A DNA stretch of 64,000 nucleotides, taken from assembly GCF_010993745.1 (NCBI RefSeq), contig NZ_WOTN01000002.1:2046001-2110000 (forward strand), in the 5' to 3' direction. Below the pieces are notes generated by a model, which did not search any database, was not told the DNA's origin, and was given only the letters and a program-made list of their open reading frames with translations. This document shows, piece after piece, positions 1 to 64,000 of the stretch; positions within the stretch are counted from its first letter, which is position 1; each line of letters opens with the position of its first letter. The stretch comes from Fodinicola acaciae (GTDB taxonomy: Bacteria > Actinomycetota > Actinomycetes > Mycobacteriales > HKI-0501). A program made the position numbers and the translations under genes.

Positions 1-318
1 ACGCAACAAACATGGAGACCCAACCACCCCCCTCGACGCAACAAACATGAAGACCCAACCCCCCAACGCAACAAGCATGAAGAAGCAACCACTTCCCCCA
101 CGCACAAGCATGAAGATGCAGCCACTTCCCCACGCAACAAACAAGAGACGCAACCACCCACCCACCCAACAAACGAGCGAACCCGCCACCCACCCACCGA
201 ACAAACGGGGAAACCGCCAGCCTCGAACCCACCAAACGGCGAACTCACCATCCACCCACCGCTACAAACAAAGGACTCCACCGCCGCCAACCCAACAACG
301 GCACCGCACCACATCACA
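1..318. repeat. Degenerate tandem repeat array (~31-bp unit), locus R1
   Basis: This stretch holds about ten degenerate copies of a unit of roughly 30-33 bp. Each copy begins near GCAACAAACATGAAGACCCA and continues with a C-rich tail (ACCACCC...). The first ~35 bases are almost identical to a stretch starting near 34915, in another intergenic copy of the same repeat. The array ends two bases before the stop codon of the phosphoglucomutase gene, so it lies just 3' of that gene. It may continue to the left of the window. An open frame crosses it, but the translation is only low-complexity Pro/Thr/Asn/His and is not treated as a gene. Confidence 0.75.
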
Positions 319-320
319 CC

Positions 321-1958
321 TCAGGAAATCACTGACGACACAAGCTCCCGAGCCTCCGCCTGCAGTGCCCTCAAATGCTCCTCACCCCGAAAACTTTCCG
401 CGTAAATCTTGTAAACATCCTCAGTCCCCGAGGGGCGAGCCGCAAACCACCCGGACTTCGTCACGACTTTCAGACCACCGATCGCCTCACCATTTCCGGG
501 CGCATTCGTCAGCGTCGCGGTGATCTCGTCGCCGGCCAGTTCGGTTGCGGTGACCTGGTCGGCGGACAGCTTCGACAGAGCCGCCTTTTGGTCGGGTGTC
601 GCCGGTGCGTCGATCCGAGCGTACGAGGGCGCGCCGAATTTTTCGGTGAGCTGCCGGTAATGTTCGCCGGGGTCGGCGTTGGTCGTGGCGAGGATTTCGG
701 CGGCGAGCAGGTCGAGGATGATGCCATCCTTGTCGGTGGTCCAGACACTTCCGTCCATCCGCAGGAAAGAAGCGCCGGCGCTTTCCTCGCCGCCGAAACC
801 GACGGACGCGTCGAGCAGGCCAGGCACAAACCACTTGAACCCGACCGGCACCTCGACCAGTTTACGGCCGAGGTCGTCGGCGACCCGGTCGATGATGCTG
901 GAGGAGACCAGCGTCTTGCCGACGGCGGCGGCTGCCGGCCATCCCGCGCGGTGACGGAAAAGGTAGTCGATCGCGACGGCGAGATAATGGTTGGGGTTGA
1001 GCAGGCCGGCGTCCGGGGTGACGATACCGTGCCGGTCGGCGTCCGCGTCGTTTCCGGTCGCCAGGTCGAAATCGGCTCGCCGCTGGATCAGCGACGCCAT
1101 GGCGTACGCGGACGAGCAGTCCATCCGGATTTTGCCGTCCCAGTCCAGTGTCATGAACCGCCAGGTCGGGTCCACCAGCGGATTGACGACGGTCAGTTCC
1201 AACCGGTGTCTTTCGGCGATGGCAGCCCAATAATCGACCGACGCGCCACCGAGCGGGTCCGCGCCGATGCGTACGCCGGCGCGGCGGATCGCGTCGATGT
1301 CGACGACCGACGGCAGATCGTCCACATAGGACGACAGGAAGTCGTATTTCTGGGTCGTACGTGCGGACCGCGCCGAGGCGGCGGTGACGCGGCGTACGCC
1401 GTCCAACCCCCTGGCCAGATAGTCGTTGGCGCGCTTGCCAATCCAGCCGGTGATCGCGCTGCCGGCCGGGCCGCCGTCCGGCGGGTTGTATTTGAACCCG
1501 CCATCGGCCGGCGGGTTGTGTGACGGCGTCACGACAACACCGTCGGCCTGCGCGCCGCCGCTTTGGTTGTGCCGCAGAATCGCGTGCGAGACGGCCGGTG
1601 TCGGCGTGTAGCGGCCGGCGGCATCGATCGCGACCGTCACGTCGTTGGCGGCGAAAACCTCAAGCGCCGTCCAGAAAGCCGGCTCGGACAGCGCGTGCGT
1701 GTCACGGCCGAGAAACAGCGGACCGGTGATGCCCTGACCATCGCGATAGTCGACGATCGCCTGGCTGGTCGCCGCGATGTGGTCCTCGTTGAACGCCACA
1801 TTCAGCGAGGAGCCGCGATGTCCGGACGTACCAAAGGAAACCCGCTGCGCCGGCACGGACGGATCGGGATGCTCGGTGTAGTACGCGGTGACGACGGCGG
1901 CGACGTCGATCAGGTCCCGGGCCTGCGCCGGCTGACCGGCACGCGCGTCTGTCGACAT
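321..1958 (-). CDS. pgm: Phosphoglucomutase (alpha-D-glucose phosphate-specific)
   Basis: The enzyme interconverts glucose 1-phosphate and glucose 6-phosphate in the cytosol, linking glycogen and trehalose metabolism to glycolysis. The 545-residue product has the family's usual length. The catalytic phosphoserine loop TPSHNP is at residues 144-149 (Ser146), the metal loop GNDADADR at about 302-309, [11 protein letters not shown] in the sugar-binding region, and the C-terminal phosphate-binding [15 protein letters not shown]. The ATG start is supported by AAAGGAG seven bases upstream. The gene lies downstream of a small unknown gene on the same strand and ends against a tandem repeat array. 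The trehalose genes otsA/otsB lie 19 kb away and are not in the same operon. Family assignment is firm. Confidence 0.95.
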
Positions 1959-1986
1959 GTTTTCTCCTTTGAAAACAACGAAAACG

Positions 1987-2313
1987 TCAGGACTGGGACG
2001 GCCTGTTCGAGTTTTTCGCCTGCATGCTGTGCGGATAGCCGAGCGATGGCCCCTTCGCCAGCGTGCTGCCGGTCGGCTCGGCGTCCCTGGTGGCCTCGGA
2101 CAGCTGCCGGTCGGCGACCACGAACGCGACCGAGCAGCGGCTCACCATCGGTCCGGCGGTGGTCATGACGACGTGCATCTCCGGATCGGCGCCATATTCC
2201 TGCGTCAGCGTCGGCACGACGGCGTCCGGCGGCACGTGCATCCGCGCAGCGGCCTCCTCCGTGCTGAGCCAGTCCGATCCCTGCGGCATGTGCTCATCGT
2301 ACGCGTTTGCCAT
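1987..2313 (-). CDS. Hypothetical protein (108 aa)
   Basis: I do not recognise this 108-residue product. It is soluble and has no signal peptide or membrane segment. The N-terminal half contains a helical stretch ending in a conserved-looking [12 protein letters not shown] core, and the C-terminal third is polar and probably disordered. It lies 28 bp upstream of pgm on the same strand and is divergent from the riboswitch-controlled aminotransferase gene. The ATG has only a weak ribosome binding site. It is kept because codon bias is GC-rich at third positions and nothing else explains the interval. Confidence 0.5.
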
Positions 2314-2343
2314 CAGCGCCAGTGATCAGTTAACGTCTTCGAC

Positions 2344-2467
2344 AGGTCATGAGTGCCAGCGTCAAGCCCCGGCTTGCTGGCCGGCAACCCTCCAACCGCG
2401 GTGGGGTGCTCCGGGTGACGACCAGGCCACCGGCCAGCAGGCCGGCGGCAAGCGCGGGCCTCCCAAG
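2344..2467 (+). promoter_or_regulatory. SAM-IV riboswitch
   Basis: The leader starting near 2344 matches the SAM-IV class, which is restricted to actinomycetes. It has a GTCATGAGTGCCAGCG opening, then AAGCCCCGGCTTGCTGGCCG and CCGGCAACCCTCCAACCGCG, then the pairing segment GGTGGGGTGCTCCGGGTGAC. A GC-rich distal hairpin follows (about 2430-2467). The P1 strands GGTCAT and GTGACGACC are compatible with closing the aptamer. It lies just upstream of the Shine-Dalgarno GAGGAGG at about 2483-2489 of the cysteine-desulfurase-like gene. By analogy with the class, S-adenosylmethionine binding should reduce expression of that gene. The assignment rests on recalled consensus features. A covariance-model search (RF00634) would decide it. 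Confidence 0.85.
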
Positions 2468-2493
2468 CAGGTCCGACGACCTGAGGAGGCTTG

Positions 2494-3834
2494 ATGACCG
2501 CCGTGCTGACCAACCGCATCGCCGCTCTGTTGCCAGTGGTCGGTGGTGACCTGCCGGCGCCGCTGGTGACGGGGGAGTGTCGCACGTACGCCAACCTCGA
2601 CTACGCCGCGAGCGCACCGGCGCTGGACGGCGTGGCGAGCCACGTCGCCGAGCTGCTGCCGTTCTACGCGAGCGTGCACCGCGGCGCCGGTTACGCGTCG
2701 CAGGTCAGCACTGGCGTGTATGAATCGGCGCGTGCGATCGTCGCCAACGCCTGCGGCGCGCGCGACGACGACGTCGTGGTGTTCACGCGCAACACCACCG
2801 ACGCCTTCAACCTGCTGGCGGGCTGCGTGCCAGCCGGGGCCGGCGACGTGCTCGTACTCGACCTCGAACACCACGCCAACCTGCTGCCGTGGCGCGACCA
2901 GCGTTATCGCTGCCTGCCGGTTGCCTCGACGCTCGAGCAGACCCTGAAAGACCTCGAAGCAGCGTTGCGGGCGGCACCGGCCGCGTTGGTCACGGTCACG
3001 GGCGCCTCCAACGTCACTGGTGAGCTCCTGCCGCTCGGGACGATCGCCGCGATCGTCCATCGGTACGGCGCGCGGCTGGCCGTCGATGGTGCGCAGCTGG
3101 TGCCGCACCGCCAGGTCGACCTGGCCGCCACCGGCATCGACTACCTGGCGTTTTCCGGCCACAAGCTGTACGCGCCGTACGGTGCCGGCGCGCTGGTCGG
3201 CCGCCGCGACTGGCTGGACACCGGCCGCCCCTACCTGGCCGGTGGCGGCGCGGTGCGCAACGTCACGCTGACCGACACCGCGTGGGCCGCCGCCCCGGCG
3301 CGGCACGAGGGTGGCACGCCAAACGTGCTGGGGGCCGCCGCGCTGGCGCGAGCCTGCCAGCTGCTCGCCAACCTGCCAGAGGGCGCGCAGGAGACACACG
3401 AGGCAGAGCTGCGGTCGCGGCTGCTCGACGGCCTTCGGCGGCTCCACGGCGTACGTGTCCACCGAATCTTTCCGGACAGTCCCGGCGCGATCGGCGTGGT
3501 GACCTTCAGCCTGCCGGGTCACGATCCCGGCCTGGTCGCCGCGTATCTGTCCGCCGAGCACGGCATCGGCGTACGCGACGGCAAGTTCTGCGCGCATCCT
3601 CTGCTGGCGCGGCTCGGCCTGGCCGATGGTGCCATCCGCGCGAGCGTCGGCGTCGGCTCGTCGTCGGACGATGTCGACCGGCTGGTCGAGGCACTGGATG
3701 CCTTCCTGCGCGACGGTCCACAGTGGACGTACGCGCAGGTCGACGGCCGCTGGTCGCCGACTCCGGACCCGCGGCCGCGGCCGGACTGGTCGCTCGGCTC
3801 GACCGCCGGCGCCTCGCCGTGCGCGAACGCCTGA
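2494..3834 (+). CDS. Cysteine desulfurase-like class V aminotransferase
   Basis: This is a PLP-dependent class V enzyme of 446 residues. The Schiff-base lysine is in SGHKLYAPYGAG (Lys224), the cofactor-stacking His126 follows LDLEH, and the pyridine-contacting Asp198 and Gln201 are in AVDGAQLVPH. The loop GKFCAHP near residue 356 has a cysteine where SufS-type desulfurases carry the persulfide cysteine, so sulfur mobilisation from cysteine is the likely activity. The ATG at 2494 is preferred over an in-frame TTG at 2491 because AGGAGG is four bases upstream of the ATG. A SAM-IV riboswitch in the leader ties the gene to sulfur or methionine metabolism. The C-terminal 30 residues are Pro/Arg-rich and extend beyond the family fold. 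The exact substrate is not known. Confidence 0.85.
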   Translation: MTAVLTNRIAALLPVVGGDLPAPLVTGECRTYANLDYAASAPALDGVASHVAELLPFYASVHRGAGYASQVSTGVYESARAIVANACGARDDDVVVFTRNTTDAFNLLAGCVPAGAGDVLVLDLEHHANLLPWRDQRYRCLPVASTLEQTLKDLEAALRAAPAALVTVTGASNVTGELLPLGTIAAIVHRYGARLAVDGAQLVPHRQVDLAATGIDYLAFSGHKLYAPYGAGALVGRRDWLDTGRPYLAGGGAVRNVTLTDTAWAAAPARHEGGTPNVLGAAALARACQLLANLPEGAQETHEAELRSRLLDGLRRLHGVRVHRIFPDSPGAIGVVTFSLPGHDPGLVAAYLSAEHGIGVRDGKFCAHPLLARLGLADGAIRASVGVGSSSDDVDRLVEALDAFLRDGPQWTYAQVDGRWSPTPDPRPRPDWSLGSTAGASPCANA

Positions 3835-3908
3835 AAGTTCGTCCTTTTGGTCCCTTGTGGTCGCTGGGGCACGCGGTGAAGATGGGGCTTTCGCGGCAGT
3901 GAGGCGAC

Positions 3909-5096
3909 ATGGCGCAGGCGGGGCTCAAGGCCGGCGCGTCCGAGGTGGAGCAGGACGCGGCCGCTGGCGTGGTGTCCGAGTTGGTGTCGTATTCGCTGCT
4001 CAACCATGCCGCCGGCCAGATCGCCGAAGGGGTCGCGACGGTGCCGCCGTGGCGTGTCCTGGTCGTCGAGGACCGCGCGCTGGCCGCGACCGACTGGTCA
4101 TATCACGCGGTCACCGAGCAGCTGAGCCGGTTGTCCGCCGAGCTCAAGGCGGCCAGCGAGAAGGTCGCCGAGGCGTCGGCGCCGGCGAAGGAAGCGGCTC
4201 CGGGCCAGGAGGGCCTGATCGCCGAGGCGACCGCCGCCGTCACCGCGGTCGTCGGCGCGGCGCAGGCGGTGCCGGCGGTCGTCGGCGCGATCGCCGACGC
4301 GGTCGGCTATTTGCGCAGCGACTACACGATCACCGGCCGAGCCGTGACGATGAAGTCGACGGCTTTGGTGAGTGCGGTCGCCCGTGCGTTACGTGCCCAA
4401 GGCGTACGGTCCGAAGTGGACGGTTTCCACACCTTCCCGGCCGAGACCGCGGCGTTGACCGCGTTTTCGGAATTCCAGCACCTGCAACGCGATCTGACCG
4501 CCTCGCGGCTGACGTTCGTGCAACAGAAACTGGTGCCGGCCACCGCCGAGGTGACCAGGCAGACCGCCGAGCTGACCCAGGCGCAGGCTGACCTGGCCGC
4601 CGCGCGCGCAGCGCAACCTCCCGACCAGATAAGGGAAAAACAGGCACAGGACGCGGCCGACGAGGCGACCGAACAGCTCGCGCGGGCACGGCAGGCGCAG
4701 ACATTGGCGCAGCAGGTCGCCGATCTGGCCGAAGCCGCGCTGACGCGCGCCACGACATTCGCCACTGCCGTCACGACCGCTCCGGCGACCGGCGGCCTGC
4801 CGCCGCTGGCGCTGGCCGCGACCTTGGAGCGGCTGCATGCCGGCGGAGAAAACGCCATCACGCACGTGCTCTATGTCGGTGTGGACGTGGCCGGCGGCGA
4901 AACCGTGATCCGGAAACGGTTTTTCGGTGCTCCGACCCTGCGCTACATCGGCTCGTGCCAGGTGTCGGCGATGCTGGTCGGCAACGACGGCGACGTCGCC
5001 TGGGCTCGTACGATGACGCTGGTCGGCCAGCTGAAGTTCGCGCCTGGCAAGGGAAAGTTCGGCACGCCGGAGATGGTCGAGGTCAGGATGCGCTAG
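3909..5096 (+). CDS. Uncharacterised coiled-coil protein (395 aa)
   Basis: I do not recognise the family. The product has no signal peptide. Residues 75-105 and about 195-275 are Ala/Glu/Gln/Lys-rich heptads typical of coiled coil. Between them is a hydrophobic Gly/Ala/Val-rich stretch (about residues 110-140) that could be a membrane-interacting hairpin. The C-terminal third has mixed beta character, including a THVLYVGVDVAGGE segment and YIGSCQVSAMLVG. The layout resembles proteins that oligomerise through a long coiled coil around an exposed beta domain. It follows the aminotransferase by 74 bp with GTGAGGCG just before the ATG. Its end overlaps the convergent reductase gene by 14 bp. Function is unknown. 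Confidence 0.8.
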   Translation: MAQAGLKAGASEVEQDAAAGVVSELVSYSLLNHAAGQIAEGVATVPPWRVLVVEDRALAATDWSYHAVTEQLSRLSAELKAASEKVAEASAPAKEAAPGQEGLIAEATAAVTAVVGAAQAVPAVVGAIADAVGYLRSDYTITGRAVTMKSTALVSAVARALRAQGVRSEVDGFHTFPAETAALTAFSEFQHLQRDLTASRLTFVQQKLVPATAEVTRQTAELTQAQADLAAARAAQPPDQIREKQAQDAADEATEQLARARQAQTLAQQVADLAEAALTRATTFATAVTTAPATGGLPPLALAATLERLHAGGENAITHVLYVGVDVAGGETVIRKRFFGAPTLRYIGSCQVSAMLVGNDGDVAWARTMTLVGQLKFAPGKGKFGTPEMVEVRMR

Positions 5097-6252
5097 CGCG
5101 CAGCCGTTTGCGCGTACGTGTGAAGATTTTCGGACTGTTGATGGCGACCGCGCCGGTCATCGCGCCGTCTCGGTGGTATGTCGCGACAAACCTGCGTTCG
5201 TCGAGCGATCCGTCGATCACCCGCAGCTCGTCGCCGGCGGCCGGATGTCCCGCGTACTGGATCCACGCGTCATACTGCTTCGACCAGAAATAGCCGCTCG
5301 GCTGGTATTCCTCGACGGTGTGCCCGGCGAGCAGGTTGCGCGCCGCCACCGCCGGCTGGTCGTTGGCGTTTGTCCAGTGCTCGTGCCGCACGTACGCGCC
5401 GTGTGCCGGCGACCAGGCTCGCGCGACGTCGCCGGCGGCCACCACGGTTGGCAGGCTGGTGACGCCGCCTGCGTCCGTACGCACACCGTTTTCGGTGTCC
5501 AGAGCCGAATCGCTCAGCCACTCGACCGCCGGCCGTACGCCGATGCCGACAACGACGACGTCGGCCGGCAGCTCGCGGCCGTCGGCCAGGATGACCGCGG
5601 CGACCCGGTCGTCCACAGTGGACACTCCGGTCACGCCGATGCCGTAATGCACGTCCACGCCGTTGTCACTGTGCAGAGACGCGCAAAGTCGGGCCACTTC
5701 CGCGCCAAGCAGCGGAGCCAACGGATCCGCCAGCGACTCCACGACGGTGACCTTCAGGCCGAGCGAGCGGCTGCTGGCCGCGACCTCCGAGCCGATGAAG
5801 CCGGCGCCGACGACGACCACGTTTTCCGGTCCCTGCCGCAGTTCTTGCCGCAGCGCGATCGCGTCGTCCAGTGTTCGGAGGGTGTGGACGCCGGCGATCG
5901 GACCGTCCAGACCCGGCAGCCGGCGCGGGTACGCACCGGTCGCGATCACCACGCCGTCGGCGGCGATTTCGGTGTCGTCAGACAGAATCACCGCTCCGGA
6001 GGACAGTCGCGCGGCCGGCGTGCCGAGCCACCACTGGGCCGCCAACGCGTCCAGCTCGGCGGATGTGGCCAGCGCGATGCCGTCGGCTTCGGCCTTGCCG
6101 ACCAGAAACTCCTTGGACAGCGGCGGCCGGTCGTATGGCCGGTGCGGCTCGGCGCCGATCATCGTGACCGTGCCGTCGAATCCGGCCTCGCGCAACGCCT
6201 GCGCGGCCCGCAACCCGGCCAACGACGTGCCGACCACCGCGATCCTGTTCAC
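5083..6252 (-). CDS. Ferredoxin reductase-type FAD/NAD(P)H oxidoreductase
   Basis: This two-dinucleotide-domain flavoprotein of about 389 residues transfers electrons from NAD(P)H to a Rieske ferredoxin. The FAD-binding motif is near the N-terminus (VVGTSLAGLRAAQAL) and the NAD(P)H-binding motif VVVVGAGFIGSEVAA lies mid-protein. The FAD-contacting VVAAGDVARAW is near residue 280. The GTG start at 6252 overlaps the TGA of the upstream Rieske ferredoxin by four bases (GTGA), so the two are translationally coupled. The pair lies divergently from the IclR regulator. It is inferred to feed the Rieske oxygenase at 11146-12261, in a three-component system. BphA4/AlkT-type reductases are the closest class. 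Confidence 0.9.
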   Translation of the reverse strand: MNRIAVVGTSLAGLRAAQALREAGFDGTVTMIGAEPHRPYDRPPLSKEFLVGKAEADGIALATSAELDALAAQWWLGTPAARLSSGAVILSDDTEIAADGVVIATGAYPRRLPGLDGPIAGVHTLRTLDDAIALRQELRQGPENVVVVGAGFIGSEVAASSRSLGLKVTVVESLADPLAPLLGAEVARLCASLHSDNGVDVHYGIGVTGVSTVDDRVAAVILADGRELPADVVVVGIGVRPAVEWLSDSALDTENGVRTDAGGVTSLPTVVAAGDVARAWSPAHGAYVRHEHWTNANDQPAVAARNLLAGHTVEEYQPSGYFWSKQYDAWIQYAGHPAAGDELRVIDGSLDERRFVATYHRDGAMTGAVAINSPKIFTRTRKRLRASAS

Positions 6253-6563
6253 GCCACCTCTACTGTTTCCAGGTTTACATACACCTCGCCATCGCTGACC
6301 AGCACAGAATACGTCCGGACCGGCCGTTTTGCCGGTGGCCCGGTCGGCAGGCCGGTGCGCAGGTCGAAGCACGCCTCGTGCAGCGGGCATTCGACCAGGC
6401 AGCCTTCCAGCCAGCCGTCGGACAGCGACGCCTCCTGGTGCGTACAGGTGTCGTCGATGGCATAGAGGTCACCGTCGGCGTTGAAGACGGCGATCGGCCC
6501 CGGACCGGGGATCCGGACCGACTCACCGGGTGGCAGGTCGGCGAGCGCACAGGCGCGGATCAT
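6249..6563 (-). CDS. Rieske [2Fe-2S] ferredoxin
   Basis: This is a small electron carrier (104 residues). Its cluster ligands are visible as CTH (Cys-x-His) and, 17 residues after that His, CPLH (Cys-x-x-His). The pattern is that of bacterial ring-hydroxylase ferredoxins and NirD-like proteins. The ATG at 6563 is preferred over upstream in-frame ATG codons because GTGAGGTG lies just before it and the protein then starts at the conserved core. The gene is coupled by a four-base overlap to the reductase. Its promoter region contains one of two matching IclR-type operators. The role in electron delivery to the Rieske oxygenase of this cluster is inferred from context. Confidence 0.92.
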   Translation of the reverse strand: MIRACALADLPPGESVRIPGPGPIAVFNADGDLYAIDDTCTHQEASLSDGWLEGCLVECPLHEACFDLRTGLPTGPPAKRPVRTYSVLVSDGEVYVNLETVEVA

Positions 6564-6580
6564 GGCACACCTCACAGTGA

Positions 6581-6597
6581 GTTGCGTCATAGACAAC
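6581..6597. promoter_or_regulatory. Candidate IclR operator 1
   Basis: GTTGCGTCATAGACAAC has GTTG/CAAC half-sites around a 9-base centre. It differs at only two positions from the site at 6682-6698. It lies 18 bp upstream of the ferredoxin start, in the divergent promoter region. Assignment to the adjacent IclR protein is inference from the duplication and position. Confidence 0.55.
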
Positions 6598-6681
6598 ATG
6601 AATCATGCTCCGCAACACTCTCCGGCACGTACGGACGGCCGTCAACCCCTCAAAATGTGGGTCACGACTTTTGCGGTTACT

Positions 6682-6698
6682 GTTGCGTCATGGTCAAC
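6682..6698. promoter_or_regulatory. Candidate IclR operator 2 (overlaps iclR start codon)
   Basis: GTTGCGTCATGGTCAAC repeats operator 1 with two central differences and keeps the GTTG/CAAC half-sites. It spans the ATG of the iclR-family gene at 6690, so occupancy would directly block that gene. This suggests autoregulation. A related but looser GTTGCTGATAACGAGACAAG occurs near 7519, upstream of the dimethylglycine oxidase-like gene. Confidence 0.5.
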
Positions 6699-7472
6699 AC
6701 GGGGTCAGAGCGACAACCGGCCGCCTTGGTGCAGTCGGTCGATCGCGCCGTCACCGTGCTGGAAATGGTGGCAAAACACGGTGAAGCCGGCATCACCGAG
6801 ATCGCCGCCGAGCTCGGCGTCCACAAGTCGACGATCTCCCGGCTGCTGTCCGTGCTGGAGAGCCGCGGGCTGGTCGAACAGCTTGGTGAGCGGGGAAAAT
6901 ACGCGATCGGTTTCGGGATCGTACGGCTCGCCGGAGCCGCCACCGGCCGGCTCGACCTGGTCCGGCTCGGCCAGTCCAGCTGCCAGGATCTGGCCGACCG
7001 GCTCGGCGAGACGGTGAACATCGCGATCCTCGACCAGGATTGCGCGATGAACATCACCCAGGCGCACGGCTCGGCCGTGGTGACCGCGCAGAACTGGATC
7101 GGCCAGCGTACGCCGTTGCACGCCACCTCGAGCGGAAAAGTCCTGCTGGCGCACCAGTCTCCGGAGCGCCGTCGCCGGTTGTTGCGGCGCCGCCTGGAGG
7201 AATACACGCCGCGTACGATCACCGACCTCGACCAGCTGAAACAGGAGCTCGACCGGGTCAGCGCCGACGGCTACGCGACCTGTTTCGAGGAGCTGGAGCT
7301 CGGCATGCACGCGGTCGCCGCGCCGATTCTCGGTGTCGGTGGCGAGATCGTCGCCGCGCTCAGCGCGTCCGGTCCGGCATACCGACTGCCGCGCCGCCGC
7401 ATTCGGCAGGTCGCCGAGGACCTCGCCGAGGTTGCCAGCCAACTGTCCGAACAACTCGGATTCCTTGGTTAG
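6690..7472 (+). CDS. IclR-family transcriptional regulator
   Basis: The protein (260 residues) has an N-terminal winged helix-turn-helix: ITEIAAELGVHKSTISRLLS is the recognition region near residues 33-52. The C-terminal IclR effector domain includes TPLHATSSGKVLLA and GMHAVAAPILG. Such regulators sense small catabolites and control nearby catabolic operons. It lies between the divergent ferredoxin/reductase pair and the downstream demethylation operon. Two near-identical dyads flank or overlap its start, so it most likely controls both directions and itself. The ATG at 6690 gives the standard family N-terminus. An effector such as betaine or dimethylglycine is inferred only from the neighbours. 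Confidence 0.9.
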   Translation: MVNTGSERQPAALVQSVDRAVTVLEMVAKHGEAGITEIAAELGVHKSTISRLLSVLESRGLVEQLGERGKYAIGFGIVRLAGAATGRLDLVRLGQSSCQDLADRLGETVNIAILDQDCAMNITQAHGSAVVTAQNWIGQRTPLHATSSGKVLLAHQSPERRRRLLRRRLEEYTPRTITDLDQLKQELDRVSADGYATCFEELELGMHAVAAPILGVGGEIVAALSASGPAYRLPRRRIRQVAEDLAEVASQLSEQLGFLG

Positions 7473-7559
7473 TTTTTCGCGCTCCTCTTGACAGCGTGGT
7501 CCCGCGTCGCGCACCGTGTTGCTGATAACGAGACAAGTCGCTTTCTGCGCAACACATGA

Positions 7560-9995
<2,436 letters not shown>

Positions 9996-9997
9996 AG

Positions 9998-11149
9998 GTG
10001 TTCGACGTCATCGTCATCGGTCTCGGCGGCATGGGAAGCTCGGCCGCCTGTCAGTTGGCGCGCCGCGGCCAACGCGTGCTCGGCCTGGAAAGGTTTGGCC
10101 CGGCGCACAACCGCGGCTCCAGCCACGGCGGCTCGCGGATCACCAGGCAGGCGTATTTCGAGGATCCAGCGTATGTGCCGCTGCTGATCCGTGCCACCGA
10201 GATGTGGGACGCGATCGAGCGCGACGCCGGCCGGCGGATCCTCTATCTCAGCGGTGGCCTGATGATCGGCCGGCCGGACAGCCTCACGGTCGCCGGCAGC
10301 CGGCGCAGCGCCGAGGAATGGGACCTGCCGCACGAGATCCTCGACGCCGCCGAGATCCGCCGGCGGTTTCCGACCATGCGGCCGGAAGCCGACGACATCG
10401 CCTTGTACGAGCGCAATGCCGGTCTGGTGGTGCCGGAGGCCAGCGTGGCCGCACACCTCGCACTGGCCGACCGAGCCGGTGCCGATCTGCGCTTCGAGGA
10501 GCCGGTGCTTTCCTGGCGGGCCAACGAATCCGGCTCCGGCGTGCGGGTGCTGACGGCGGACGGCGCGTACTCGGCCGAACGATTGGTGATCTGTCCGGGC
10601 GCCTGGGCATCGGAGGTGTTGGCAGACCTGCGCATTCCGTTCCGGGTCGAGCGGCAGGTGCAGTTTTGGTTCCAGCCGCGTGGCGGCATCGAGCCGTTCC
10701 TGGCCGACCGGCATCCGATCTTCGTCTGGGAAGCGCCTGGCGGACGGCAGTTCTACGGATTCGGCGCGCATCACGCCGATCAGCGCGGCGTGAAGATCGC
10801 GTTTTTCCGCGGTGGCCAGACCTGCACGGTCGAGACGATCGACCGTGACGTACATCCGGAGGAGATCGCCGACATGGCGGCGTTCGCCGGCCATCGCGTC
10901 CCCGACCTGCCCGGTGAGTTTCTGCGTGCCGCCACGTGCATGTACACCAACACGCCGGACGAGCATTTCGTCATCGCACCGCATCCGGCGCATCCACAGG
11001 TCGTAGTGGCGTGCGGATTTTCCGGCCACGGCTTCAAGTTCGTACCGGTCGTCGGCGAGATCGTGGCCGACCTGAGCATCGACGGCACCACTCGCCATCC
11101 GATCGCGCTGTTCGACCCCGCGCGCCTGAGAGGCCAACTCGTATCATGA
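9998..11149 (+). CDS. Monomeric sarcosine oxidase-like FAD enzyme
   Basis: This is a single-chain flavoprotein of 383 residues of the MSOX/N-methyltryptophan oxidase family. It starts with [14 protein letters not shown] for FAD binding and has the [14 protein letters not shown] segment of the family. It ends with [11 protein letters not shown], whose Cys corresponds to the covalent flavin attachment site, followed by [10 protein letters not shown]. It would oxidise sarcosine to glycine plus formaldehyde, or pass the methyl group on. The GTG start lies two bases after the upstream stop. Its end overlaps the next gene by four bases (ATGA), so the three genes form one operon. Close relatives act on other N-methyl amino acids, so the substrate is inferred from context. 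Confidence 0.88.
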
Positions 11150-12261
11150 CGACGACCCCGCTGCCGGTCAGCCTGCGCGCCACGCTGCCGGGCAACTTTT
11201 ACACCGATCCGCGGATTTTCGCCGCCGAGCAGGAGAAAGTCTTCGAGAGCCTGTGGTTTTGCGTCGTACGCTCGGCAGACCTGGCCCAGCCGGGTGACTT
11301 CCAGACCGTGCAGGTCGGCCGCGAGAGCGTCCTGATCGCCCGCGGCAGAGATGGTGTGTTGCGTGCGTTTCTCAACATCTGCCGGCATCGCGGCGCGCGG
11401 ATCTGCACGCAGGAATCAGGCGCGGTCAAGCGGTCGTTCCAATGTCCTTACCACGCCTGGACGTACGGCCTGGACGGTCGGCTGGTCGCCGCACCGAATC
11501 TCACCGGCATGCCGGACATCGACCGGCGGGAGTTCGGCCTGCGGCCGGTGCAGACCTACGAGTGGCTCGGCTATCTATGGGTCTGTCTCGCGCCGGCACC
11601 GCCGTCCTTCAGCGAGACCGTGATCGACGCGGTCACCGCGCGGCTCGGCTCGGCCGATGTGGTCGCCAGCTATCGGATGGACCGGCTCGCGCTCGGGCAG
11701 CGGATCCGTTACGACGTACGCGCCAATTGGAAGCTGATCGTCGAAAACTTCATGGAGTGCTATCACTGCGCCACCATCCATCCGGAGCTCACCGAGGTGC
11801 TGCCGGAGTTTGCCAATGGTTATGCGGCGCAGTCTTACGTCGGCCACGGCGCCGAGTTCGGTCCGGAGGTCGACGGCTTCACGGTCGACGGCAGTCCCGG
11901 TTTCGGTGTGCTGGAAGGGGTCGCGCGGGCGCAGGACCGACGCTATTACGCGGCGACCGTACGGCCGCAGGTGTTTCTCAACCTGGTGCCCGATCACGTG
12001 ATCCTGCATCGCATGTTTCCGCTCGCGGTGGACCGTACGGCAGTCGAGTGCGACTGGCTGTTCGCGGCCGACGTGGTGGCGTCGGGGGTCGACGTTTCGC
12101 GGTCGGTTGAGCTTTTCCATCGCGTCAATGAGCAGGATTTCGCGGCATGTGAGCGATGTCAGCCAGGGATGTCGTCGCGAGCCTACGCCGCCGGTGGCGT
12201 ACTCGTGCCGACCGAGCACCACATCGCGGAGTTCCACGAGTGGATCCGCGGCCTGGTCTAG
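11146..12261 (+). CDS. Rieske non-heme iron oxygenase, glycine betaine demethylase-like (GbcA type)
   Basis: The enzyme (371 residues) has an N-terminal Rieske domain. The first cluster ligands are in CRHRGARIC and the second pair in CPYHAWTYG (about residues 78-107). The catalytic domain carries the mononuclear iron motif [16 protein letters not shown], with the conserved bridging Asp/Glu and two His. This architecture is shared by choline monooxygenase, stachydrine demethylase and the glycine betaine monooxygenase GbcA. The flanking dimethylglycine and sarcosine oxidases favour betaine as substrate. The ATG overlaps the stop of the sarcosine oxidase gene. Electrons are inferred to come from the divergently encoded ferredoxin and reductase. 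Confidence 0.88.
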
Positions 12262-12354
12262 CCTGGGAATTGCGCCGCGTCATCGACGAACGCTAGGGCA
12301 TTTTCCAAACCTTCGGCGTGGCTTTCGGGCATGCTGGGTTGATGGTGTCTCAGC

Positions 12355-12600
12355 GAGGAGTTTGCGGATGAGTCGTGGGTCTTGTTGGAGCCGTTTTCCG
12401 AGGTGAAGGGAATCGGTTGGCCGACCCTGCATATGCGGCGGGTGGTGGACGGGATCGCGTGGCGGTTCCGAACTGGGGCGGCCTGACGACCACGTTCCAC
12501 GCCACGGCCGACCCATGCAGCGATCGTTGGGGCTGGTGGTCATCGGCGGACACGCCGCGGACCCGCGCCTCGCGCACGTTTTAGTACGGACCGCGGTCAG
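12355..12600 (+). pseudogene. IS5-family transposase N-terminal remnant
   Basis: From 12355 the frame reads as the start of an IS5-type transposase: a WVLLEPF block, then RRVVDGIAWRFRTGAA. An in-frame TGA follows at 12484-12486. The expected continuation (a WRDVP-like block) reappears in another frame, which shows a frameshift. Nothing downstream to the HNH gene resembles a catalytic domain. The interval 12262-12683 holds no intact gene. This fragment and the one at 14130-14765 flank the DUF222/HNH gene, but they are separate remnants in opposite orientations. Confidence 0.55.
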
Positions 12601-12683
12601 CAGGAACGCAAACCTCGCAACGATCACCGCTCTCCCGGTGAAAGATCGAGCTGGTGTTTGGTTCCGAATCCACCTGTTCTGTT

Positions 12684-13940
12684 CTAGTTGAACAGGTGGT
12701 AGGTATTTCGTAGCGGCTTTTGCTCGAAGTCCACGTACTGCGGTGGAATGAATTCCGGCGCGCCGTCGACGATCTGGACTTGCCAGTCGCCGTGGTGGAT
12801 CTGCCGGTGGTCGGCCTCGCACAGCAGCACGCAATTGTCGATGGAGGTTTCACCTCCGTCGGCCCAATGGGTCACGTGGTGGGCTTTCGTCCAGCGTACG
12901 GGTCGGGTGCAGCCGATCATCGCGCAGCCGCGGTCGCGGGCGATCAACGCTTTGCGCAGTTCATCGGTGACCAGCCGTTCGGTGCGGCCGACGTCCAATG
13001 CTTCGCTTTGGGTGCCGAGCACCAGGGGCGTGATGTCGCAGTCGCACGCGAGCCTTCTGGCGGCTTCGGGGCTGAGGACGGTGTTTTCGTACGCGCGGAC
13101 CTGCCCGAGCTTGTCCCTGAGCATCTCCCAGGACAGCGTGATCGTCAGGTGCGGACGCTCGCGGCCCTGGATCGGCAGCTTCTCACTGTCGGCGATCAGA
13201 TTCAGCGCATCGGCCAACGCATCACCATTGCGCTCAGCAGCCGAGCGGCGGTCTTTGGTTTTGCCCTTGTTGTCCGTGCGTGGCTTGGCCAGCGGCGAGA
13301 GGATTTCCTGCATCAGGCTGCCCGTCTCGGCATCAAAACTGCCGCGGAACGCCAATCGGCCGTCGGTGCCGGTGCGCAAATACAGCTCGCGGCGCGGCGT
13401 GGCGTTCTCTTCCTCGGACGGCATGGTTCCATCCGGGTCGAGGTGGCCGTGGACGCGGTTGCCGAGCTGGTGCAACTCACGCGCACGCAACTGGGACGCC
13501 GCGTCGACCAACGTTTTCTCGGCGAACCGCCGGTCCTCGATCCCGATCCGACGCGGCAACTTGCTGATAATCGTCCGGATCGCGTCCAACTGCGAGTCGG
13601 CCAGCTCGCCACGCCGCATGGCATCACCGGCGTATTCCAACTGCGGCGCCAACTTCTCACCGGCGGCCAGCGCACGGCTGCCGCAGAACGCCCGAGCGCG
13701 CTGCACGCACCGACTCGCCTCGGTAGGGGAGAACTTCAGGAAATCCTCCAAGAACGCCGCGGTGTCGCCGTGTCCGAACTTCGTCGCGATCGTCTGGTCA
13801 TCGGCGGCCTTCACCACCGCCAGAAGCGCGGCTTTGGCCGTACGCACCGCCTGCTCCGCACACCGCAACGCGGCCGCGAACTCCTCCTTACCCGACAGCA
13901 ACGACGGATCACCCGCCAGCCGAAAAGGAGGACTGGTCAT
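12684..13940 (-). CDS. DUF222 / HNH endonuclease domain protein (13E12-type)
   Basis: The 418-residue protein has the N-terminal DUF222 domain of the actinobacterial 13E12 repeat family, with several Arg-rich helical segments. A C-terminal HNH nuclease motif begins CAMIGCTRPVRWTKAHHV, with HH as the catalytic His, and ends with the N-D-H residues in NCVLLCEADHRQIHHG. These proteins are common in many copies in actinomycetes, often near mobile elements. Their biological role is not settled. The start at 13940 gives MTSPPF. An upstream in-frame extension is possible but lacks a ribosome binding site. The gene lies between two decayed IS5-type fragments, which supports an accessory origin. Confidence 0.88.
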   Translation of the reverse strand: MTSPPFRLAGDPSLLSGKEEFAAALRCAEQAVRTAKAALLAVVKAADDQTIATKFGHGDTAAFLEDFLKFSPTEASRCVQRARAFCGSRALAAGEKLAPQLEYAGDAMRRGELADSQLDAIRTIISKLPRRIGIEDRRFAEKTLVDAASQLRARELHQLGNRVHGHLDPDGTMPSEEENATPRRELYLRTGTDGRLAFRGSFDAETGSLMQEILSPLAKPRTDNKGKTKDRRSAAERNGDALADALNLIADSEKLPIQGRERPHLTITLSWEMLRDKLGQVRAYENTVLSPEAARRLACDCDITPLVLGTQSEALDVGRTERLVTDELRKALIARDRGCAMIGCTRPVRWTKAHHVTHWADGGETSIDNCVLLCEADHRQIHHGDWQVQIVDGAPEFIPPQYVDFEQKPLRNTYHLFN

Positions 13941-14129
13941 GCCACCAATAATACCAAACCGACCGACAAACCCGGGCCACGAGGGTCGCGCGTTTCCGTT
14001 GCTGTGCAAGGTAAGTTGCAGCGCGCGCATTAGACCGCAGGAGGCGCTACTACTACGGCCTCATCATAAAACATAATGCCGAGAGGATGGGCACCCCCAG
14101 GACACGATGACGATCGCGACGGTTCCGTT

Positions 14130-14765
14130 AGGGCCTGTTTCAAGTCATAGCCACTCGTTGATGGTCGCTATGTGGACGGTTGCCTCGTAGCGAACGGCGA
14201 GTTTGTCATAGCGAGTGGCGACGGCGCGGTTGCGTTTGAGTCGGTTGATGCCGCATTCCGCCGCGTGACGTTGCTTGTAGATTTCGGGATCGAAGGCCGG
14301 AGCTGGGCCACCAGCGCGACCTTTGGCTTGGCGATGCCGGATCTGATCGACCTGTTCCGGAATTGTGCAGCGAATGCCGCGACCGAGGAGAGTCACCACG
14401 CTGACCTGCCGTGACGACCAGGGAGAGCGGTCTTTGTGCTTGCTCGGTGGCCAGATGCAACTTGGTTGTCCAGCCGCCTCGCGCCCCCCAGCGCGTGGTC
14501 ATCCGGTTCCGCTTCCCCCACCCTGACATCCCAGCTGATCAGCCCGGCGGCATCGGCATCGGCCTGCAACCGGCACAGGATGCCAGCCCAAACCCCGGCT
14601 CGTTGCCGACGGCGAAACAGTCCGTAGATCGCTCGCCATGACCCGTAAACCGGTGGAACGTCTCGCCACGGCACACCCCGCGCGCCCGCCACCGCTACGG
14701 TGGCCACGAGGTCTCCGGCACATCACGATCTTCTTCGTCGTTGATCGATCTACCGGAGACCTCAC
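14130..14765 (-). mobile_element. Decayed IS5-family element (frameshifted transposase)
   Basis: On the minus strand the pieces of an IS5-type transposase appear in three different frames. The first is a VPWRDVPPVYGSWRAIYGLF block near 14600-14670. The middle part encodes LISWDV. The C-terminal segment contains the third catalytic Glu in [20 protein letters not shown] at about 14180-14260. The right-hand terminus is visible as TAGGGCCTGTTTCAAGTCAT from about 14130. The N-terminal end of the gene is missing and several frameshifts separate the parts, so the element cannot produce a transposase. Its TAGGGCCTGT end resembles the terminal repeats of the 102-bp element at 25193. Confidence 0.75.
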
Positions 14766-14835
14766 CTACCGGACCAACAACACGCCGACACAACCCTCAC
14801 CAGAATCTCCGCTGGCCAGCACTTTGAAACACGCT

Positions 14836-15732
14836 CTACTGCAGATAGTCCTCCAGCAGAGCCGGCGTCAGGCCGGCCTCCTTGACCAGCTTGAGCACGG
14901 TCGCGTACGACTCGACGAAGTCGTTCTGGAAATGCATCAGGATGATGTCGCCGGGCTCGAGCGTGTGGCTCCGGCGGTGTGGATATCCGATCGTCCTGCG
15001 GTCGTGGACGCTCACGGTCCACAGCACCAGATAGTGCACCTTGCAGTCGGACATGGCGGTCAGCGTGTCGGCGTTGAACATGCCGTACGGTGGCCGGAAC
15101 AGCTGCGGCCGGTGGCCGAAGGCCTTCTGGAAGCGCGGCTGCGGGCCGCAGATTTCCCTGCGCTGGCCGGTCAGGCCGCGCCGCGGCATCAGCGGGTGGA
15201 ACTCGGTGTGGTTTTCCATCCGCGCGCCGAGTCGTTGCATTCCTCGGAAATACGGCGTCTCGCAACGCTGCACCGTGCCGACCAGGAACACCGTCACCGG
15301 CACTTTCGCCTTGCGCAGCAAGGCGTCCGTACGCGGGTCGCGGTCGCTGCCGTCGTCGATGGTCAGGAACACCACTTTTTGCCTGGTGGGGATCCGGTCG
15401 ACGACGATCGCCGAGCCGGGCCGGCGCGGTGGCCGGCCGAGGCCGAGCCACGACGTGGTGCCGTGCACTTCCTGGACGTCCGGCCGGGGCGGCGGCGGAA
15501 ACGACGGTACGTCCGGAATGCGGGTGTATCGCGGTGTCCTGCCGGTCGGATCGTAGACCCGGCACTCCGCCGCGTCCTTCGGACGGATCGGCGCGACATG
15601 CGGCTCCACGACGTGTACGTTTGGCATGCCGCGACCGGCGATGGCCCTCGGGCGGGGTGGTGGTGTCGCGCAGGCCGCGGTGATCGCACAGATGCTCGCC
15701 ACGACAACCAGAACCACTCGGCTCTTGGCCAC
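14836..15732 (-). CDS. Polysaccharide deacetylase family lipoprotein
   Basis: The product (298 residues) begins with a lipoprotein signal: a hydrophobic VLVVVASICAITAAC segment with Cys21 as the likely lipidated residue. It is therefore exported and membrane-anchored. The NodB-type deacetylase domain is at about residues 115-290. The metal and catalytic Asp motif is TIDDGSD instead of the common TFDDGP, the metal His pair is in ENHTEFH, and RPPYG binds substrate. Such enzymes remove N- or O-acetyl groups from peptidoglycan or other glycans. A perfect TGTGA-N6-TCACA dyad lies about 107 bp upstream, shared with the divergent fulvocin-like gene. The precise polymer cannot be told. Confidence 0.88.
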   Translation of the reverse strand: MAKSRVVLVVVASICAITAACATPPPRPRAIAGRGMPNVHVVEPHVAPIRPKDAAECRVYDPTGRTPRYTRIPDVPSFPPPPRPDVQEVHGTTSWLGLGRPPRRPGSAIVVDRIPTRQKVVFLTIDDGSDRDPRTDALLRKAKVPVTVFLVGTVQRCETPYFRGMQRLGARMENHTEFHPLMPRRGLTGQRREICGPQPRFQKAFGHRPQLFRPPYGMFNADTLTAMSDCKVHYLVLWTVSVHDRRTIGYPHRRSHTLEPGDIILMHFQNDFVESYATVLKLVKEAGLTPALLEDYLQ

Positions 15733-16049
15733 CTCGCTGCCTCCCCGTCCCCGCTGCGCACCGCTCCTATTCTCTCGACGTTTGCGGACCCCATCCGGAC
15801 ACCGTCGTTATCCAATCGTTATGTGGACGAGAAGAGGGTGTGATCGCTGTCACATCGGCGCGCGATCAGTTTAGCGCTCAAATATGTTACTGGAAGCGTG
15901 AGCGGTTGGACCGCAATCGGTCAACTCTTCTGATGACTGTCATTGACTACGAGGAAAAATCGCGGCCTTCGGTAAGAAACCCTTGAACTTGGCGTGCGAG
16001 TTGTGCATGATGCCGGAATTGCCGACTCCGACTTTGTTGAGGGATTGTG
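15733..16049. other. Divergent intergenic region with one regulatory dyad
   Basis: These 317 bp separate the polysaccharide deacetylase from the fulvocin-like gene. Apart from the Crp-like dyad at 15839-15854 and a possible -35 element TTGAAC at 15983-15988 followed 17 bp later by CATGAT, I see no gene, repeat or structured RNA. Confidence 0.4.
15839..15854. promoter_or_regulatory. Crp/GlxR-like operator
   Basis: TGTGATCGCTGTCACA is a perfect TGTGA-N6-TCACA dyad, the consensus half-site pair of Crp-family regulators including actinobacterial GlxR/Cmr. It lies between the divergent deacetylase and fulvocin-like genes and could serve either one. The regulator itself is not encoded in the window. 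Confidence 0.5.
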
Positions 16050-17030
16050 ATGGCAGCTCGGTGGATGGTTGCTTTCGACGCGTCCTGCTCGACGTGCCGA
16101 GAGATTTCGCAGGCGGTGGAACGAGCGAGCGCCGGACGGCTCGAGGTCGTGCCGCTCGGTCGCGCCGACGTGACGGCCTGGCGCCAGCAGGCGCTCGGGC
16201 CGGACCCGGTGTGGGCTCCGACGCTCATCCGGCTCGACGAGGACGTACGTGCGTGGACCGGTCCGCGGATGGCGTTGCCGTTGGTGCGGCGCCTCGGACC
16301 ACGGGCGTCGATGCGCGTGCTGAGCGCGCTCGGAGAGCTGCGCCGGCCAGACAAGCCGTCGAAGAATTCGTTGACACGCGGCCAGTTCCTGCGGCTCGGC
16401 GGCGGCGCCGCGGTCGCCGCCGGTGTGCTGCTGACCAGCAGCTCGCCGGCTCTGGGCGCCGATCGGCAGCGGTCGCAGGCGCGCGAGTGGGTCGCCGCCA
16501 ATGCTGGAAAGCTGCCGCAGAGATACGACGAGGTGGTGGCGCACGCTCCGGCTTATCGGCGTGCCATCTACGAAGCGTCGTCTCCAGCCGTACGCAGCCA
16601 GCTGTGGGTCGAGCAGCTGACCAGACAGCGCGGCGCGCATCTGTCGGCGGCGCAGCGCGACCTGCTCGACAAGGTTTTGGCGCTGGCCACCGACGAGGCG
16701 ACGTTCAGCGACGACCCGGCCACCCGATCAGCCGCGCGGCCGCGGATCGACGCCCTGCGTGACACCGCGAAGCAGGTTTTCGAGCGCGACCAGGTGCATG
16801 CGATGTTCGTCTCGCTCGGACCGGCGCTCCAGCCGGGAGTGGTCGCGCCGGAGGCCTGCGATGTCTGCGAGTGCTCGACCGAGGACGACTGGTGTTCCAA
16901 GCCGGCGCGTTACTGCCGTGAGATCACCTGTTCGCGCGAATGCGACCAGCCACACGGCTGCCATTGCTTCAGTCTGTGCGGATTCCTTTACTCGTACGAG
17001 TGCAACGGCTATTGCGAGATCGTCACCTAA
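16050..17030 (+). CDS. Fulvocin C-related cysteine-rich protein with thioredoxin-like N-terminus
   Basis: This 326-residue protein has three parts. Residues 1-100 look like a thioredoxin-fold or DCC-type domain with a FDASCSTC motif (Cys-x-x-Cys) near the N-terminus. Around 108-135 a TRGQFLRLGGGAAVAAGVLL segment resembles a Tat-type or membrane-anchoring signal placed internally. After a helical region, the last ~56 residues hold twelve cysteines with spacings like those of the myxobacterial bacteriocin fulvocin C (CECSTEDDWC, later HGCHCFSLCGF and CNGYC). ATG at 16050 is chosen over GTG at 16047 because GAGGG precedes it at good distance. It may be a disulfide-rich peptide precursor with a built-in redox leader. 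Antimicrobial activity is inference only. Confidence 0.75.
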   Translation: MAARWMVAFDASCSTCREISQAVERASAGRLEVVPLGRADVTAWRQQALGPDPVWAPTLIRLDEDVRAWTGPRMALPLVRRLGPRASMRVLSALGELRRPDKPSKNSLTRGQFLRLGGGAAVAAGVLLTSSSPALGADRQRSQAREWVAANAGKLPQRYDEVVAHAPAYRRAIYEASSPAVRSQLWVEQLTRQRGAHLSAAQRDLLDKVLALATDEATFSDDPATRSAARPRIDALRDTAKQVFERDQVHAMFVSLGPALQPGVVAPEACDVCECSTEDDWCSKPARYCREITCSRECDQPHGCHCFSLCGFLYSYECNGYCEIVT

Positions 17031-17039
17031 GATGGCTGG

Positions 17040-17966
17040 GTGCGACCGCTCACCGTTGACAAGCTGACCGGCACCTGGGCCACGCTGCTGCTGGCGCTCG
17101 ACGACGATGACCGGATTTCCTGGCCACGCATGGAAAAGCAGCTTGCCGCGTTGGTGTCGGCCGGCGTGGACGGCATCTACACCAACGGGTCGAGCGGGGA
17201 GTTCTGGAGCCAGACCGAAGACGAGTTCGGCCGGCTGACCGAGCTGGCGGCCAGCGCCGGCGTGCCGTTCCAGATCGGTGCGGCACATCCGAGTCCACAG
17301 ATCGCCCTTGAGCGCGTACGCAGAGCCGCCGCCTACGCGCCAGGTGCGATCCAGGTGGTCCTGCCTGACTGGTTTCCACCCAACGACAACGAAATCCGGA
17401 GCCATCTGCGTCGCCTCGCGGACGCGGCGGGGAGCGTGCCGCTGGTGCTTTACCACCCACCACACGCGAAACGCGTCCTCGGTGCCGACGACTATGCCTG
17501 GCTGCTCGACGCCGTGCCGGAAATCGTCGGCATCAAGGTCGGCGACGGCGACCGGTCCTGGTACGCCGGCATGCGCGAGGTCAGCGGTCGAGTCGCGATG
17601 TTCGTGCCCGGCCACCACCTCGCCACCGGATACGCGCACGGCGCGGCCGGCGCGTATTCCAACGTCGCCTGCCTGCATCCGGTCGCGGCCGTGCGGTGGT
17701 GGCGGCAGATCGTCGGCGGCGACGGCGTTGCCATGCAGACCGAGCGCCGGCTGCGCGGGTTTCTCGACGGCACGGTCGCGGAATTACGCACCAAGTCCGG
17801 ATATTGCAATGCGGCGCTGGACAAACTGCTCGCCGCGCTCGGTGGCTGGTCGCCGGTCGGTACGCGGATGAGGTGGCCATACGACGGCGTCCCGGGGGAC
17901 GTCGTACGCGCGTTGCGGCCTGTCGCCCATGACGTCCTGCCGGATTTCGTGCCAGGCGTCTCATAG
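17040..17966 (+). CDS. Dihydrodipicolinate synthase/N-acetylneuraminate lyase family protein
   Basis: This is a TIM-barrel class I aldolase of 308 residues. The Schiff-base Lys is in EIVGIKVGDGD and the catalytic Tyr in LVLYHPPH. The substrate-loop equivalent is YTNGSSGEFW near residues 44-53, where many members have GTTGE. The variant SSGE loop and the absence of lysine-biosynthesis neighbours suggest a sugar-acid or other 2-keto acid lyase and not the housekeeping DapA. It starts with GTG ten bases after the fulvocin-like gene, so the two may be co-transcribed. Its stop overlaps the convergent DinB gene by six bases. Confidence 0.85.
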   Translation: MRPLTVDKLTGTWATLLLALDDDDRISWPRMEKQLAALVSAGVDGIYTNGSSGEFWSQTEDEFGRLTELAASAGVPFQIGAAHPSPQIALERVRRAAAYAPGAIQVVLPDWFPPNDNEIRSHLRRLADAAGSVPLVLYHPPHAKRVLGADDYAWLLDAVPEIVGIKVGDGDRSWYAGMREVSGRVAMFVPGHHLATGYAHGAAGAYSNVACLHPVAAVRWWRQIVGGDGVAMQTERRLRGFLDGTVAELRTKSGYCNAALDKLLAALGGWSPVGTRMRWPYDGVPGDVVRALRPVAHDVLPDFVPGVS

Positions 17967-18500
17967 ACCGGTCGCGCCGTCGATGCGTTCGCGCAGCAGG
18001 TCGGCATGTCCGTTGTGCCTCGCGTATTCCTCGATCAGGTGCACGATGACCCAGCGCAGCGACACCTTGCCACGCCAGGAATCCACGCCGGTGACGTCGA
18101 GATCCGCGGCGTTTTCCACGAAATCCTCCGCGAAGGCGATCTCCTCGCGCCAGGCGGCCCATGCCTCGGCGGCGACTTCCGGTGTGGCGCCGTCGAAATC
18201 GCCGTCCGGCTCGTCGTCGGAGGAGAAACGGGGTGCGGCGTCCTCTCCGGCGAGGACCTGACGAAACCACCGGCGTTCCACGTCGGCCAGGTGGCGAACG
18301 AGACCCAGCAACGAAAGCGCGGACGGCGCCACGGATCTGGTCGCCAGCTCCGCGCCGAGCCCGGCGCATTTCAGCTCCAGCGTCTGCCGTTGCGCGCGCA
18401 GGAAGTCGGCGAGCATCGCTCGCTCGTCGCCGGTCGTACGCGTGCCGGCTCGCGGATCGGCGTTCTCGTCGACGAACAGCTCCACGCGTCGGTCGGCCAC
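17961..18500 (-). CDS. DinB family protein (DUF664 type)
   Basis: The protein (179 residues) is a predicted four-helix bundle of the DinB/DUF664 superfamily. Candidate metal-binding His residues appear as LVRHLADVERRW near residue 68, and VIVHLIEEYARHNGHADLLR close to the C-terminus, the usual family signature. Members include metal-dependent thiol transferases that use mycothiol or bacillithiol, but many have no known substrate. It overlaps the convergent lyase gene by six bases. It is divergent from a lactonase gene only 31 bp away, with a perfect 17-bp palindrome between them. Confidence 0.88.
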   Translation of the reverse strand: MADRRVELFVDENADPRAGTRTTGDERAMLADFLRAQRQTLELKCAGLGAELATRSVAPSALSLLGLVRHLADVERRWFRQVLAGEDAAPRFSSDDEPDGDFDGATPEVAAEAWAAWREEIAFAEDFVENAADLDVTGVDSWRGKVSLRWVIVHLIEEYARHNGHADLLRERIDGATGL

Positions 18501-18513
18501 CTGACAACCCTAA

Positions 18514-18530
18514 CCGGGATAGCATCCCGG
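18514..18530. promoter_or_regulatory. Perfect palindrome abutting a start codon
   Basis: CCGGGATAGCATCCCGG has 7-bp perfect arms and a 3-base centre. It ends one base before the ATG at 18532 and fills most of the 31-bp gap between two divergent genes. It occupies the position of a ribosome binding site, so it could be an operator, an mRNA hairpin that limits translation, or both. Confidence 0.45.
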
Positions 18531-18531
18531 C

Positions 18532-19515
18532 ATGACGGATTTTCTCTACGTGGGGTCCTACGCCGGTGCCATCACCACGGTCACGCCCGGCCTCGGCGTC
18601 GTCGCGACGACGGAAAGCCCCGGATCGCCGTCGTTCCTGGCGATCCATCCGGCCGGCCACGCGCTCTATGCCATTGACGAGAGCGACGACGGCAGCGTGA
18701 CCGCTTTCCGGGCAAACGCCGACGGCACGCTGACAAAGCTCAACACCGAGCCGGCGGAAGGTTCGACGACCGCACACCTGACCGTCGATCCGTCCGGCAA
18801 ACATCTGTTGACCGTCAACTACGGCTCCGGCAGCGTCATCGTCCATCCGATCAACGACGACGGCAGTCTGGGCAAGCGTACGGATCTCGTGCGGCACCAA
18901 GGAGAAGGTCCGGACAAGTCACGGCAGGAGGGGCCACACGCCCACGTCGTACGTTTCGCGCCGAGCGGCGGCTACGCGTTGGTGGCCGACCTCGGCACCG
19001 ACGAGGTCGTCGCGTACGCGCTCGACGGTGGCCGGCTGGTCCGTCAAGCGGTTAACAACCTCCAGCCAGGAGTCGGTCCCCGGCACCTGGTTTTCGGCCG
19101 GGACAACAGGGTTTACCTGGTCGGCGAGCTCGACTCGACAATCCGCACCTATCGCGATGACAATGGTCAGCTGACCGAGCTGGACGCGCGGCCGGCGAGC
19201 AAGGAACAAAACGGCGTTCGCAACTATCCGTCCGAGATCGCGCTGTCCGATGACGGCCAGTTTTGCTATGTGGCCAACCGGGGTTACGACGTCATCTCCG
19301 CATTCGACGTGAGCACGGGCATTCCGCGGCCGCTCGCCGATGTGTCGATCGGTGGTGCCTGGCCGCGGCACCTGGCGACCGCGGCGGACCAGCTGTGGGT
19401 CGCCAACCAGAATTCCGACAACCTACGCCGATTCCAGTTGGACAGGTTCGGAATTCCACGGCAGACAGGAGAATCGCTGCAGCTCACCGCACCAGCCTGC
19501 ATAGTGCGAAAATAG
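18532..19515 (+). CDS. Lactonase family protein (7-bladed beta-propeller, cytosolic)
   Basis: The 327-residue product belongs to the Pgl/YbhE-type lactonase family, seen as repeated blade motifs such as LYAIDESDDGSVTAF, HLTVDPSGKHLLTVNYGSGS and YPSEIALSDDGQFCYVANRG. The family hydrolyses 6-phosphogluconolactone or related lactones. There is no signal peptide, so it acts in the cytosol. The downstream gene at 19607 encodes a clear paralogue with a Tat signal. There is no canonical ribosome binding site, because a perfect palindrome ends one base before the ATG, and translation may be leaderless. Whether it is the housekeeping phosphogluconolactonase cannot be told. Confidence 0.88.
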   Translation: MTDFLYVGSYAGAITTVTPGLGVVATTESPGSPSFLAIHPAGHALYAIDESDDGSVTAFRANADGTLTKLNTEPAEGSTTAHLTVDPSGKHLLTVNYGSGSVIVHPINDDGSLGKRTDLVRHQGEGPDKSRQEGPHAHVVRFAPSGGYALVADLGTDEVVAYALDGGRLVRQAVNNLQPGVGPRHLVFGRDNRVYLVGELDSTIRTYRDDNGQLTELDARPASKEQNGVRNYPSEIALSDDGQFCYVANRGYDVISAFDVSTGIPRPLADVSIGGAWPRHLATAADQLWVANQNSDNLRRFQLDRFGIPRQTGESLQLTAPACIVRK

Positions 19516-19606
19516 CGGCAGGTATTGTCCAGATGCGGCCAGTGACTCGCCGGCCTTCGCGTTATCCGTTTAGGTAGCTCTCAGTCGAGACTGGGGAGAG
19601 AACGCG

Positions 19607-20671
19607 ATGACCGATCGCCGGGGTTTTCTGAAGTTGGCCGGAGCGACCGCGGCCACGGCCAGCGTCGGGTTGCCGACCGCCGCCGCGGCGAGCCGCGCGC
19701 CGCAGTGCCTGCTCTACATCGGCTCGTACGCGCACGCGATCACCACGGTCGGCAGCGAGGACCTCGGGACCGTCAGCGAGGCGACCGGCCTGGCCGCGCC
19801 GTCATATCTGGCCGACCACCCCAACGGCCGGTTCGTCTATGCCGTCGACGAGCAGGAAGCCGGCACGGTCACCGGATTTGCCAAGGGCCGCACCGGAAAG
19901 CTCAGCCAGCTCAACACCCAGCCGGTGAACGGCAAGGGCCCGGCGCAGTTGACCGTCGACCCGACCGGCCGATACGTGGTGACCGCCAACTACGGCTCTG
20001 GCAGCGTCTCGGTCAACCCGCTCAACGCCGACGGTACGGTCGGCGCGGTCACCGATGTCGTGCAGCACCAGGGCGCGTCGCCGCACGCGCACATGGTGCG
20101 ATTCGCGCCAAGCGGCCGGTTCGCGCTGGTCGCCGATCTGGGCACCGACGAGATTTTCGCTTACCAGCTGAGAAACGGCAAGCTGGTGCAGACCGCGGTG
20201 ACGAAGGTGCCGACCGGCACCGGTCCGCGGCACTTCCGGTTCGCGCCGCACGACACCGTCTATCTGGTCGGCGAGTCCGACTCCACCCTGCGTACGTACA
20301 CCTACGACCAGCGGACCGGCGCGCTCACCGAGCGAAACGTGCAGCCGGCGACCAAGGAGACCTACAGCGATCGCAACTATCCCTCGGAAATCGCGCTGTC
20401 GCCGGACAACGCGTTCGCCTACGTCGCAAACCGCGGCGGTGACGTGATCACCACCTTCGACGTGCGCGGCGCGACGCCGAAGGTGCTCGCCGACGTGAGC
20501 GTGCACGGCCACTGGCCGCGGCATTTCGCCGTGACCGGCAACCGCATCTGGGTCGCCAACCAACTTTCCAACAACCTGGTCGAATTCAGCCGCGATCCGC
20601 GCACCGGTCTGCCGACTTTCAGCACGCAGCGCGACCTGACGACGCCGTCGTTCGTCCTACCGGCCCGCTGA
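19607..20671 (+). CDS. Tat-exported lactonase family protein
   Basis: This 354-residue paralogue of the preceding gene shares most blade motifs (LTVDPTGRYVVTANYGSGSV, YPSEIALSPDNAFAYVANRG). It begins with a Tat signal, DRRGFLKLAG followed by an Ala-rich hydrophobic stretch and a likely cleavage site near AAAAS at about residue 30. It therefore folds in the cytosol and is exported, so it should act on an extracellular lactone or related substrate. GGGGAGAG lies before the ATG. It is 91 bp from the first copy. The end overlaps convergent otsB by 15 bp. Confidence 0.88.
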   Translation: MTDRRGFLKLAGATAATASVGLPTAAAASRAPQCLLYIGSYAHAITTVGSEDLGTVSEATGLAAPSYLADHPNGRFVYAVDEQEAGTVTGFAKGRTGKLSQLNTQPVNGKGPAQLTVDPTGRYVVTANYGSGSVSVNPLNADGTVGAVTDVVQHQGASPHAHMVRFAPSGRFALVADLGTDEIFAYQLRNGKLVQTAVTKVPTGTGPRHFRFAPHDTVYLVGESDSTLRTYTYDQRTGALTERNVQPATKETYSDRNYPSEIALSPDNAFAYVANRGGDVITTFDVRGATPKVLADVSVHGHWPRHFAVTGNRIWVANQLSNNLVEFSRDPRTGLPTFSTQRDLTTPSFVLPAR

Positions 20672-21394
20672 CCGCAGGGCCAACAGCTCCTCGAAAAACG
20701 CGGCCATCGCTTCCGGATCCTCGACGCGGAGCGAGGCGGCGGTCTCGCCGGGGCCGACCTTGACCCCGAGATCGCCGTCTCGCAGGGCGCGAAACGCGCG
20801 CTCGTCGGTGACATCGTCGCCGGCGTAGAGCACCGCGGTGGCTGACAAGGCATCGCGCAGTTGGTTGACCGCGATGCCCTTGCTGACCTCCACAACGGCC
20901 AGCTCGATCACGCATTTTCCCTCGGTCACGAAGATCCCCGGCTCGGTGGCCGGACCCGAGCGCACCTCCTCCAGCACCGCCGAGGCGATGTCCGGAGCGG
21001 CGTTGCGCACGTGTACGGCCGCGCCGATCGGCTTCGGCTCGATGGCGACACCGGGACGCGCGCCGACCAGATGTTCCAGTGTGGCGGCGAGTTTCACCGC
21101 CGCCGGCCGTACGGCCTCCATGTCCATGGTGTTGTCGGTGGTCTCGGCGCCGTGCGAACCGACCAGATGCCACTCGTCGGGCGGTGACAGCAGCCGCCTA
21201 AGCACCTCCAGTGAACGGCCGGAGACGACCGCGATTTCAGTGTCTGGCAACGAACCCAGCGCGCGCAGCGCCTCGACGGAGGCAGGCAGTGCACGCGCGG
21301 CGGCCGGTACGGACACGATCGGCGCGAGCACACCGTCGAAATCGGTGGCCACCAACAGCTTTGCCGTACGCGCGAGCTCGGCCAGCCCGGTCAT
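20657..21394 (-). CDS. otsB: Trehalose-6-phosphate phosphatase
   Basis: This HAD-superfamily phosphatase of 245 residues dephosphorylates trehalose 6-phosphate to trehalose. The nucleophile motif DFDGVLAPI is near residues 18-26, motif II is VVSGRS, and the metal-binding motif [10 protein letters not shown] is near residue 193. Its ATG overlaps the stop of otsA (ATGA), so the synthase and phosphatase are translationally coupled. This completes the OtsAB pathway from UDP- or GDP-glucose and glucose 6-phosphate. The length matches stand-alone OtsB. Confidence 0.93.
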
Positions 21395-22818
21395 CGGTCC
21401 GACTTTCGCAGCGAGTCCAGGAAAGACGCCGCCCAGTGGTTCACGTCGTGGTTGGTGACGTGCCGGCGCATCGCACGCATCCGCCGGGCCCCCTCCGCCG
21501 GGTCCTGGTTCAGCGCGGCCACGATCGTCTCCTTCAGATGCGTGATGTCATGCGGATTGACCTGGTAGGCCTGGCGAAGCTCGGCGGCCGCGCCGGTGAA
21601 CTCGCTGAGCACCAGCGCGCCACCGTGGTCGGTACGCGCCGCCACGTATTCCTTGGCGACCAGGTTCATGCCGTCACGCAACGGCGTCACCAGCATCACG
21701 TCGGCGACCCGGTAGAGCGCGCACAGCTCGTCGCGGCCGTATGACTGGTGCAGATACTGCACGGCCGGATGGCCGAGTTTGCCGAAATCTCCGTTGATCC
21801 GGCCGACCTGCAGCTCGATCCGGTTGCGCAGCGCCTTGTAATGCTCGACGCGTTCGCGCGACGGCGTGGCGACCTGGATCATCACCGAGTCCGGCACGGT
21901 GATCGAGCCGTCCTCCAGCAGCTCGCGATATGCCTGCAGCCGCGTGCCGATGCCTTTGGTGTAGTCGAGCCGGTCGACGCCGAGCAGCACGTGCTTCGGT
22001 TCGCCGAGCTCGGCATAGAGTTCTTTGGCCCGCTGGATGACATCCGGCGAGCTGGACAGCGCCGCCATGCCGCGGGTGTCAATGGAGATCGGAAAAGCCT
22101 CGGCGCGTACGGTCCGGCTGCCGCCGTTTCCGTCCGACACCTCGACCGTGCGGCCGTGTGGTTGTAGGCCGCAAAGCTGGCGCGCCAACCGTAAGAAGTT
22201 GGCCGCGCCGCCGGGTAACTGAAAGCCGATCAGGTCGGCGCCGAGCAGGCCTTCGACGATCCGGGTCCGCCACGGCAGCTGCATGAACAGCTCGGTCGGC
22301 GGAAACGGGATGTGCAGGAAAAACCCGATCCGCAGGTCGGGCCGCTGGGCCCGCAACATCGCCGGCACCAACTGCAGCTGGTAGTCCTGGATCCACACGA
22401 ACGCCTCCGGGCCGGCCACTTTCGCCGCCGCGTCGGCGAACCGCCGGTTGACCGTGACGTACGTGTCCCACCAGGAGCGGTGAAACTCCGGCGGAGCCAC
22501 CGCGTCGTGATACAGCGGCCACAGCGTCGCGTTGGAGAAACCCTCGTAATAGCGCGCGACTTCCTTGCTCGTGAGCGACACCGCGTGCAGATGCATGCCT
22601 TCGCTCTCGAACGGGTCAGGTGCCGCGTCGACGTCGCCGGACCAGCCGATCCACGCGCCGTCGCGGCTTTTCATGATCGGCTCCAGCGCGGTCACCAGAC
22701 CGCCCGGACTGCGCCGCCATTCCACCCGACCGTCCGGATGATTCACCCGGTCCACCGGCAGACGGTTGGCTACGACAACGAAATCGCGATCGGAACTGCC
22801 TGCTGTGCTTGTCCCCAA
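21391..22818 (-). CDS. otsA: Trehalose-6-phosphate synthase
   Basis: This is a GT20 glycosyltransferase of about 475 residues that joins a nucleotide-glucose donor to glucose 6-phosphate. The N-terminal [30 protein letters not shown], the acceptor segment GADLIGFQ and [12 protein letters not shown] are all present. A TTG start at 22818 is proposed because AAGGGAGG lies seven bases before it and the protein then begins close to the conserved core. An upstream in-frame ATG at 22857 lacks such a site. The stop overlaps otsB. Trehalose from this pair would serve as osmolyte and storage sugar. Confidence 0.93.
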
Positions 22819-22945
22819 CCGAAAGCCTCCCTTAGCGGGTACGCATGCACCCCCCACCCGGATTCCCGGTTCGTCTCAAGTCAAACTTTAACCTAACGGC
22901 CGTACGGCAAGACGGCGTTCATCGAGAACGTCACTGTGTGACGGA

Positions 22946-23401
22946 TTACAGAATGCGCTCGTAACAGACGCTTTGCGGATTTCCGGCGTACGGCCCGAAT
23001 GCCTCGATCCGGTCATAGCCGCTGCGTTCGTAGAGCGTAATGGCCTCCGGCTGCTCCGTGCCGGTCTCCAGCCGCGCCACCTTCTTGCCGCGGCCACGTG
23101 CGGCCTGTTCCAAAGCTGCCAGCACGGCGCGGCCGGCGCCCCGTCCGCGTTGCTTCGGCACGACGTACATCCGCTTGATCTCGACGGCGTCGCCGTCCAG
23201 GTCGCGCAGCGCGCCACAGCCGACCGGCTCGCCGGTGAACGCGTCGGAAACAAGCAGGAACACCGAGATGTTGTCAGCGGTGGGGTGGTCGCCCGGCTCG
23301 GGGTTGTCGGGGTAGCGCGCGGCCAGCTCGGCCTCCTGGTCGGAGCGCAGCCGTACGCCCACCGGGTCGTCCCACGCCACAGGCTTCACGCTCCATCGCA
23401 C
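22946..23401 (-). CDS. GNAT family N-acetyltransferase
   Basis: The 151-residue protein has the GNAT fold. The acetyl-CoA-binding motif A is MYVVPKQRGRGAGRAVLAAL (Q/R-x-x-G-x-G/A), and motif B is near ITLYERSGYDRI. The preceding VGCGALRDLDGDAVEIKRM beta strands are typical. The substrate is unknown. It stands alone between otsA and ettA, with a small CGTCAC/GTGACG hairpin downstream of its end. Confidence 0.88.
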   Translation of the reverse strand: MRWSVKPVAWDDPVGVRLRSDQEAELAARYPDNPEPGDHPTADNISVFLLVSDAFTGEPVGCGALRDLDGDAVEIKRMYVVPKQRGRGAGRAVLAALEQAARGRGKKVARLETGTEQPEAITLYERSGYDRIEAFGPYAGNPQSVCYERIL

Positions 23402-23512
23402 TACTCCACGTTACCTGGCGAGCCGAGCGTGGGTAGGTCACCGCGATGACCACTCCAGGCACCCTCTGGGACAATGACAGCTGACGTAAGCGAATGCGGA
23501 GGATCCACTTCA

Positions 23513-25195
23513 GTGGCTCAGTACATCTACACCATGCGCAAGGTGCGCAAGGCACACGGCGACAAGGTCATCCTCGACGACGTGACGCTGGCTTTCCTGC
23601 CGGGCGCCAAAATCGGCGTGGTCGGTCCCAACGGCGCCGGCAAGTCCAGCGTGCTGAAGATCATGGCCGGCCTCGACCAGCCGTCCAACGGCGACGCGCA
23701 GCTGGCGCCGGGGTCGACGGTCGGCCTGCTGGCGCAGGAGCCGCCGCTGACCGAGGACAAAAACGTACGCGAGAACGTCGAGGAGGCGGTCGCCGAGCTG
23801 CGCGGCTGGCTGACCCGCTTCGAAGAGGTCTCCAACGCGATGGCCGACCCGGACGCCGACTTCGACGCCCTGATGGCCGAGCAGGGCGAGCTGATGGAGA
23901 AGATCGAGGCGCACGACGGTTGGGAGCTGGACAGCCGTCTTGAGCAGGCGATGGACGCGCTGCGCTGTCCGCCCGGCGACGCGGACGTACGCGTGCTCTC
24001 CGGCGGCGAGCGGCGCAGGGTCGCGCTCTGCAAGCTGCTGCTGCAGCAGCCTGACCTGCTGCTTCTGGACGAGCCGACCAACCACCTGGACGCCGAGTCG
24101 GTGCAGTGGCTGGAGCAGCACCTGGCCAAATATCCGGGCACCATCCTGGCCGTCACGCACGACCGCTACTTCCTGGACAACGTGGCCGGCTGGATCATGG
24201 AGCTCGACCGCGGCCACGCCATCGGCTACGAGGGCAACTACACGACGTATCTGGAGAAGAAGCGCGAGCGGATGGCCGTGCAGGGCCGCAAGGACGCCAA
24301 GACGGCGAAGCGGCTGGCCGAGGAGCTGGAGTGGGTACGCTCCAACCCCAAGGCGCGGCAGACCAAGAGCAAGGCCCGGCTGCAGCGCTACGAGGAGATG
24401 GCGGCCGAGGCGGAGAAGACCCGCAAGCTGGACTTCGAGGAGATCCAGATCCCGCCGGGCCCGCGGCTGGGCAACGTGGTCGTCGAGGTGTCCCACCTGG
24501 ACAAGGGCTTTGACGGCCGCGCGCTGATCAAGGACCTGTCGTTTTCGTTGCCGCGTAACGGCATCGTCGGGGTGATCGGTCCCAACGGCGTCGGCAAGAC
24601 CACGCTGTTCAAGACGATCGTCGGCCTGGAGCAGCCCGACTCCGGCACCGTACGCGTCGGCGACACCGTCCAGCTGTCCTATGTGGACCAGACGCGCGCC
24701 GGCATCGACCCGGACAAGAACGTCTGGCAGGTGGTCTCCGAGGAACTGGACTTCATCCAGGTGGGCAAGGTCGAGATGCCGTCCCGTGCGTATGTGTCGG
24801 CCTTCGGTTTCAAGGGTCCCGACCAGCAGAAGCCGGCCGGCGTGCTGTCCGGCGGTGAGCGCAACCGGCTCAACCTGGCGCTGACCCTCAAGCAGGGCGG
24901 CAACCTGATCCTGCTGGACGAGCCGACCAACGACCTGGACGTGGAGACCCTGTCCAGCCTGGAAAACGCGCTGCTGGAGTTTCCCGGCTGTGCGGTGATC
25001 ACCTCGCACGACCGGTGGTTCCTGGACCGGGTGGCGACGCACATCCTGGCCTGGGAGGGCGACGACGCCGACCCGGCGAAGTGGTTCTGGTTCGAGGGCA
25101 ACTTCGACGCGTACGAGAAGAACAAGATCGAACGGCTCGGACCGGAGGCCGCGCGGCCGCACTCGGTGACCTACCGCCGCCTGACGCGCGACTAG
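23513..25195 (+). CDS. ettA: Energy-dependent translational throttle protein EttA (ABC-F)
   Basis: This soluble ABC-F ATPase of 560 residues binds the ribosomal E site and gates translation elongation in response to ATP/ADP ratio. Two nucleotide-binding domains are clear: Walker A GPNGAGKSS (about 38) and GPNGVGKTT (about 357), each with LSGGER signatures and Walker B LLDEPTNHLD / LLDEPTNDLD. The N-terminus (AQYIYTMRKVRKAHGDKV) is characteristic of EttA. The GTG at 23513 with GGAGG ten bases upstream gives the expected N-terminus. The stop codon TAG is contributed by the terminal repeat of the 102-bp element that begins at 25193. Confidence 0.95.
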   Translation: MAQYIYTMRKVRKAHGDKVILDDVTLAFLPGAKIGVVGPNGAGKSSVLKIMAGLDQPSNGDAQLAPGSTVGLLAQEPPLTEDKNVRENVEEAVAELRGWLTRFEEVSNAMADPDADFDALMAEQGELMEKIEAHDGWELDSRLEQAMDALRCPPGDADVRVLSGGERRRVALCKLLLQQPDLLLLDEPTNHLDAESVQWLEQHLAKYPGTILAVTHDRYFLDNVAGWIMELDRGHAIGYEGNYTTYLEKKRERMAVQGRKDAKTAKRLAEELEWVRSNPKARQTKSKARLQRYEEMAAEAEKTRKLDFEEIQIPPGPRLGNVVVEVSHLDKGFDGRALIKDLSFSLPRNGIVGVIGPNGVGKTTLFKTIVGLEQPDSGTVRVGDTVQLSYVDQTRAGIDPDKNVWQVVSEELDFIQVGKVEMPSRAYVSAFGFKGPDQQKPAGVLSGGERNRLNLALTLKQGGNLILLDEPTNDLDVETLSSLENALLEFPGCAVITSHDRWFLDRVATHILAWEGDDADPAKWFWFEGNFDAYEKNKIERLGPEAARPHSVTYRRLTRD

Positions 25196-25294
25196 GGCCT
25201 GTCTCCATATTCGGCGGGGCGATAGCCGAGCCCAAACGGCACCCGACGTTTGGATCTCGACTCTCATCCCCCCGGAATATGGAGACAGGCCCTA
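25193..25294. mobile_element. 102-bp terminal-inverted-repeat element (MITE-like)
   Basis: The interval is bounded by perfect 20-bp inverted repeats: TAGGGCCTGTCTCCATATTC at 25193-25212 and its complement at 25275-25294. A nested stem (CCAAACG paired with CGTTTGG, extended by CGAG/CTCG) lies inside. The outer TAGGGCCTGT equals the terminus of the IS5-type remnant at 14130, so it may be a non-autonomous derivative with a TA target. Its two terminal TAG triplets serve as stop codons for ettA (+) and for the small membrane protein gene (-). It could also act as a bidirectional terminator. Confidence 0.65.
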
Positions 25295-25447
25295 ACGAAA
25301 CCAGGTCCTGACGTGTAGGCCGGGGATCCAGCCGAGGTAGCCGGCGACACCGCAGGCACAGCAGCAGAAGACGACCAGCACGGCGGCGACGATGCCGATG
25401 ATCAGGCCGACGTTGGTCTTCTTCTGCGGTGGCGGACCGTATGCCAT
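25292..25447 (-). CDS. Small single-span membrane protein (51 aa)
   Basis: The product begins MAYGPPPQKK, followed by one hydrophobic segment of about 22 residues that contains four cysteines in a row of five (FCCCAC). It ends with a short aromatic tail (GYLGWIPGLHVRTWF). It is likely a single-pass membrane peptide with a cytosolic Pro-rich N-terminus, a layout common for small actinobacterial membrane proteins. It lies just upstream of the ECF sigma factor's end region and converges on ettA. Its TAG stop comes from the inverted repeat of the inserted element, so the original C-terminus may have been different. No family name can be given. Confidence 0.55.
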   Translation of the reverse strand: MAYGPPPQKKTNVGLIIGIVAAVLVVFCCCACGVAGYLGWIPGLHVRTWFR

Positions 25448-25464
25448 GACTCTCCGATGCAGCG

Positions 25465-26694
25465 CTAAAACGTTGACCGGACAGACATTAGCCGCTCGCG
25501 GAGAAACGCCGCCTCCGCCTCGGCCGGTTCCAGTGCCAGCGCGGCCTCGTACGCCTGCGCCGCCTCGGTCAGCCGGCCGAGGCGGCGCAGGAAGTCGGCC
25601 CGGGTGGCCGGCAGGTAGTGATAGCGGCTCAGCCGCGGGTCATCGGCCAGGGTGTCGAGGTCGGCGAGCGCCGCCTCCGGTCCACGTACGTAGGACACGG
25701 CGACCGTACGGTTCAGCGCGACCACCGGGCTCGGCCACGCGGCGAGCAGCCGGTCGTAGCCGGCCAGGATCGCCCTCCAGTCGGTCTCCTCGGCCGTACG
25801 CGCCGAGTGCGCGGCCGCGATCGAGGCCTGGATCAGAAACCGGCCAGGAGCCGTGACGCGCCGCGCGGCGCGCTCCAGCAGCTGGCCACCCTGCTCGATC
25901 GCGGTCCAGTCCCACCGCGACCGGTCCTGGTCCGGCAGCAGCACGAGCCGGCCGTCGGCGTCCGTACGCGCGTCCCGCCGTGCGTCGGTGAGCAGCAGCA
26001 ACGCCAGCAGCCCGAGCACTTCCGGCTCGTCCGGCATCAACGCCGCCAGCACCCTCGCCAGGTCGAGCGCGCGTTCGACCAGGTCAGGCCGCACCGGCGC
26101 GACGTGGCCGGTGGTGAAGACCAGGTGGACGACCGACAGCACGCCGTCGAGCCGGTCCGGCAGATCATGATCGGCCGGCACGCGGTAGGGGATGCCGGCG
26201 GCGGCGATCTTCTTCTTCGCACGCGTCACGCGCGCGGCCATCGTCGGCTCGCTGACCAGGAACGCGCGCGCGATCTCGGCCGTCGTCAGTCCGCACACCA
26301 TCCGCAGCGTCAGCGCGACGCGTGCCTCGGCGGCCAGCGCCGGGTGGCAGCAGGTGAACACCAACCGCAGCCGGTCGTCGAAGTCGACCGCCACCGCGTC
26401 CACCTCCTCCTCTGGCCCGTCGTCGCTCGCGAGCAGCGGCAACCGCCGGCGGATGGTGTCCTCCTGCCGCAGCCGATCGATGACCTTGCGCCGCGCGGCC
26501 TGGCTCAGCCAGGCGACCGGATTGTCCGGAACGCCGCGATCCGGCCAGGTACGTAGCGCCGACACGAACGCCTCCTGGCAGGCCTCCTCGGCCAGGTGCA
26601 GGTCGCCGTTGGCGATCCGCGCGGCCGCGGCCAACACGCGTCCCCAGCTCTGCCGGTGGACGGCGTCGACCGCGGCCCGTACGTCCAACGTCAC
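25465..26694 (-). CDS. ECF sigma factor, ECF42-like (DGPF-linked) with C-terminal extension
   Basis: The 409-residue protein has sigma-70 region 2 (about residues 10-80, AEEACQEAFVSALRTWPDRG) and region 4 (about 115-165, ALTLRMVCGLTTAEIARAFL). A long C-terminal domain with TPR-like helices replaces the need for an anti-sigma factor in this group. Such sigma factors are encoded next to YCII/DGPF proteins, as here. The GTG start overlaps the stop of a tiny upstream frame by four bases. The gene closes an operon that begins with two DGPF genes. The signal it senses and its promoter targets are not known. Confidence 0.9.
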   Translation of the reverse strand: MTLDVRAAVDAVHRQSWGRVLAAAARIANGDLHLAEEACQEAFVSALRTWPDRGVPDNPVAWLSQAARRKVIDRLRQEDTIRRRLPLLASDDGPEEEVDAVAVDFDDRLRLVFTCCHPALAAEARVALTLRMVCGLTTAEIARAFLVSEPTMAARVTRAKKKIAAAGIPYRVPADHDLPDRLDGVLSVVHLVFTTGHVAPVRPDLVERALDLARVLAALMPDEPEVLGLLALLLLTDARRDARTDADGRLVLLPDQDRSRWDWTAIEQGGQLLERAARRVTAPGRFLIQASIAAAHSARTAEETDWRAILAGYDRLLAAWPSPVVALNRTVAVSYVRGPEAALADLDTLADDPRLSRYHYLPATRADFLRRLGRLTEAAQAYEAALALEPAEAEAAFLRERLMSVRSTF

Positions 26695-26762
26695 GAAAGC
26701 TCCGGGATCGGCCGCACCTCGACGCAGCGATCGCTGTAGTGCAGCAAAGCGTACTTGCCCAT
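26691..26762 (-). pseudogene. Collapsed third DGPF/YCII gene (23 codons)
   Basis: This tiny frame reads MGKYALLHY, like the N-terminus of a DGPF protein, and continues directly into CVEVRPIPELS, like its C-terminus. The ~85 residues expected between the two are missing, which suggests an internal in-frame deletion. It lies three bases after the preceding DGPF stop. Its own TGA overlaps the sigma factor GTG, so it still carries the translational coupling. It may persist only as a coupling leader. Confidence 0.5.
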
Positions 26763-26765
26763 GGC

Positions 26766-27101
26766 TCAGCCTGTCGCGATGACCGGCCGCACTTCGACGA
26801 CCGTCTCGGGGACCTGCTTCGCCAGTGCGAGCGCCTGCTCCAGGTCGGCGGCCTCGATCACGTAGAACGCGCCGAGCTGCTCCTTGGTCTCCGCGAACGG
26901 TCCGTCGGTGACCAGCGTGTGGTCGCGTACGGTCCGCGCTTGCGGGGTCGAGGTGAGCGCTTCGCCGCCGACGATGCTGGCGCCGGCCGCGGCCACCGCC
27001 TCGGCGAACGCCGCGTGCTGGGCCATCGACGCCTCCCAGTTCTCCGGCGTGTCCTCCCAGTCGGCTTCGACGCCGTACAACAGAAACACGTATTTCGACA
27101 T
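26766..27101 (-). CDS. YCII-related (DGPF domain) protein
   Basis: The 111-residue ferredoxin-like alpha/beta protein has the family signature TDGPFAETKEQLGAFYVIEA near residues 68-87 and begins with the usual MSKYVFLLYG strand. DGPF proteins are genetically linked to ECF42-type sigma factors and are thought to take part in their signalling. No catalytic chemistry is established. It lies three bases downstream of its paralogue's stop and three bases upstream of a collapsed third copy. The four units are compactly arranged on one strand. Confidence 0.9.
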   Translation of the reverse strand: MSKYVFLLYGVEADWEDTPENWEASMAQHAAFAEAVAAAGASIVGGEALTSTPQARTVRDHTLVTDGPFAETKEQLGAFYVIEAADLEQALALAKQVPETVVEVRPVIATG

Positions 27102-27104
27102 CGG

Positions 27105-27452
27105 TCAGCCTCCTTGAACGACGGGACGGATTTCGATGGCCGGCTCGGGCAGCAGCTTGGCCAGCCGGATAACCTGGTCGAGGTCGGTGGCCTCCACCAC
27201 GTAGTAGCCGCCGAGCTGCTCCTTGGTCTCGGCGAACGGACCGTCGGTGATCGTGTCGTCGGCGTCCGTACGCTTGCGGATGGTGGTCGCCGCCTCCGTA
27301 CCGGTCAGCTCGACGCCGTTGAGGATCTTCGCGCCGGTCGCGGCGACCTCGCGGACGAACGCGGCGTGCCGCGCCTGCAGCTCGTCCCGCTGGATCGCCT
27401 TGCCGACCCAGTCGTCCTCCGGCACGAAGAGCAGCAGCGTGTACGTCGTCAT
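27105..27452 (-). CDS. YCII-related (DGPF domain) protein
   Basis: This 115-residue paralogue of the next gene carries TITDGPFAETKEQLGGYYVV near the middle and the C-terminal EIRPVV strand. It is the first gene of the sigma factor operon. The ATG at 27452 is supported by AGGAG six bases upstream, and longer in-frame starts have no such site. An intergenic composite repeat begins about 118 bp upstream, so the operon promoter should lie in 27453-27569. Confidence 0.9.
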   Translation of the reverse strand: MTTYTLLLFVPEDDWVGKAIQRDELQARHAAFVREVAATGAKILNGVELTGTEAATTIRKRTDADDTITDGPFAETKEQLGGYYVVEATDLDQVIRLAKLLPEPAIEIRPVVQGG

Positions 27453-27569
27453 CGGTTCTCCTGTCTGTCGGTGGATCGTCTCATCCACCTGGACGTGAGT
27501 CCCGCGCCGAAATCGACACACGCGCGAGGCGATTTTACTGAGCCGGCGTTCATCTGAGCCCGGCTCGCT

Positions 27570-28085
27570 GCGTAATACTTGTTTAACAAGATATCAAAAC
27601 GGACATCTGTTGCAGGTTAGCGGCCACAACAGCATCACCAGCCTCAGTAGTCCCACCTGTCACAGCCTCTAGTGATCGCGGCGCCGTGAAAGCCTCGTTT
27701 CTTGCATCCAGCGCTAGTAACTCGACATCCACACCATCCGCCAACTTCGCAATCCAGACATTTAGCGCTCCACATGCCTTCGTATCCCACATACTGGACC
27801 CTCACGCCACAGACCGGGACGTCATCGCACCTCCGGCGCCCTAGCCACAAACCGGACCACACCACAAACAAACCGCACTCGCGGCACCCAACCCAACCAG
27901 CAGCGAAACCCCGCGCGCCCCTCCCTTGAGGTCGCCCGCCGCGAAGGCGCTACCACCCCCCAAAACGCAACATTCATGGAAACCCCCCAAACCCAACAAT
28001 CATCGAACCCCCGCCAAACGGAACAATCATCGAACCCTCAACCCCGCCAAACGCAACAACCAGAAACCCACCCCCCTCGAGCGCG
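27570..28085. repeat. Composite intergenic repeat, locus R2
   Basis: In left-to-right order this copy has the palindromic core (CTTGTTTAACAAG at 27578-27590, reverse orientation), then the block with overlapping short frames (about 27640-27815). The conserved GC-rich block containing CCTCCCTTGAGGTCGCCC follows at about 27890-27945, then the tandem repeat arm to 28085. It is one half of the palindromic element seen in full at R3. The arm ends 29 bp from the stop of the beta-glucosidase gene. A 69-codon frame on the minus strand (27583-27792) is conserved in sequence with R3 but is listed only as an observation. Confidence 0.75.
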
Positions 28086-28113
28086 CGTACGAAGTCGCTC
28101 TCTCGCGAGCTCC

Positions 28114-29508
28114 TTACCCCTCGTTGGAATCCCCGCGGCGAGTGACGAGCTTCTTGTACCAGTAGTAGCTGGACTTCGGAATGCGTTGCTGCGTCTGGTA
28201 GTCCACATAGACCAAACCGAAGCGCTTGGTGTAGCCGTAACCCCATTCGAAGTTGTCCATCAACGACCACGCGATGTAGCCGCGTACGTCGACGTCTTCG
28301 TCGATCGCCTGCCGTACGGCGCGCAGATGGCTGTCGAAATAGGCGATCCGCTCCGGGTCGTCGACCTTGCCGTCGACCACGGTGTCGACGTACGCGCAGC
28401 CGTTTTCGGTGATATAGACCGGGGGCAGCTGCGGATAGGAGTCGCGCAACCAGACCAGCAGCCGGCGCAGGCCGTCGGCCTCGACCGGCCATCCCATGGC
28501 CGTACGGCCGAGCGTCGCCGGCGGGTTGTCCACGACACCGATGTCAGTGGCGACGCGGAAAGTCACATCGCCGTCGACGGTGGGCGCGTTTTTCGCGTAC
28601 GTCGGCGCGTAGTTGTTCAGGCCGAGGAAGTCCAGCGGCTGGTGCACGATGTCCAGGTCGCCGGCCTTGCGGAAGGAGAAGTCGCTGATCGGCGACCACA
28701 GCTCGGCCTCGCCGGACGGCCACCGGCCGGCCAGGATCGGATCGGAGAAGACCCGGTTCTGCAACAGATCCGAGCGTTGCGCGGCGGCCACGTCGGCCGG
28801 ATCGTCGGTCGCCGGTGTCACGTGCGCCATGTTCAGCGTGATGCCAAACTTCTCGTCGCCGTACTGTTGCGCCCGCATCGCCTTGACCGCCAGGCCATGG
28901 CCGAGCAGCAGGTGGTGGGCGGCAGCGAGAGCGCCGTGGCCTTCGGTCGCGCCGGGCGCGTGCCGGCCCTCGGAATAGCCGATGAACGCGGAACAAAACG
29001 GCTCGTTGAGCGTCGTCCACATGGGGACGCGGTCGGCCAGCGCACTGTGCACGATCGCCGCGTATTCGGCAAAGCGTTCGGCGGTGTCGCGTACGCGCCA
29101 GCCGCCGGCGTCTTCCAGCGCCTGGGGGAGATCCCAGTGATACAGCGTGAGAAACGGGGTGATGCCGGCGTCGCCGAGCTCGTCGACCAACCGCTGGTAG
29201 AAGTCCAGTCCCTCGACGTTGGCCGGGCCCTTGCCGTCTGGCTGGATGCGCGGCCAGGCAACGGAAAACCGGTAGGCGGCGACACCGAGGTCGGTCATCA
29301 GGCCGATGTCGTCGCGATAGCGGTGGAAGTGGTCGCAGGCCACGTCGCCGGTGTCGCCGTGCGCGGTCCTGCCTGGCGTGTGCGAGAAGGTGTCCCAGAT
29401 CGACGGTCCGCGGCCGCTCTCGCCGACGGCGCCTTCTATCTGGTACGCCGCCGTCGACGTACCCCACACGAACCCTTCCGGAAACGCCGGAAAGTCCACA
29501 GTAGACAA
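28114..29508 (-). CDS. GH1 beta-glucosidase
   Basis: The enzyme (about 464 residues) hydrolyses beta-glucosides such as cellobiose in the cytosol. The N-terminal family signature FVWGTSTAAYQIEG is present. The acid/base Glu is in TLNEPF (about residue 169), the nucleophile Glu is in YITENG (about 370), and WSLMDNFEWGYGY is near the C-terminus. The TTG at 29508 is preferred because AAGGGG lies six bases upstream. A GTG at 29523 that shares a base with the upstream stop is the alternative. It is the last gene of the sugar ABC operon, so the imported sugar is probably a beta-glucoside. Confidence 0.93.
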   Translation of the reverse strand: MSTVDFPAFPEGFVWGTSTAAYQIEGAVGESGRGPSIWDTFSHTPGRTAHGDTGDVACDHFHRYRDDIGLMTDLGVAAYRFSVAWPRIQPDGKGPANVEGLDFYQRLVDELGDAGITPFLTLYHWDLPQALEDAGGWRVRDTAERFAEYAAIVHSALADRVPMWTTLNEPFCSAFIGYSEGRHAPGATEGHGALAAAHHLLLGHGLAVKAMRAQQYGDEKFGITLNMAHVTPATDDPADVAAAQRSDLLQNRVFSDPILAGRWPSGEAELWSPISDFSFRKAGDLDIVHQPLDFLGLNNYAPTYAKNAPTVDGDVTFRVATDIGVVDNPPATLGRTAMGWPVEADGLRRLLVWLRDSYPQLPPVYITENGCAYVDTVVDGKVDDPERIAYFDSHLRAVRQAIDEDVDVRGYIAWSLMDNFEWGYGYTKRFGLVYVDYQTQQRIPKSSYYWYKKLVTRRGDSNEG

Positions 29509-29522
29509 CCAATTCCCCTTCA

Positions 29523-30362
29523 CTATTTCACCGCACCAGCGGTCAGGCCTTGGACCAGGTAACGCTGCATCAGCAGGAATCCGACCACCACCGGGATGCT
29601 GACGACGATCGACGCGGCCATCACCTGATTCCAGTAGACGCCGACGTAGTTGGAATACTCGGCGAGGCCGACCGCCAGCGTACGCGAGCTGTCGTCGACC
29701 AGCACCGACGCGAAAAGCGACTCGCTCCACGACGTCATGAAGGAATAGATGAGCACCGCGACGATGCCGGGTTTCGCCGCTGGCACGATGATCGACAGCA
29801 ACGCGCGCACCGGGCTGGCCCCGTCGACCAGCGCCGCCTCGTCCAGGCCACGCGGGATCGAGTTGAAATAGCCGACGAGCATCCAGATGGAGAACGGCAG
29901 TGTGAACGTCAGGTAGGTGATGATCAGGCCGGACAGGTTGCCGACCAGCTTGATGCCGGTGACCTGGCCGATGTTGACATAGATCAGATAGAGCGGCAGC
30001 AGGAACAGGATGCCGGGGAACATCTGGGTGGACAGCACGGTCATCCGGAACAGTTCGCGGCCGCGGAAGGAATAGCGGCTGATCGCGTACGCGGCGAAAA
30101 CTGCCAGCGTCACCGACGCGATGCTGGAGATGCTGGCGACCAGCACGCTGTTGATGAAATAGCGGGCCAGCGGCACCGTCGACCAGATGTCCACGAACGG
30201 CCGGAAAGTGATCGTGGTGGGGATCCACTTGAAGTCGTTCTGTACGTCCCCAAGCGGTTTGATCGACGTCGAGATCATCACGTACAGCGGGACCAGCGTG
30301 AAGATCGTCAGGGCGGCCAGGCCGACCGCGCGTACGATCTTGAAGGACAGCGACTCACGCAT
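29523..30362 (-). CDS. Sugar ABC transporter permease (MalG type)
   Basis: The protein (279 residues) has six predicted membrane segments. The EAA loop, reading LDEAALVDGASPVRALLSII, contacts the ATPase. It pairs with the upstream MalF-type permease, whose end it overlaps by eight bases, to form the channel of a CUT1 importer. No ATPase is encoded in the operon, so a shared MsiK-like ATPase elsewhere is expected. The substrate is inferred to be a beta-glucoside from the adjacent GH1 gene. Confidence 0.92.
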   Translation of the reverse strand: MRESLSFKIVRAVGLAALTIFTLVPLYVMISTSIKPLGDVQNDFKWIPTTITFRPFVDIWSTVPLARYFINSVLVASISSIASVTLAVFAAYAISRYSFRGRELFRMTVLSTQMFPGILFLLPLYLIYVNIGQVTGIKLVGNLSGLIITYLTFTLPFSIWMLVGYFNSIPRGLDEAALVDGASPVRALLSIIVPAAKPGIVAVLIYSFMTSWSESLFASVLVDDSSRTLAVGLAEYSNYVGVYWNQVMAASIVVSIPVVVGFLLMQRYLVQGLTAGAVK

Positions 30363-31350
30363 CGTGTGTCCTCCTCGAGGTCACGAACAGATATCCGACC
30401 GTGACCACCAGCAGGAACAGCAGCATCAGCACCGACATCGCCGAGCCGAGGCCGAAGTTCCAGGTGATGAACGACGACTGTCTGATGTGGATGGTCACCA
30501 GGTCGGCGCTGGCCGGTGGTGAGTCGGCGAACAACGTGTATGGCACGTTGAAGTCGTTGAACGTCCACAGGAACAGCACCAGGATCAGCACCTGGTCGAC
30601 CGGCTTGAGCATCGGCAGCGTCAGCCGGCGAAACTGCTGCCACATGCCGGCGCCGTCGACCGACGCGGCCTCGTAGATGTCGGTCGGGATCGACTGCATG
30701 CCGGCCATCAGGGTCAGCAGCGCGAACGGCCACAGCCGCCAGACCGCCACGATCGCGGTGCTGACGAACGCGTTGTTTCCGAGCAGCCAGAAGGTTTTGC
30801 CGTCGGACAGGTGCAGCGAGGACAGGACGTGGTTGACCATGCCGGTGTCCTGGCTCAGCATGAACTTCCAGACGATCACCGACGCGAAGACCGGAAGCGC
30901 GTACGGCACCAGGAAAATCGTCCGCAGGATCGCCCGGCCGCGAAAGCTGCGTTGCAGCAGCGTCGCGCCGAAGATGCCGAGCAGCCAGCTCAGCGACACC
31001 ACGACGACGCTGAACAGGATCGTGACGCCGACCGAACGCAGCAGGCCGGCGCCGATCGCGGAGTTGAAGTTGACCGAGAACGCGTAGTTGTCGAAGCCGG
31101 CGAACGGCGCCTGCAGCCAGTGGCGCAGATAAAACGCGTTGAGCTTGAGAAAACTGATCGCGACACCGGTCAGCATCGGGATCACGTGCACCAGCAGCTC
31201 GAAAAGCAGGGCCGGCGCGAGCAGCAGATACGGCAGTGCGCGGCTGCTCAGCGGACGGCGACGCCGCCGGACCTTTTCGGGTCCGGGCGGCGCCGCCTCA
31301 TCAGCTGGAGGCAGCCCTCCAGACTGCGCGGCCGTTGACAGGCTGGTCAT
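30355..31350 (-). CDS. Sugar ABC transporter permease (MalF type)
   Basis: This CUT1 permease of 331 residues has a Pro/Arg-rich cytosolic N-terminus and six predicted membrane segments. The EAA-type coupling loop is YEAASVDGAGMWQQFRRLTL. Its ATG shares one base with the stop of the binding protein gene and its end overlaps the next permease, so the three are translationally coupled. Together they import an oligosaccharide across the cytoplasmic membrane. Confidence 0.92.
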   Translation of the reverse strand: MTSLSTAAQSGGLPPADEAAPPGPEKVRRRRRPLSSRALPYLLLAPALLFELLVHVIPMLTGVAISFLKLNAFYLRHWLQAPFAGFDNYAFSVNFNSAIGAGLLRSVGVTILFSVVVVSLSWLLGIFGATLLQRSFRGRAILRTIFLVPYALPVFASVIVWKFMLSQDTGMVNHVLSSLHLSDGKTFWLLGNNAFVSTAIVAVWRLWPFALLTLMAGMQSIPTDIYEAASVDGAGMWQQFRRLTLPMLKPVDQVLILVLFLWTFNDFNVPYTLFADSPPASADLVTIHIRQSSFITWNFGLGSAMSVLMLLFLLVVTVGYLFVTSRRTHDA

Positions 31351-32660
31351 CAGCCGCCGCTCGTCAACTTCTGCTGCGCCGCGGTCAGTGCGGCCTTCAC
31401 GTCGGCCTCACTGGCGATCTTTCCGGTCGCCTGTTGAGCAACCAGGTCTTTCAGCGCGGCACCGACCGTGGTCTCGAACTGGCTTTCGTTGACGACCATC
31501 GGCATCGTCTTGGACGAATTCCGCAGTACGTCCACGAAAACCTTCTTCGTCGGCGTCTGGAAGGCGGGGTCGGAGGTGGCCGCGCCGACCACCGGAAGCG
31601 AGCCGAACTGCTTGTTCAGGTCGACCTGCACGGCCGGACTGGTCATGTAGTTGATGAACTTCAGCGCGGCCTCGGTGTTCTTCTCCTTGAACGCCGAGAT
31701 GTTGATGCCGGCGACGAAGCTGGTGATCTTGCGGCCGCCGGGCGGCAGCGGGTTCTCGATCGGCAGCGGTACGACGCCGTAGTCACTTTCCTTCATGCCA
31801 CCGGCGGCGATCGAGGCCGTGGTGCCGGTCTGCTGCATGATCATCGCGGCCTTGCCACTGGTGAAGTCGGCGACAGCGTCCTGACCCTGGCCGTGCTCCG
31901 CGGAGCTCGGGATGGAGATTTTGTCGGCGCCGAGCCAGTCCAGGTAACGCTTCACGCCTTTTACATTCTGCGGGGTGGCGAAGGTGGCCTTGCCGGACGC
32001 GTCGAAATAGTCGCTGCCGTACTGCTGGCCGAGGATGTACGCGAAGTGCACGTTTTCGGTGTAGCTGGCGCCGGCGAAGGACACGCCGTACTCGCCCTTG
32101 GCCGGGTTGGTGAGTTTCTTGGCGTCCGCCACGAACTCGGTCCAGCTGGTCGGCGGGTTGGCGATGCCGGCGTCGGCGAACTTCTTTTTGTTGTAGAACA
32201 AGCCGTACGACAGGCCGTACAACGGCACCGAGGTCGGCGCCTTGCCGGCCGCTCCGGTGGAGCTGAGGCTGGTGGCCAGGAACTTCTCCTTGCCGCCGAC
32301 CTTCTTGAAGGTGGCGCTGTCGAAGTCGACGAACGCGCCGGTCGCCTGCAGCGACGCCGACCAGGTGTTGCCGATGTTGACCACGTCCGGTCCGTCGCCG
32401 GAGGTGGTGGCGGTGGTGATCCGGTCGAGCAGGTGATCCCAGGCGATCACCTCGAGGTTGACCTTGATGCCGGTCTGCTTGGTGAACGCCGCCAGCCGCG
32501 GAGTCAGGATTTCCTTGTCCTTTTGCAGGCTGGGGGCCTGGTTGCTGGCCCAGTAGGTGATCGTGTTGGCGTCCGAACCGCTGCCGCCGGACGAGCAGGC
32601 CGCCAGGCCGCTCGCCGCTAGCAGGGCCGCCGAGAGGAACGCGAGGGCTTTCTTGCGCAC
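31350..32660 (-). CDS. Sugar ABC transporter substrate-binding lipoprotein
   Basis: This extracellular solute-binding protein of 436 residues (family 1) has a lipobox LAAC near residue 22. A Gly/Ser-rich linker and the two-lobed binding fold follow. Visible family segments include TYWASNQAP, GPDVVNIGNTW, and AAMIMQQTGT. It captures sugar outside the membrane and delivers it to the permeases encoded immediately downstream. A LacI-type dyad lies about 83 bp before its start. Beta-glucoside specificity is inferred from the GH1 gene. Confidence 0.92.
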   Translation of the reverse strand: MRKKALAFLSAALLAASGLAACSSGGSGSDANTITYWASNQAPSLQKDKEILTPRLAAFTKQTGIKVNLEVIAWDHLLDRITTATTSGDGPDVVNIGNTWSASLQATGAFVDFDSATFKKVGGKEKFLATSLSSTGAAGKAPTSVPLYGLSYGLFYNKKKFADAGIANPPTSWTEFVADAKKLTNPAKGEYGVSFAGASYTENVHFAYILGQQYGSDYFDASGKATFATPQNVKGVKRYLDWLGADKISIPSSAEHGQGQDAVADFTSGKAAMIMQQTGTTASIAAGGMKESDYGVVPLPIENPLPPGGRKITSFVAGINISAFKEKNTEAALKFINYMTSPAVQVDLNKQFGSLPVVGAATSDPAFQTPTKKVFVDVLRNSSKTMPMVVNESQFETTVGAALKDLVAQQATGKIASEADVKAALTAAQQKLTSGG

Positions 32661-32740
32661 GGTCGACTCCTTCGGTGCCGGGCCTTGGGGGAGGTGGCCC
32701 GGTGGAAGTTTGCATGGCGAGCTGTCAGCCAGCCGGCATC

Positions 32741-32756
32741 AATTAACCGGTTCAGC
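32741..32756. promoter_or_regulatory. Candidate LacI-family operator upstream of the ABC operon
   Basis: AATTAACCGGTTCAGC contains the palindrome AACCGGTT with a central CG, typical of LacI-family operators. The core TTAACCGSTT is shared with the site upstream of the lacI-type gene at 33920. Its position, 80-90 bp before the binding protein gene, suits repression of the operon. Confidence 0.5.
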
Positions 32757-32871
32757 TCGCGGGTCATGTTAGCTGAGTCACGGCCTTCGTGGGAACCGTT
32801 CGGTGGACTAATTTTATTGTGCGGATGATGAGGAAATCGCCGAAAACTACGCGGTTTGTCGGGTGTTCTCG

Positions 32872-33885
32872 TTACGCAGAAGGATCGGTGCTTCTACGCA
32901 CGGTGAGTCGCGGTGGTTCCAGCCAGCGGTCAGCGGCCGTCCCGTGCTCGATCCGGTCGATCAGCAGCGCGGCGGCCTCGCTCGCCTCGGCGGTGATGTC
33001 GTGTGTGAACGCGGTGACGGCCGGATGGACCAGCTCGCACAGCGGCGAGTCGTCCCACGCCAGCACGGCAAGATCGGTCGGCACACGTACGCCTTCGTTG
33101 GTCAGCGTCGCGACCGAGGCGACCGCCATGATGTCGTTGTCGTACACGATCGCGGTCGGCGGCGCGGGGTTGGCGAGCAGCGCCTTGGTCGCGCGTACAC
33201 CTTCGGCCGCGGTGTAGTCGGTCTCCACCTGCGGCTGCTCGGTCCCAAGGATCTTCTTTGTGGCGTCGGCAAAATATCGCTGGCGGCGGACGACGTGCTC
33301 CAGTGTGTGCGGACCCGAGATGCGCGCGATCCGCTTGTGCCCAAGATCGGCAAGGTGGCCGACCGCGCGGAACATGGCATCCTGGTAGTTGACGCGCGTG
33401 CAGGAAATCCCGGCGTACGCCCGCTGGGCGCCGATGATCACCGCCGGCGCTCCGGCCTTGCGTATCCACCGCGGCCGCGGGTCGTCCATCCGCATGTCGA
33501 ACAGCAACATGCCATCCACCCGCCGGCCGCCCCACCAGCGCCGATAGAGCTCCAGCTCGCGAGCCGGGTCGGAGACGACCGTCAGCAGCAACGCCATGCC
33601 CCGCTCGGCCAGGGTCTTCTCGACGCCGGCCATCATGCGCATAAAATACGGTTCGGTGGCCACCAACTCCGGCTGCCGCACCGCGATCAGCCCGATCGCC
33701 TCGGCCCGATCGCTGGACAACGCACGCGCCGCGCTGCTCGGGATCCACCCCATATCCTCGGCGATGCCCAGAATCCGCGCCCGCGTCTCCACCGACACCC
33801 CGGGCCGACCATTCAGCGCGTACGACACCGCACCTTTGGACACCCCGGCAGCACGCGCGATATCCAGGATCGTCGGCCGCTTCAT
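32872..33885 (-). CDS. LacI-family transcriptional regulator
   Basis: The 337-residue repressor has an N-terminal helix-turn-helix (ILDIARAAGVSKGAVSYALN) followed by hinge residues SSAARALSSDR. The periplasmic-binding-protein-like effector domain includes IARISGPHTLEHVVRRQRYF. It is encoded upstream of the beta-glucoside ABC/GH1 operon on the same strand and is its probable repressor. A related dyad lies 35 bp before its own start, which suggests autoregulation. A GAGGG sequence precedes the ATG. Confidence 0.9.
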   Translation of the reverse strand: MKRPTILDIARAAGVSKGAVSYALNGRPGVSVETRARILGIAEDMGWIPSSAARALSSDRAEAIGLIAVRQPELVATEPYFMRMMAGVEKTLAERGMALLLTVVSDPARELELYRRWWGGRRVDGMLLFDMRMDDPRPRWIRKAGAPAVIIGAQRAYAGISCTRVNYQDAMFRAVGHLADLGHKRIARISGPHTLEHVVRRQRYFADATKKILGTEQPQVETDYTAAEGVRATKALLANPAPPTAIVYDNDIMAVASVATLTNEGVRVPTDLAVLAWDDSPLCELVHPAVTAFTHDITAEASEAAALLIDRIEHGTAADRWLEPPRLTVRRSTDPSA

Positions 33886-33919
33886 CGCCACCCTCTTCAG
33901 CAGTTCTGTCGAACGGTAA

Positions 33920-33933
33920 CTTAACCGCTTAAG
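33920..33933. promoter_or_regulatory. Candidate LacI-family operator upstream of lacI
   Basis: CTTAACCGCTTAAG has perfect CTTAA/TTAAG arms and shares TTAACCG with the site at 32743. It lies 35 bp from the ATG of the LacI-family gene and just before the composite repeat R3 begins. Confidence 0.5.
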
Positions 33934-33954
33934 TCCGGTTCGGCAACGATGGTG

Positions 33955-35057
33955 CGGTGGTGGTTTGAGTGTAGGTGGCTCGAGGGGGGGTTGGGTTTTG
34001 GTTGTTGCGTTTTTTGGGGGCGGGTTTCTGGTTGTTGGGGGTGGGAGTGGTTGGGTCTTCTTGATTGTTGCGTTGGGTGGATGGTTGGGTTTTCCTGAGT
34101 GTCGCGTTTGGGGGTGGTGCGCCTGCGCGGCGGGCGCTCCTGCGCGGAGGGCGACCTCAAGGGGAGGGGCGCGCGGGGTTTGGCTGTTGGTTGGGTTGGG
34201 TGCGGCGTGTGCGGTTGGTCTGTGGGTGGGTCCGGTTTGTCCGTTCTCGCCGACGAGGGAGAACGGACAAACCGGACCGGGAGTGTGGCTGGGGCACCGG
34301 AGGCCTGATGGCGTCCCGGTAGATGGCAAGAAGGTCCACTACGTGGGATGCGGAAGCATGTGGAGCGCTAAATGTTCGGATTGTGAGGGTCGCGGATGGC
34401 GTGAATGTCGAGTTACTTGCGTTGGATGCAAGAAACAAGGCTTTCATGCTGCCGCGATCACCGGAGGCTGTGACGGGTGTGACTACTGAGGCTAGTAATG
34501 CTGTTGTGACTGCTCACCTGCGATAAATGTCCGTTTTGATGTCTTGCTAAACAAGTGTTACGCAGTCAGTCGCACCAGCACGATCGTTTGGCGTCCATCC
34601 CGACGGGTTGCTTCCCACACGTGACCTGGCTTGCTCGTTCTCCCCGTCGGCGGGCGCAGCCAACCACATTGTCGGAGGGGCCGCCGCCCTCCCAAACGCA
34701 ACCACCCTCCCAAGCTCGGCGGCCCCTCCGACAATGTGGTTCCCTTCAGGGCGCCGACGGGGAGAACGAGCAAGCCCAGAGAACCCAGCCCCGCCCGCAA
34801 ACCGCCGCCCGCACCCTCAATGCACACGATTGGCGGCCACGCGCCCCCTCCCTTGAGGTCGCCCTCCGCGCAGGAGCGCCCGCCGCGCAGGCGAAAAACC
34901 CAACCACCCACCCACGCAACAAACATGGAGACCCAACCACCCCCCCGACGCAACAAACAAGAGACGCAACCACCCATCCAACGCACCAAACATGAAACCC
35001 AACCACCCCCTGACGCACCAAACATGAAAACCAACCACCTTCCCCACGCAACACAAC
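33955..35057. repeat. Composite palindromic intergenic element, locus R3 (most complete copy)
   Basis: The element reads: inverted tandem-repeat arm (33958-34115), inverted GC-rich block (34117-34185), perfect hairpin with 20-bp arms (34229-34248 / 34259-34278) and the overlapping-frame block (34340-34500). The palindromic core follows (CTTGCTAAACAAG at 34543-34555), then a GCGTCCATCCCGACGGGTTG segment and a very long hairpin (34630-34774, arms of 23 and 25 bp). The direct GC-rich block (34850-34895) and tandem-repeat arm (34896-35056) close it. Outer parts therefore form inverted repeats over 1.1 kb. It fills the space between lacI and the second ABC operon. No certain protein is encoded. 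Confidence 0.8.
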
Positions 35058-35094
35058 AAAAAGCCCGGCCACGCACACCACGCGACCGGGCCTT
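35058..35094 (-). terminator. Rho-independent terminator of the second ABC operon
   Basis: Read on the minus strand, GGCCCGG and CCGGGC pair around a ~17-base loop and are followed by a run of five T. It lies 11 bp after the permease stop and directly beside the repeat arm of R3. Confidence 0.7.
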
Positions 35095-35104
35095 ACACCC
35101 CCTC

Positions 35105-35998
35105 TTACTTCACTCCACCAGCTGTCAACCCAGCCACAATCCTCCGCTGAAAGAACAACACCATAATAACCAACGGAATCGTAACAATAACCCCCGCCGC
35201 CATCTGCGTCCCATACGGCGCGTCAAAATTGGTAGTCCCAGTAAACAACGCCACAATGACAGGAGCCGTCCGATACGCGGGATTATTTACCATGCTCAGC
35301 GCAATAATGTACTCATTCCACGCCGCGATGAACGCAATGATCGCAGTGGTGAAAACACCGGGCGCGGCGAGTGGCAGGATCACCTTTCGGAAGGCCTGGC
35401 CTGGTGTGCAGCCGTCGATCTGGGCGGCTTCCTCGAGTTCGTACGGCATCTGACGGAAAAACACCGTCAGGTTCCACACCGCGAGCGGCAGTGCGAAGGA
35501 CATGCTTGGCAGGATCATCGCCTGGTAGGTGTTGATCCAGCCGATGTCGGTGAAAAGGTTGAACAACGGTACGACCACGGAGATGCCGGGAAACATCGAG
35601 GTGGCGATGATCAGGGCCAGCGCGACGCCCTTGAAGCGAAACTCCAGCCGCGCCAGTGCGTACGCGCACATGGTGCCGACGAGCAGCACCAGGATCGTGG
35701 TGATGCCGGCGACGATCACGCTGTTGAGCAGTGCGCGGGCAAAGCCGTTTCGCGGGTCGAAGGCGGCGCCGTAGTTTTCCAGCGAGAACGGGCGGGGGAC
35801 CGGGAAGTTGTCGAACAGGTCGTTGGTGCGCCGCAAACTGGAGACGATCATCCAGTAAAACGGTGCCAGACAGTAAATGACGATGATGGCGATGCCGACA
35901 TAGGGCAGGATGCTCGGCCAGCCGCCGGAGCCGGTTGCCTTGCTGCGCTTGGCAACCCTGGTGCGCGCCGGTGCCGGGACCTCGGTCGTGGTGGTCAT
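35105..35998 (-). CDS. Sugar ABC transporter permease (MalG type), second operon
   Basis: The 297-residue protein has six predicted membrane segments. The coupling loop LEEAAQIDGCTPGQAFRKVI and the C-terminal RRIVAGLTAGGVK are typical of the family. The ATG overlaps the stop of the MalF-type partner (ATGA). It forms the second half of a CUT1 sugar channel. No ATPase or hydrolase is in the operon, so the substrate cannot be given. Confidence 0.92.
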   Translation of the reverse strand: MTTTTEVPAPARTRVAKRSKATGSGGWPSILPYVGIAIIVIYCLAPFYWMIVSSLRRTNDLFDNFPVPRPFSLENYGAAFDPRNGFARALLNSVIVAGITTILVLLVGTMCAYALARLEFRFKGVALALIIATSMFPGISVVVPLFNLFTDIGWINTYQAMILPSMSFALPLAVWNLTVFFRQMPYELEEAAQIDGCTPGQAFRKVILPLAAPGVFTTAIIAFIAAWNEYIIALSMVNNPAYRTAPVIVALFTGTTNFDAPYGTQMAAGVIVTIPLVIMVLFFQRRIVAGLTAGGVK

Positions 35999-36954
35999 GA
36001 CTTCCTCCCCAGCCGCGTGCCGATCACGTCGGCGCCGAGCACCTTCACGAAGACGAATGCGGCGACCGCGATGTAGATGAACAGCATCGTGGAGATCGCG
36101 CCGGCCGCGCCGAAGCGTTGGCCCTTGATCGCCTCGTTGAACGCGAGGATCGACAACGTCTGCGTGTTGGCGTTGTCGCCGCCGGTCAGGACGTACGGCA
36201 GGTCGAACAACCGCAGCACGTCCAGCATCCGGAACAGGATGGCCACGATCAGCGCCGGTTTCACCAGTGGCAGCGTGATCCGCCAGAAGGTGTTCCACGC
36301 GTTGGATCCGTCGACCCTGGCCGCCTCGTAGACCTCGGCCGGGATGATCTGCAGGCCGGCGAGCACCAGCAGTCCGATGAAGGGCGCGGTTTTCCAGGTG
36401 TCGGCGATCAGCACCGCAAACCAGGCCTGCAGTCCCTCGGTCGTCCACAGCACCTTGGTGCCGATGATGCCGTTCGCGATGCCGTCGGCGGCGAAGATCC
36501 ATTTCCACAGCAGAGCGGAAATCGCCGTGGGGATGGCCCACGGTACGAGGATCGACGCGCGCACCAGACCGCGGCCGCGGAAGGCTTTGTGCATGACCAG
36601 CGCCATTCCGACGCCGATCACCGTCTCGATCACGACACCGACGATGGTGAACGTCGTGGTGTTCAACAGCGAGTTGAGAAACGCCGCGCCGGTGTCACCG
36701 CGGAAGAGGTCGAGGAAGTTTTTCAACCCGACGAACGTGCTGCCGGACTGGACGAACCCGGTGGTCGGGTCGATGCCGGTGTTTTTCTGGTAGAACGCCA
36801 ACCGCAGCGCGTCCAGCAGCGGATAGACGATGACCAACAACAGTACGAGAAAAGTGGGTGACACCAGGCCGGCGGCCAACCGGCCGACGCCCTGCCGCCG
36901 GTTGGCCCCTTTGCCGATCGCGGTCGCGGGGGGTGGTGCGGTGATCGTCGTCAT
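35995..36954 (-). CDS. Sugar ABC transporter permease (MalF type), second operon
   Basis: The 319-residue protein has an N-terminal cytosolic tail, six predicted membrane segments and the coupling loop YEAARVDGSNAWNTFWRITL. It is coupled to the MalG-type gene by a four-base overlap and lies 80 bp after the binding protein gene. The pair is clearly divergent in sequence from the permeases at 29.5-31.3 kb, so this is a separate importer and not a recent duplicate. Confidence 0.92.
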   Translation of the reverse strand: MTTITAPPPATAIGKGANRRQGVGRLAAGLVSPTFLVLLLVIVYPLLDALRLAFYQKNTGIDPTTGFVQSGSTFVGLKNFLDLFRGDTGAAFLNSLLNTTTFTIVGVVIETVIGVGMALVMHKAFRGRGLVRASILVPWAIPTAISALLWKWIFAADGIANGIIGTKVLWTTEGLQAWFAVLIADTWKTAPFIGLLVLAGLQIIPAEVYEAARVDGSNAWNTFWRITLPLVKPALIVAILFRMLDVLRLFDLPYVLTGGDNANTQTLSILAFNEAIKGQRFGAAGAISTMLFIYIAVAAFVFVKVLGADVIGTRLGRKS

Positions 36955-37034
36955 TCGGACTAGCTCCCGACCTCGGATGTGCGGCCGGGGTCGCGGCGCC
37001 AGCTGGCGACCTCGCGACCCCGGCCAGGTTTTCC

Positions 37035-38333
37035 CTACTTGATCAGCGAAGACAGTTTCGTCTGCAGTTCCGCCAGTGCCTGGTCGGAGGTTTTCGTGCC
37101 GTTGAGCGCGTCGGTGGCGGCGGTCTGGATCGCCGTCGACACGTCCTGGTACTGCACCGCGGCCGGCCGCTTCTTGGCCTTCAGGATCGACTCCTTCAGC
37201 GTGGACAGGTACGGGAACTTCGCCTGCAGCTGCGGGTTGTCGTACAACGAGGCCCAGGTCGGCGCCTCGGAGGTCGCCGTCAGGTTGTCGTTCTCCTGCT
37301 GCTCACCGGTGATGAACTTGATGAACTCCAGCGCCGTCTTCTTGTTCTTGGTGAACTTGCTGATCGCCAGGTCGTGCCCACCGAGCGTGGAGACGCCGGG
37401 ACCGTTGAGGCCCGGAATCGGGGCGATGGCGAACTTTCCGTTCACCTTCGACGATCCGTCCGCCGCGCTGAACTTCGCATAGGTGTACGGCCAGTTGCGC
37501 TCGAACACCAGGTTGCCTTCCTGGAAGGCGCGCCGCGACTCCTCTTCCTTGTAGGTCAACGCGGCTTTCGGGATATATCCCTGTTTGATGCCGTTGACCA
37601 GGAAATCGACGCCCTGCTTGGCGGCCGGCGTGTTCACGTCCGGCTTGCCCTGGTCGTTGAGGACGGTGCCGCCGGCCGAGTTGATGGCCTCGGAGAAGTT
37701 ACAGGTCAGTCCCTCGTATTTGGCAAGCTGCCCGGCAAAACAGCCGATCGCCGGATGTTTTGCCTGCACTTTCTTGCAGGCCGCGGTCATCTCGGCCCAG
37801 GTCGACGGCGCAGAGGTGACGCCGGCCTCGGTCAACAGATCCTTGCGGTAGTAGAGCAGCGCACCGTCGGACGCACGCGGTACGGCGTACAACTTGTTGA
37901 AGTATTTGGCGGTTTCCACCGTTGGCGCCAGATACGACGACAGCGGGATCTGCGCCTCGGGCAGTTGCTCGATCCACTGGTTCGCGGCGAACTCGGCGAC
38001 CCAGACCACGTCGACGTCCAGCACGCTGTACGTCGCCGACTTGGACGAGAAGTTCTGCACCATCTGCTGGCGCTGGCTGTCGGCGTCCTCCGGCAGCTCG
38101 ATCAGCGTCACCTTCTGGTCGGGATGCAGCTTGTTCCACGCGTTGATCTGGTTTTGCCGGTTGCCGGAGGTGTCCTTGCCCTGCACCAGCGTGATCGGAC
38201 CGGTGCCGGTCAGCTCGCCGGCGGTCCCTGACGTGCCGCCACCGCCACCGCCACCGCAGGCGGACAGGACGAGTGCCGCTGACACCGCCACCGCGACCGC
38301 GGCTGACGGCCCGAAGAGGCGTACTCGACGCAT
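37035..38333 (-). CDS. Sugar ABC transporter substrate-binding lipoprotein, second operon
   Basis: This family 1 solute-binding protein of 432 residues has a signal peptide ending in the lipobox LSAC, followed by a run of Gly residues. Recognisable segments are KDTSGNRQNQINAWNKLHPD and DVVWVAEFAANQWIEQLP. It is tethered to the outer face of the membrane and feeds the permeases downstream. The ATG at 38333 has GAGGGAG eight bases upstream. The region 38334-38507 holds the promoter but no clear operator. A trehalose- or maltose-type substrate is possible but unproven. Confidence 0.9.
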   Translation of the reverse strand: MRRVRLFGPSAAVAVAVSAALVLSACGGGGGGGTSGTAGELTGTGPITLVQGKDTSGNRQNQINAWNKLHPDQKVTLIELPEDADSQRQQMVQNFSSKSATYSVLDVDVVWVAEFAANQWIEQLPEAQIPLSSYLAPTVETAKYFNKLYAVPRASDGALLYYRKDLLTEAGVTSAPSTWAEMTAACKKVQAKHPAIGCFAGQLAKYEGLTCNFSEAINSAGGTVLNDQGKPDVNTPAAKQGVDFLVNGIKQGYIPKAALTYKEEESRRAFQEGNLVFERNWPYTYAKFSAADGSSKVNGKFAIAPIPGLNGPGVSTLGGHDLAISKFTKNKKTALEFIKFITGEQQENDNLTATSEAPTWASLYDNPQLQAKFPYLSTLKESILKAKKRPAAVQYQDVSTAIQTAATDALNGTKTSDQALAELQTKLSSLIK

Positions 38334-38507
38334 TACGAAGCTCCCTCTGTTGATGTGCGCGTGGCCGTAACTCATGTGGTGCAGGCCACGGTCCAGCTTT
38401 GCGCATTCAACACCATGAACATGTCGGCTGTCCGGTTGGTGACCGGTTTCTTTTGACCTGCCGAGTCGGATGGGCCCGGCGGCGCGGGTTGTGACAGCCT
38501 TGTCGAC

Positions 38508-38933
38508 GTGCCGCGTCATACCTCCTATTGCCATATCCGCTGGTCCGATATGGACGCGTACGGACATGTCAACAATGCGCGTTATTTGACCCTGTTCGAG
38601 GAAGCCCGCACCGAACTGATCGCACGTGCGCCGGCCGAGGACGGGTTGTCCGGACTGATGACCGGCGTACTGGTCGCCCGGCACGAGATCGACTATCTCC
38701 GGCAGGTCGACTACGCCACCGAGCCGGTGCGCATCGACGTGTGGGTCGAGGAGGTCAAAAACGCCTCCTTCACGGTCGCGTACGAGCTCTACGACCGGGA
38801 CAAGCCGGGACTGGTGGCCTGCCGCGCCAGGACGCTGTTGGTGCCGTACGACCTCACCGCGGGCCGCATCAGGCGGCTGTTGGCACAGGAGCAGGCCTGG
38901 CTGCGCGGCTGGCTGCCGGACGGACCCGCGTGA
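38508..38933 (+). CDS. Acyl-CoA thioesterase (hotdog fold, 4HBT type)
   Basis: The 141-residue hotdog-fold protein has the family signature RWSDMDAYGHVNNARYL, in which the Asp is the catalytic residue of 4-hydroxybenzoyl-CoA-type thioesterases. It would hydrolyse an acyl-CoA thioester in the cytosol. It starts at GTG. The next gene begins four bases before its end (GTGA overlap), so the two are translationally coupled. Confidence 0.9.
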   Translation: MPRHTSYCHIRWSDMDAYGHVNNARYLTLFEEARTELIARAPAEDGLSGLMTGVLVARHEIDYLRQVDYATEPVRIDVWVEEVKNASFTVAYELYDRDKPGLVACRARTLLVPYDLTAGRIRRLLAQEQAWLRGWLPDGPA

Positions 38934-39562
38934 CTGCGCGGCTGTCGGGTGCCCAGACGGCGGCCGGTTTCCTGATGCGGCTGCGCCGGCTCGACCCGGA
39001 CGCGCTGGTGCGGATCCGGCGTACCGCGTCTGCGGTCGAGCTGTGCTCGCGGCTGCCGGTCGGTGTGCTGGCCGCCCTGTCCGTCACCGCCGAGCTGGAC
39101 ACGGCGACCGGCGACGAACCGGTGGTGGCTGCTGACGCGATCCTGCGGTCGCTGGCCGCCGACGAGCCGTCGATCGCCCTCTCGCCGCGGCGGGACGCCG
39201 AGTGGATCGGAGCCATGCCGTCCGGCGACTTCGTAGGCCTGGACGCCGTGCCGGCCGAGGTGCTGACCCGGCTGGCCGAGGCGGGCGCGCGTACGTTCAA
39301 ACAGGCCGCCGCCGGACGCAGCGCCAAGGCCGCGCGTACGCTCACCGACGCCGTCCTGGACCATGTCGCGCTGACCGTGTCCGGTGACGCCGGCCAGCCG
39401 ACCGTGGAGGTCACGCAGCGGCTGGTGCAGGGAATGGCGGCGACCGGCCTGATCGCCGGCGCGGCGGTCGAGGTCGAGGTGCGCGAACCGTGGTTGCGGC
39501 TGCGGTCGCCGCTGGGCTCGGTCTACCTGCGCCGCGGTCCGTCGATCGATCTCCTTGTGTAG
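38930..39562 (+). CDS. Hypothetical protein (210 aa) coupled to the thioesterase
   Basis: I do not recognise a family. The protein is soluble, with no signal peptide. It has an N-terminal helical region and a C-terminal half of mixed strands ending in SPLGSVYLRRGPSIDLLV. The GTG overlaps the thioesterase stop, so it is made together with that enzyme. The sequence looks like a conserved actinobacterial protein and not a shadow frame, since codon bias is strong. Confidence 0.75.
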   Translation: MTARLSGAQTAAGFLMRLRRLDPDALVRIRRTASAVELCSRLPVGVLAALSVTAELDTATGDEPVVAADAILRSLAADEPSIALSPRRDAEWIGAMPSGDFVGLDAVPAEVLTRLAEAGARTFKQAAAGRSAKAARTLTDAVLDHVALTVSGDAGQPTVEVTQRLVQGMAATGLIAGAAVEVEVREPWLRLRSPLGSVYLRRGPSIDLLV

Positions 39563-39581
39563 GGGTATTACCGTCGGATGA

Positions 39582-40034
39582 ATGCGAGTCGATCCGCTGG
39601 AGGCGCGGCCGGTCACCCTCGGCCGGGTCCGGCAGTCGCTCGACCGGCTCGGCCACGACTCCACCGTTGACGGCACGCGCCGGCTGGTGATCCCCGGACA
39701 GCGGGCCTCGCTCTGGTTCACCCTCACCGGCGGCCAGCCGACCGACTCCGAGCCGGCCATGCTGTCCGCGCAGGTGGTGGCACACACGCGCGTACCGGTC
39801 GCGTGGGAGCAGCGCGCGCTGACCGCCGCCAACGAGTGGAACAACACACGCCGCCTGCTCCGCTGCTGCATCGGCGACGCGTGCGACGACCTGACGCTGC
39901 CGATCACCGCCGACATGTACGTGCCGCTCGGTCCCGGCGTACACGACGCGCTGCTGGACGAGCTGATGGAATACGTCGCGGTGTCAGCGCAGGCCTGGGT
40001 CACCTGGCTGCACGACGACGCGATGCTGATCTAG
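39582..40034 (+). CDS. YbjN domain-containing protein
   Basis: The 150-residue protein fits the YbjN fold, related to type III secretion chaperones. Visible segments are ANEWNNTRRLLRCCI and LLDELMEYVAVSAQAW near the C-terminus, the most conserved parts of actinobacterial members. Its molecular role is unknown. It lies 19 bp after the preceding gene on the same strand and is the last gene before composite repeat R4, which begins 22 bp after its stop. Confidence 0.8.
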   Translation: MRVDPLEARPVTLGRVRQSLDRLGHDSTVDGTRRLVIPGQRASLWFTLTGGQPTDSEPAMLSAQVVAHTRVPVAWEQRALTAANEWNNTRRLLRCCIGDACDDLTLPITADMYVPLGPGVHDALLDELMEYVAVSAQAWVTWLHDDAMLI

Positions 40035-40056
40035 CTTCCGGGTCGCCAGGCCCGAC

Positions 40057-40540
40057 ATGTCCGTTTTGTATATCATGATCAACATGTATTACGCAGAATA
40101 ATTGCCTCTCCTGCATTGTGCGTCACATGAGTCACACCAGTAACAGCTCGGCGGTGGGTGTGGTGTTCGCATGGACCCCTTACGTGCGTCAGACGCACGC
40201 AGGGAGGCCCTGCCACCACAAGACAAACGGACAAGACGGGCGTTTAGTGGTACAGCAAGATCATTTAGCGTCCGCTGCGGGTTGCTTCCAATGTGGCCAA
40301 ACCCAGCCGACCGCAAACGCGCAGCCGCACCCTGGCGCAAGCAGACGCCATCGAGGCGTCCCCTCCCTTGAGGTCGCCCGCCGCGCAGGCGAAAACCAAC
40401 CACCCATCTACGCAACAAACATGAGGACCCAGCCACCCACCCAACGCAACATAAGGAAGACGCAACCATCCCTCAACGCGACATACATAAAGACCCAACC
40501 ACCCACAGAAACCCCAACCACCACAACAAAGGGGGATGCA
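40057..40540. repeat. Composite intergenic repeat, locus R4
   Basis: The copy begins with the core segment ATGTCCGTTTTG at 40057, where the central palindrome has diverged (ATGATCAACATG). The overlapping-frame block follows in reverse orientation (about 40100-40265) and includes TGCGTCAGACGCA. A segment resembling GCGTCC...GGGTTGCTTCC comes next, then the CCTCCCTTGAGGTCGCCC block (about 40360) and the tandem repeat arm (to about 40540). It is the right half of the full palindrome. The remaining ~90 bp to the convergent glucosidase gene show nothing recognisable. Confidence 0.7.
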
Positions 40541-40633
40541 ACCACCTCCCGATCGCGACACGACGCCCCGCAAGAAATCGGTTGGATTCAGGCTAGACGC
40601 ACGGAAAGGGGCGTTCCGAAAACTCGGCGACGG

Positions 40634-42175
40634 TTAGGTGAGCCAGGCGGTGGCGTCGCCGGGGAGATCACCTGTCACCGGGACGCTGGACAGGACGACC
40701 TCACCGGGCGGCAGCGGTACGGGCTTGTTGGTCACGTTGACCACGCAGGTCAGGCCGCCGTCGCGGCGAAAGGCCAGGCAGCCGGCCGGCGCGTCCAGCC
40801 AGGTCAGGTCACCGGACAGCCCGGGATGCTTGCCGCGCAGCTCCAGCGCCGCGCGATAAAGCGACAGCATCGAGCTGGCGTCGAGGCGTTGTACGTCGGC
40901 GGCCAGCGGCGACCAGCCGGCCGGCATCGGCAGCCAGGTGTCCACCTCCGGCGGCGAGAAGCCGTACGGTGGCTCGCCGGCGCTCCAGGGGAGAGGGATG
41001 CGGCAGTTGTCGCGGCCGCGTTCGACGTGGCCGGAGCGTTCCCAGGTCGGGTCGGTGAGCGCCTCGTCCGGCGGCTCGACGCTCGGCAGGCCGAGCTCGT
41101 CGCCGTTGTAGACGAAGGCGATGCCGGGCAAGGCCAGCTGGAGCAGCGCGGCGGCACGCGCACGCCGCTGGCCGACCAGGCCGTCGCCGAACCGGCTGAC
41201 GTGCCGCTTCACGTCGTGGTTGGACCACACCCAACAGGTCGGTGTGCCGGTGCCGCGTACGGTCTCCAGCGACTGCTCGATCGCCTCGGTCAGCTCGTCG
41301 GCGCGCCAACGCGCCTCGGTGAGCCGGAAGTTGAAGGCGAAATGCAGCTCGTCCGGTCGTACGTACAACCGCAGCCGCTCGTTGTCGCGGACCCACACCT
41401 CGCCGACCGCCATCCGGTCCGGATACTCGTCCAGCACCGAGCGGATCAGCCGGTGTACGTCGTGCACGCCGTCGTTGTCGAAGCGCGGGTCGTCGTCCTC
41501 GCTGCGCAGCAGGTGGACGCCTTCGGTGTGCATGTCCGGCAGGCCGGCCGGCTTGGCCAGGCCGTGCGCCACGTCGACGCGGAAGCCATCGACGCCGCGG
41601 TCGAGCCAGAATCGCAGCGTACGCGCCAAATCCTCGGCAACCTCCGGGTTGTCCCAGTTGAGGTCCGGCTGTTCCGGCGCGAACAGGTGCAGATACCACT
41701 GCCCGTCCGGCACGCGGGTCCACGCCGGCCCGCCGAAGATGCTCGGCCAGTTGTTCGGCGGCTCGCTTCCGTCCGGCCCGTGACCGTCGACGAAGTGATA
41801 GCGCGCCCGCGCGGCACTGCCTGGCGGCGACGCCAGCGCCTCGACGAACCACGGATGCTGGCTGGAGGTGTGGTTGGGTACGACGTCGATCGTCACCTTG
41901 ATGCCGACGTCGTGCGCCGCCGCGAGCAGCCGGTCGAAGGCGGCGAGATCGCCGAAGATCGGGTCGACGTCACGCGGATCGGCCACGTCGTAGCCGTGGT
42001 CGACCATCGGCGAGGTGAAGAAGGGCGTCAGCCAGAGCGCGTCGACGCCGAGCGCGACGAGGTGGTCGAGCCGGCCGCGGATGCCGTCCAGGTCGCCGAC
42101 GCCGTCACCGTTCGCGTCGGCGTAGCTGCGCACGTACACCTGGTAGAAGACCGCGTCACGCCACCAGTCGGCCAC
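40634..42175 (-). CDS. GH13 alpha-glucosidase (oligo-1,6-glucosidase type)
   Basis: The enzyme (about 513 residues) is a cytosolic retaining alpha-glucosidase. Family motifs are DVVPNHTS, GFRVDVAHGL (nucleophile Asp), GEVWV (acid/base Glu) and SNHDVKRH (third Asp), in the usual order. The GTG at 42175 gives VADWWRDAVFYQVY, the standard N-terminus. It has GGAG at suitable distance and is preferred over a TTG at 42208. The gene is not in an operon with the nearby importer genes. It converges on the thioesterase/YbjN genes across repeat R4. Confidence 0.92.
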   Translation of the reverse strand: MADWWRDAVFYQVYVRSYADANGDGVGDLDGIRGRLDHLVALGVDALWLTPFFTSPMVDHGYDVADPRDVDPIFGDLAAFDRLLAAAHDVGIKVTIDVVPNHTSSQHPWFVEALASPPGSAARARYHFVDGHGPDGSEPPNNWPSIFGGPAWTRVPDGQWYLHLFAPEQPDLNWDNPEVAEDLARTLRFWLDRGVDGFRVDVAHGLAKPAGLPDMHTEGVHLLRSEDDDPRFDNDGVHDVHRLIRSVLDEYPDRMAVGEVWVRDNERLRLYVRPDELHFAFNFRLTEARWRADELTEAIEQSLETVRGTGTPTCWVWSNHDVKRHVSRFGDGLVGQRRARAAALLQLALPGIAFVYNGDELGLPSVEPPDEALTDPTWERSGHVERGRDNCRIPLPWSAGEPPYGFSPPEVDTWLPMPAGWSPLAADVQRLDASSMLSLYRAALELRGKHPGLSGDLTWLDAPAGCLAFRRDGGLTCVVNVTNKPVPLPPGEVVLSSVPVTGDLPGDATAWLT

Positions 42176-42274
42176 CGGTACCAACTCCAACAGAATCGTT
42201 CCAGTCAACGGATGCCCGTCATGGTGCCAGACCGGAAGCCGATTCTCCTAACCGATCGTTAACCTCACGGCCAC

Positions 42275-42664
42275 CTACTCGAAGGTGTTGACCATGGAGA
42301 AGGCGGCGCGCTGCAGGTAGTCCCACAGGATCGCGTCGTGCTCGGCCGGCAGGTTCAACGTGTCGACGGCGTCGCGCATGTGCCTCAGCCACGCGTCGCG
42401 CGCCACCGGGTCGACCTTGTACGGCGCGTGCCGCATCCGCAGTCGTGGGTGACCGCGCTGCTGCGAGTACGTCGTCGGGCCACCCCAGTATTGCTCCAGG
42501 AACAGCCGCAGCCGGTCAGCCGCCGGACCGAGGTCCTCCTCCGGATAGAGCGGCCGGAGCACCTCGTCGTCGGCGACGCCGGCGTAGAACGCGTCGACCA
42601 GCTTCACGAACGTCTCGTGACCGCCGACCGCCTCGTAGAAAGTCGTCGTTTGTTCCTGTTCCAC
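42275..42664 (-). CDS. Truncated hemoglobin, group II (GlbO-like)
   Basis: The 129-residue globin has the group II features: the N-terminal [32 protein letters not shown] containing the proximal His, and a RDAWLRHM helix with the conserved Trp. Such proteins bind oxygen or detoxify nitric oxide and peroxides. The GTG at 42664 gives the family's usual start, although the ribosome binding site is weak. It lies ten bases after the MFS gene and 99 bp before the GH13 start, and may be co-transcribed with the MFS gene. Confidence 0.9.
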
Positions 42665-42674
42665 GGCGACAAGC

Positions 42675-43940
42675 CTATGCCGAGACCTTCCGGGCCGGTC
42701 CGGTCGCCGGATGCTCCATCGCCTCGTCCTGCTGTTGCGTGCTCGGCCAGCCGGCCGCGAGCAGCAGGATCGACAGCAGGCAGGCCGCGCCGCACAGCGC
42801 GACGACGTACGGGGGCAGCAGCACAGCGGCGAGCGCGCCGGCCAGCAGCACACCAACGCCCTGGCTGATCTGCAGGCCGGAGTTGGCCACGCCGAACGCG
42901 CGGCCGCGGAACTCCGGCGCCACCGCGCGCACGTAGTTGGCGTTGACGACCGTCATGCAGGCCAGGCCGACGCCGGACAGGCCGTAGAGCAGCGTCACCA
43001 CCGGCAGCGGCGGGTCCAGCGCGATCGGTACGAGCACCGCGCCGGCCCAGACCGACAGCGGGATCACCAGCTTCTGCCGCAGCGCCGGCCGGATGAACCG
43101 GCCGAGCACCAGAGCGCCGACCGCCTGGCCGATCGGGATGGCCGCGAGCAGGATGCCGACGACCTGCGGGCCGCCGTGCAGATGTGCCGCGTACGGCGCC
43201 GACAGGCCTTCGGAGGCGTAGACGAAACCGCTGGTGACGAAGGCGAGGATCAGATACGGCCGCAGGACGCGGTGACCGAGCACCAGGCGGATGCCGTCGC
43301 CGGTCTCGGCCAGCAGCGACCGGCGTACGGCCGGCCGCGCCGGCGCGTCACGCTTGTGGACCCAGATCCGGATGGCGATCGCGGACAGCGCGAACGTCAC
43401 CGCGTCGACGATCAGCGCGCCTTGCGGGTGCAGCACGGTGACCAGCGCGCCGGCGATCAGGAAGCCGGCCACCTGGGTGGTCTGCCGCAGCACCTGCTGC
43501 AGCGCGTTGGCCAGCACGTACGGGTCGCCGGGGATGGCCACCGGCATGAGCGCCGAGCGGGCCGCCTCGAACGGCGGCTGGAACAGCGCGGAGACGAACA
43601 GCAGGGCGAGCAGCACGGGCAGTGGCACGCCGGGGATGGCGAGCAGGCCGACCATCGCGGCGCGTACCAGGTCGCAGGTCACCATGGTGGCGCGCCACGG
43701 CAGCCGGTCGGCCAGCGCGGCCAGCACCGGGCCGCCGAAGACCCACGGCAGGTAGCCGATCGCGAAGGTGGCGGCGGCGTAGACGGTGTTGTTGGTCTGG
43801 TTCCACACCAGGACCGTCAGCGCAACGGTGGCGAGCAGGTCGCCGACCAGCGACAACACGAGCGTACCGAGCAGCACCCGGGCCTCGACCAGAGCGAAGA
43901 CCTGGCGGTAAGTCGCCGGACGCGCGTCGGTCGCCGCCAA
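42675..43940 (-). CDS. MFS transporter (MFS_3/EntS-like)
   Basis: The protein (about 421 residues) has roughly twelve predicted membrane segments and a loop between segments 6 and 7 rich in Arg. The family segment [20 protein letters not shown] is between segments 2 and 3. It belongs to the group that includes enterobactin exporter EntS and macrolide efflux proteins, so it is probably an efflux pump with unknown substrate. A TTG at 43940 with GGGGAGG eight bases upstream is favoured. ATG at 43985 and GTG at 43994 are longer alternatives without a good binding site. Confidence 0.85.
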
Positions 43941-44259
43941 GGACTTCACCTCCCCGTCACGACGCGTATTCGCGCCGTAGCCCATAGTTTGCACGATTCC
44001 GGGTGATTGCGACAGGACCCGTGGTATTCAACATCTTCTGGACGTTCGGGGTCTATCCAGGGTCGGTGTGAATCGTTACTTCCCATCCGCTATGGGACCG
44101 ACCGCACCAACTCCGTCGAGGCGACGAACCTGTCCATTCTCCCTCTCTCCGGCACACGTACGGGGAAGACCCCTGGTTCATTGCCTGTAGGGGCCAACCG
44201 ATGTTGCCGGACACTTTCGGATCCGGACAACCGTTCGTCACGCGGCGTTCCGAAAAAAG
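43941..44259. other. Intergenic region without recognised content
   Basis: Between the MFS start and the MscS stop I see no gene, repeat or strong hairpin. It should contain the promoter of the MFS/globin pair. Confidence 0.3.
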
Positions 44260-45267
44260 TCAGCGAGACTGGGTGCTGGTGCCGTCCGGCGCGCGTACGT
44301 AGAGCTGGCCGCTGAGCGCGGAGGTGATGCCGGCGTCCTCCAGTTCGTCGGAGAGCCGGCGGCGCAGTTCGCGGCCGACCCGCCACTGTCCGTCGGTGGT
44401 GGTCTTCACCGTGACGCGTACGGTCAGGCCGAGGTTGGTGATCTGCTCGACGCCGAGGATCTCCGGCCGCTCCAGCAGGTCGGAGCTGAACTGTTCGTCG
44501 TCGGCCAGGCCGTTGGCGGCTCTGGTGATGACCTCGGTGGCCTGCAGGAGCTGTGTTCCGTACGGCAGCGGCACGTCGATGACGACGACGGCCCAGCCCT
44601 GGCTGCGGTTGCCGACGCGGAGGATCTCGCCGTTGCGGACGTACCAGACCGTCCCCTGCACGTCGCGCAGCCGCGTACAGCGCAGGCCGACGGCCTCGAC
44701 CGTGCCGGAGGCCTCGCCGAGGTCGACGATGTCGCCGACGCCGTACTGGTCCTCCAGGATCATGAACATGCCGGACAGGAAGTCGCGTACCAGCGTCTGC
44801 GCGCCGAAACCGAGCGCGACGCCGGCGATGCCGGCACTGGCCAGCAGCGGCGCGAGGTTGATGCCGAGCTCGCCGAGGATCATCAGCGCGGCGATGGCGC
44901 CGATGATCACCGAGGTGAGGCTGCCGAGCACCGAGCCGATCGTCTCGGCGCGCTGCCGTCGCCGCTCGGAGGCGAGGCCCGCGGCGGCGAGCGCGGCCGG
45001 GATGTGCTCGCTGAGCGGCCGCAGGATGACCGGCAGCTTGCCTTCGGAGCTGGTGCGCACCATCCGCCTGATCAGCCGGCGGACGACCCAGTGGACGATC
45101 ACCGCGAGGATGACGATCAGCAGGATCTTCAGTGGTGTGGCGACGAAGTACTCGGACGCGGCGGCCAGCCAGCCGACGCCGGTCGCCTGCCACACCGACT
45201 GGCAGATCGAGCCGCCGTCGGCCGCGCAGGCCGGCTGAGCGGACAGCAGCCGGAGCAGCGATTCCAT
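44260..45267 (-). CDS. Mechanosensitive ion channel, MscS family
   Basis: The 335-residue membrane protein has three predicted transmembrane helices in its N-terminal half. The pore-lining helix reads AGIAGVALGFGAQTLVRDFL (Gly/Ala-rich). The beta domain and a C-terminal alpha/beta domain follow (VTVKTTTDGQWRVGRELRRR). It would open on membrane tension to release solutes during osmotic downshift. ATG at 45267 is supported by AAGGGA. The last ~10 residues are polar. It stands alone. Confidence 0.92.
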   Translation of the reverse strand: MESLLRLLSAQPACAADGGSICQSVWQATGVGWLAAASEYFVATPLKILLIVILAVIVHWVVRRLIRRMVRTSSEGKLPVILRPLSEHIPAALAAAGLASERRRQRAETIGSVLGSLTSVIIGAIAALMILGELGINLAPLLASAGIAGVALGFGAQTLVRDFLSGMFMILEDQYGVGDIVDLGEASGTVEAVGLRCTRLRDVQGTVWYVRNGEILRVGNRSQGWAVVVIDVPLPYGTQLLQATEVITRAANGLADDEQFSSDLLERPEILGVEQITNLGLTVRVTVKTTTDGQWRVGRELRRRLSDELEDAGITSALSGQLYVRAPDGTSTQSR

Positions 45268-45584
45268 CGGTTCCCTTGTTCGGTGGCGGATGTGCCTACC
45301 CTTCCTTCGTACCCGGCCGCGCCGCCGGCTGGCCAACCACCCCGGGCGTGACGTGAACTTCGTCGCGGCGGCTTGTCCGGATCCTGGTGGACGGCGACTC
45401 CGAAGGCGATTTGAGTGGTTATATGGCATGGTGTCCGGAGGGTGAGCGTACGGTGCAACCGGGACCTTCTGTGAAAAAGCCGTTTCGCGCTCGCCAGCGG
45501 GCCGATCGTGAGCCAGGATGTTGTCACGACCCTGGTTCTTCGCGTATCGCGAACCGTGGTATCGAGCCCTCGAAGGAGGTGCGC
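45268..45584. other. Divergent intergenic region with a short palindrome
   Basis: These 317 bp lie between the MscS gene and the HNH gene. The only clear structure is TTCGCGTATCGCGAA at 45539-45553, a perfect 6-bp-arm palindrome about 30 bp before the HNH start. No gene or repeat is visible. Confidence 0.35.
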
Positions 45585-46142
45585 GTGGCCGGATCCGGAT
45601 CGGCGTTGGTACTCAACGCCACGTACGAACCGCTGTGCGTGGTGCCAGCGCGCCGCGCGGTAGTGCTGATACTCACCGAAAAAGCCGTCTCCGTCGAGGA
45701 TGGAGACGGCTTTTTGCATTCTGCGACCCGTTCGTTCGCAGCACCCGTGGTGGTCCGGCTGACCAAGTTCGTCAAGGTGCCGTTCCGCGCCACCGTGTCC
45801 CTCACCCGAAGAGCCGTCTTCGCGCGCGACGGCGGTCGCTGCGTCTACTGCGGCAAGGCTGCGACGACGATCGACCACGTCGTACCCCGCAGCCGCGGCG
45901 GCGCCCACACCTGGGAAAACGTCGTCGCCGCCTGCGGCCGCTGCAACCACGTCAAGGCCGACCGCACCCTCGCCGAACTAGGCTGGCGCCTGCACCGCCG
46001 ACCGCTGGCACCAAGCGGCCCGGTCTGGCGAGTGCTCGGCCACCGTACGCCCGACCCGGCCTGGAACACCTGGCTCGGCATCGCCGAGGACCTCCCGGCC
46101 GCGACTTTCCCTGCCGCTTTCCCGGATTCGATGACCGCTTGA
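45585..46142 (+). CDS. HNH endonuclease family protein with an intragenic terminator
   Basis: The 185-residue protein starts with the actinobacterial segment VLNATYEPLCVVPARRAVVL. It carries an HNH motif: CVYCGKAATTIDHVVPRSRG, then GRCNHVKADRTL with zinc-type Cys pairs. The GTG start has a perfect AAGGAGGT four bases upstream. Between codons about 32 and 44 the DNA forms a textbook intrinsic terminator (45679-45715). The unusual TTT-TTG codons in such a GC-rich gene are part of its T tract. The biological target of these HNH proteins is unknown. Confidence 0.88.
   Translation: MAGSGSALVLNATYEPLCVVPARRAVVLILTEKAVSVEDGDGFLHSATRSFAAPVVVRLTKFVKVPFRATVSLTRRAVFARDGGRCVYCGKAATTIDHVVPRSRGGAHTWENVVAACGRCNHVKADRTLAELGWRLHRRPLAPSGPVWRVLGHRTPDPAWNTWLGIAEDLPAATFPAAFPDSMTA
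45679..45715 (+). terminator. Intrinsic terminator-like hairpin inside the HNH reading frame
   Basis: AAAAAGCCGTCTCC (45679-45692) pairs perfectly over 14 bp with GGAGACGGCTTTTT (45702-45715) around a 9-base loop. The stem ends in five U residues and is bidirectional in form. It lies about 95 bp after the start codon, so it could truncate transcripts unless translation or an anti-terminator prevents it. Confidence 0.7.
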
Positions 46143-46159
46143 GCGGCCCCGCCGAGAGA

Positions 46160-46565
46160 GGCGATTGAGCCGCCTCACCCGCATCGACAGTCACACCAGT
46201 GACACCTTGGCAGCCGCTCAATGTTCGCAAGGCCCCCATGCGTGCGTCAGACGCACGCATGGAGGCCCTGCTACCAAAACACAAACCGGCAAGACGGACA
46301 TGTAGCGCTACAGGAAGATCGTTTGGCGTCCATACCGACGGGTTGCTTCCCATACGTGACCTGGCTTGCTCGTTCTCCCCGTCGGCGGGCGCAGCCAACC
46401 ACATTTTCGGGGTAAGCCGCCGCCCAACAAGCGCAACCACCCACCCACGCAACAACCAGAAAACGCAACCACTCACCCACCGCAACAACCAGAAAACGCC
46501 GCCACTCCACCCACCGCCCCAACCACCCCCCGCCACAAACTCGCACCACCTCTCACCGCACCACC
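46160..46565. repeat. Composite intergenic repeat, locus R5
   Basis: This copy lacks the palindromic core. It starts with the reversed overlapping-frame block, which contains a perfect hairpin (CATGCGTGCGT / ACGCACGCATG, 46237-46247 and 46251-46261, loop CAG). GCGTCCATACCGACGGGTTG follows at about 46325, then the left arm of the long hairpin (CTTGCTCGTTCTCCCC..., about 46358-46380) without its partner arm, and finally the tandem repeat arm (46425-46565). It fills the gap between the HNH gene and the LuxR gene, whose promoter must lie within or beside it. Confidence 0.7.
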
Positions 46566-46613
46566 TCTCACCGCACTCATCACCACCTCCCAACCGCCGC
46601 TACGCTCCGCAGA

Positions 46614-49409
46614 ATGCGGACCCGATTCATCGGACGTGCCGGACTGGTGGCCGAGTTCGGCGACCGCTTGACCGACCTACGCGCCGGTCACGGCGCGGCC
46701 ATCCTGCTGGGCGGCGAGCCTGGGATCGGCAAGAGCTCCCTCGTCGACGAGTACGTGCGCATCGCCGAAAGCGACGGCGTGCCGGTGCTGTACGGCCGCG
46801 CGGTCGAGGATTCCGGTGCGCCGCCGTACTGGCCGTGGACCGGCCTGCTCGAGCGCGCTGCTTCTCCGGAGCTGACACCGGACCTGCTGACAGCCGACGA
46901 CACCGCCGACGACAGTCCAGCCACCCGCCAGCGGGCGCGGTTCGACGTGTGGCGGCGTACGACCGCCGCGCTCGCGAAAGCAGCCAACTCACGTGGTCTG
47001 GTGGTGGTGATCGACGACCTCCACTGGGCCGACGAGCTGTCGTTGTTGCTGGTCAGGCACATCTGCGCGGACATCGACCGGATGCCGCTGCTGTTCGTCG
47101 GCGCTTATCGCGACCGCGATCTCGGCGCGCCGCTCGTGCTGCCGCGGTCGCTGGCGGAGATCGTGGCGATGCCGGCGGCGTACGCGACAGACCTGGAGCC
47201 GTTGGCGGCCGACGATGTCGCGGCGTACGTCCGAAACGTCGCCGGCGCGCCGGTCGCTGACGCCTGGATCCGGCGCATCCACGCGCGCACCGGCGGCAAC
47301 GCGCTGTTCGTCCGCGAGCTCACCAGGCTGCTCGTCCAGCGTGGCGCGCTGGCGGGTCCGGTCGCCGATCCGCCGCTGCCGGCCGAGCTGCGCCGGCTGC
47401 TCGCATACCAGCTTGGCCGGCTGACACCGGCCTGCCGCGAGCTGGTGGACGCGTGCGCGGTGATTGGCGACGAGGTCGATCCGGCGCTGCTGGACGTGCT
47501 CCTCGACGGTCCGGCCGCGATCAGCGAGGCGGTGGCGGCCGGCGTGCTGGTCGAGGCGGACGACGGCGTCGGCCAGCCGCGGTTCTCGCACTCGCTGCTG
47601 CGTGAGGTCGCGTACGCGGAGCTGCCGCACGACCGCCGTGTCGGCTGGCACGCTCGGCTCGCCGCGCACCTCGATCGCGCGGCCGCGGTCGACAGCACGC
47701 GGCTTGGCGAGCGCGCGAGCCACTGGGTCCGCGCGGTGACCGGCGCGGAGTCGGCGCGTTCCGCGCTGGCCGCCTGCCGGGACGCGGCCGCGCACGCCGT
47801 GACGCGGCTGGCGTTCGACGACGCGGCCAGGTGGTACGCGGCCGCACTCGGCCTGATTCCGACCGCCGGCGGCGGTGACCAGACCAGGGCTCGGCTCCTG
47901 CTGGACCTCGCCGCGGTGGACTACTGGTCCGGCCAGGTGACCAGCGCGTTGGACCGCTGCGTCGAGGCGATGGAGCTGGCCGAGCGCCTCGCCGACGGCT
48001 CGGTCGCCGCCGCGGCCGCGGTGCAGGTCCAAGGCATCGGCGGCGACCCCAACCGTACGATCGCCTCTCTGTGCGAGCGCGCGCGTGCGCTGCTGAGCAA
48101 GGCCGATGGTGCGCTGTACGCGCGCGTACTCGCCGCTCACTCGCGCGCGCTTGGTGAGCTCGCCGAGTTCGACGCGGCAGAGGAGCTGAGCCGCGAGGCG
48201 TTGCTGGTCGCGGAACAGTCCGCCGAGCCGACCGCGATGGCCGAGGCGATGCACGCGCGGCACCAGCTGATCATGGGTCCGGACGGCGTCGCCGAGCGGC
48301 TCGCGCTCGGTGCGCGGCTGCGTGACCTGGCCGGACAGCCGGGTGACGCGCTCTGGGGTCATCTGTGGCGGCTGACCGCGGCGTTCGAGGTCGGCACGAT
48401 GCCGGCCGTCGACAGCGAGATCGCGTCACTGGCGGCGCTCGTCGATCGGTACGGCTGGCCGCTGGCGCGGTGGCACATGCTCCGCGCACAGGCATCGCGT
48501 CACCTGCTGGTCGGCCACTTCGCCGAGGCTGAGGAGCTGACCGTACGCGCGCGTGACTCCGTCGCCGGCACGCAGGACCGGACGGCGACGGCGCTCTTCC
48601 TGTCGTTCGCGTCGACGCTGGCGCGGCTGACCGGCCGGTTCGGCCGGCATGGCGTGGAGGAGGCGGCCGAATCGGTGCCGCCGGTGCCGGTGATCATGGC
48701 CGGTCTGGCGCACTATTTCCTGGTGGCTGGCGACTTGGACCGCGCCATGTCCTTCTATCGAGTCGTACGTCCGCACCTGCCGTCGCTGCGCAAGGACGTG
48801 GCCTTCCTGGCGGTGCTCAACGGCGTCTCGGCAGTGGCCGTCGCCACCGGCGACCTGGCGGCCGCCGAGGAATGCTATGAGCACCTGTTGCCGTACGGCA
48901 CGGTCTACAACAACGCCGTCCAGGGTTGCGCCGGATCGGTCTCGCGACCGCTCGGCATGCTGGCGGCGGCGCTCGGCAAGGCGGAGGCCGCCGACCGGCA
49001 CCTGACCGACGCGGTCGCGATGGAGCGGCGGATCGGCGCTGTGCCGTTCCTCGCGCTCGCGCAGCTGGAACACGCGAAAGTCCTGGCCAGCCAAGGCACG
49101 CGCGGCGGCGAGCGGGCGCGGGAGCTGCTGGAGTCGTGCCTACGCGTGGCCCGTCGGCTGGGCATGGCGCCGACGGTGGAGGCTGCCACGGCGCTGCAGG
49201 AGCGGCTGACCGCCGGGCCGCCGCTGACCCGCCGCGAGCGCGAGATCGCCCAGCTGATCGCCGACGGCCTGTCCAACCGGCAGATCGCCGAACGGTTCGT
49301 GCTGTCCGAGCGTACGGTCGAAACGCACGTCCGCAGCGTGTTGTCCAAGCTCCAGCTCGGCAACCGTACGCACGTCGCCGCCTGGGTCGCGCGCGGCGGC
49401 CTGCGATAG
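46614..49409 (+). CDS. LuxR-family regulator with AAA ATPase domain (LAL type)
   Basis: The 931-residue protein has an N-terminal AAA ATPase domain (Walker A LGGEPGIGKSSL near residues 32-43, Walker B LVVVIDDLHWADEL near 125). A long helical TPR-like middle region follows. The C-terminal LuxR-type helix-turn-helix reads LTRREREIAQLIADGLSNRQ, then ERTVETHVRSVLSKL. Such LAL regulators use ATP and an inducer to activate transcription. No biosynthetic cluster is adjacent, so the target is unknown. Its upstream region is composite repeat R5. Confidence 0.92.
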   Translation: MRTRFIGRAGLVAEFGDRLTDLRAGHGAAILLGGEPGIGKSSLVDEYVRIAESDGVPVLYGRAVEDSGAPPYWPWTGLLERAASPELTPDLLTADDTADDSPATRQRARFDVWRRTTAALAKAANSRGLVVVIDDLHWADELSLLLVRHICADIDRMPLLFVGAYRDRDLGAPLVLPRSLAEIVAMPAAYATDLEPLAADDVAAYVRNVAGAPVADAWIRRIHARTGGNALFVRELTRLLVQRGALAGPVADPPLPAELRRLLAYQLGRLTPACRELVDACAVIGDEVDPALLDVLLDGPAAISEAVAAGVLVEADDGVGQPRFSHSLLREVAYAELPHDRRVGWHARLAAHLDRAAAVDSTRLGERASHWVRAVTGAESARSALAACRDAAAHAVTRLAFDDAARWYAAALGLIPTAGGGDQTRARLLLDLAAVDYWSGQVTSALDRCVEAMELAERLADGSVAAAAAVQVQGIGGDPNRTIASLCERARALLSKADGALYARVLAAHSRALGELAEFDAAEELSREALLVAEQSAEPTAMAEAMHARHQLIMGPDGVAERLALGARLRDLAGQPGDALWGHLWRLTAAFEVGTMPAVDSEIASLAALVDRYGWPLARWHMLRAQASRHLLVGHFAEAEELTVRARDSVAGTQDRTATALFLSFASTLARLTGRFGRHGVEEAAESVPPVPVIMAGLAHYFLVAGDLDRAMSFYRVVRPHLPSLRKDVAFLAVLNGVSAVAVATGDLAAAEECYEHLLPYGTVYNNAVQGCAGSVSRPLGMLAAALGKAEAADRHLTDAVAMERRIGAVPFLALAQLEHAKVLASQGTRGGERARELLESCLRVARRLGMAPTVEAATALQERLTAGPPLTRREREIAQLIADGLSNRQIAERFVLSERTVETHVRSVLSKLQLGNRTHVAAWVARGGLR

Positions 49410-49473
49410 CTGCGTGCCGCGGTTGCGTGCTGACACTGACGCGCTGTCGACCGCGGGCTGCGATCGTACGACC

Positions 49474-49929
49474 ATGCATGCACGTGTCCAGGTGAGCCGC
49501 GACGCGACGGTCGGCGATTACCTCTTCGAGCAGATCGGCGACGGCCGCCGGATGACGGTCAGCCTGCTGGCCGCCGCCGATGGCGATGTTTTCGAGGTGC
49601 GGCAGGACATCCACGGCTCGGCGTCGCCGGCGCGCGTGATGTCCGCCGGATATTTCGACGGTCCGCTCAGTCCCGTACGGATCGCCGCCGAGGACGAGGC
49701 CGCCGCGCAGGCCGCGGCCGTCGTCGCGACTTTTCCTGGTTTCGTCCGCACACTGCGGCTGTGGCAGCCGGTCTCGCGCGGCTTGGTGGTGCTCACCATG
49801 TGCCGGTCGATCGACGGCCTGGAGGCGCTGCGCCGAGCCGTGGACGCGTTGCCTGACCGCGATCCGGTGCTGTTGCCGGGACCTGACCGCAGTGAGATCT
49901 ATCGCGTCGTCACTCTGGCACGTACGTAG
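49474..49929 (+). CDS. Hypothetical protein (151 aa)
   Basis: I do not recognise a family. The soluble protein has a beta-rich N-terminal half (VGDYLFEQIGDGRRMTVSLL) and a helical C-terminal half (DGLEALRRAVDALPDRD). It follows the LuxR gene by 64 bp on the same strand and overlaps the convergent reductase gene by 20 bp. The ATG at 49474 is preferred over upstream starts because the sequence before it has Cys/Arg-rich non-coding character. Confidence 0.65.
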   Translation: MHARVQVSRDATVGDYLFEQIGDGRRMTVSLLAAADGDVFEVRQDIHGSASPARVMSAGYFDGPLSPVRIAAEDEAAAQAAAVVATFPGFVRTLRLWQPVSRGLVVLTMCRSIDGLEALRRAVDALPDRDPVLLPGPDRSEIYRVVTLART

Positions 49930-50452
49930 CGACAATCGTGCCGTTCTTCAGAGATGTCGTGCGCACCAACCGCAAATCGACCTCGGCCGGATCGACCTCG
50001 GAGAAGAGCCGGCGACCTTTTCCCACGATCACTGGCAGATAGAGAAACTCGTACTCGTCGACCAAGCCGTGCCGGACGAGCGTGCGGTCGAGCTGGCTGG
50101 TGCCGTATTTGATCAGGTCCCTGCCCGGCTGGCTCTTCAGCTTGCGGATCTCCTCGACCGGATCGCCGGCCAGCAGCGTCGCGTTCCAGGTGGTTTCCCG
50201 CAATGTCGTGGAAACGACGTGTTTGGGCATGGCGTTGATCGTGTCGATGTACGGATCGCCGTGCAGCTGTCCCCAGCTCCCGGCGAACTTCTCGTACGCG
50301 CCGCGGCCGAGCACGAAAGCGTCGCAGTGAGCCAGCTTGGCCATGGAATACTCACGGCTCTCCTCATCGAAATGCTCGCCGACCCATTCCCACGGTGCTT
50401 CCACCACGCCGTCCATCGACACCAGCGTCGACTCGATCAACCTGCGCGTCAT
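49910..50452 (-). CDS. Dihydrofolate reductase family protein (RibD C-terminal type)
   Basis: The 180-residue protein has the DHFR-like fold of the RibD C-terminal family. It starts RRLIESTLVSMDGVVEAP, has FVLGRGAYEKFAGSW, and ends with FLYLPVIVGKGRRLF. Members reduce pyrimidines or have unknown NAD(P)H-dependent activity. A folate role is not implied. ATG at 50452 has AAGGAG upstream. It overlaps the convergent hypothetical gene by 20 bp. Confidence 0.9.
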   Translation of the reverse strand: MTRRLIESTLVSMDGVVEAPWEWVGEHFDEESREYSMAKLAHCDAFVLGRGAYEKFAGSWGQLHGDPYIDTINAMPKHVVSTTLRETTWNATLLAGDPVEEIRKLKSQPGRDLIKYGTSQLDRTLVRHGLVDEYEFLYLPVIVGKGRRLFSEVDPAEVDLRLVRTTSLKNGTIVATYVPE

Positions 50453-50522
50453 CGCGTTCTCCTTCAGCGTCACCGACAGTCCGCCAATGCAGACCGGGCA
50501 ACCCACCGAAAGGAATCGGTGG

Positions 50523-51443
50523 TCAGGCGAGTACGGACGACACGGCGGCCGGAGCGTCATGCGGCGTCGACAAAACGGCATATCGGCCACCGCCGGCGGC
50601 GGCCAAAGCACGGCAGGTCTGTTCACCGACCGCCTCCTCACCAGAAGGCGGTGTGAGAGCGAGGACATGCAGGCGTACGCCCAAAGACCGCGCCGTGCCG
50701 GCGATCGGCACCGGATCGGCGCCTTCGGTGCGTACGCCGTCGGTCAGCAGCAAAACCTCGCGGCGCGCGGCTCGCGCGATGCGCGCTTGGTCAAAGGCCG
50801 CCCGCAGAGCCAACGCGAGGTCGGTCGTGCCGCCACCACGTAAATCCGCCAGCTTCTCGACCAGCGACGCGACCGACGCGGCTGGCGCCATCGGCTGCAA
50901 AACCACGGCACGGGACCAAAAAGCGAGCACCGCAAGCTCGGCCGCACCGACCCGGTGGCACAGCGCGCCGGCGGTCAGCACGGCGGTCGCCAGCCGCTCG
51001 CCGGCGACCGAGCCGGACGAGTCGACGACCAGCAGATAGGCCGACGAACTCCGTTTCCAGCCACGGAAAACCAGGTCGTCCAGCTGCGGCCGGTGGATGC
51101 CGGTGAGCCGGTTGAGCGTCACGTCCAGGTCGAGGTCGGCGCCGGCGTACGGGTCGGTCAGCAGTCCGAGCTGGGGCCGGCCGAGTCCACGCGGTGCCGC
51201 CACGCCGGCCGGACGCAGCGCCAGGCGAGTGGCCAGAAGCCGTGCCTTGGCACGTAAATCTCGGTCGTGGGCCCGAGTCAGGTCGGCCAGCAAAGCCAAA
51301 CCCTCGGCCGGATCCAGGCCCGACAGCGCGTTTTCGTCCAGCACACCGGCTTCCGGCGACACCGTCGACAGGTCGGCATGGCGATGCGCCAGCTCCGACC
51401 GGCCGACCGTACGCGATGCCTGTGACCGCAACAGCGACGACAC
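50523..51443 (-). CDS. VWA domain protein, MoxR partner
   Basis: The protein (about 306 residues) contains a von Willebrand factor A domain with an intact metal-ion-dependent adhesion site: VVDSSGS (DxSxS), a Thr in GGGTTDLALAL, and the Asp in LLTDGVRTEG. Upstream helices (LADLTRAHDRDLRAKARLLA) are typical of MoxR-associated partners. With the MoxR ATPase it probably forms a chaperone that activates a metalloenzyme or membrane complex. The GTG at 51443 is the first in-frame start after the MoxR stop but lacks a good binding site, so the start is uncertain. Confidence 0.85.
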   Translation of the reverse strand: MSSLLRSQASRTVGRSELAHRHADLSTVSPEAGVLDENALSGLDPAEGLALLADLTRAHDRDLRAKARLLATRLALRPAGVAAPRGLGRPQLGLLTDPYAGADLDLDVTLNRLTGIHRPQLDDLVFRGWKRSSSAYLLVVDSSGSVAGERLATAVLTAGALCHRVGAAELAVLAFWSRAVVLQPMAPAASVASLVEKLADLRGGGTTDLALALRAAFDQARIARAARREVLLLTDGVRTEGADPVPIAGTARSLGVRLHVLALTPPSGEEAVGEQTCRALAAAGGGRYAVLSTPHDAPAAVSSVLA

Positions 51444-51496
51444 CGCGCCCGGATCGCTGATGACCGGCCCGGCGTCCGGCGGCGGCTCGCCGGGCC

Positions 51497-52369
51497 TCAG
51501 GCTTTTCCCGAGCTGCCTTCCCAGATCTCGGTGACCACCTCTTCTGCCGTCCGTCCGTTGCCGTCGACCAGCGTGATCCGGCCGGTCAGCGCCGCCAACG
51601 CGGCATCCAGCGAGAAATCGTCGGTGTCGCGGATCGCGGAAAGCTCGCGCGCGACCAGCACGGTGTCGATCGCGCCGCGTACGGACGCCGGCACGCGGAT
51701 CTCGGGATGCGTACGCGTCGCGCGCACGGCTCGGACCGCCTGCCGCGCCAGCGGCGAGTCGGTGCCCGTCTCGGCGCGTACGATCGCCAGCTCCGCATCC
51801 TCGTCCTGGTAGCCCATCGCCACCCGGCACGAGCGGTCATAGAGTGCCGGCGTGATCCGGGTCGTGCCGATCGCGTCGTACGGGTTCATCGCGGCGATCA
51901 GCCGGAAGGTCGGCTCGGCCGGCACCGTGCCGACCCGCGGCAGGTGGATCTGCCGCTCGGACAGCACGCCGAGCAGCAGGTTGAGCGTCTCCTCCGGGAT
52001 CCGGTTGAGCTCTTCCACGTACAACAGCGCGCCGCCGGTCATCGCCCGCAGCAGAGGCCCAGGCACGAAGTTTCCTTCGTGGTAGTCCTCGGTGAGCACG
52101 CGCGACGGGTCGTGGTGGCCGGCCAGCCGCGCTGGCGTCAGCTCGGCGTTGCCTTCCACCAGCACGAGCGGCAGCCCGGCGCCGGCCGCCAGCGCGGTCA
52201 GCAGCGTCGTCTTGCCGGTCCCCGGCGGGCCTTCCAGCAGGATGTTGCGGCCGGCGCCGAGCGCGGCCGCGACCACCTCGGCCTCGCGGCGCCTGGCGAC
52301 AAGGCGGTCGCCGGCCGCCGCGATCATCGCGGCGACCGGCAACACACCGTCAGAAGACGATGACGCCAC
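51497..52369 (-). CDS. MoxR-family AAA ATPase
   Basis: The 290-residue AAA+ protein has Walker A LEGPPGTGKTTLL (about residues 44-56), Walker B LLYVEELNRI, and sensor 1 RLIAAMNP. MoxR proteins act with VWA partners, one of which is encoded immediately downstream. The GTG start at 52369 lies inside the end of the alcohol dehydrogenase gene (20-bp overlap), which suggests that the dehydrogenase and chaperone genes are one transcript. A shorter start at the ATG for residue 15 is possible. Confidence 0.9.
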   Translation of the reverse strand: MASSSSDGVLPVAAMIAAAGDRLVARRREAEVVAAALGAGRNILLEGPPGTGKTTLLTALAAGAGLPLVLVEGNAELTPARLAGHHDPSRVLTEDYHEGNFVPGPLLRAMTGGALLYVEELNRIPEETLNLLLGVLSERQIHLPRVGTVPAEPTFRLIAAMNPYDAIGTTRITPALYDRSCRVAMGYQDEDAELAIVRAETGTDSPLARQAVRAVRATRTHPEIRVPASVRGAIDTVLVARELSAIRDTDDFSLDAALAALTGRITLVDGNGRTAEEVVTEIWEGSSGKA

Positions 52370-53465
52370 GGATGTTCTTACCGTCGTGCATGTCCTTGTA
52401 ACCCTGGTTGATGTCGTCCAGCGTGTACGTGTTGGTGATCAGCTCATCGAGCTTCAACTTGCCGGCCTTGTAGAGCGACAGCATCAGCAAGATGTCCTTC
52501 TTGGGGTTGGACGCGCCGAACAGCGACCCCTGCAGCCGCTTCTGGAAGAGCGTCAGCTCGCCGATGCTGATCGGCAGGCCGACGTCGGTGATGTTGCCGA
52601 GGCCGGTGACCACGCACGTTCCGGCCTTGCGGATCGCCGCGAACGCGCCGGCGACGTGCTCGCCCTTGGTGACGCCGACGGTGACGATCGCCGAGTCGGC
52701 GCCCTGGCCGTTGGTCAGCGACCGCGCGATCTCGGCGCCCTCCTCGATGGTCTCGGCCGCGTGCGTGGCACCGAGTTCCTGTGCCTTCTCCCGTTTGAAG
52801 GCGACCGGGTCGACCGCGATGACGTTGGCCGCGCCGGCGTGCGCGGCACCCTGTACGGCGTTGATGCCGATGCCGCCGACGCCCATCACGATGACCGTGT
52901 CACCGGGATAGACCGCCGCCGAGTTGACCGCCGACCCCCAGCCCGTACCGACACCGCAGCCGGTGAGTACGGCCTTGGACAGGTCGAGGTCCTCGTCCAC
53001 CTTCACCGCGTTGTCGACGGACACGACGGTGTGCTCGGCGAACGTACCGAGGCCGCACATCTGGCCGACCGGCGCGCCGTCCATCGTCGTACGGAAGCTG
53101 GTCGGGTCGTCCGGGCGTCCGCCGGAGAGCAGGCCGGCGCCGAGGTCGCAGAGGTTCTGCATGCCGGCGGCACACCAGCGGCAGCGGCCGCAGCTGGGCA
53201 GGAACGAGAAGACGACCTTGTCGCCTTCGCTGAAGCCGGGTGTGTTCGGGCCGACACCGGCGACCACGCCGGCTCCCTCGTGGCCGCCGATCATCGGATA
53301 GACGCCGGCCGGGATGTCACCGGTGGCGATGTGGTCGTCGCTGTGGCACAGGCCGGCGGCCGACATCTTGATCAGCAGCTCGTTCTGCCGCGGCTCGCCG
53401 AGGTCGACCTCACCCACCTCGAACTGACCAGGAGCCTTGCGGACGAACGCGGCACGGGTCTTCAT
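52350..53465 (-). CDS. NDMA-type zinc-dependent alcohol dehydrogenase
   Basis: The 371-residue medium-chain dehydrogenase has catalytic zinc ligands in GLCHSDDH and the GGHEGAGVV motif. The structural zinc Cys cluster reads CGRCRWCAAGMQNLC, and the nucleotide fold is VMGVGGIGINAVQGA. It fits the actinobacterial N,N-dimethyl-4-nitrosoaniline-dependent alcohol dehydrogenase group, which keeps its nicotinamide cofactor tightly bound and uses an alternative electron acceptor, often mycofactocin. No mycofactocin genes are in the window. GGAGG precedes the ATG. Mycothiol-linked formaldehyde oxidation is an alternative. Confidence 0.9.
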   Translation of the reverse strand: MKTRAAFVRKAPGQFEVGEVDLGEPRQNELLIKMSAAGLCHSDDHIATGDIPAGVYPMIGGHEGAGVVAGVGPNTPGFSEGDKVVFSFLPSCGRCRWCAAGMQNLCDLGAGLLSGGRPDDPTSFRTTMDGAPVGQMCGLGTFAEHTVVSVDNAVKVDEDLDLSKAVLTGCGVGTGWGSAVNSAAVYPGDTVIVMGVGGIGINAVQGAAHAGAANVIAVDPVAFKREKAQELGATHAAETIEEGAEIARSLTNGQGADSAIVTVGVTKGEHVAGAFAAIRKAGTCVVTGLGNITDVGLPISIGELTLFQKRLQGSLFGASNPKKDILLMLSLYKAGKLKLDELITNTYTLDDINQGYKDMHDGKNIRGVIVF

Positions 53466-53763
53466 TGCGGCCTCCGGTGTGAGCGTTGGTGATGTTCGCA
53501 GGCTATGGCCCCGGTGTGGTCCAGCACACCCCCAACCAACCCGCCAGTTGCCTGTCCGATCGGTCAGTGATCTGGATGTGAGGTCGGCGCGTACGGGCAA
53601 CCGGTGCGGTCGTTCGAGCGTCGAAGCAGGTAGGGAGTGAGACCGCAGGTGGATGGCCGGTACGTCGCAGTCATGACATGGCGGTCGGCGACTTCGCCGG
53701 GGTGTCAGCGGTGGCTACTCTGGTCAGGCATCGGAAGAAGACACCGGCGGAGCAAGGAGGCTC

Positions 53764-55434
53764 ATGTCCCAGGCGGCGGGTTCCGCGCCGGAAGCAGTGC
53801 TCGACCTGGTCTGCGGACCGGAGAGCGTGCTGCCGGAGTCCCGGTCGCGCTACCGGCTGATCTCGCATCTGGCCTCCGGCGGCCAGGCCGAGGTCTATCG
53901 CGCGGTACGGATGTCGGCCGGGGTCGCCTCCAGCCCGGTCACGGTCAAGGTGTTCCGGGCCAGCGAGGGCCGGCCGCTGATCGACCAGCTGCGGTCCTGG
54001 GACAAGGGCGACGCGGTGCTCGCCGACCTGAACGTGCGGGGCATCCCCGGCATCTGCCGGCGGATCGAGGGCTTCATGGCCGGCCATCCGCATCCGCCGG
54101 GGACGCTGCCGCCGCGCGGCATCGCCGGTGTGCCGGACGAGGTGCCGTACCAGGTGCTCGACTACCTGCCTGGCTGGGCCCTGCGCGACATGGTCAACGG
54201 CGCGTACCCGAAGGTCGAAGGCCGTCCGGTGTTGCGCAGCCTGGCCGACGTGCTGCTCGCCCTGCACCATCCGGTCGCGACCGCCAGTCCGGTGCTGCAC
54301 ATGGACCTGACGCCGGCCAACGTGGTCGTCCTGCCGGACGGCAGCCCGCGGCTGATCGACTTCACCGGTGCGCGTTACGACCGGCCTGACTACATCACCT
54401 CGGTCGCCTTCACCGCCAAGGCCGGTGGTCCGGAGGCGCTGACCGGCCGGGTCGGTCCGGCCTACGACGTGCACGGCTTCGGGGCTATCGCATACTTCCT
54501 GGTCACCGGACAGCTGCCGCGCGAGGTCGCGGAGAGCACCGTGGTGTCCGGACCGGAGATGCCGCGCGCGCGGTGGTCGATCCTGAAGCCGGCGGCCGCG
54601 CTGGACTCCGCGCCGAAGCTGCGCGAGCACCTGCTGCAGCCGCTGATGGACCAGCCGGGCGACCGGCCGCTGACCACCGACCTGCCGGAGTGGGTCGACC
54701 GGCTCGCCGAGCTGGCGGCCGCGTATCCGATCTCCGGTGGCCTGGCGACCTGGGCCGGTGGCCGGCGCTCCGTACGCGGCTCGGCGCGGGTCACCAGCGG
54801 TGCCGGAGCCGGCGCCGCCGCGGCGTCGTTCGTCGCGACCGTGCCGGCGATCGTCAAGCCGGCCGACAGCGCGGCCGCCGCGAAGCCGCCGACGGCGAAG
54901 GCGAGCGCGGCGGTGGCGCCGACGGTGCCTCGGGCGGAGCCGGTGAACGGCACGCGGGTCGACATCGCGCGGCCGCCGGAGACGCGCGGACAGGCGCGTG
55001 GTGCCTCGAAGGTGCCGGTGGCGCCTCAGCCGCCTCAGCAACCGCCGACCCTGGACGAGCCGGCCGCCCCGCCGCCGGAGTCGCGCCGGTCGTACGGTCC
55101 CAAGCGCGGCCGGCTGCTGTCCATCCTCGGCGGCGTGTTCCTCGGCGTCTGCTACATGATCTGGGCCGCGGTGACCGCGTTGAACACCGTCACCGGCGCG
55201 TCGCGCACGGACACGCAGACGCTCACCACCGAGCTCGGCGTGGCCGCCGTGCTGGCGCTGGTGGCCGCGATCGTGCCGTTCTGGATGTGCCGGCTGGTCG
55301 GCCGGCTGTTGCTCGGCTGGCGCCAGCGCCGCGGCGCGCTGCCGTCGCACCTGATCGGCACCGCGTTCTCGGTGCTGAGCGGCATCACCTTCCTGTCCGC
55401 GACGCCGGCCGTACACATTCCTTTCCTCAACTGA
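53764..55434 (+). CDS. Membrane-bound Ser/Thr protein kinase-like protein
   Basis: The 556-residue protein has an N-terminal kinase domain. The Gly-rich loop is LASGGQAEVYRAV, the ATP-anchoring Lys lies in VTVKVF, the catalytic loop is HMDLTPANVV (HxD-x4-N) and the metal motif is DFTG instead of DFG. After an Ala/Pro-rich linker (about 330-450) there are three hydrophobic segments (about 460-545). It is probably anchored in the membrane with the kinase inside. Catalysis is plausible but the DFG change makes it uncertain. AAGGAGG lies three bases before the ATG. The 298 bp upstream hold no other gene. Confidence 0.85.
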   Translation: MSQAAGSAPEAVLDLVCGPESVLPESRSRYRLISHLASGGQAEVYRAVRMSAGVASSPVTVKVFRASEGRPLIDQLRSWDKGDAVLADLNVRGIPGICRRIEGFMAGHPHPPGTLPPRGIAGVPDEVPYQVLDYLPGWALRDMVNGAYPKVEGRPVLRSLADVLLALHHPVATASPVLHMDLTPANVVVLPDGSPRLIDFTGARYDRPDYITSVAFTAKAGGPEALTGRVGPAYDVHGFGAIAYFLVTGQLPREVAESTVVSGPEMPRARWSILKPAAALDSAPKLREHLLQPLMDQPGDRPLTTDLPEWVDRLAELAAAYPISGGLATWAGGRRSVRGSARVTSGAGAGAAAASFVATVPAIVKPADSAAAAKPPTAKASAAVAPTVPRAEPVNGTRVDIARPPETRGQARGASKVPVAPQPPQQPPTLDEPAAPPPESRRSYGPKRGRLLSILGGVFLGVCYMIWAAVTALNTVTGASRTDTQTLTTELGVAAVLALVAAIVPFWMCRLVGRLLLGWRQRRGALPSHLIGTAFSVLSGITFLSATPAVHIPFLN

Positions 55435-55580
55435 GCCGGTTTTGGCGCGGTGTTGGGGAGGGGATGAAACTGCAAGCTCCGTACGTCACATCAGGCGCAT
55501 CCTGATCACGCGTACGCGGAGTGGGTCGGATACGGTGACCGTGCACGATTTGTTCGGACCCCAGAAGGTGTGACGAGCGC

Positions 55581-55871
55581 ATGACCCCACTTGAGATCGT
55601 CGGGATTTTCGTCGGCATCCCCGCCGCGGTCGTTCTGGTGATCGCCGCGCTGGTGTACGGCACGAGCGCGCGGCGCTCCACCCGCTATCGTCCCGGCCGG
55701 CCGTTCGACTTCGCTCCGGTGTGGTTCCTCGCCGCCGCACCCGACGCCGGCGCGGTCGGCGCTCCGCGGACCACCGCCGGCCAGCTCGAGGCAGCTGCGC
55801 AGGAGTCCGTACCGGCCGGCCAGAGCGAGCCGGCCGCCGAGTCCAAGGGTGGCGCAAGTGGCAGCTGGTGA
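55581..55871 (+). CDS. Small membrane protein, possibly aa3 oxidase subunit CtaJ-like
   Basis: The 96-residue protein has one N-terminal membrane segment (IVGIFVGIPAAVVLVIAALVYG), then an Arg-rich PGRPFDFAPVWFLAA motif and a polar Ala/Ser tail. This layout, together with a DUF5130 gene immediately downstream, resembles the small CtaJ accessory subunit described for the actinobacterial supercomplex oxidase. That identification comes from memory of the family, not a search. Its end lies 13 bp before the next start. Confidence 0.6.
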   Translation: MTPLEIVGIFVGIPAAVVLVIAALVYGTSARRSTRYRPGRPFDFAPVWFLAAAPDAGAVGAPRTTAGQLEAAAQESVPAGQSEPAAESKGGASGSW

Positions 55872-55884
55872 CGGAGGTGCAGTG

Positions 55885-56343
55885 GTGACCGAGGACAACC
55901 CGGTTCCCGTACAGGTGACCGAGTCCGGTGAGACCGTCACCCCACCGATCAACGAGTCCAAGGACATCTCCGACCCGGAGCCGGGGGAGAGCCCGTTCAA
56001 CTCGCGGCAACTCATCCGCATCGACGAGGCCCTGACCGCCGCCGACCGCGAGTCCGGCCTGACCTTCAGCGTCTACGTCGGTGCCTTGGCGGAGAACACG
56101 CGCGAAGACGCCTTCCGCCTGCACGACGAGCTGCCCGACCCAGCCAAGTCGGTCCTCATCGCCATCTCACCCGACCAGCAGAAGGTCGAAATCGTCACCG
56201 GCTCCGGCGCCGCCCTCCGTATTCCCGACCGGATCTGCGCACTGGCCGCCCTGTCGATGACCGCCGCCTTCGCCGGCGGAGACTTGACCGCCGGGATCGT
56301 GACCGGCTTGCGGATGTTGGCTGACCACACCAAAGGCAGCTAA
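55885..56343 (+). CDS. DUF5130 family protein (TPM-like)
   Basis: The 152-residue protein fits DUF5130/TPM-like proteins. LIRIDEALTAADRESGLTFS is followed by VYVGALAENTREDA and a C-terminal LAALSMTAAFAGGDLTAGIV. There is no signal peptide or hydrophobic anchor. The GTG at 55885 is chosen because GGAGG lies seven bases upstream. It follows the small membrane protein gene closely and is probably co-transcribed with it. A strong terminator lies 19 bp after its stop. Function is unknown. Confidence 0.8.
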   Translation: MTEDNPVPVQVTESGETVTPPINESKDISDPEPGESPFNSRQLIRIDEALTAADRESGLTFSVYVGALAENTREDAFRLHDELPDPAKSVLIAISPDQQKVEIVTGSGAALRIPDRICALAALSMTAAFAGGDLTAGIVTGLRMLADHTKGS

Positions 56344-56361
56344 GGGCCGAGGCTCTTTCCA

Positions 56362-56391
56362 CGCGGCGCCGGGTTCCTGGCGCCGCGTTTT
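56362..56391 (+). terminator. Rho-independent terminator after DUF5130 gene
   Basis: CGCGGCGCC (56362-56370) pairs with GGCGCCGCG (56379-56387) around an 8-base loop and is followed by TTTT. It closes the two-gene unit. Composite repeat R6 starts directly after it. Confidence 0.7.
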
Positions 56392-57240
56392 GGTGTGGGG
56401 TGGGGTTTCTGGTGGGGCGGTTGGGGTGGTTGGGTTTTCTGGTTGTTGCGTTGGGTGGGTGGTTGGGTTTTCTTGGTTGTTGCGTTTTGGGGGGTGGTTG
56501 GTTTTTCGCCTGCGCGGCGGGCGCTCCTGCGCGGAGGGCGACCTCAAGGGGAGGGGCGCGCGGGGTTTCGCTGTTGGTTGGGTTGGGTGCGGCGGGTGCG
56601 GTTGGTTTGTGGGTGGGTCCGGTTTGTCCGTTCTCCTCCGACGGGGGAGAACGGACAAACCGGACCAGGAGTGTGGCTGGGGCGCCGGAGCTGCGGTGGC
56701 GTCTCGGTGGGTGGCGTGAGGGTCCAGTATGTGGGACGCGACGGCGTGTGGAGCGCTAAATGTCCGGCTTGTAAGGGTCGTGGATGGCATGAGTGTCGAG
56801 TTACTTGCGCTGGACGCAAGAAACAAGGCTTTCACGCCGTCGCGATCCCCTGGAGGCTGTGGCGGGTGTGACTATTGAGGCTGATAATGCTGTTGTGGCT
56901 GCTGGGCTGCAACAGATGTCCGTTTTGATGTCTTGTTAAACAAGTATTACGCAGTCGAGCCGCCTCACCTGCATTATCAGCCACAGTAGCCACACCAGCA
57001 CCACTCCGGACGCTGTGATGGCGTCCATGCCGACGGGTTGCTTCCCATACGTGACCGAGCAAGCCCAGAAAACCCAGCCAGCCCGCCCGCAAACGCGCAG
57101 CCGCACCCCTATGCACACCGATTGGCGTTCCCGCGCCCCCTCCCATGAGGTCGCCCTCCGCGCAGGAGCGCTCGCCGCGCAGGCGAAAACCCAACCACCC
57201 ACCCAACGCAACAACAGAAAACGCACGATCTCACCACACA
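56392..57240. repeat. Composite palindromic intergenic element, locus R6
   Basis: This copy has the same order as R3: inverted tandem arm (56392-56505), inverted GC-rich block (56507-56560), a perfect 20-bp-arm hairpin (56616-56635 / 56647-56666), and the overlapping-frame block (56700-56880). The palindromic core (CTTGTTAAACAAG at 56932-56944) follows, then a shortened reversed block, GCGTCCATGCCGACGGGTTG (57019-), the direct GC-rich block (57130-57185) and a short tandem arm (to about 57240). The hairpin arms are identical to those of R3, while the loops differ. It lies between two convergent genes. Confidence 0.8.
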
Positions 57241-57261
57241 GCGAAAGTGCCGCACCCACAA

Positions 57262-57299
57262 CAAAAATGGCGCCAGGGCAGGTACGCCCCGGCGCCATT
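57262..57299 (-). terminator. Rho-independent terminator of pepN
   Basis: Read on the minus strand, AATGGCGCC pairs with GGCGCCATT, extended by GGGC/GCCC, and is followed by TTTTTGTT. It lies seven bases after the aminopeptidase stop and next to repeat R6. Confidence 0.75.
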
Positions 57300-57305
57300 C
57301 AAAAA

Positions 57306-59870
57306 TCACCCCGCCTTGCCGTCCCGCTCCCGAGCCGCCAGCGCTCGCCTGACCCCATCCCGCTGCTCCGCTACCAACCGCCGCAACGCTGGCGGCAGTT
57401 CGGGATCAGCCAAAAACGCATCCGCGGCGTCCAATGTGGACTGTTCGACCAGTAGACGCGGGAACATGCCGATGACGACGTTCTGCGCGGTCTCGGACGT
57501 ACGGCGCCGCCAGACGTCGGCGACTTCGGCGAAGTACCTGTCGGCGTAGGGGCGGAGGAGTTCGAGCTGGCCGGGGTGCCAGAATCCCATGATCGTCGCC
57601 TCGATGATGGCGTTGGGAGCGCCGTCCTCCTCGACGGCGAGCCGCCAGGCGGCGGCCTTGGCCTCGGCGGTGGGGATCGACGCGCGGGCGTTGGCGGCCT
57701 TGCGTTGGCCGGTGGCGGTGGCGTCGCGTTCCAGCTCGGCGGCGATCTCCGCCTCGCCGACCGCGCCGGCGCTGGCCAGGCCCTGCAGCAGGTGCCACCG
57801 CAGATCGGGGTCGACCTTGAGGCCTTCAACGGTGACCGTGCCGTCGAGCAGGCCGCGGATCTCGGCGATCGACTCCTCGCCGCCGGCCCATGACGTGTCG
57901 TCGGCGACCCGGGTCCACTGCAGCTGAGCGTCGCTGCCCGGCTCGACCGACCGCATGGTGGCCAGGGCCGTACGGTTGAGCGCCTTCCAGCCCTGCAGCG
58001 ACCAGGCGGGCTCGCAGTATTGGCCGAGCACCAGGTTGATGTTGCGGATGCCGTCCAGGATCAGCGACGACACCGTCTCGGTCGGCATGCCGCGCAGCAC
58101 CATCGTGGCATAGTCGCGTGCCGGCATCTCGGCGTCGCGGACCATGTCCCAGGCGGCCTGCCAGCACAGCGACCTGGCCAGCGGGTCGCTCATCTCGGCG
58201 ATGTGCTCCACGACGGTACGCAGCGACCGCTCGTCGAGCCGGATCTTGGTGTAGGTGAGGCCGCCGTCGTTGACCAGCAACAGGTCCGGCTGCGTCTTGC
58301 CGGCCAGCTGCGGCACCGGCGTCAGCTCGCCGTCCACGTCCAGCTCCACCTGCTCGCGCAGCTGGAAGTCGCCGTCGGCGAAGTCGTAGAGGCCCAGCGC
58401 CAGCCGGTGCGGCCGCAGCGTCGGATGGTCGGCCGGCGCCTCCTGCCGCAGCGACACGGCGCGATACGTCCCGTCGGCCTCCAGCTCGATCTCCGGCCGG
58501 ATGATGTTGACCTGGCTGGTCTGCAGCCACTTCTGCGACCAGGTGTCCAGCTCCCGGCCGGACACCTCGGACAACACGCCGAGCAGGTCGGCCAGCGTCG
58601 CGTTGCCGAAGGCGTGCCGCTCGAAGTACGTGCGCATGCCGCGCATGAACTCCTCACGTCCCACGTACGCCATCAGCTGCCGCAACACCGCGGCACCCTT
58701 CGCGTAGGTGATGCCGTCGAAGTTGACCTCGACGGCTTGCACGTCCGGGATGTCGCTGGCGATCGGATGCGTCGAGGGCAGCTGGTCCTGCCGGTAACCC
58801 CACGACTTCTCGATGTTCTCGAACGAGGTCCAGGCGACCTCGGCGAACGGCGAGTCGATCTCCGACTGGCACAGCGCCGAGGCCAGCTCCGCGAACGACT
58901 CGTTCAGCCACAGGTCGTCCCACCAGCGCATGGTGACCAGGTCGCCGAACCACATGTGCGCCATCTCGTGCAGCACGGTCGTGCAGCGGCGCTCGAGCGT
59001 GTACTCGACCGGTTTCGACCGGAAGACGTAGTCCTCCAGGATCGTCACGCAGCCGGCGTTTTCCATCGCGCCGGCGTTGTATTCCGGGCAGAAGATCTGG
59101 TCGTACTTTCCAAACGGATAACGGAAACCGAACTGCTCGTGATACCAGTCGAAGCCCTTGCGGGTGAGGTCGAGCAGGTTGTCGCCGTCCAGATACTGCA
59201 CCAGCGATGCGCGGCAGAAGATGCCCAGGTCGATGCCGTCGTGCGTGTCGGTGACACCTTCGTACGGTCCGGCAACGATCGCCGTGATGTACGGCGAGAT
59301 CCGTTTGGTGGTCGCGAAATGCACGGTCTGCGCGCCTTCGGCCGTCGGCTCGGAGCTTTCCGGCGCGGCGTTGGAGAAGACCCGCCAGTGCGCCGGCGCG
59401 GTGACGTGGAAGCTGAAGGTCGCCTTCAGGTCGGGCTGGTCGAAGCAGGTGTAGACCCGCTTGGCGTCCGCGGTCTCGAACTGGCTGTAGAGATAGACCT
59501 CGTCGTCGACCGGATCGACGAACCGGTGCAGGCCCTCGCCGGTGTTGGTGTAGAGGCCGTCGGCGTCCACCACGAGGACGTTGTCGGCCCGCAGACCGGT
59601 CAGCTGGATGCCGTCCTGCGGGTCGTACGCCGACACGTCCACCGGCTGGCCGTTGAGAGTGGCCGAGTGGATCTTGTCGGCGAGCAGGTCGACGAAGGTC
59701 GATGCACCTGAGGTCCGTGCGGTGAACCGAACCTCGGTGCGAGTCCGGAACGTCCGCTGGCCGGGATTGCCGGCGCCGTCGGTCAGATCCAGCCACACCT
59801 GATAGGAATCGACCGCAAGCAGATCGGCGCGCTCACGGGCCTCCACGCGGGTGAGGTTGCTTCCTGGCAC
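57306..59870 (-). CDS. pepN: Aminopeptidase N (M1 family)
   Basis: The 854-residue zinc metalloprotease removes N-terminal residues from peptides in the cytosol. GAMEN (267-271) anchors the peptide N-terminus. HEMAHMWFGD (301-310) and Glu324 in WLNE give the HExxH-x18-E zinc site. The conserved active-site Tyr appears downstream in the ITYAKG segment. The C-terminal helical domain (about 520-840) is typical of the actinobacterial form. The GTG start has AAGGAG nine bases upstream. The length is as expected. Confidence 0.95.
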   Translation of the reverse strand: MPGSNLTRVEARERADLLAVDSYQVWLDLTDGAGNPGQRTFRTRTEVRFTARTSGASTFVDLLADKIHSATLNGQPVDVSAYDPQDGIQLTGLRADNVLVVDADGLYTNTGEGLHRFVDPVDDEVYLYSQFETADAKRVYTCFDQPDLKATFSFHVTAPAHWRVFSNAAPESSEPTAEGAQTVHFATTKRISPYITAIVAGPYEGVTDTHDGIDLGIFCRASLVQYLDGDNLLDLTRKGFDWYHEQFGFRYPFGKYDQIFCPEYNAGAMENAGCVTILEDYVFRSKPVEYTLERRCTTVLHEMAHMWFGDLVTMRWWDDLWLNESFAELASALCQSEIDSPFAEVAWTSFENIEKSWGYRQDQLPSTHPIASDIPDVQAVEVNFDGITYAKGAAVLRQLMAYVGREEFMRGMRTYFERHAFGNATLADLLGVLSEVSGRELDTWSQKWLQTSQVNIIRPEIELEADGTYRAVSLRQEAPADHPTLRPHRLALGLYDFADGDFQLREQVELDVDGELTPVPQLAGKTQPDLLLVNDGGLTYTKIRLDERSLRTVVEHIAEMSDPLARSLCWQAAWDMVRDAEMPARDYATMVLRGMPTETVSSLILDGIRNINLVLGQYCEPAWSLQGWKALNRTALATMRSVEPGSDAQLQWTRVADDTSWAGGEESIAEIRGLLDGTVTVEGLKVDPDLRWHLLQGLASAGAVGEAEIAAELERDATATGQRKAANARASIPTAEAKAAAWRLAVEEDGAPNAIIEATIMGFWHPGQLELLRPYADRYFAEVADVWRRRTSETAQNVVIGMFPRLLVEQSTLDAADAFLADPELPPALRRLVAEQRDGVRRALAARERDGKAG

Positions 59871-60049
59871 GGCGTCGCACTCCTTCTACCTGGGGTAGTT
59901 GCTGCACGGGTACGCAGCGGTCGTAAGCCATGATGCCAGCCTGGCGGGAATATGCCGGTCGAGGAGGGTGCTGATAGCCAAAAACGCATGTGTCAGCGCC
60001 TGTTCGTACGAGGTCGCTGAGGCATCTTTTGCCGCAGAAAGGAACATCC

Positions 60050-60715
60050 GTGTCGACACCGACAACAGAGGCTCCGGTCATCGCAGACTTCTGGTTCGAC
60101 CCGCTTTGTCCATGGGCCTGGATGACGTCCCGGTGGATGCTGGAGGTGGAGAAGGTCCGTCCGGTGACGACCAGGTTCCACGTGATGAGCCTGTCCGTGC
60201 TCAACGAGGGCCGCGATGACCTGCCGGAGCAGTACCGGGACGGCATCGCGAAGGGGTGGGGGCCGGTACGCGTCGGCATCGCGGTCGAGCAGCGGCTCGG
60301 GTCGGACGCGCTGCGCGACTATTACACCGCCATCGGCACGCGCATCCACCCGGGCGGCCAGAACCTGTTCGCCGAAGGCACCGATGTCTCCGTCAAGGAC
60401 GTGATCGCCAGCGCGCTGGCCGATGCCGGACTTCCGGCGGATCTGGTCGACGCGGCCGACGACACGGGCCTGGACGAGGCCGTACGCAAGTCGCACCACG
60501 AAGGCATGGACCCGGTCGGCATGGACGTCGGCACGCCGGTCATCCACGTGCCGGGATCCGACGGCAAGACGATCGCCTTCTTCGGACCGGTGGTGACGCC
60601 GGCGCCCAAGGGCGAGCTGGCCGCGCAGCTGTGGGACGGCACGCTGATGGTCGCCGGAGTGCCTGGCTTCTACGAGATCAAGCGCACTCGTACGATCGGT
60701 CCTATCTTCGACTAA
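60050..60715 (+). CDS. DsbA-family protein, mycothiol-dependent nitroreductase (Rv2466c) like
   Basis: The 221-residue protein has the thioredoxin fold with a helical insertion. It closely follows the Rv2466c pattern: [20 protein letters not shown] at the N-terminus, [20 protein letters not shown] and a KRTRT tail. In Rv2466c the active site is CPWC, whereas here it is CPWA, so the resolving cysteine is absent and reduction would have to go through mycothiol alone. The GTG start has AAAGGA upstream. It is followed by a DUF1015 gene ten bases later, so the two may be co-transcribed. Confidence 0.88.
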
Positions 60716-60725
60716 CGTTCGGCGA

Positions 60726-61913
60726 GTGAGCACTCAGCGGCCGGTCGCGGCGATCAGTCAGGGGTGGGTGTCGGCGGGCGGCACAGGTGCGCCCAACTAC
60801 GACGAGTTCGCCACCGATTCCGAGATCACCACGATCGTCCGCGACAATCCGCGCTCGGCGCTGGCCGTCGAGATGCCGCACCGCGCGCCGGAGGCGGTGC
60901 GGGACGGCCTGGACTTCGCCGCATCGCTGGAGGCCGCAGCGCAGCGGCTGGCGGCGCAGAAGGCGGACGGCACGTACGAGCGCGTCGAGGACTTCGTCGC
61001 GCCTTATCGGATCACCGACGGCGACGAGGTCTCCTATGGCGTCTTCGCCGCCGTCGCGACCGACCAGATCTCGACCCGCGCCGACGAGCCGGGTTTGGTG
61101 GTACGCAACGAGGACGTGTTTCCGGCGAAGGTCGTGGAGCGTACGCAGCTGACGCGGCGGCTCGGCACGCTGCTGTCGCCGGTGCTGCTGATCCAGACCG
61201 CGCAGGGTGACCAGCTCAAAGGCGCGCTGATCGAGGCGATGCAGAGCGATCCGGTGGTGTCCGACGTCGACGCGGCCGGCCGGCGGCACGAGATCTGGGT
61301 GACCGGTGACGAGCGACTGCTCGCCTTCGCCGGTGCCGGCGAGCTGGTCGTCGCCGACGGCAACCACCGGAGCCTGTCCGCGCAGCAGGCCGGCCTGGAG
61401 CGCTTCCTGGCCGTCATCACGACGCCCGACTCGGTGCGGATCGCGCCATACGACCGGCTGATTCGCGAGTGGGACACCGACCTGCCGTCCGTGCTGGAGA
61501 GGCTGGCCGACAACGGCGTCGGCGTACGCGAGTCGGCGAGCGGACCCGTCGTGCCGCCCGCCGGTGTCGCGATCCTTTACGCGGCGGGGAAAACGTACGA
61601 GCTGACGCTGCCGGCGAGCGGCGGCGGCGTCGCCGACCGGCTGGACCACGCCGTCATCGAGCGGGTGTTTTTCGGCCAGGTGCTTGGCATGTCCGCGGAC
61701 GACAAGCGGATCAGCTATGTCGGTGGGGACTACGGCCCGTCGTGGCTGGCGGCCGAGGTGGACACCGGCTCCGGGGTCGCCGCGGTCCTGGTGTCGCCGG
61801 TCTCGGTCGACGACTTCGTGTCGGTCAACCTGGCCCGCGAGAAGATGCCGCGCAAGAGCACCTGGTTTGTCCCGAAGGCCCGGGCCGGGCTCGTGTTGGC
61901 GGACGTACGCTGA
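60726..61913 (+). CDS. DUF1015 family protein
   Basis: The 395-residue protein fits DUF1015, whose archaeal members include an ADP-dependent serine kinase. The family's ADGNHRSLSA motif (about residues 212-221) and KMPRKSTWFVPK near the C-terminus are present. Whether it is a serine kinase here is not known. The last 184 bp overlap the PAP2 gene on the other strand. It follows the DsbA-like gene by ten bases. Confidence 0.88.
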   Translation: MSTQRPVAAISQGWVSAGGTGAPNYDEFATDSEITTIVRDNPRSALAVEMPHRAPEAVRDGLDFAASLEAAAQRLAAQKADGTYERVEDFVAPYRITDGDEVSYGVFAAVATDQISTRADEPGLVVRNEDVFPAKVVERTQLTRRLGTLLSPVLLIQTAQGDQLKGALIEAMQSDPVVSDVDAAGRRHEIWVTGDERLLAFAGAGELVVADGNHRSLSAQQAGLERFLAVITTPDSVRIAPYDRLIREWDTDLPSVLERLADNGVGVRESASGPVVPPAGVAILYAAGKTYELTLPASGGGVADRLDHAVIERVFFGQVLGMSADDKRISYVGGDYGPSWLAAEVDTGSGVAAVLVSPVSVDDFVSVNLAREKMPRKSTWFVPKARAGLVLADVR

Positions 61914-62644
61914 CGGTTTTGCGGCTGCAGGTGCGCCGGCAGTGGCGAGGGTGCCAGCATCGACAGCGCGATGCCGATCAGCCAGCCGGCCACGATGTCG
62001 GTGACCCAGTGCTGGTTGAGGCCGACCAGTGAGCCGCCGAAGACCACCGCGAGCGTCGCCACCACGGCGAAGCGCCGCATCGGCGTACGCAGGAACGGCA
62101 TCTTGTGACCCCACAGGCCGATCACGATGCGCAGCAGCAGCGTCCAGATGATGATCGTGTTGGCCGAGTGACCCGACGGATATGACAGCGCGCCGCCGCC
62201 GAAGAAGTCCTCACCGGTGTCCGGTGCGGTGCGGCCGAACGCGAACTTGGTCACCTCGATGACCACGAAGTTGGCCGCCATGGTGCCGACCACGGTCAGG
62301 CCGGGACGCAGGCTGCGGGTCGTCACCGTCGCGATGACCAGGATCGCCGCGATGAACGCGACCGCCGAGCGATCCTCGCCGATGAACGCGATCGGGATCA
62401 GGATCGTCCGCAGCGATACGCCGGTGCGTGTGTCGAAGATCTCAGCGATCGTGCCGTCGAACGCGCGCAGCGAGCCCTCGACCAGAATGTCGGCGGTCAT
62501 CACCACGAAGACGAGGATCGCGCCGAGCGCCACCAGCAGCCGCCAGTGCCGGACGAGGTCGGCCTTCACCACCTCGATGGCCCTCTGCTGTGAGGGTTCC
62601 ACGGCCGCCACTGTTGTTTCACCACCCTGGTTGCGCCTGATCAC
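61730..62644 (-). CDS. PAP2 family phosphatase (membrane)
   Basis: The protein (about 304 residues) is a multi-span lipid phosphatase-like protein. Motif 1 is KFAFGRTAP (shortened K-x6-RP), motif 2 is YPSGHSAN and motif 3 reads SLVGLNQHWVTD. In motif 3 the usual Arg after Ser is Leu while the catalytic His and Asp remain. Such enzymes remove phosphate from isoprenoid or lipid phosphates at the membrane. About 60 C-terminal residues beyond the last membrane segment are encoded antisense to DUF1015. The start is uncertain: GTG at 62644 and GTG at 62611 are both possible. Confidence 0.82.
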   Translation of the reverse strand: MIRRNQGGETTVAAVEPSQQRAIEVVKADLVRHWRLLVALGAILVFVVMTADILVEGSLRAFDGTIAEIFDTRTGVSLRTILIPIAFIGEDRSAVAFIAAILVIATVTTRSLRPGLTVVGTMAANFVVIEVTKFAFGRTAPDTGEDFFGGGALSYPSGHSANTIIIWTLLLRIVIGLWGHKMPFLRTPMRRFAVVATLAVVFGGSLVGLNQHWVTDIVAGWLIGIALSMLAPSPLPAHLQPQNRQRTSANTSPARAFGTNQVLLRGIFSRARLTDTKSSTETGDTRTAATPEPVSTSAASHDGP

Positions 62645-62760
62645 CGTATGAACAACGGCGCCCCCGCCGCACAACATCAATCAACGGACAGCCTACCGAA
62701 TGCGTGCCGGCCGATTTCCGGCCGCTGCCGCCAAGCGGGTGAGCTTGACCACGTAGCCAA

Positions 62761-62780
62761 TTATCCTAGTGCTAGGATAA
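62761..62780. promoter_or_regulatory. PadR operator, perfect dyad over a -10 element
   Basis: TTATCCTAGTGCTAGGATAA has 9-bp perfect arms and a 2-base centre. It contains TAGGAT, a good -10 hexamer, placed so that transcription would begin at or near the ATG at 62786. The mRNA would then be leaderless, and a bound repressor would block the promoter. Assignment to the downstream PadR protein is inference from position. Confidence 0.6.
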
Positions 62781-62785
62781 TCGAC

Positions 62786-63298
62786 ATGCCGTCAGATCTG
62801 ACGCCGGCCGAGCTGACCCTCCTCGGTCTGCTTGTGGAGAAGCCGCGGCACGGTTACGAGCTGGAGGAGGTCATCGCCGAGCGCGGCATGCGCGAGTGGA
62901 CCGAGATCGGCTTCAGCTCGATCTACTACCTGCTGGCGAAACTACGGTCCAAAGGGTTGATCGCCGACGTGCCGGGACACGGCCGCCGCCGGGTGTACGA
63001 GCCGACCGCTGACGGAGTCAGTGCCTGCGCCGCTGCCGCCGAGGCGGCGGTCGCCGAGCTTCGTCCGCTGTTTCCGCCGCTGCTGGTCGGCCTGGCCAGC
63101 CAGCCGGTCGTGCCGCCCGAGCGGTTCGCCGCGGCCCTCGACCAACGTGCCACGGCGTTGGCCGACCGCATCGCGGCGGTCAGCAAGGCCGCCAAAGGTG
63201 ACGTGCCGCAGTTCGTACGCGCGATCTTCGACTACGCGCTCGGCCAGCTGCGCGCCGAGCAGAGGTGGCTTTCCGACTATCGTCAGGAGATCCGATGA
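62786..63298 (+). CDS. PadR-family transcriptional regulator
   Basis: The 170-residue regulator has a winged helix: LTPAELTLLGLLVEKPRHGY at the N-terminus, then SSIYYLLAKLRSKGLI as the recognition region. A C-terminal helical dimerisation domain follows. PadR proteins repress genes for detoxification or export and often regulate themselves. A perfect dyad lies six bases upstream. The stop overlaps the next gene (ATGA), so regulator and GyrI-like protein are made together. Confidence 0.92.
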   Translation: MPSDLTPAELTLLGLLVEKPRHGYELEEVIAERGMREWTEIGFSSIYYLLAKLRSKGLIADVPGHGRRRVYEPTADGVSACAAAAEAAVAELRPLFPPLLVGLASQPVVPPERFAAALDQRATALADRIAAVSKAAKGDVPQFVRAIFDYALGQLRAEQRWLSDYRQEIR

Positions 63299-63918
63299 CC
63301 TACGACATCAAGCGTGAGCTGAAAGCCTTCTACGCGCCGAAAAACACCGACTGGCAGTTGGTGGACGTGCCGGACCAGCAGTTCATCGGCATTGACGGCA
63401 AAGGCAATCCGAACACCGCCGAGGCTTATGCGCGCGCTGTGCAGGCGCTTTACACCGTCGCGTACACGCTGAAATTCGCGAGCAAACGCGGCCTCGGCCG
63501 CGATTTCGTCGTAGGACCACTGGAAGGCCTCTGGTATTCCGACGATCCTTCGGTCTTCACCGTCGGCGCCAAGGACCTGTGGAGCTGGACGATGCTGATC
63601 AGCCAGCCGGCCTGGATCACCGCGGACCTCATCAAGGATGCGGTGGAAACGGCTCTGGCAAAGAAAAAGGCGCCGACGATCGGAGGCGTACGACGCGTGG
63701 AGCTGCGCGAGGGTCGGTGCGCGCAGCTCATGCACGTCGGTTCGTACGACGACGAGGCGCCGGCGCTGGCGCGGCTACATTCGGAGTTCATTCCGGCGAA
63801 CGGCCTGCGCGAGGCGGGTGAGCATCACGAGATCTACCTGAGCGATCCACGTAAAATCGACGCCGCCAAGCTCAGGACCGTCCTGCGGCAACCGGTTTCT
63901 CAGACCGGCCGCAGATAG
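63295..63918 (+). CDS. GyrI-like small-molecule-binding domain protein
   Basis: The 207-residue protein has the GyrI-like/SOUL fold. YDIKRELKAFYAPKNTDWQL is at the N-terminus, IGIDGKGNPNTAEAY follows, and a second half contains LREGRCAQLMHVGSYDDE. Such domains bind hydrophobic small molecules and some members hydrolyse toxic cyclopropene-type compounds. It is translationally coupled to the PadR regulator, which suggests a ligand-responsive detoxification pair. Its end overlaps a convergent gene by 19 bp. Confidence 0.9.
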   Translation: MTYDIKRELKAFYAPKNTDWQLVDVPDQQFIGIDGKGNPNTAEAYARAVQALYTVAYTLKFASKRGLGRDFVVGPLEGLWYSDDPSVFTVGAKDLWSWTMLISQPAWITADLIKDAVETALAKKKAPTIGGVRRVELREGRCAQLMHVGSYDDEAPALARLHSEFIPANGLREAGEHHEIYLSDPRKIDAAKLRTVLRQPVSQTGRR

Positions 63919-64000
63919 TCGGTCGGGATCCAGCCGTAGGCGACAATGCTTCCGCCGCGCCACAGGCTTCCATACGACCAGCTGTTGCCGTCGGTGGTCG
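63900..64000 (-). CDS. C-terminus of a possibly secreted SH3-like protein (partial)
   Basis: Only the last 33 residues are in the window. They read DGNSWSYGSLWRGG, then AYGWIPTDYLRPV and a stop. The W-x-Y/W-G...GWI-x-x-x-YL pattern is that of bacterial SH3-type repeats found in secreted cell-wall proteins. The 5' part lies beyond the right edge. Confidence 0.5.
   Translation of the reverse strand, partial: TTDGNSWSYGSLWRGGSIVAYGWIPTDYLRPV

Follow-up and report, generated by a model that had tools for sequence, protein, structure and literature searches.

A predicted fulvocin C-like peptide precursor with a thioredoxin-like front end in Fodinicola acaciae

Results

Layout of the precursor gene

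The window analysed here is a stretch of 64,000 nucleotides from Fodinicola acaciae (contig NZ_WOTN01000002.1, positions 2,046,001 to 2,110,000). It contains a gene, with GAGGG directly upstream of its ATG at 16050, that is predicted to encode the precursor of a fulvocin C-like antibacterial peptide with a thioredoxin-like front end. As computed, the precursor has a four-part architecture (Table 1). An earlier note on this DNA, made from the sequence alone, had described a cysteine-rich peptide joined to a redox-type leader. This observation is confirmed below, and its reading as a disulfide-rich toxin that carries its own oxidoreductase-like leader is supported. Beyond what was noted then, the leader proved to be a module that the whole family shares, that can be exchanged and that is found on other cargoes too.

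Table 1. Features of the precursor gene and its upstream region (window coordinates)
Feature	Position	Strand	Details and basis
Crp-like palindrome TGTGA-N6-TCACA, putative role	15839..15854	+	between the divergent deacetylase gene and the precursor gene
Whole precursor gene	16050..17030	+	encodes 326 residues; runs from the ATG through the stop codon
DCC-type thioredoxin-fold domain, N-terminal	16059..16343	+	residues 4-98; AlphaFold, Foldseek/VIA, weak PF04134 match, 36 relatives
CxxC redox motif C13-S-T-C16 of DASCSTC	16086..16097	+	Cys pair invariant in 36/36
P57 of WAPTL, thioredoxin cis-proline position	16218..16220	+	invariant in 36/36
Internal Tat-like signal	16371..16457	+	about residues 108-137; conservation of R110, A134 and A/G136
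Helical domain, putative prodomain or immunity domain	16458..16823	+	residues 137-258; pLDDT, part of NF033852
Variable linker, putative second cleavage region	16824..16856	+	residues 259-269; low pLDDT, length and sequence differ among relatives
Fulvocin C-like core, 12 Cys	16857..17027	+	residues 270-326; NF033852, eight family Cys and two extra pairs

The thioredoxin-like domain and the internal signal

The thioredoxin-like N-terminus that had been proposed around FDASCSTC (residues 9–16) was recovered as a fold. In an AlphaFold model of the window protein made with 31 family members (mean pLDDT 81), the thioredoxin-like domain (about residues 1–98) was modelled at a pLDDT of about 93 and the helical domain (about residues 137–258) mostly at 90–98 (about 95); the signal-bearing linker was disordered and the core was less certain. 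The model shows separate thioredoxin, helical and cysteine-rich parts, and not the one cytosolic metal-binding domain that would have spoken against the earlier reading. Structural matches of residues 1–88 in Foldseek/VIA were thioredoxin, PDI and GST-N folds only, with a moderate best Z of 5.7, and included a bacteriocin transport accessory protein (1zma, Z 3.9). The window protein shares with the Pfam DCC1-like family PF04134 the thioredoxin fold and the DxxCxxC motif (DASCSTC, residues 10–16), but its match to this family at residues 7–87 (15.3 bits, E 0.051) lies under the gathering cut-off of 27.8 bits. C13, C16, P57 and R110 were invariant in all 36 aligned proteins, and P57 lies in WAPTL, where thioredoxin has its cis-proline loop. 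These results support an N-terminal thioredoxin-fold domain with a CxxC motif and a cis-proline-like P57, which would probably be redox-active.

The internal Tat-like segment of the earlier note, which reads TRGQFLRLGGGAAVAAG...PALGA in the window copy, held up with one caveat. Nearly all relatives have the segment with an AxA site or a near variant of it, and kept F or L after position 111 as well as a mild hydrophobic stretch, which in the window protein has a best 17-mer hydropathy of 1.58, consistent with a moderately hydrophobic h-region. A134 was found in 33 of the 36 proteins and A or G at position 136 in 35; the window protein has A134 and G136. The caveat is the second arginine, as position 111 is occupied by K in 10 proteins, R in 9, A in 8, G in 5, S in 3 and Q in 1, which leaves RR in 9/36 only. 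The window protein has G here, and its motif, TRGQFL, contains the first arginine of the twin only and departs from RR-x-F-L. TatC is encoded in the window's genome. Because the second arginine is missing, use of the Tat pathway is uncertain, and the segment may, but does not certainly, function in a Tat-like way. From the sequence, signal peptidase is predicted to cut after residue 136.

The fulvocin C-like core

All of the twelve cysteines that had been counted in a fulvocin-like C-terminus of about 56 residues lie in residues 270–326 (at positions 270, 273, 275, 282, 289, 294, 298, 304, 306, 310, 318 and 322). The NCBIfam model NF033852 (‘bacteriocin fulvocin C-related’) matched residues 170–323 with 96.6 bits (E 2.5e-27) and was fully covered (model positions 1–150), so that the precursor passes the curated cut-off of 35 bits. 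The 150 positions of this model represent the helical and core parts only, with the redox leader outside it. The 45-residue sequence that we take to be that of fulvocin C scored 29.5 bits against model positions 108–148, i.e., the C-terminal core, and presumably has eight cysteines, like most family members. The window protein thus shares the helical and core parts with NF033852 and, presumably, the core with fulvocin C of Myxococcus fulvus, whereas its core has twelve cysteines and that of most members eight; the complete eight-cysteine framework is present, together with two extra pairs.

The total of core cysteines was even in all 36 relatives (25 with 8, 4 with 10, 6 with 12 and 1 with 14), as is expected if every core cysteine sits in a disulfide. 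Stray cysteines outside the core vary freely. Seven of the eight family cysteines were invariant and Cys282 was nearly so. Outside the conserved cysteines and glycines, identity averaged 19% in the core, and it averaged 50% in the redox domain of the leader. A structure search of the PDB with the helical and core model yielded no clear match (best Z 3.8). By analogy with fulvocin C itself, and from the name of the family, the core may be expected to kill bacteria.

Genomic neighbourhood

No immunity, transporter or protease gene was a conserved neighbour at the Actinomycetes loci, nor was there a conserved maturation gene set. The gene that follows the precursor encodes a DHDPS-family lyase, which the earlier note had considered of little help; since this neighbour is not conserved in the relatives, an operon with it was rejected. 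The Crp-like site that had also been pointed out is a palindrome without mismatch, but over the whole window chance alone would give about one match if up to one mismatch is allowed, and Crp-like control was set aside as resting on a single chance-level site.

Two adjacent, related genes further downstream (18532–19515 and 19607–20671) resemble beta-propeller lactonases, judged from sequence only, and the second has a Tat signal (RRGFLKLAG). The small subunit of methylamine dehydrogenase is also exported by Tat and has twelve cysteines. As propeller-like genes lie downstream, we considered whether the precursor resembles this subunit, and rejected this since there was no sequence match in Pfam, NCBIfam or the PDB and the propeller-like genes are not conserved neighbours. 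On the other side of the precursor gene, overlapping short frames on the reverse strand (14145–14707) look like a broken transposase.

A constant leader with exchanged cores

The leader as a query retrieved 41 loci, most of which contained full-length relatives. These are mostly precursors of 300–330 residues with the same layout, and a few are cut or frameshifted. The genome of F. acaciae (8.86 Mb) encodes two paralogues that align over their full length, including the leader, with 41–42% identity, and ten Streptomyces plasmids carry full-length relatives. Outside Actinomycetota, the search for relatives covered plasmid records. Of four annotated plasmid records, three place the start of the gene too late, within the redox domain or beyond it (L013, 6391–6927; L014, 6256–6960; L017, 6355–6927), so that the public annotation misses the leader there. 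Several copies have a frameshift, have lost the Tat-like segment or have lost a cysteine (L034, L035, L038, L139, L143, L150 and L127; in the last four, the loss is of a cysteine or of the segment), which suggests frequent decay. In Actinomycetospora (L054, L057, L060–L065), a relative of the leader domain of about 110 residues stands alone, with neither signal nor cargo, in surroundings that are conserved across the genus.

To avoid circularity, we then searched 393 genomes, taken as Streptomyces, with the core model alone, leaving the leader out, and looked for the leader with a profile built from the alignment of relatives. The core was found in 21 genomes at 27 loci, and each of these 27 loci has the leader in one open frame with the core. 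A redox leader on a fulvocin-like core is therefore the rule of this family and not a freak of the window.

Comparison of closely related genes revealed how the parts change. In a tandem pair of Streptomyces NBC_00012, the region that spans the Tat-like segment and the helical domain was identical (0 of 435 nucleotides differ), and 57 of the 132 core nucleotides differed (43%). A second tandem pair differed at 12% of the bases from leader to helical domain, compared with 36% of the core bases. S. misionensis and S. pyxinae showed the reverse pattern, with 39 of 43 core residues identical and the rest of the protein near 59%. The combination of a constant leader with divergent or swapped cores indicates that cores are exchanged as cassettes and diversify fast. 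Core diversity does not by itself prove that the peptides are toxins.

Other cargoes behind the same leader

Among 396 Actinomycetota genomes, the leader profile matched in 18, of which 15 belong to the family of Rubrobacter radiotolerans; the window's own genome is another. In the Rubrobacteraceae, the leader is fused to at least six C-terminal groups that have no detectable similarity to each other: two large cysteine-rich groups, L071/L078, the amphipathic, low-cysteine L087/L088, L091 and an M23 peptidase (Pfam E 7e-10). One of these genomes (G013) has four leader-carrying genes inside 20 kb. A broader leader profile found non-fulvocin, cysteine-rich cargoes in other Actinomycetes (L082, L141, L142, L144, L146 and L147), and the plasmid search found one leader-carrying, cysteine-rich protein in another phylum, in Thermomicrobium roseum. 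The cargoes beyond the fulvocin family include several cysteine-rich hydrophobic domains that contain no fulvocin part. The Rubrobacter cargoes matched none of the bacteriocin families in NCBIfam or Pfam, and a halocin C8-like identity was rejected for them, as the similarity is one of layout only and there is no family match.

Some of these genes have neighbours that may be related to maturation or immunity. Leader genes of Rubrobacteraceae (L016, 4974–6137; L094/L095/L099) adjoin genes of the Big_5 Ig-like and S8 subtilase types. Such neighbours were found at three Rubrobacteraceae loci, one of which (L095) shows only the subtilase prodomain in the stretch read. With the subtilase upstream of the leader-carrying gene of Thermomicrobium, subtilase-type neighbours occur at four loci in all, and the nearby subtilase is a candidate maturation protease. 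On the T. roseum plasmid, five small predicted membrane proteins follow the leader-carrying gene (L129, 3992–8028). These, and small predicted membrane proteins near leader-carrying genes of Rubrobacter, are candidates for an immunity function.

The range of cargoes bears on what the leader does. It could be a targeting or anchor module only, in which the thioredoxin fold docks a partner and chemistry is secondary, as its cargoes include proteins with and without many cysteines and one set of invariant residues is common to all. However, docking would hardly need a cysteine pair and a cis-proline-like proline that are invariant in 36/36 proteins, and most of the cargoes found are cysteine-rich, which makes a mere targeting role quite improbable. 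The cargoes also bear on whether the core is antibacterial at all. A secreted structural, metal-binding or signalling protein, rich in cysteines and resembling fulvocin C by chance, would agree with the lack of conserved immunity and transport genes nearby in Actinomycetes and with the uncertain fold and putative activity of the core. We consider this improbable, as it fits poorly with the match to a curated bacteriocin family, with cores that are hypervariable and swapped while the leader stays constant, with the even cysteine numbers of all members, which favour disulfides, and with an M23 peptidase that carries the same leader.

Discussion

A proposed one-chain route to a disulfide-rich peptide

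The reading that we prefer, at a probability of roughly 55%, is a one-chain bacteriocin precursor in which a redox leader folds the core in cis, and which is exported by Tat and cut twice to give an antibacterial peptide. The thioredoxin-like domain would stay on the cytoplasmic side, where it would catalyse or proof-read the disulfides of the cysteine-rich peptide in the same chain. As the motif suggests, Tat would then pass the folded C-terminal part by way of the internal signal, and signal peptidase cleavage at the predicted site would leave the redox leader behind. A second protease would cleave the variable linker ahead of C270 and release a peptide of roughly 57–59 residues with six disulfides. 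If the cut fell before E268, the peptide (residues 268–326) would have a calculated average mass of about 6751 Da with its six disulfides. The helical segment may serve as a prodomain, so that the peptide is inactive until this release. The kinship with fulvocin C and the exchange and hypervariability of the cores suggest that the freed peptide would attack competing bacteria.

The redox domain might instead serve self-protection, either by keeping the core reduced and harmless in the cell or by reducing peptide that re-enters, with the disulfides forming after export. As the domain is N-terminal to the signal, it is most likely cytoplasmic, and thioredoxin-like domains usually reduce in this compartment. 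Its invariant redox residues and the lack of a separate immunity gene conserved near the Actinomycetes genes also agree with such a role. However, Tat, if it is the route, favours folded cargo, and reduction of a toxin is less sensible for the low-cysteine cargoes that carry the leader (L087/L088 and the M23 peptidase). We consider self-protection unlikely as the main role, and return to a bacteriocin precursor that is folded in cis.

Comparison with known systems

Thioredoxin-like thiol-disulfide oxidoreductases with a CxxC motif, such as PedC, BlpGst and BdbA, serve bacteriocins in trans (PMC4919988; PMC5465099). The pediocin PA-1, thermophilin and sublancin systems thus resemble the window protein in having a dedicated thioredoxin-like CxxC protein, but theirs is encoded by a separate gene, whereas the redox domain of the window protein belongs to the bacteriocin chain itself and precedes its export signal. 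An internal Tat signal is known from the Streptomyces Rieske protein, where it directs the C-terminal domain to export by Tat (PMC13186574). The N-terminal part of the Rieske protein is a polytopic membrane region, whereas that of the window protein is a soluble redox domain. The precursor of halocin C8 has a Tat signal, an N-terminal immunity part and a cysteine-rich C-terminal peptide. This archaeal protein resembles the window protein in layout, and we know of no redox leader in it. Among halocins, the active C-terminal fragment of the halocin C8 precursor is released by proteolysis (PMC12893001). As in polymorphic toxins, the same leader precedes unrelated C-termini in the window family and cores are swapped locally; unlike polymorphic toxins, which have an adjacent cognate immunity gene, the family has none conserved at its Actinomycetes loci.

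We found no experiment on a relative with the leader–core architecture in the open-access literature, and no description of the combination of this leader, an internal Tat signal and a bacteriocin in open-access papers. Our results suggest a shared, undescribed way to fold and export cysteine-rich bacteriocin-like peptides. More broadly, and only tentatively, at not quite even odds, the DCC-type thioredoxin domain and the Tat-like signal may together be a leader common to a whole, so far undescribed class of antibacterial proteins that Actinomycetota and Thermomicrobium secrete. This leader would fold its disulfide-rich cargo in cis, ahead of export by Tat, and the cargoes swapped behind it would be fulvocin-like, of several cysteine-rich hydrophobic types, of an amphipathic type or an M23 peptidase.

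If the proposed route is right, this family would contain bacteriocin precursors that carry their own disulfide catalyst in the chain and whose folded product is exported by way of an internal signal. Genome mining can also make use of the leader, as a search with it alone retrieves cysteine-rich bacteriocin-like proteins that neither Pfam nor NCBIfam names. With all parts in one gene, the production of a highly disulfide-bonded peptide for export would be directly testable.

Follow-up and report, generated by a model that had tools for sequence, protein, structure and literature searches.

A Fodinicola family of nested palindromic intergenic repeats whose orientation follows replication

Six related loci in a 64,000-nucleotide stretch of the Fodinicola acaciae genome (the window) belong to one non-coding repeat family of F. 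acaciae GKU 173 (G000), with a copy number in Fodinicola of the order of a hundred or more. The orientation of the copies tracks replication, not transcription. We lean towards the explanation that these are Fodinicola-specific, non-autonomous, nested MITE/BIME-like elements, whose insertion, coupled to the replication fork, would be the work of a putative enzyme acting in trans.

Results

The loci R1 to R6 are all linked by shared direct and inverted repeats (for example D4, 213 nt at 85%; D6, 136 nt at 96%; I1, 289 nt at 83%), and the relatedness of R2 to R6 in the original prediction is thereby upheld. R3 and R6 are indeed nearly complete (0.9–1.1 kb) and R2, R4 and R5 are halves, as had been proposed. 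The locus at 1–318, taken at that stage for an isolated arm, actually belongs to a full copy, of which it forms the right arm; the body of that copy is nearly all to the left of the window. Element ends are the limits of merged BLAST matches and are accurate to a few tens of bases. The features are:

1–318, plus strand: R1, right tandem-repeat arm belonging to a full element with its body at C2:2045271-2046007
27561–28082, minus strand: R2, left half (arm, GC block, X, 'frame' block), stopping at the central motif op
33956–35066, plus strand: R3, nearly complete composite element
33960–34111, plus strand: R3 left tandem arm, G/T-rich strand
34112–34176, plus strand: R3 left GC block; inverted copy at 34837-34901
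34229–34278, plus strand: R3 hairpin hp1 (GGTCCGGTTTGTCCGTTCTC / GAGAACGGACAAACCGGACC); other copies lack it or have a longer one
34286–34500, plus strand: R3 'frame-bearing' block (extent as given by the probe), not a gene; contains an inner end motif at 34365
34527–34565, plus strand: R3 op (ATGTCCG ... CTTGCTAAACAAG ... TACGCAG), corresponding to the sharp end of right halves
34630–34774, plus strand: R3 core hairpin; between both species the loop is conserved and the stem shows compensation
34837–35066, plus strand: R3 right-hand side: inverted GC block and tandem arm of ~33-bp units
40057–40560, plus strand: R4, right half with a sharp start at op (ATGTCCGTTTTG) and a tandem arm at its end
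46160–46600, plus strand: R5, right half without op; inner MITE-like unit, partial core hairpin, arm
56371–57240, plus strand: R6, nearly complete, without core hairpin; between the terminator-like hairpins of convergent genes
60716–60761, no strand: F. acaciae empty site for a ~1.4 kb F. feengrottensis element (C39:4019-5444)

Complete copies read arm, GC block, X, hairpin, 'frame' block, centre, core hairpin, c2, inverted GC block and inverted arm, and in them the predicted fixed order with its reversed series is borne out. Module order and orientation are identical in the 28 aligned copies that have a GC block on each side. Complete copies span 0.4–0.9 kb from one GC block to the other and contain long nested stems; hp1 and the core hairpin vary between copies, being present or missing, often with one arm retained. 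Nested inside is a smaller unit whose two ends (left ATGTCCG..., right ...CGGACATTTAGCGCTACAG) are inverted relative to each other. Its inverted ends centre on AGCGCTAAATGTCCG, and it was read once without arms (L079). Of the two ends of a right half, one is sharp and the other fuzzy. Fourteen of the R4 type, picked by hand, start sharply at ATGTCCG or a variant, with a mean identity of 0.26–0.31 upstream of this end and of 0.53, a value inflated by the anchor, over the first 10 nt downstream. Inspection by eye revealed no target-site duplication in 14 half-element flanks, where the tandem arms blur the outer ends. The element is composite; its outer ends are tandem arms, without an ordinary terminal inverted repeat. 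As expected from the earlier reading, no transposase lies within the elements.

The idea that the 'frame-bearing' block is coding did not survive. Of 27 aligned copies, 12 contain internal stops and 6 are not in frame, and variability is lowest at third codon positions (0.107 vs 0.140 and 0.116); together these contradict coding and the block was rejected as a gene. The open frame in some copies resembles a CxxCxGxGW zinc motif. A known RNA family was also discarded, the elements having no match to Rfam 15 at the gathering score. R3 gives four sub-threshold matches, and the sole match in the window is a SAM-IV riboswitch outside the elements.

Single-strand folding gave z = -23.2 for R3 and -17.6 for R6, values that none of 20 shuffles reached for either element. 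In the core hairpin both sides have changed in 10 of 41 pairs, with 31 such cells compared to 12.3 in shuffles, in a count that leaves 8 of the 18 core hairpins unused. The fold is conserved between the species with compensatory stem changes: large palindromes have been kept folded across species divergence, the stems changing on both sides and the loop remaining nearly fixed.

The 23-mer of the central motif op, allowing up to 3 mismatches, matches 96 times genome-wide, and a degenerate 35-mer has 29 exact matches; the reversed controls gave 0 in both searches, which rules out chance. Copies bearing op have a mean spacing of one per ~92 kb across the genome, and the predicted recurrence every 5–11 kb thus describes a local cluster only; the origin contig is nearly empty, with 2 copies in 1.41 Mb vs 94 in 7.45 Mb elsewhere. 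The 28 aligned copies (373 pairs) show a mean divergence of 17% on the left and 11% on the right (closest pairs 6.5% and 2.4%). Since they are already diverged, no very recent movement is visible.

Searching the genome and its relatives, as had been suggested, returned copies genome-wide and, in the sister species F. feengrottensis (G001), a relative, but nothing convincing beyond Fodinicola. The sister element has the same plan and a largely different sequence (two loci fully read); the op 23-mer, at up to 3 mismatches, has 0 matches in this assembly, which is rated 74% complete. Across 61 genomes (our own and 60 relatives) five matched at E ≤ 0.001, the matches in G002, G020 and G028 spanning only 28–45 nt (E 6e-4 to 9e-4). 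Among the 61, only the own and sister genomes give convincing matches. The exact core 20-mer is found in 8 contigs of an 84,980-species collection that possibly omits the own genome. Seven of these are non-Fodinicola contigs, three of which show, no more than 220 nt away, a loosely matching inverted partner (4 of 15 positions mismatched); their likeness to the element extends over just 20–29 nt and they were dismissed as chance. A 38-mer scan of genome contigs, in the collection possibly lacking the own genome, gave 0 matches. No match to R3 was found in plasmids and phages, nor to the core 21-mer and op 20-mer in viral contigs, and of two scans of viral contigs with end motifs, one gave 10 single matches, which were passed to the IS search described below, and the other 0.

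Gene context was analysed for 61 loci, taken from the best search matches and one rich stretch and therefore not a random sample; fragments shorter than 120 nt or lacking an orientation signal, including R1 and R4, were dropped. The median distance is 48 nt to gene 3′ ends (n = 80) and 168 nt to gene 5′ ends (n = 36), in agreement with the prediction of intergenic loci whose arms end near gene 3′ ends. Convergent gaps hold 24 of 55 copies, compared to 67 of 395 in the background (p = 2e-5), and tandem-gene gaps hold 27 of 55. Terminator-like hairpins are located at the edges of R6 (56361-56388 and 57265-57300) and at the R3 edge (35060-35094); the numbers of such sites are not above those in shuffles (2 vs 1.2 and 2 vs 2.2).

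The comparison of insertions with empty sites, put forward with the original prediction, located empty sites in both directions. The sites of R3 and R6 are clean empty sites in F. feengrottensis (C101:4397-4431 and C101:22216-22346, respectively), and reciprocally the site of one F. feengrottensis insertion is empty in the F. acaciae window. Those of R4 and R5 are not clean empties because other repeats occupy them in F. feengrottensis. Close to the beginning of C39, what may be an element within the M1-peptidase gene of F. feengrottensis is likely an assembly join and was set aside. Sites are filled or empty between the species in both directions and the family therefore behaves like a mobile element. 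The notion of a single unit that inserts or amplifies is accordingly retained as far as one family with two-way empty sites is concerned, but the element is a nested mosaic and not one fixed unit.

Replichores were set from dnaA on C4, a dif-like site and the GC-skew sign change. The single dif-like site (C1:1302253, 1 mismatch; reversed control 0) coincides with the sign change of the GC skew and is similar to the dif of F. alni given in PMC3025954. Leaving out two op copies on C4, 72 of 94 point along replication (p = 2e-7); the fraction is 60 of 73 at 0–1 mismatch and 12 of 21 at 2–3 mismatches. Setting aside 42 of the 96 op sites, for which no flanks had been fetched, 38 of 44 complete copies lie along replication, as does one of three left halves, in which the bias is not seen. 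A count by hand of the best 40 R3-like matches gave 34. Between tandem genes transcribed against replication, the element tracks replication in 7 of 8 pairs; in divergent gaps 1 of 4 elements does so, and in convergent gaps 17 of 24 (p = 0.06). The dif region is not enriched (5 op copies, C1 0.75–1.75 Mb). That copies usually point along chromosome copying suggests spread during DNA replication; orientation could instead be kept by selection.

Genome-wide enzyme searches covered two families, Y1 and Y2. The Pfam model Y1_Tnp had no match in either F. acaciae or F. feengrottensis, whereas the control was detected in 5 of 14 genomes; REP/RAYT and IS200/IS605 systems are therefore not supported. 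A search for Y2 (IS91-type) transposases found none, but no control genome gave a match either. The fetched sequence (~1.66 of 8.86 Mb of the own genome, plus short loci) contained no IS with matching end motifs facing around an ORF.

Discussion

In the explanation we lean towards, new copies would enter the DNA near the replication fork with their strand orientation fixed, and orientation would arise from insertion itself, not from selection. The putative enzyme supplied in trans probably recognises either the fork or the single strand in its folded form. Copies would survive chiefly downstream of genes, where harm is least, and would decay as hairpin arms or an entire half are lost, such loss being the probable origin of the halves; they may also swap modules, and tandem arms may grow or shrink. 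If insertion is set by the fork, the ~100 copies would form a natural archive of DNA inserted strand-specifically in an actinomycete and, with no Y1 detectable by the Pfam model, would point to another mover enzyme. We think it rather unlikely that the element is a fork-coupled, strand-specific mobile DNA recognised by its folded single strand and conserved hairpin loop (ACGCAACCACCCACCCAAGCTC) and not through terminal repeats of the ordinary kind, with a sharp op end, an open tandem end and a mover outside HUH Y1.

There may be no single element, hot spots having stacked unrelated MITE-like units and tandem repeats in a look-alike order. The inner unit with its own inverted ends, read alone once (L079), and the variable presence of hairpin modules are consistent with this. 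The 28 aligned copies with a GC block on each side nevertheless share order and orientation, empty sites lack the whole element, and the sister repeats the overall plan (two loci fully read), making such stacking rather improbable in our view. The elements, with strong hairpins and compensatory changes, a median of 48 nt from gene 3′ ends and enriched in convergent gaps, also invite interpretation as functional bidirectional transcription terminators or 3′-UTR stabilisers kept at convergent gene ends. We consider this unlikely: the neighbouring genes own terminator-like hairpins at the R3 and R6 edges (in site numbers not above shuffles), orthologous gaps in the sister are without the element, 27 of 55 copies sit between tandem genes, and orientation tracks replication, not transcription.

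KOPS, AIMS and replication-termination sites are examples of chromosome-organising polar signals. A function of this kind, with orientation kept by selection, would fit the 72 of 94 copies along replication and the depletion near ori; it is quite unlikely, as copies are sparse around dif too (5 op, C1 0.75–1.75 Mb), presence and absence differ at syntenic sites between the sister species, and the op 23-mer is missing from the sister at up to 3 mismatches (assembly 74% complete). Very improbable, finally, are REPIN-like elements moved by a Y1 transposase of the RAYT or IS200/IS605 type. Although the copies are palindromic, intergenic, numerous and strand-biased like IS200/IS605 (as described in PMC5371812), Y1_Tnp is found in 0 of 2 genomes (control 5 of 14) and the units are far longer than REPs.

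Several known systems resemble the Fodinicola family in part. As in MITEs, there is a unit with inverted ends, here the inner one around AGCGCTAAATGTCCG, and the copies are non-coding and located in gene gaps; unlike MITEs, the Fodinicola element is composite, without an ordinary terminal inverted repeat or visible target duplication, and the fetched sequence holds no autonomous partner. BOX elements of Streptococcus pneumoniae have a modular make-up. They too are composite intergenic repeats, presumably moved in trans, but differ in sequence and host, and we know of no nested-palindrome plan with replication-oriented copies among them. BIMEs and REPINs of enterobacteria and Pseudomonas are, by the accounts in PMC3116915 and PMC2817692, likewise high-copy, intergenic, non-autonomous mosaics of palindromic modules. 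The REPs are 20–40 bp (PMC3733652), whereas the Fodinicola elements reach ~1.1 kb and have tandem arms; neither a Y1/RAYT gene (0 of 2 genomes) nor doublets of 20–40 bp palindromes, both traits of REPIN/RAYT systems, have a counterpart here. IS200/IS605 and TnsE-type Tn7 are alike in behaviour only, their insertion orientation tracking replication direction (PMC5371812). They are said in that source to prefer termination sites, whereas the dif region of F. acaciae is poor in copies, and IS200/IS605 differ further by their Y1 transposase, none being found in either Fodinicola genome. The repeat family itself is new; the broad kind is already known.

Copies and range

The central motif of the element, op (ATGTCCG...TACGCAG), was counted genome-wide as a 23-mer with at most three mismatches. 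There are 96 copies in F. acaciae GKU 173 against none for the reversed control; at the same threshold none was found in the sister species, F. feengrottensis HKI 0501. The fetched F. acaciae sequence (1.664 Mb, part of it chosen as element-rich) holds 48 element clusters. Genome searches scored the best 40 of 235 and the best 40 of 246 candidates, so that the overall count of copies is a minimum. Element matches were seen in five of 61 genomes. Three of these matches are weak (28–45 nt) and were set aside, leaving the two Fodinicola genomes among the 61. These genomes comprise 8.86 Mb in 4 contigs (F. acaciae) and 8.71 Mb in 107 contigs (F. feengrottensis) (PMC7232338); that paper's main text mentions neither repeats, transposition nor palindromes. 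No paper treating both Fodinicola and palindromes was found in the literature searched.

An op variant, CTTGTTAACCAAGTATTACCCGG, is common to seven copies and defines a subfamily, which also reaches the origin contig, C4.

Copies of the CTTGTTAACCAAGTATTACCCGG subfamily in F. acaciae
C1: 1440039, 1546815, 2707328
C2: 1595677
C3: 706262, 888613
C4: 1317843

The window, which covers C2:2046001-2110000 of the F. acaciae genome, contains three further features.

25193-25295: second palindromic repeat, about 100 bp, unrelated to the R1–R6 family; with ends TAGGGCCTGTCTCC...GGAGACAGGCCCTA and TA on either flank, it resembles an ordinary MITE; it occurs at 14 places within the fetched F. acaciae sequence (one on the origin contig), and 16 matching places are listed for the sister
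26732-27250: direct repeat of 180 bp (74%) that lies within a predicted coding sequence and may be a domain or gene duplication
2345-2460: SAM-IV riboswitch (118.6 bits)

Element architecture

In a complete copy the left half runs tandem arm, GC block, X, an optional nested hairpin (hp1), the 'frame' block and op; this is followed by b, an optional core hairpin, c2, the inverted GC block and the inverted arm. The arms are built of units of about 33 bp with a G/T-rich strand. The 28 copies having a GC block at both ends were aligned and span 418–933 nt, GC blocks counted in and arms out. Hairpin size varies among them in a nested, stepwise fashion, and some copies retain a single hairpin arm. 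As single-stranded DNA, the inner parts of the nearly complete elements R3 and R6 fold much better than their shuffled counterparts (z = −23.2 and −17.6, respectively). The 'frame' block was considered as a gene and rejected: 12 of 27 copies carry internal stops, 6 of 27 have lost the frame, and there is no third-position excess.

The op contexts listed number 68, at least one of them a duplicate. The 54 of 96 op copies with enough fetched flank to be typed (the other 42 sites are without it) comprise 44 full elements, 7 right halves and 3 left halves. For comparison of the sharp end, 14 right halves, R4 among them, were picked by eye. All begin at ATGTCCG or a variant; upstream of this start the mean identity is 0.26–0.31, the level of random sequence, and over the first 10 nt downstream it is 0.53, a value inflated by the anchor. 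The inner part of the right halves terminates in CGGACATTTAGCGCTACAG or a variant of it, which matches the left end in inverted orientation. One locus, L079, carries a unit with an ATGTCCG-type left end and a CGGACATTTAGCGCTACAG-type right end from which the arms are absent, and the same end motif also lies within the 'frame' block (R3, 34365; R6, 56753). Taken together, these observations point to an element that includes nested MITE-like units.

Conservation of the fold

A fuzzy pattern located 18 core hairpins, 13 in copies from F. acaciae and 5 in copies from F. feengrottensis. The hairpin base is common to copies of both species and the loop, ACGCAACCACCCACCCAAGCTC, nearly so; the upper stem diverges, with compensation. 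Covariation was counted in 10 of the 18 hairpins, which are related copies. Here 97.3% of cells pair and 31 are changed on both sides; shuffling gives 12.3 ± 2.6, with none of 500 shuffles reaching 31, and a sliding control gives 2–7. Ten pairs have both-side changes against 6.5 in shuffles (3 of 500 as high); further pair types in these 10 sequences are not above shuffles (16 vs 15.6; 290 of 500). The central hairpin of the sister element has Watson–Crick pairing in 303 of 330 cells, of which 13 are changed on both sides. These counts show maintenance of the palindromes across species. The pattern does not tell RNA from DNA, since template-switch correction of imperfect palindromes could yield the same both-side changes and the ten sequences are related copies.

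Insertion sites and gene context

R2–R6 were compared with the sister, where two of five sites are cleanly empty: R3 (around 1.17 kb in F. acaciae vs 34 bp) and R6 (around 0.98 kb vs 130 bp). A reciprocal site, directly behind a stop codon, has 45 bp in the window (60716-60761) vs around 1.4 kb in the sister. Other repeats occupy the sister's counterparts of R4 and R5, and R2 lacks synteny on its left side. We note that the sister's R5 site (contig C101, L143 15400-16230) holds a different tandem array and long hairpins (CATCAGAAAATCCCGCCCCGCC...); the stretch that includes the neighbouring LuxR-type regulator gene lacks a counterpart at that site.

Gene context was assigned with a simple home-made gene caller. 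The 55 loci with both neighbours called comprise 24 convergent, 27 tandem and 4 divergent gaps; among 395 background gaps 67 are convergent (Fisher p = 2e-5) and 68 divergent (p = 0.08). In the sister, 4 of 11 elements are convergent (one at a suspect assembly join) and 1 of 11 divergent. Terminator-like hairpins of neighbouring genes adjoin the computed ends of the elements, or overlap them a little, on both sides of R6 (56361-56388, 57265-57300) and on the right of R3 (35060-35094), as if the elements had landed right behind terminators.

Orientation relative to replication

Replichores were set from dnaA (on C4), the sole dif-like site (C1:1302253) and GC skew, from which contig order was also inferred. 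On C1, 26 of 27 samples ahead of the dif-like site have positive skew, and all 15 from the site onward have negative skew; the sign is positive in 13 of 16 samples on C2, negative in 10 of 12 on C3 and mixed on C4. With C4 left out, 72 of 94 op copies on C1–C3 point with the fork (p = 2e-7). For 0, 1, 2 and 3 mismatches the fork-oriented counts are 42/51, 18/22, 7/11 and 5/10; by kind they are 38/44 (complete), 6/7 (right halves) and 1/3 (left halves), and across all mapped loci of every kind 44/61. In tandem gaps 15 of 19 elements are fork-oriented where the genes are co-directional with the fork; for genes running against it the count is 7 of 8. Convergent gaps give 17/24 (p = 0.06) and divergent gaps 1/4. 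The origin contig has two op copies in 1.41 Mb, and the 1 Mb around dif (C1, 0.75–1.75 Mb) has five.

The placement, the empty sites in both directions and the strand bias are jointly consistent with insertion that is coupled to replication and carried out by an enzyme acting in trans. According to PMC5371812, fork-wise orientation has been described for IS200/IS605 and for Tn7 via TnsE, and is said to apply to several IS families. The Fodinicola element differs from IS200/IS605 in that a Y1 class transposase was not found in the F. acaciae or F. feengrottensis genome, and resembles both IS200/IS605 and TnsE-type Tn7 in being oriented with the fork.
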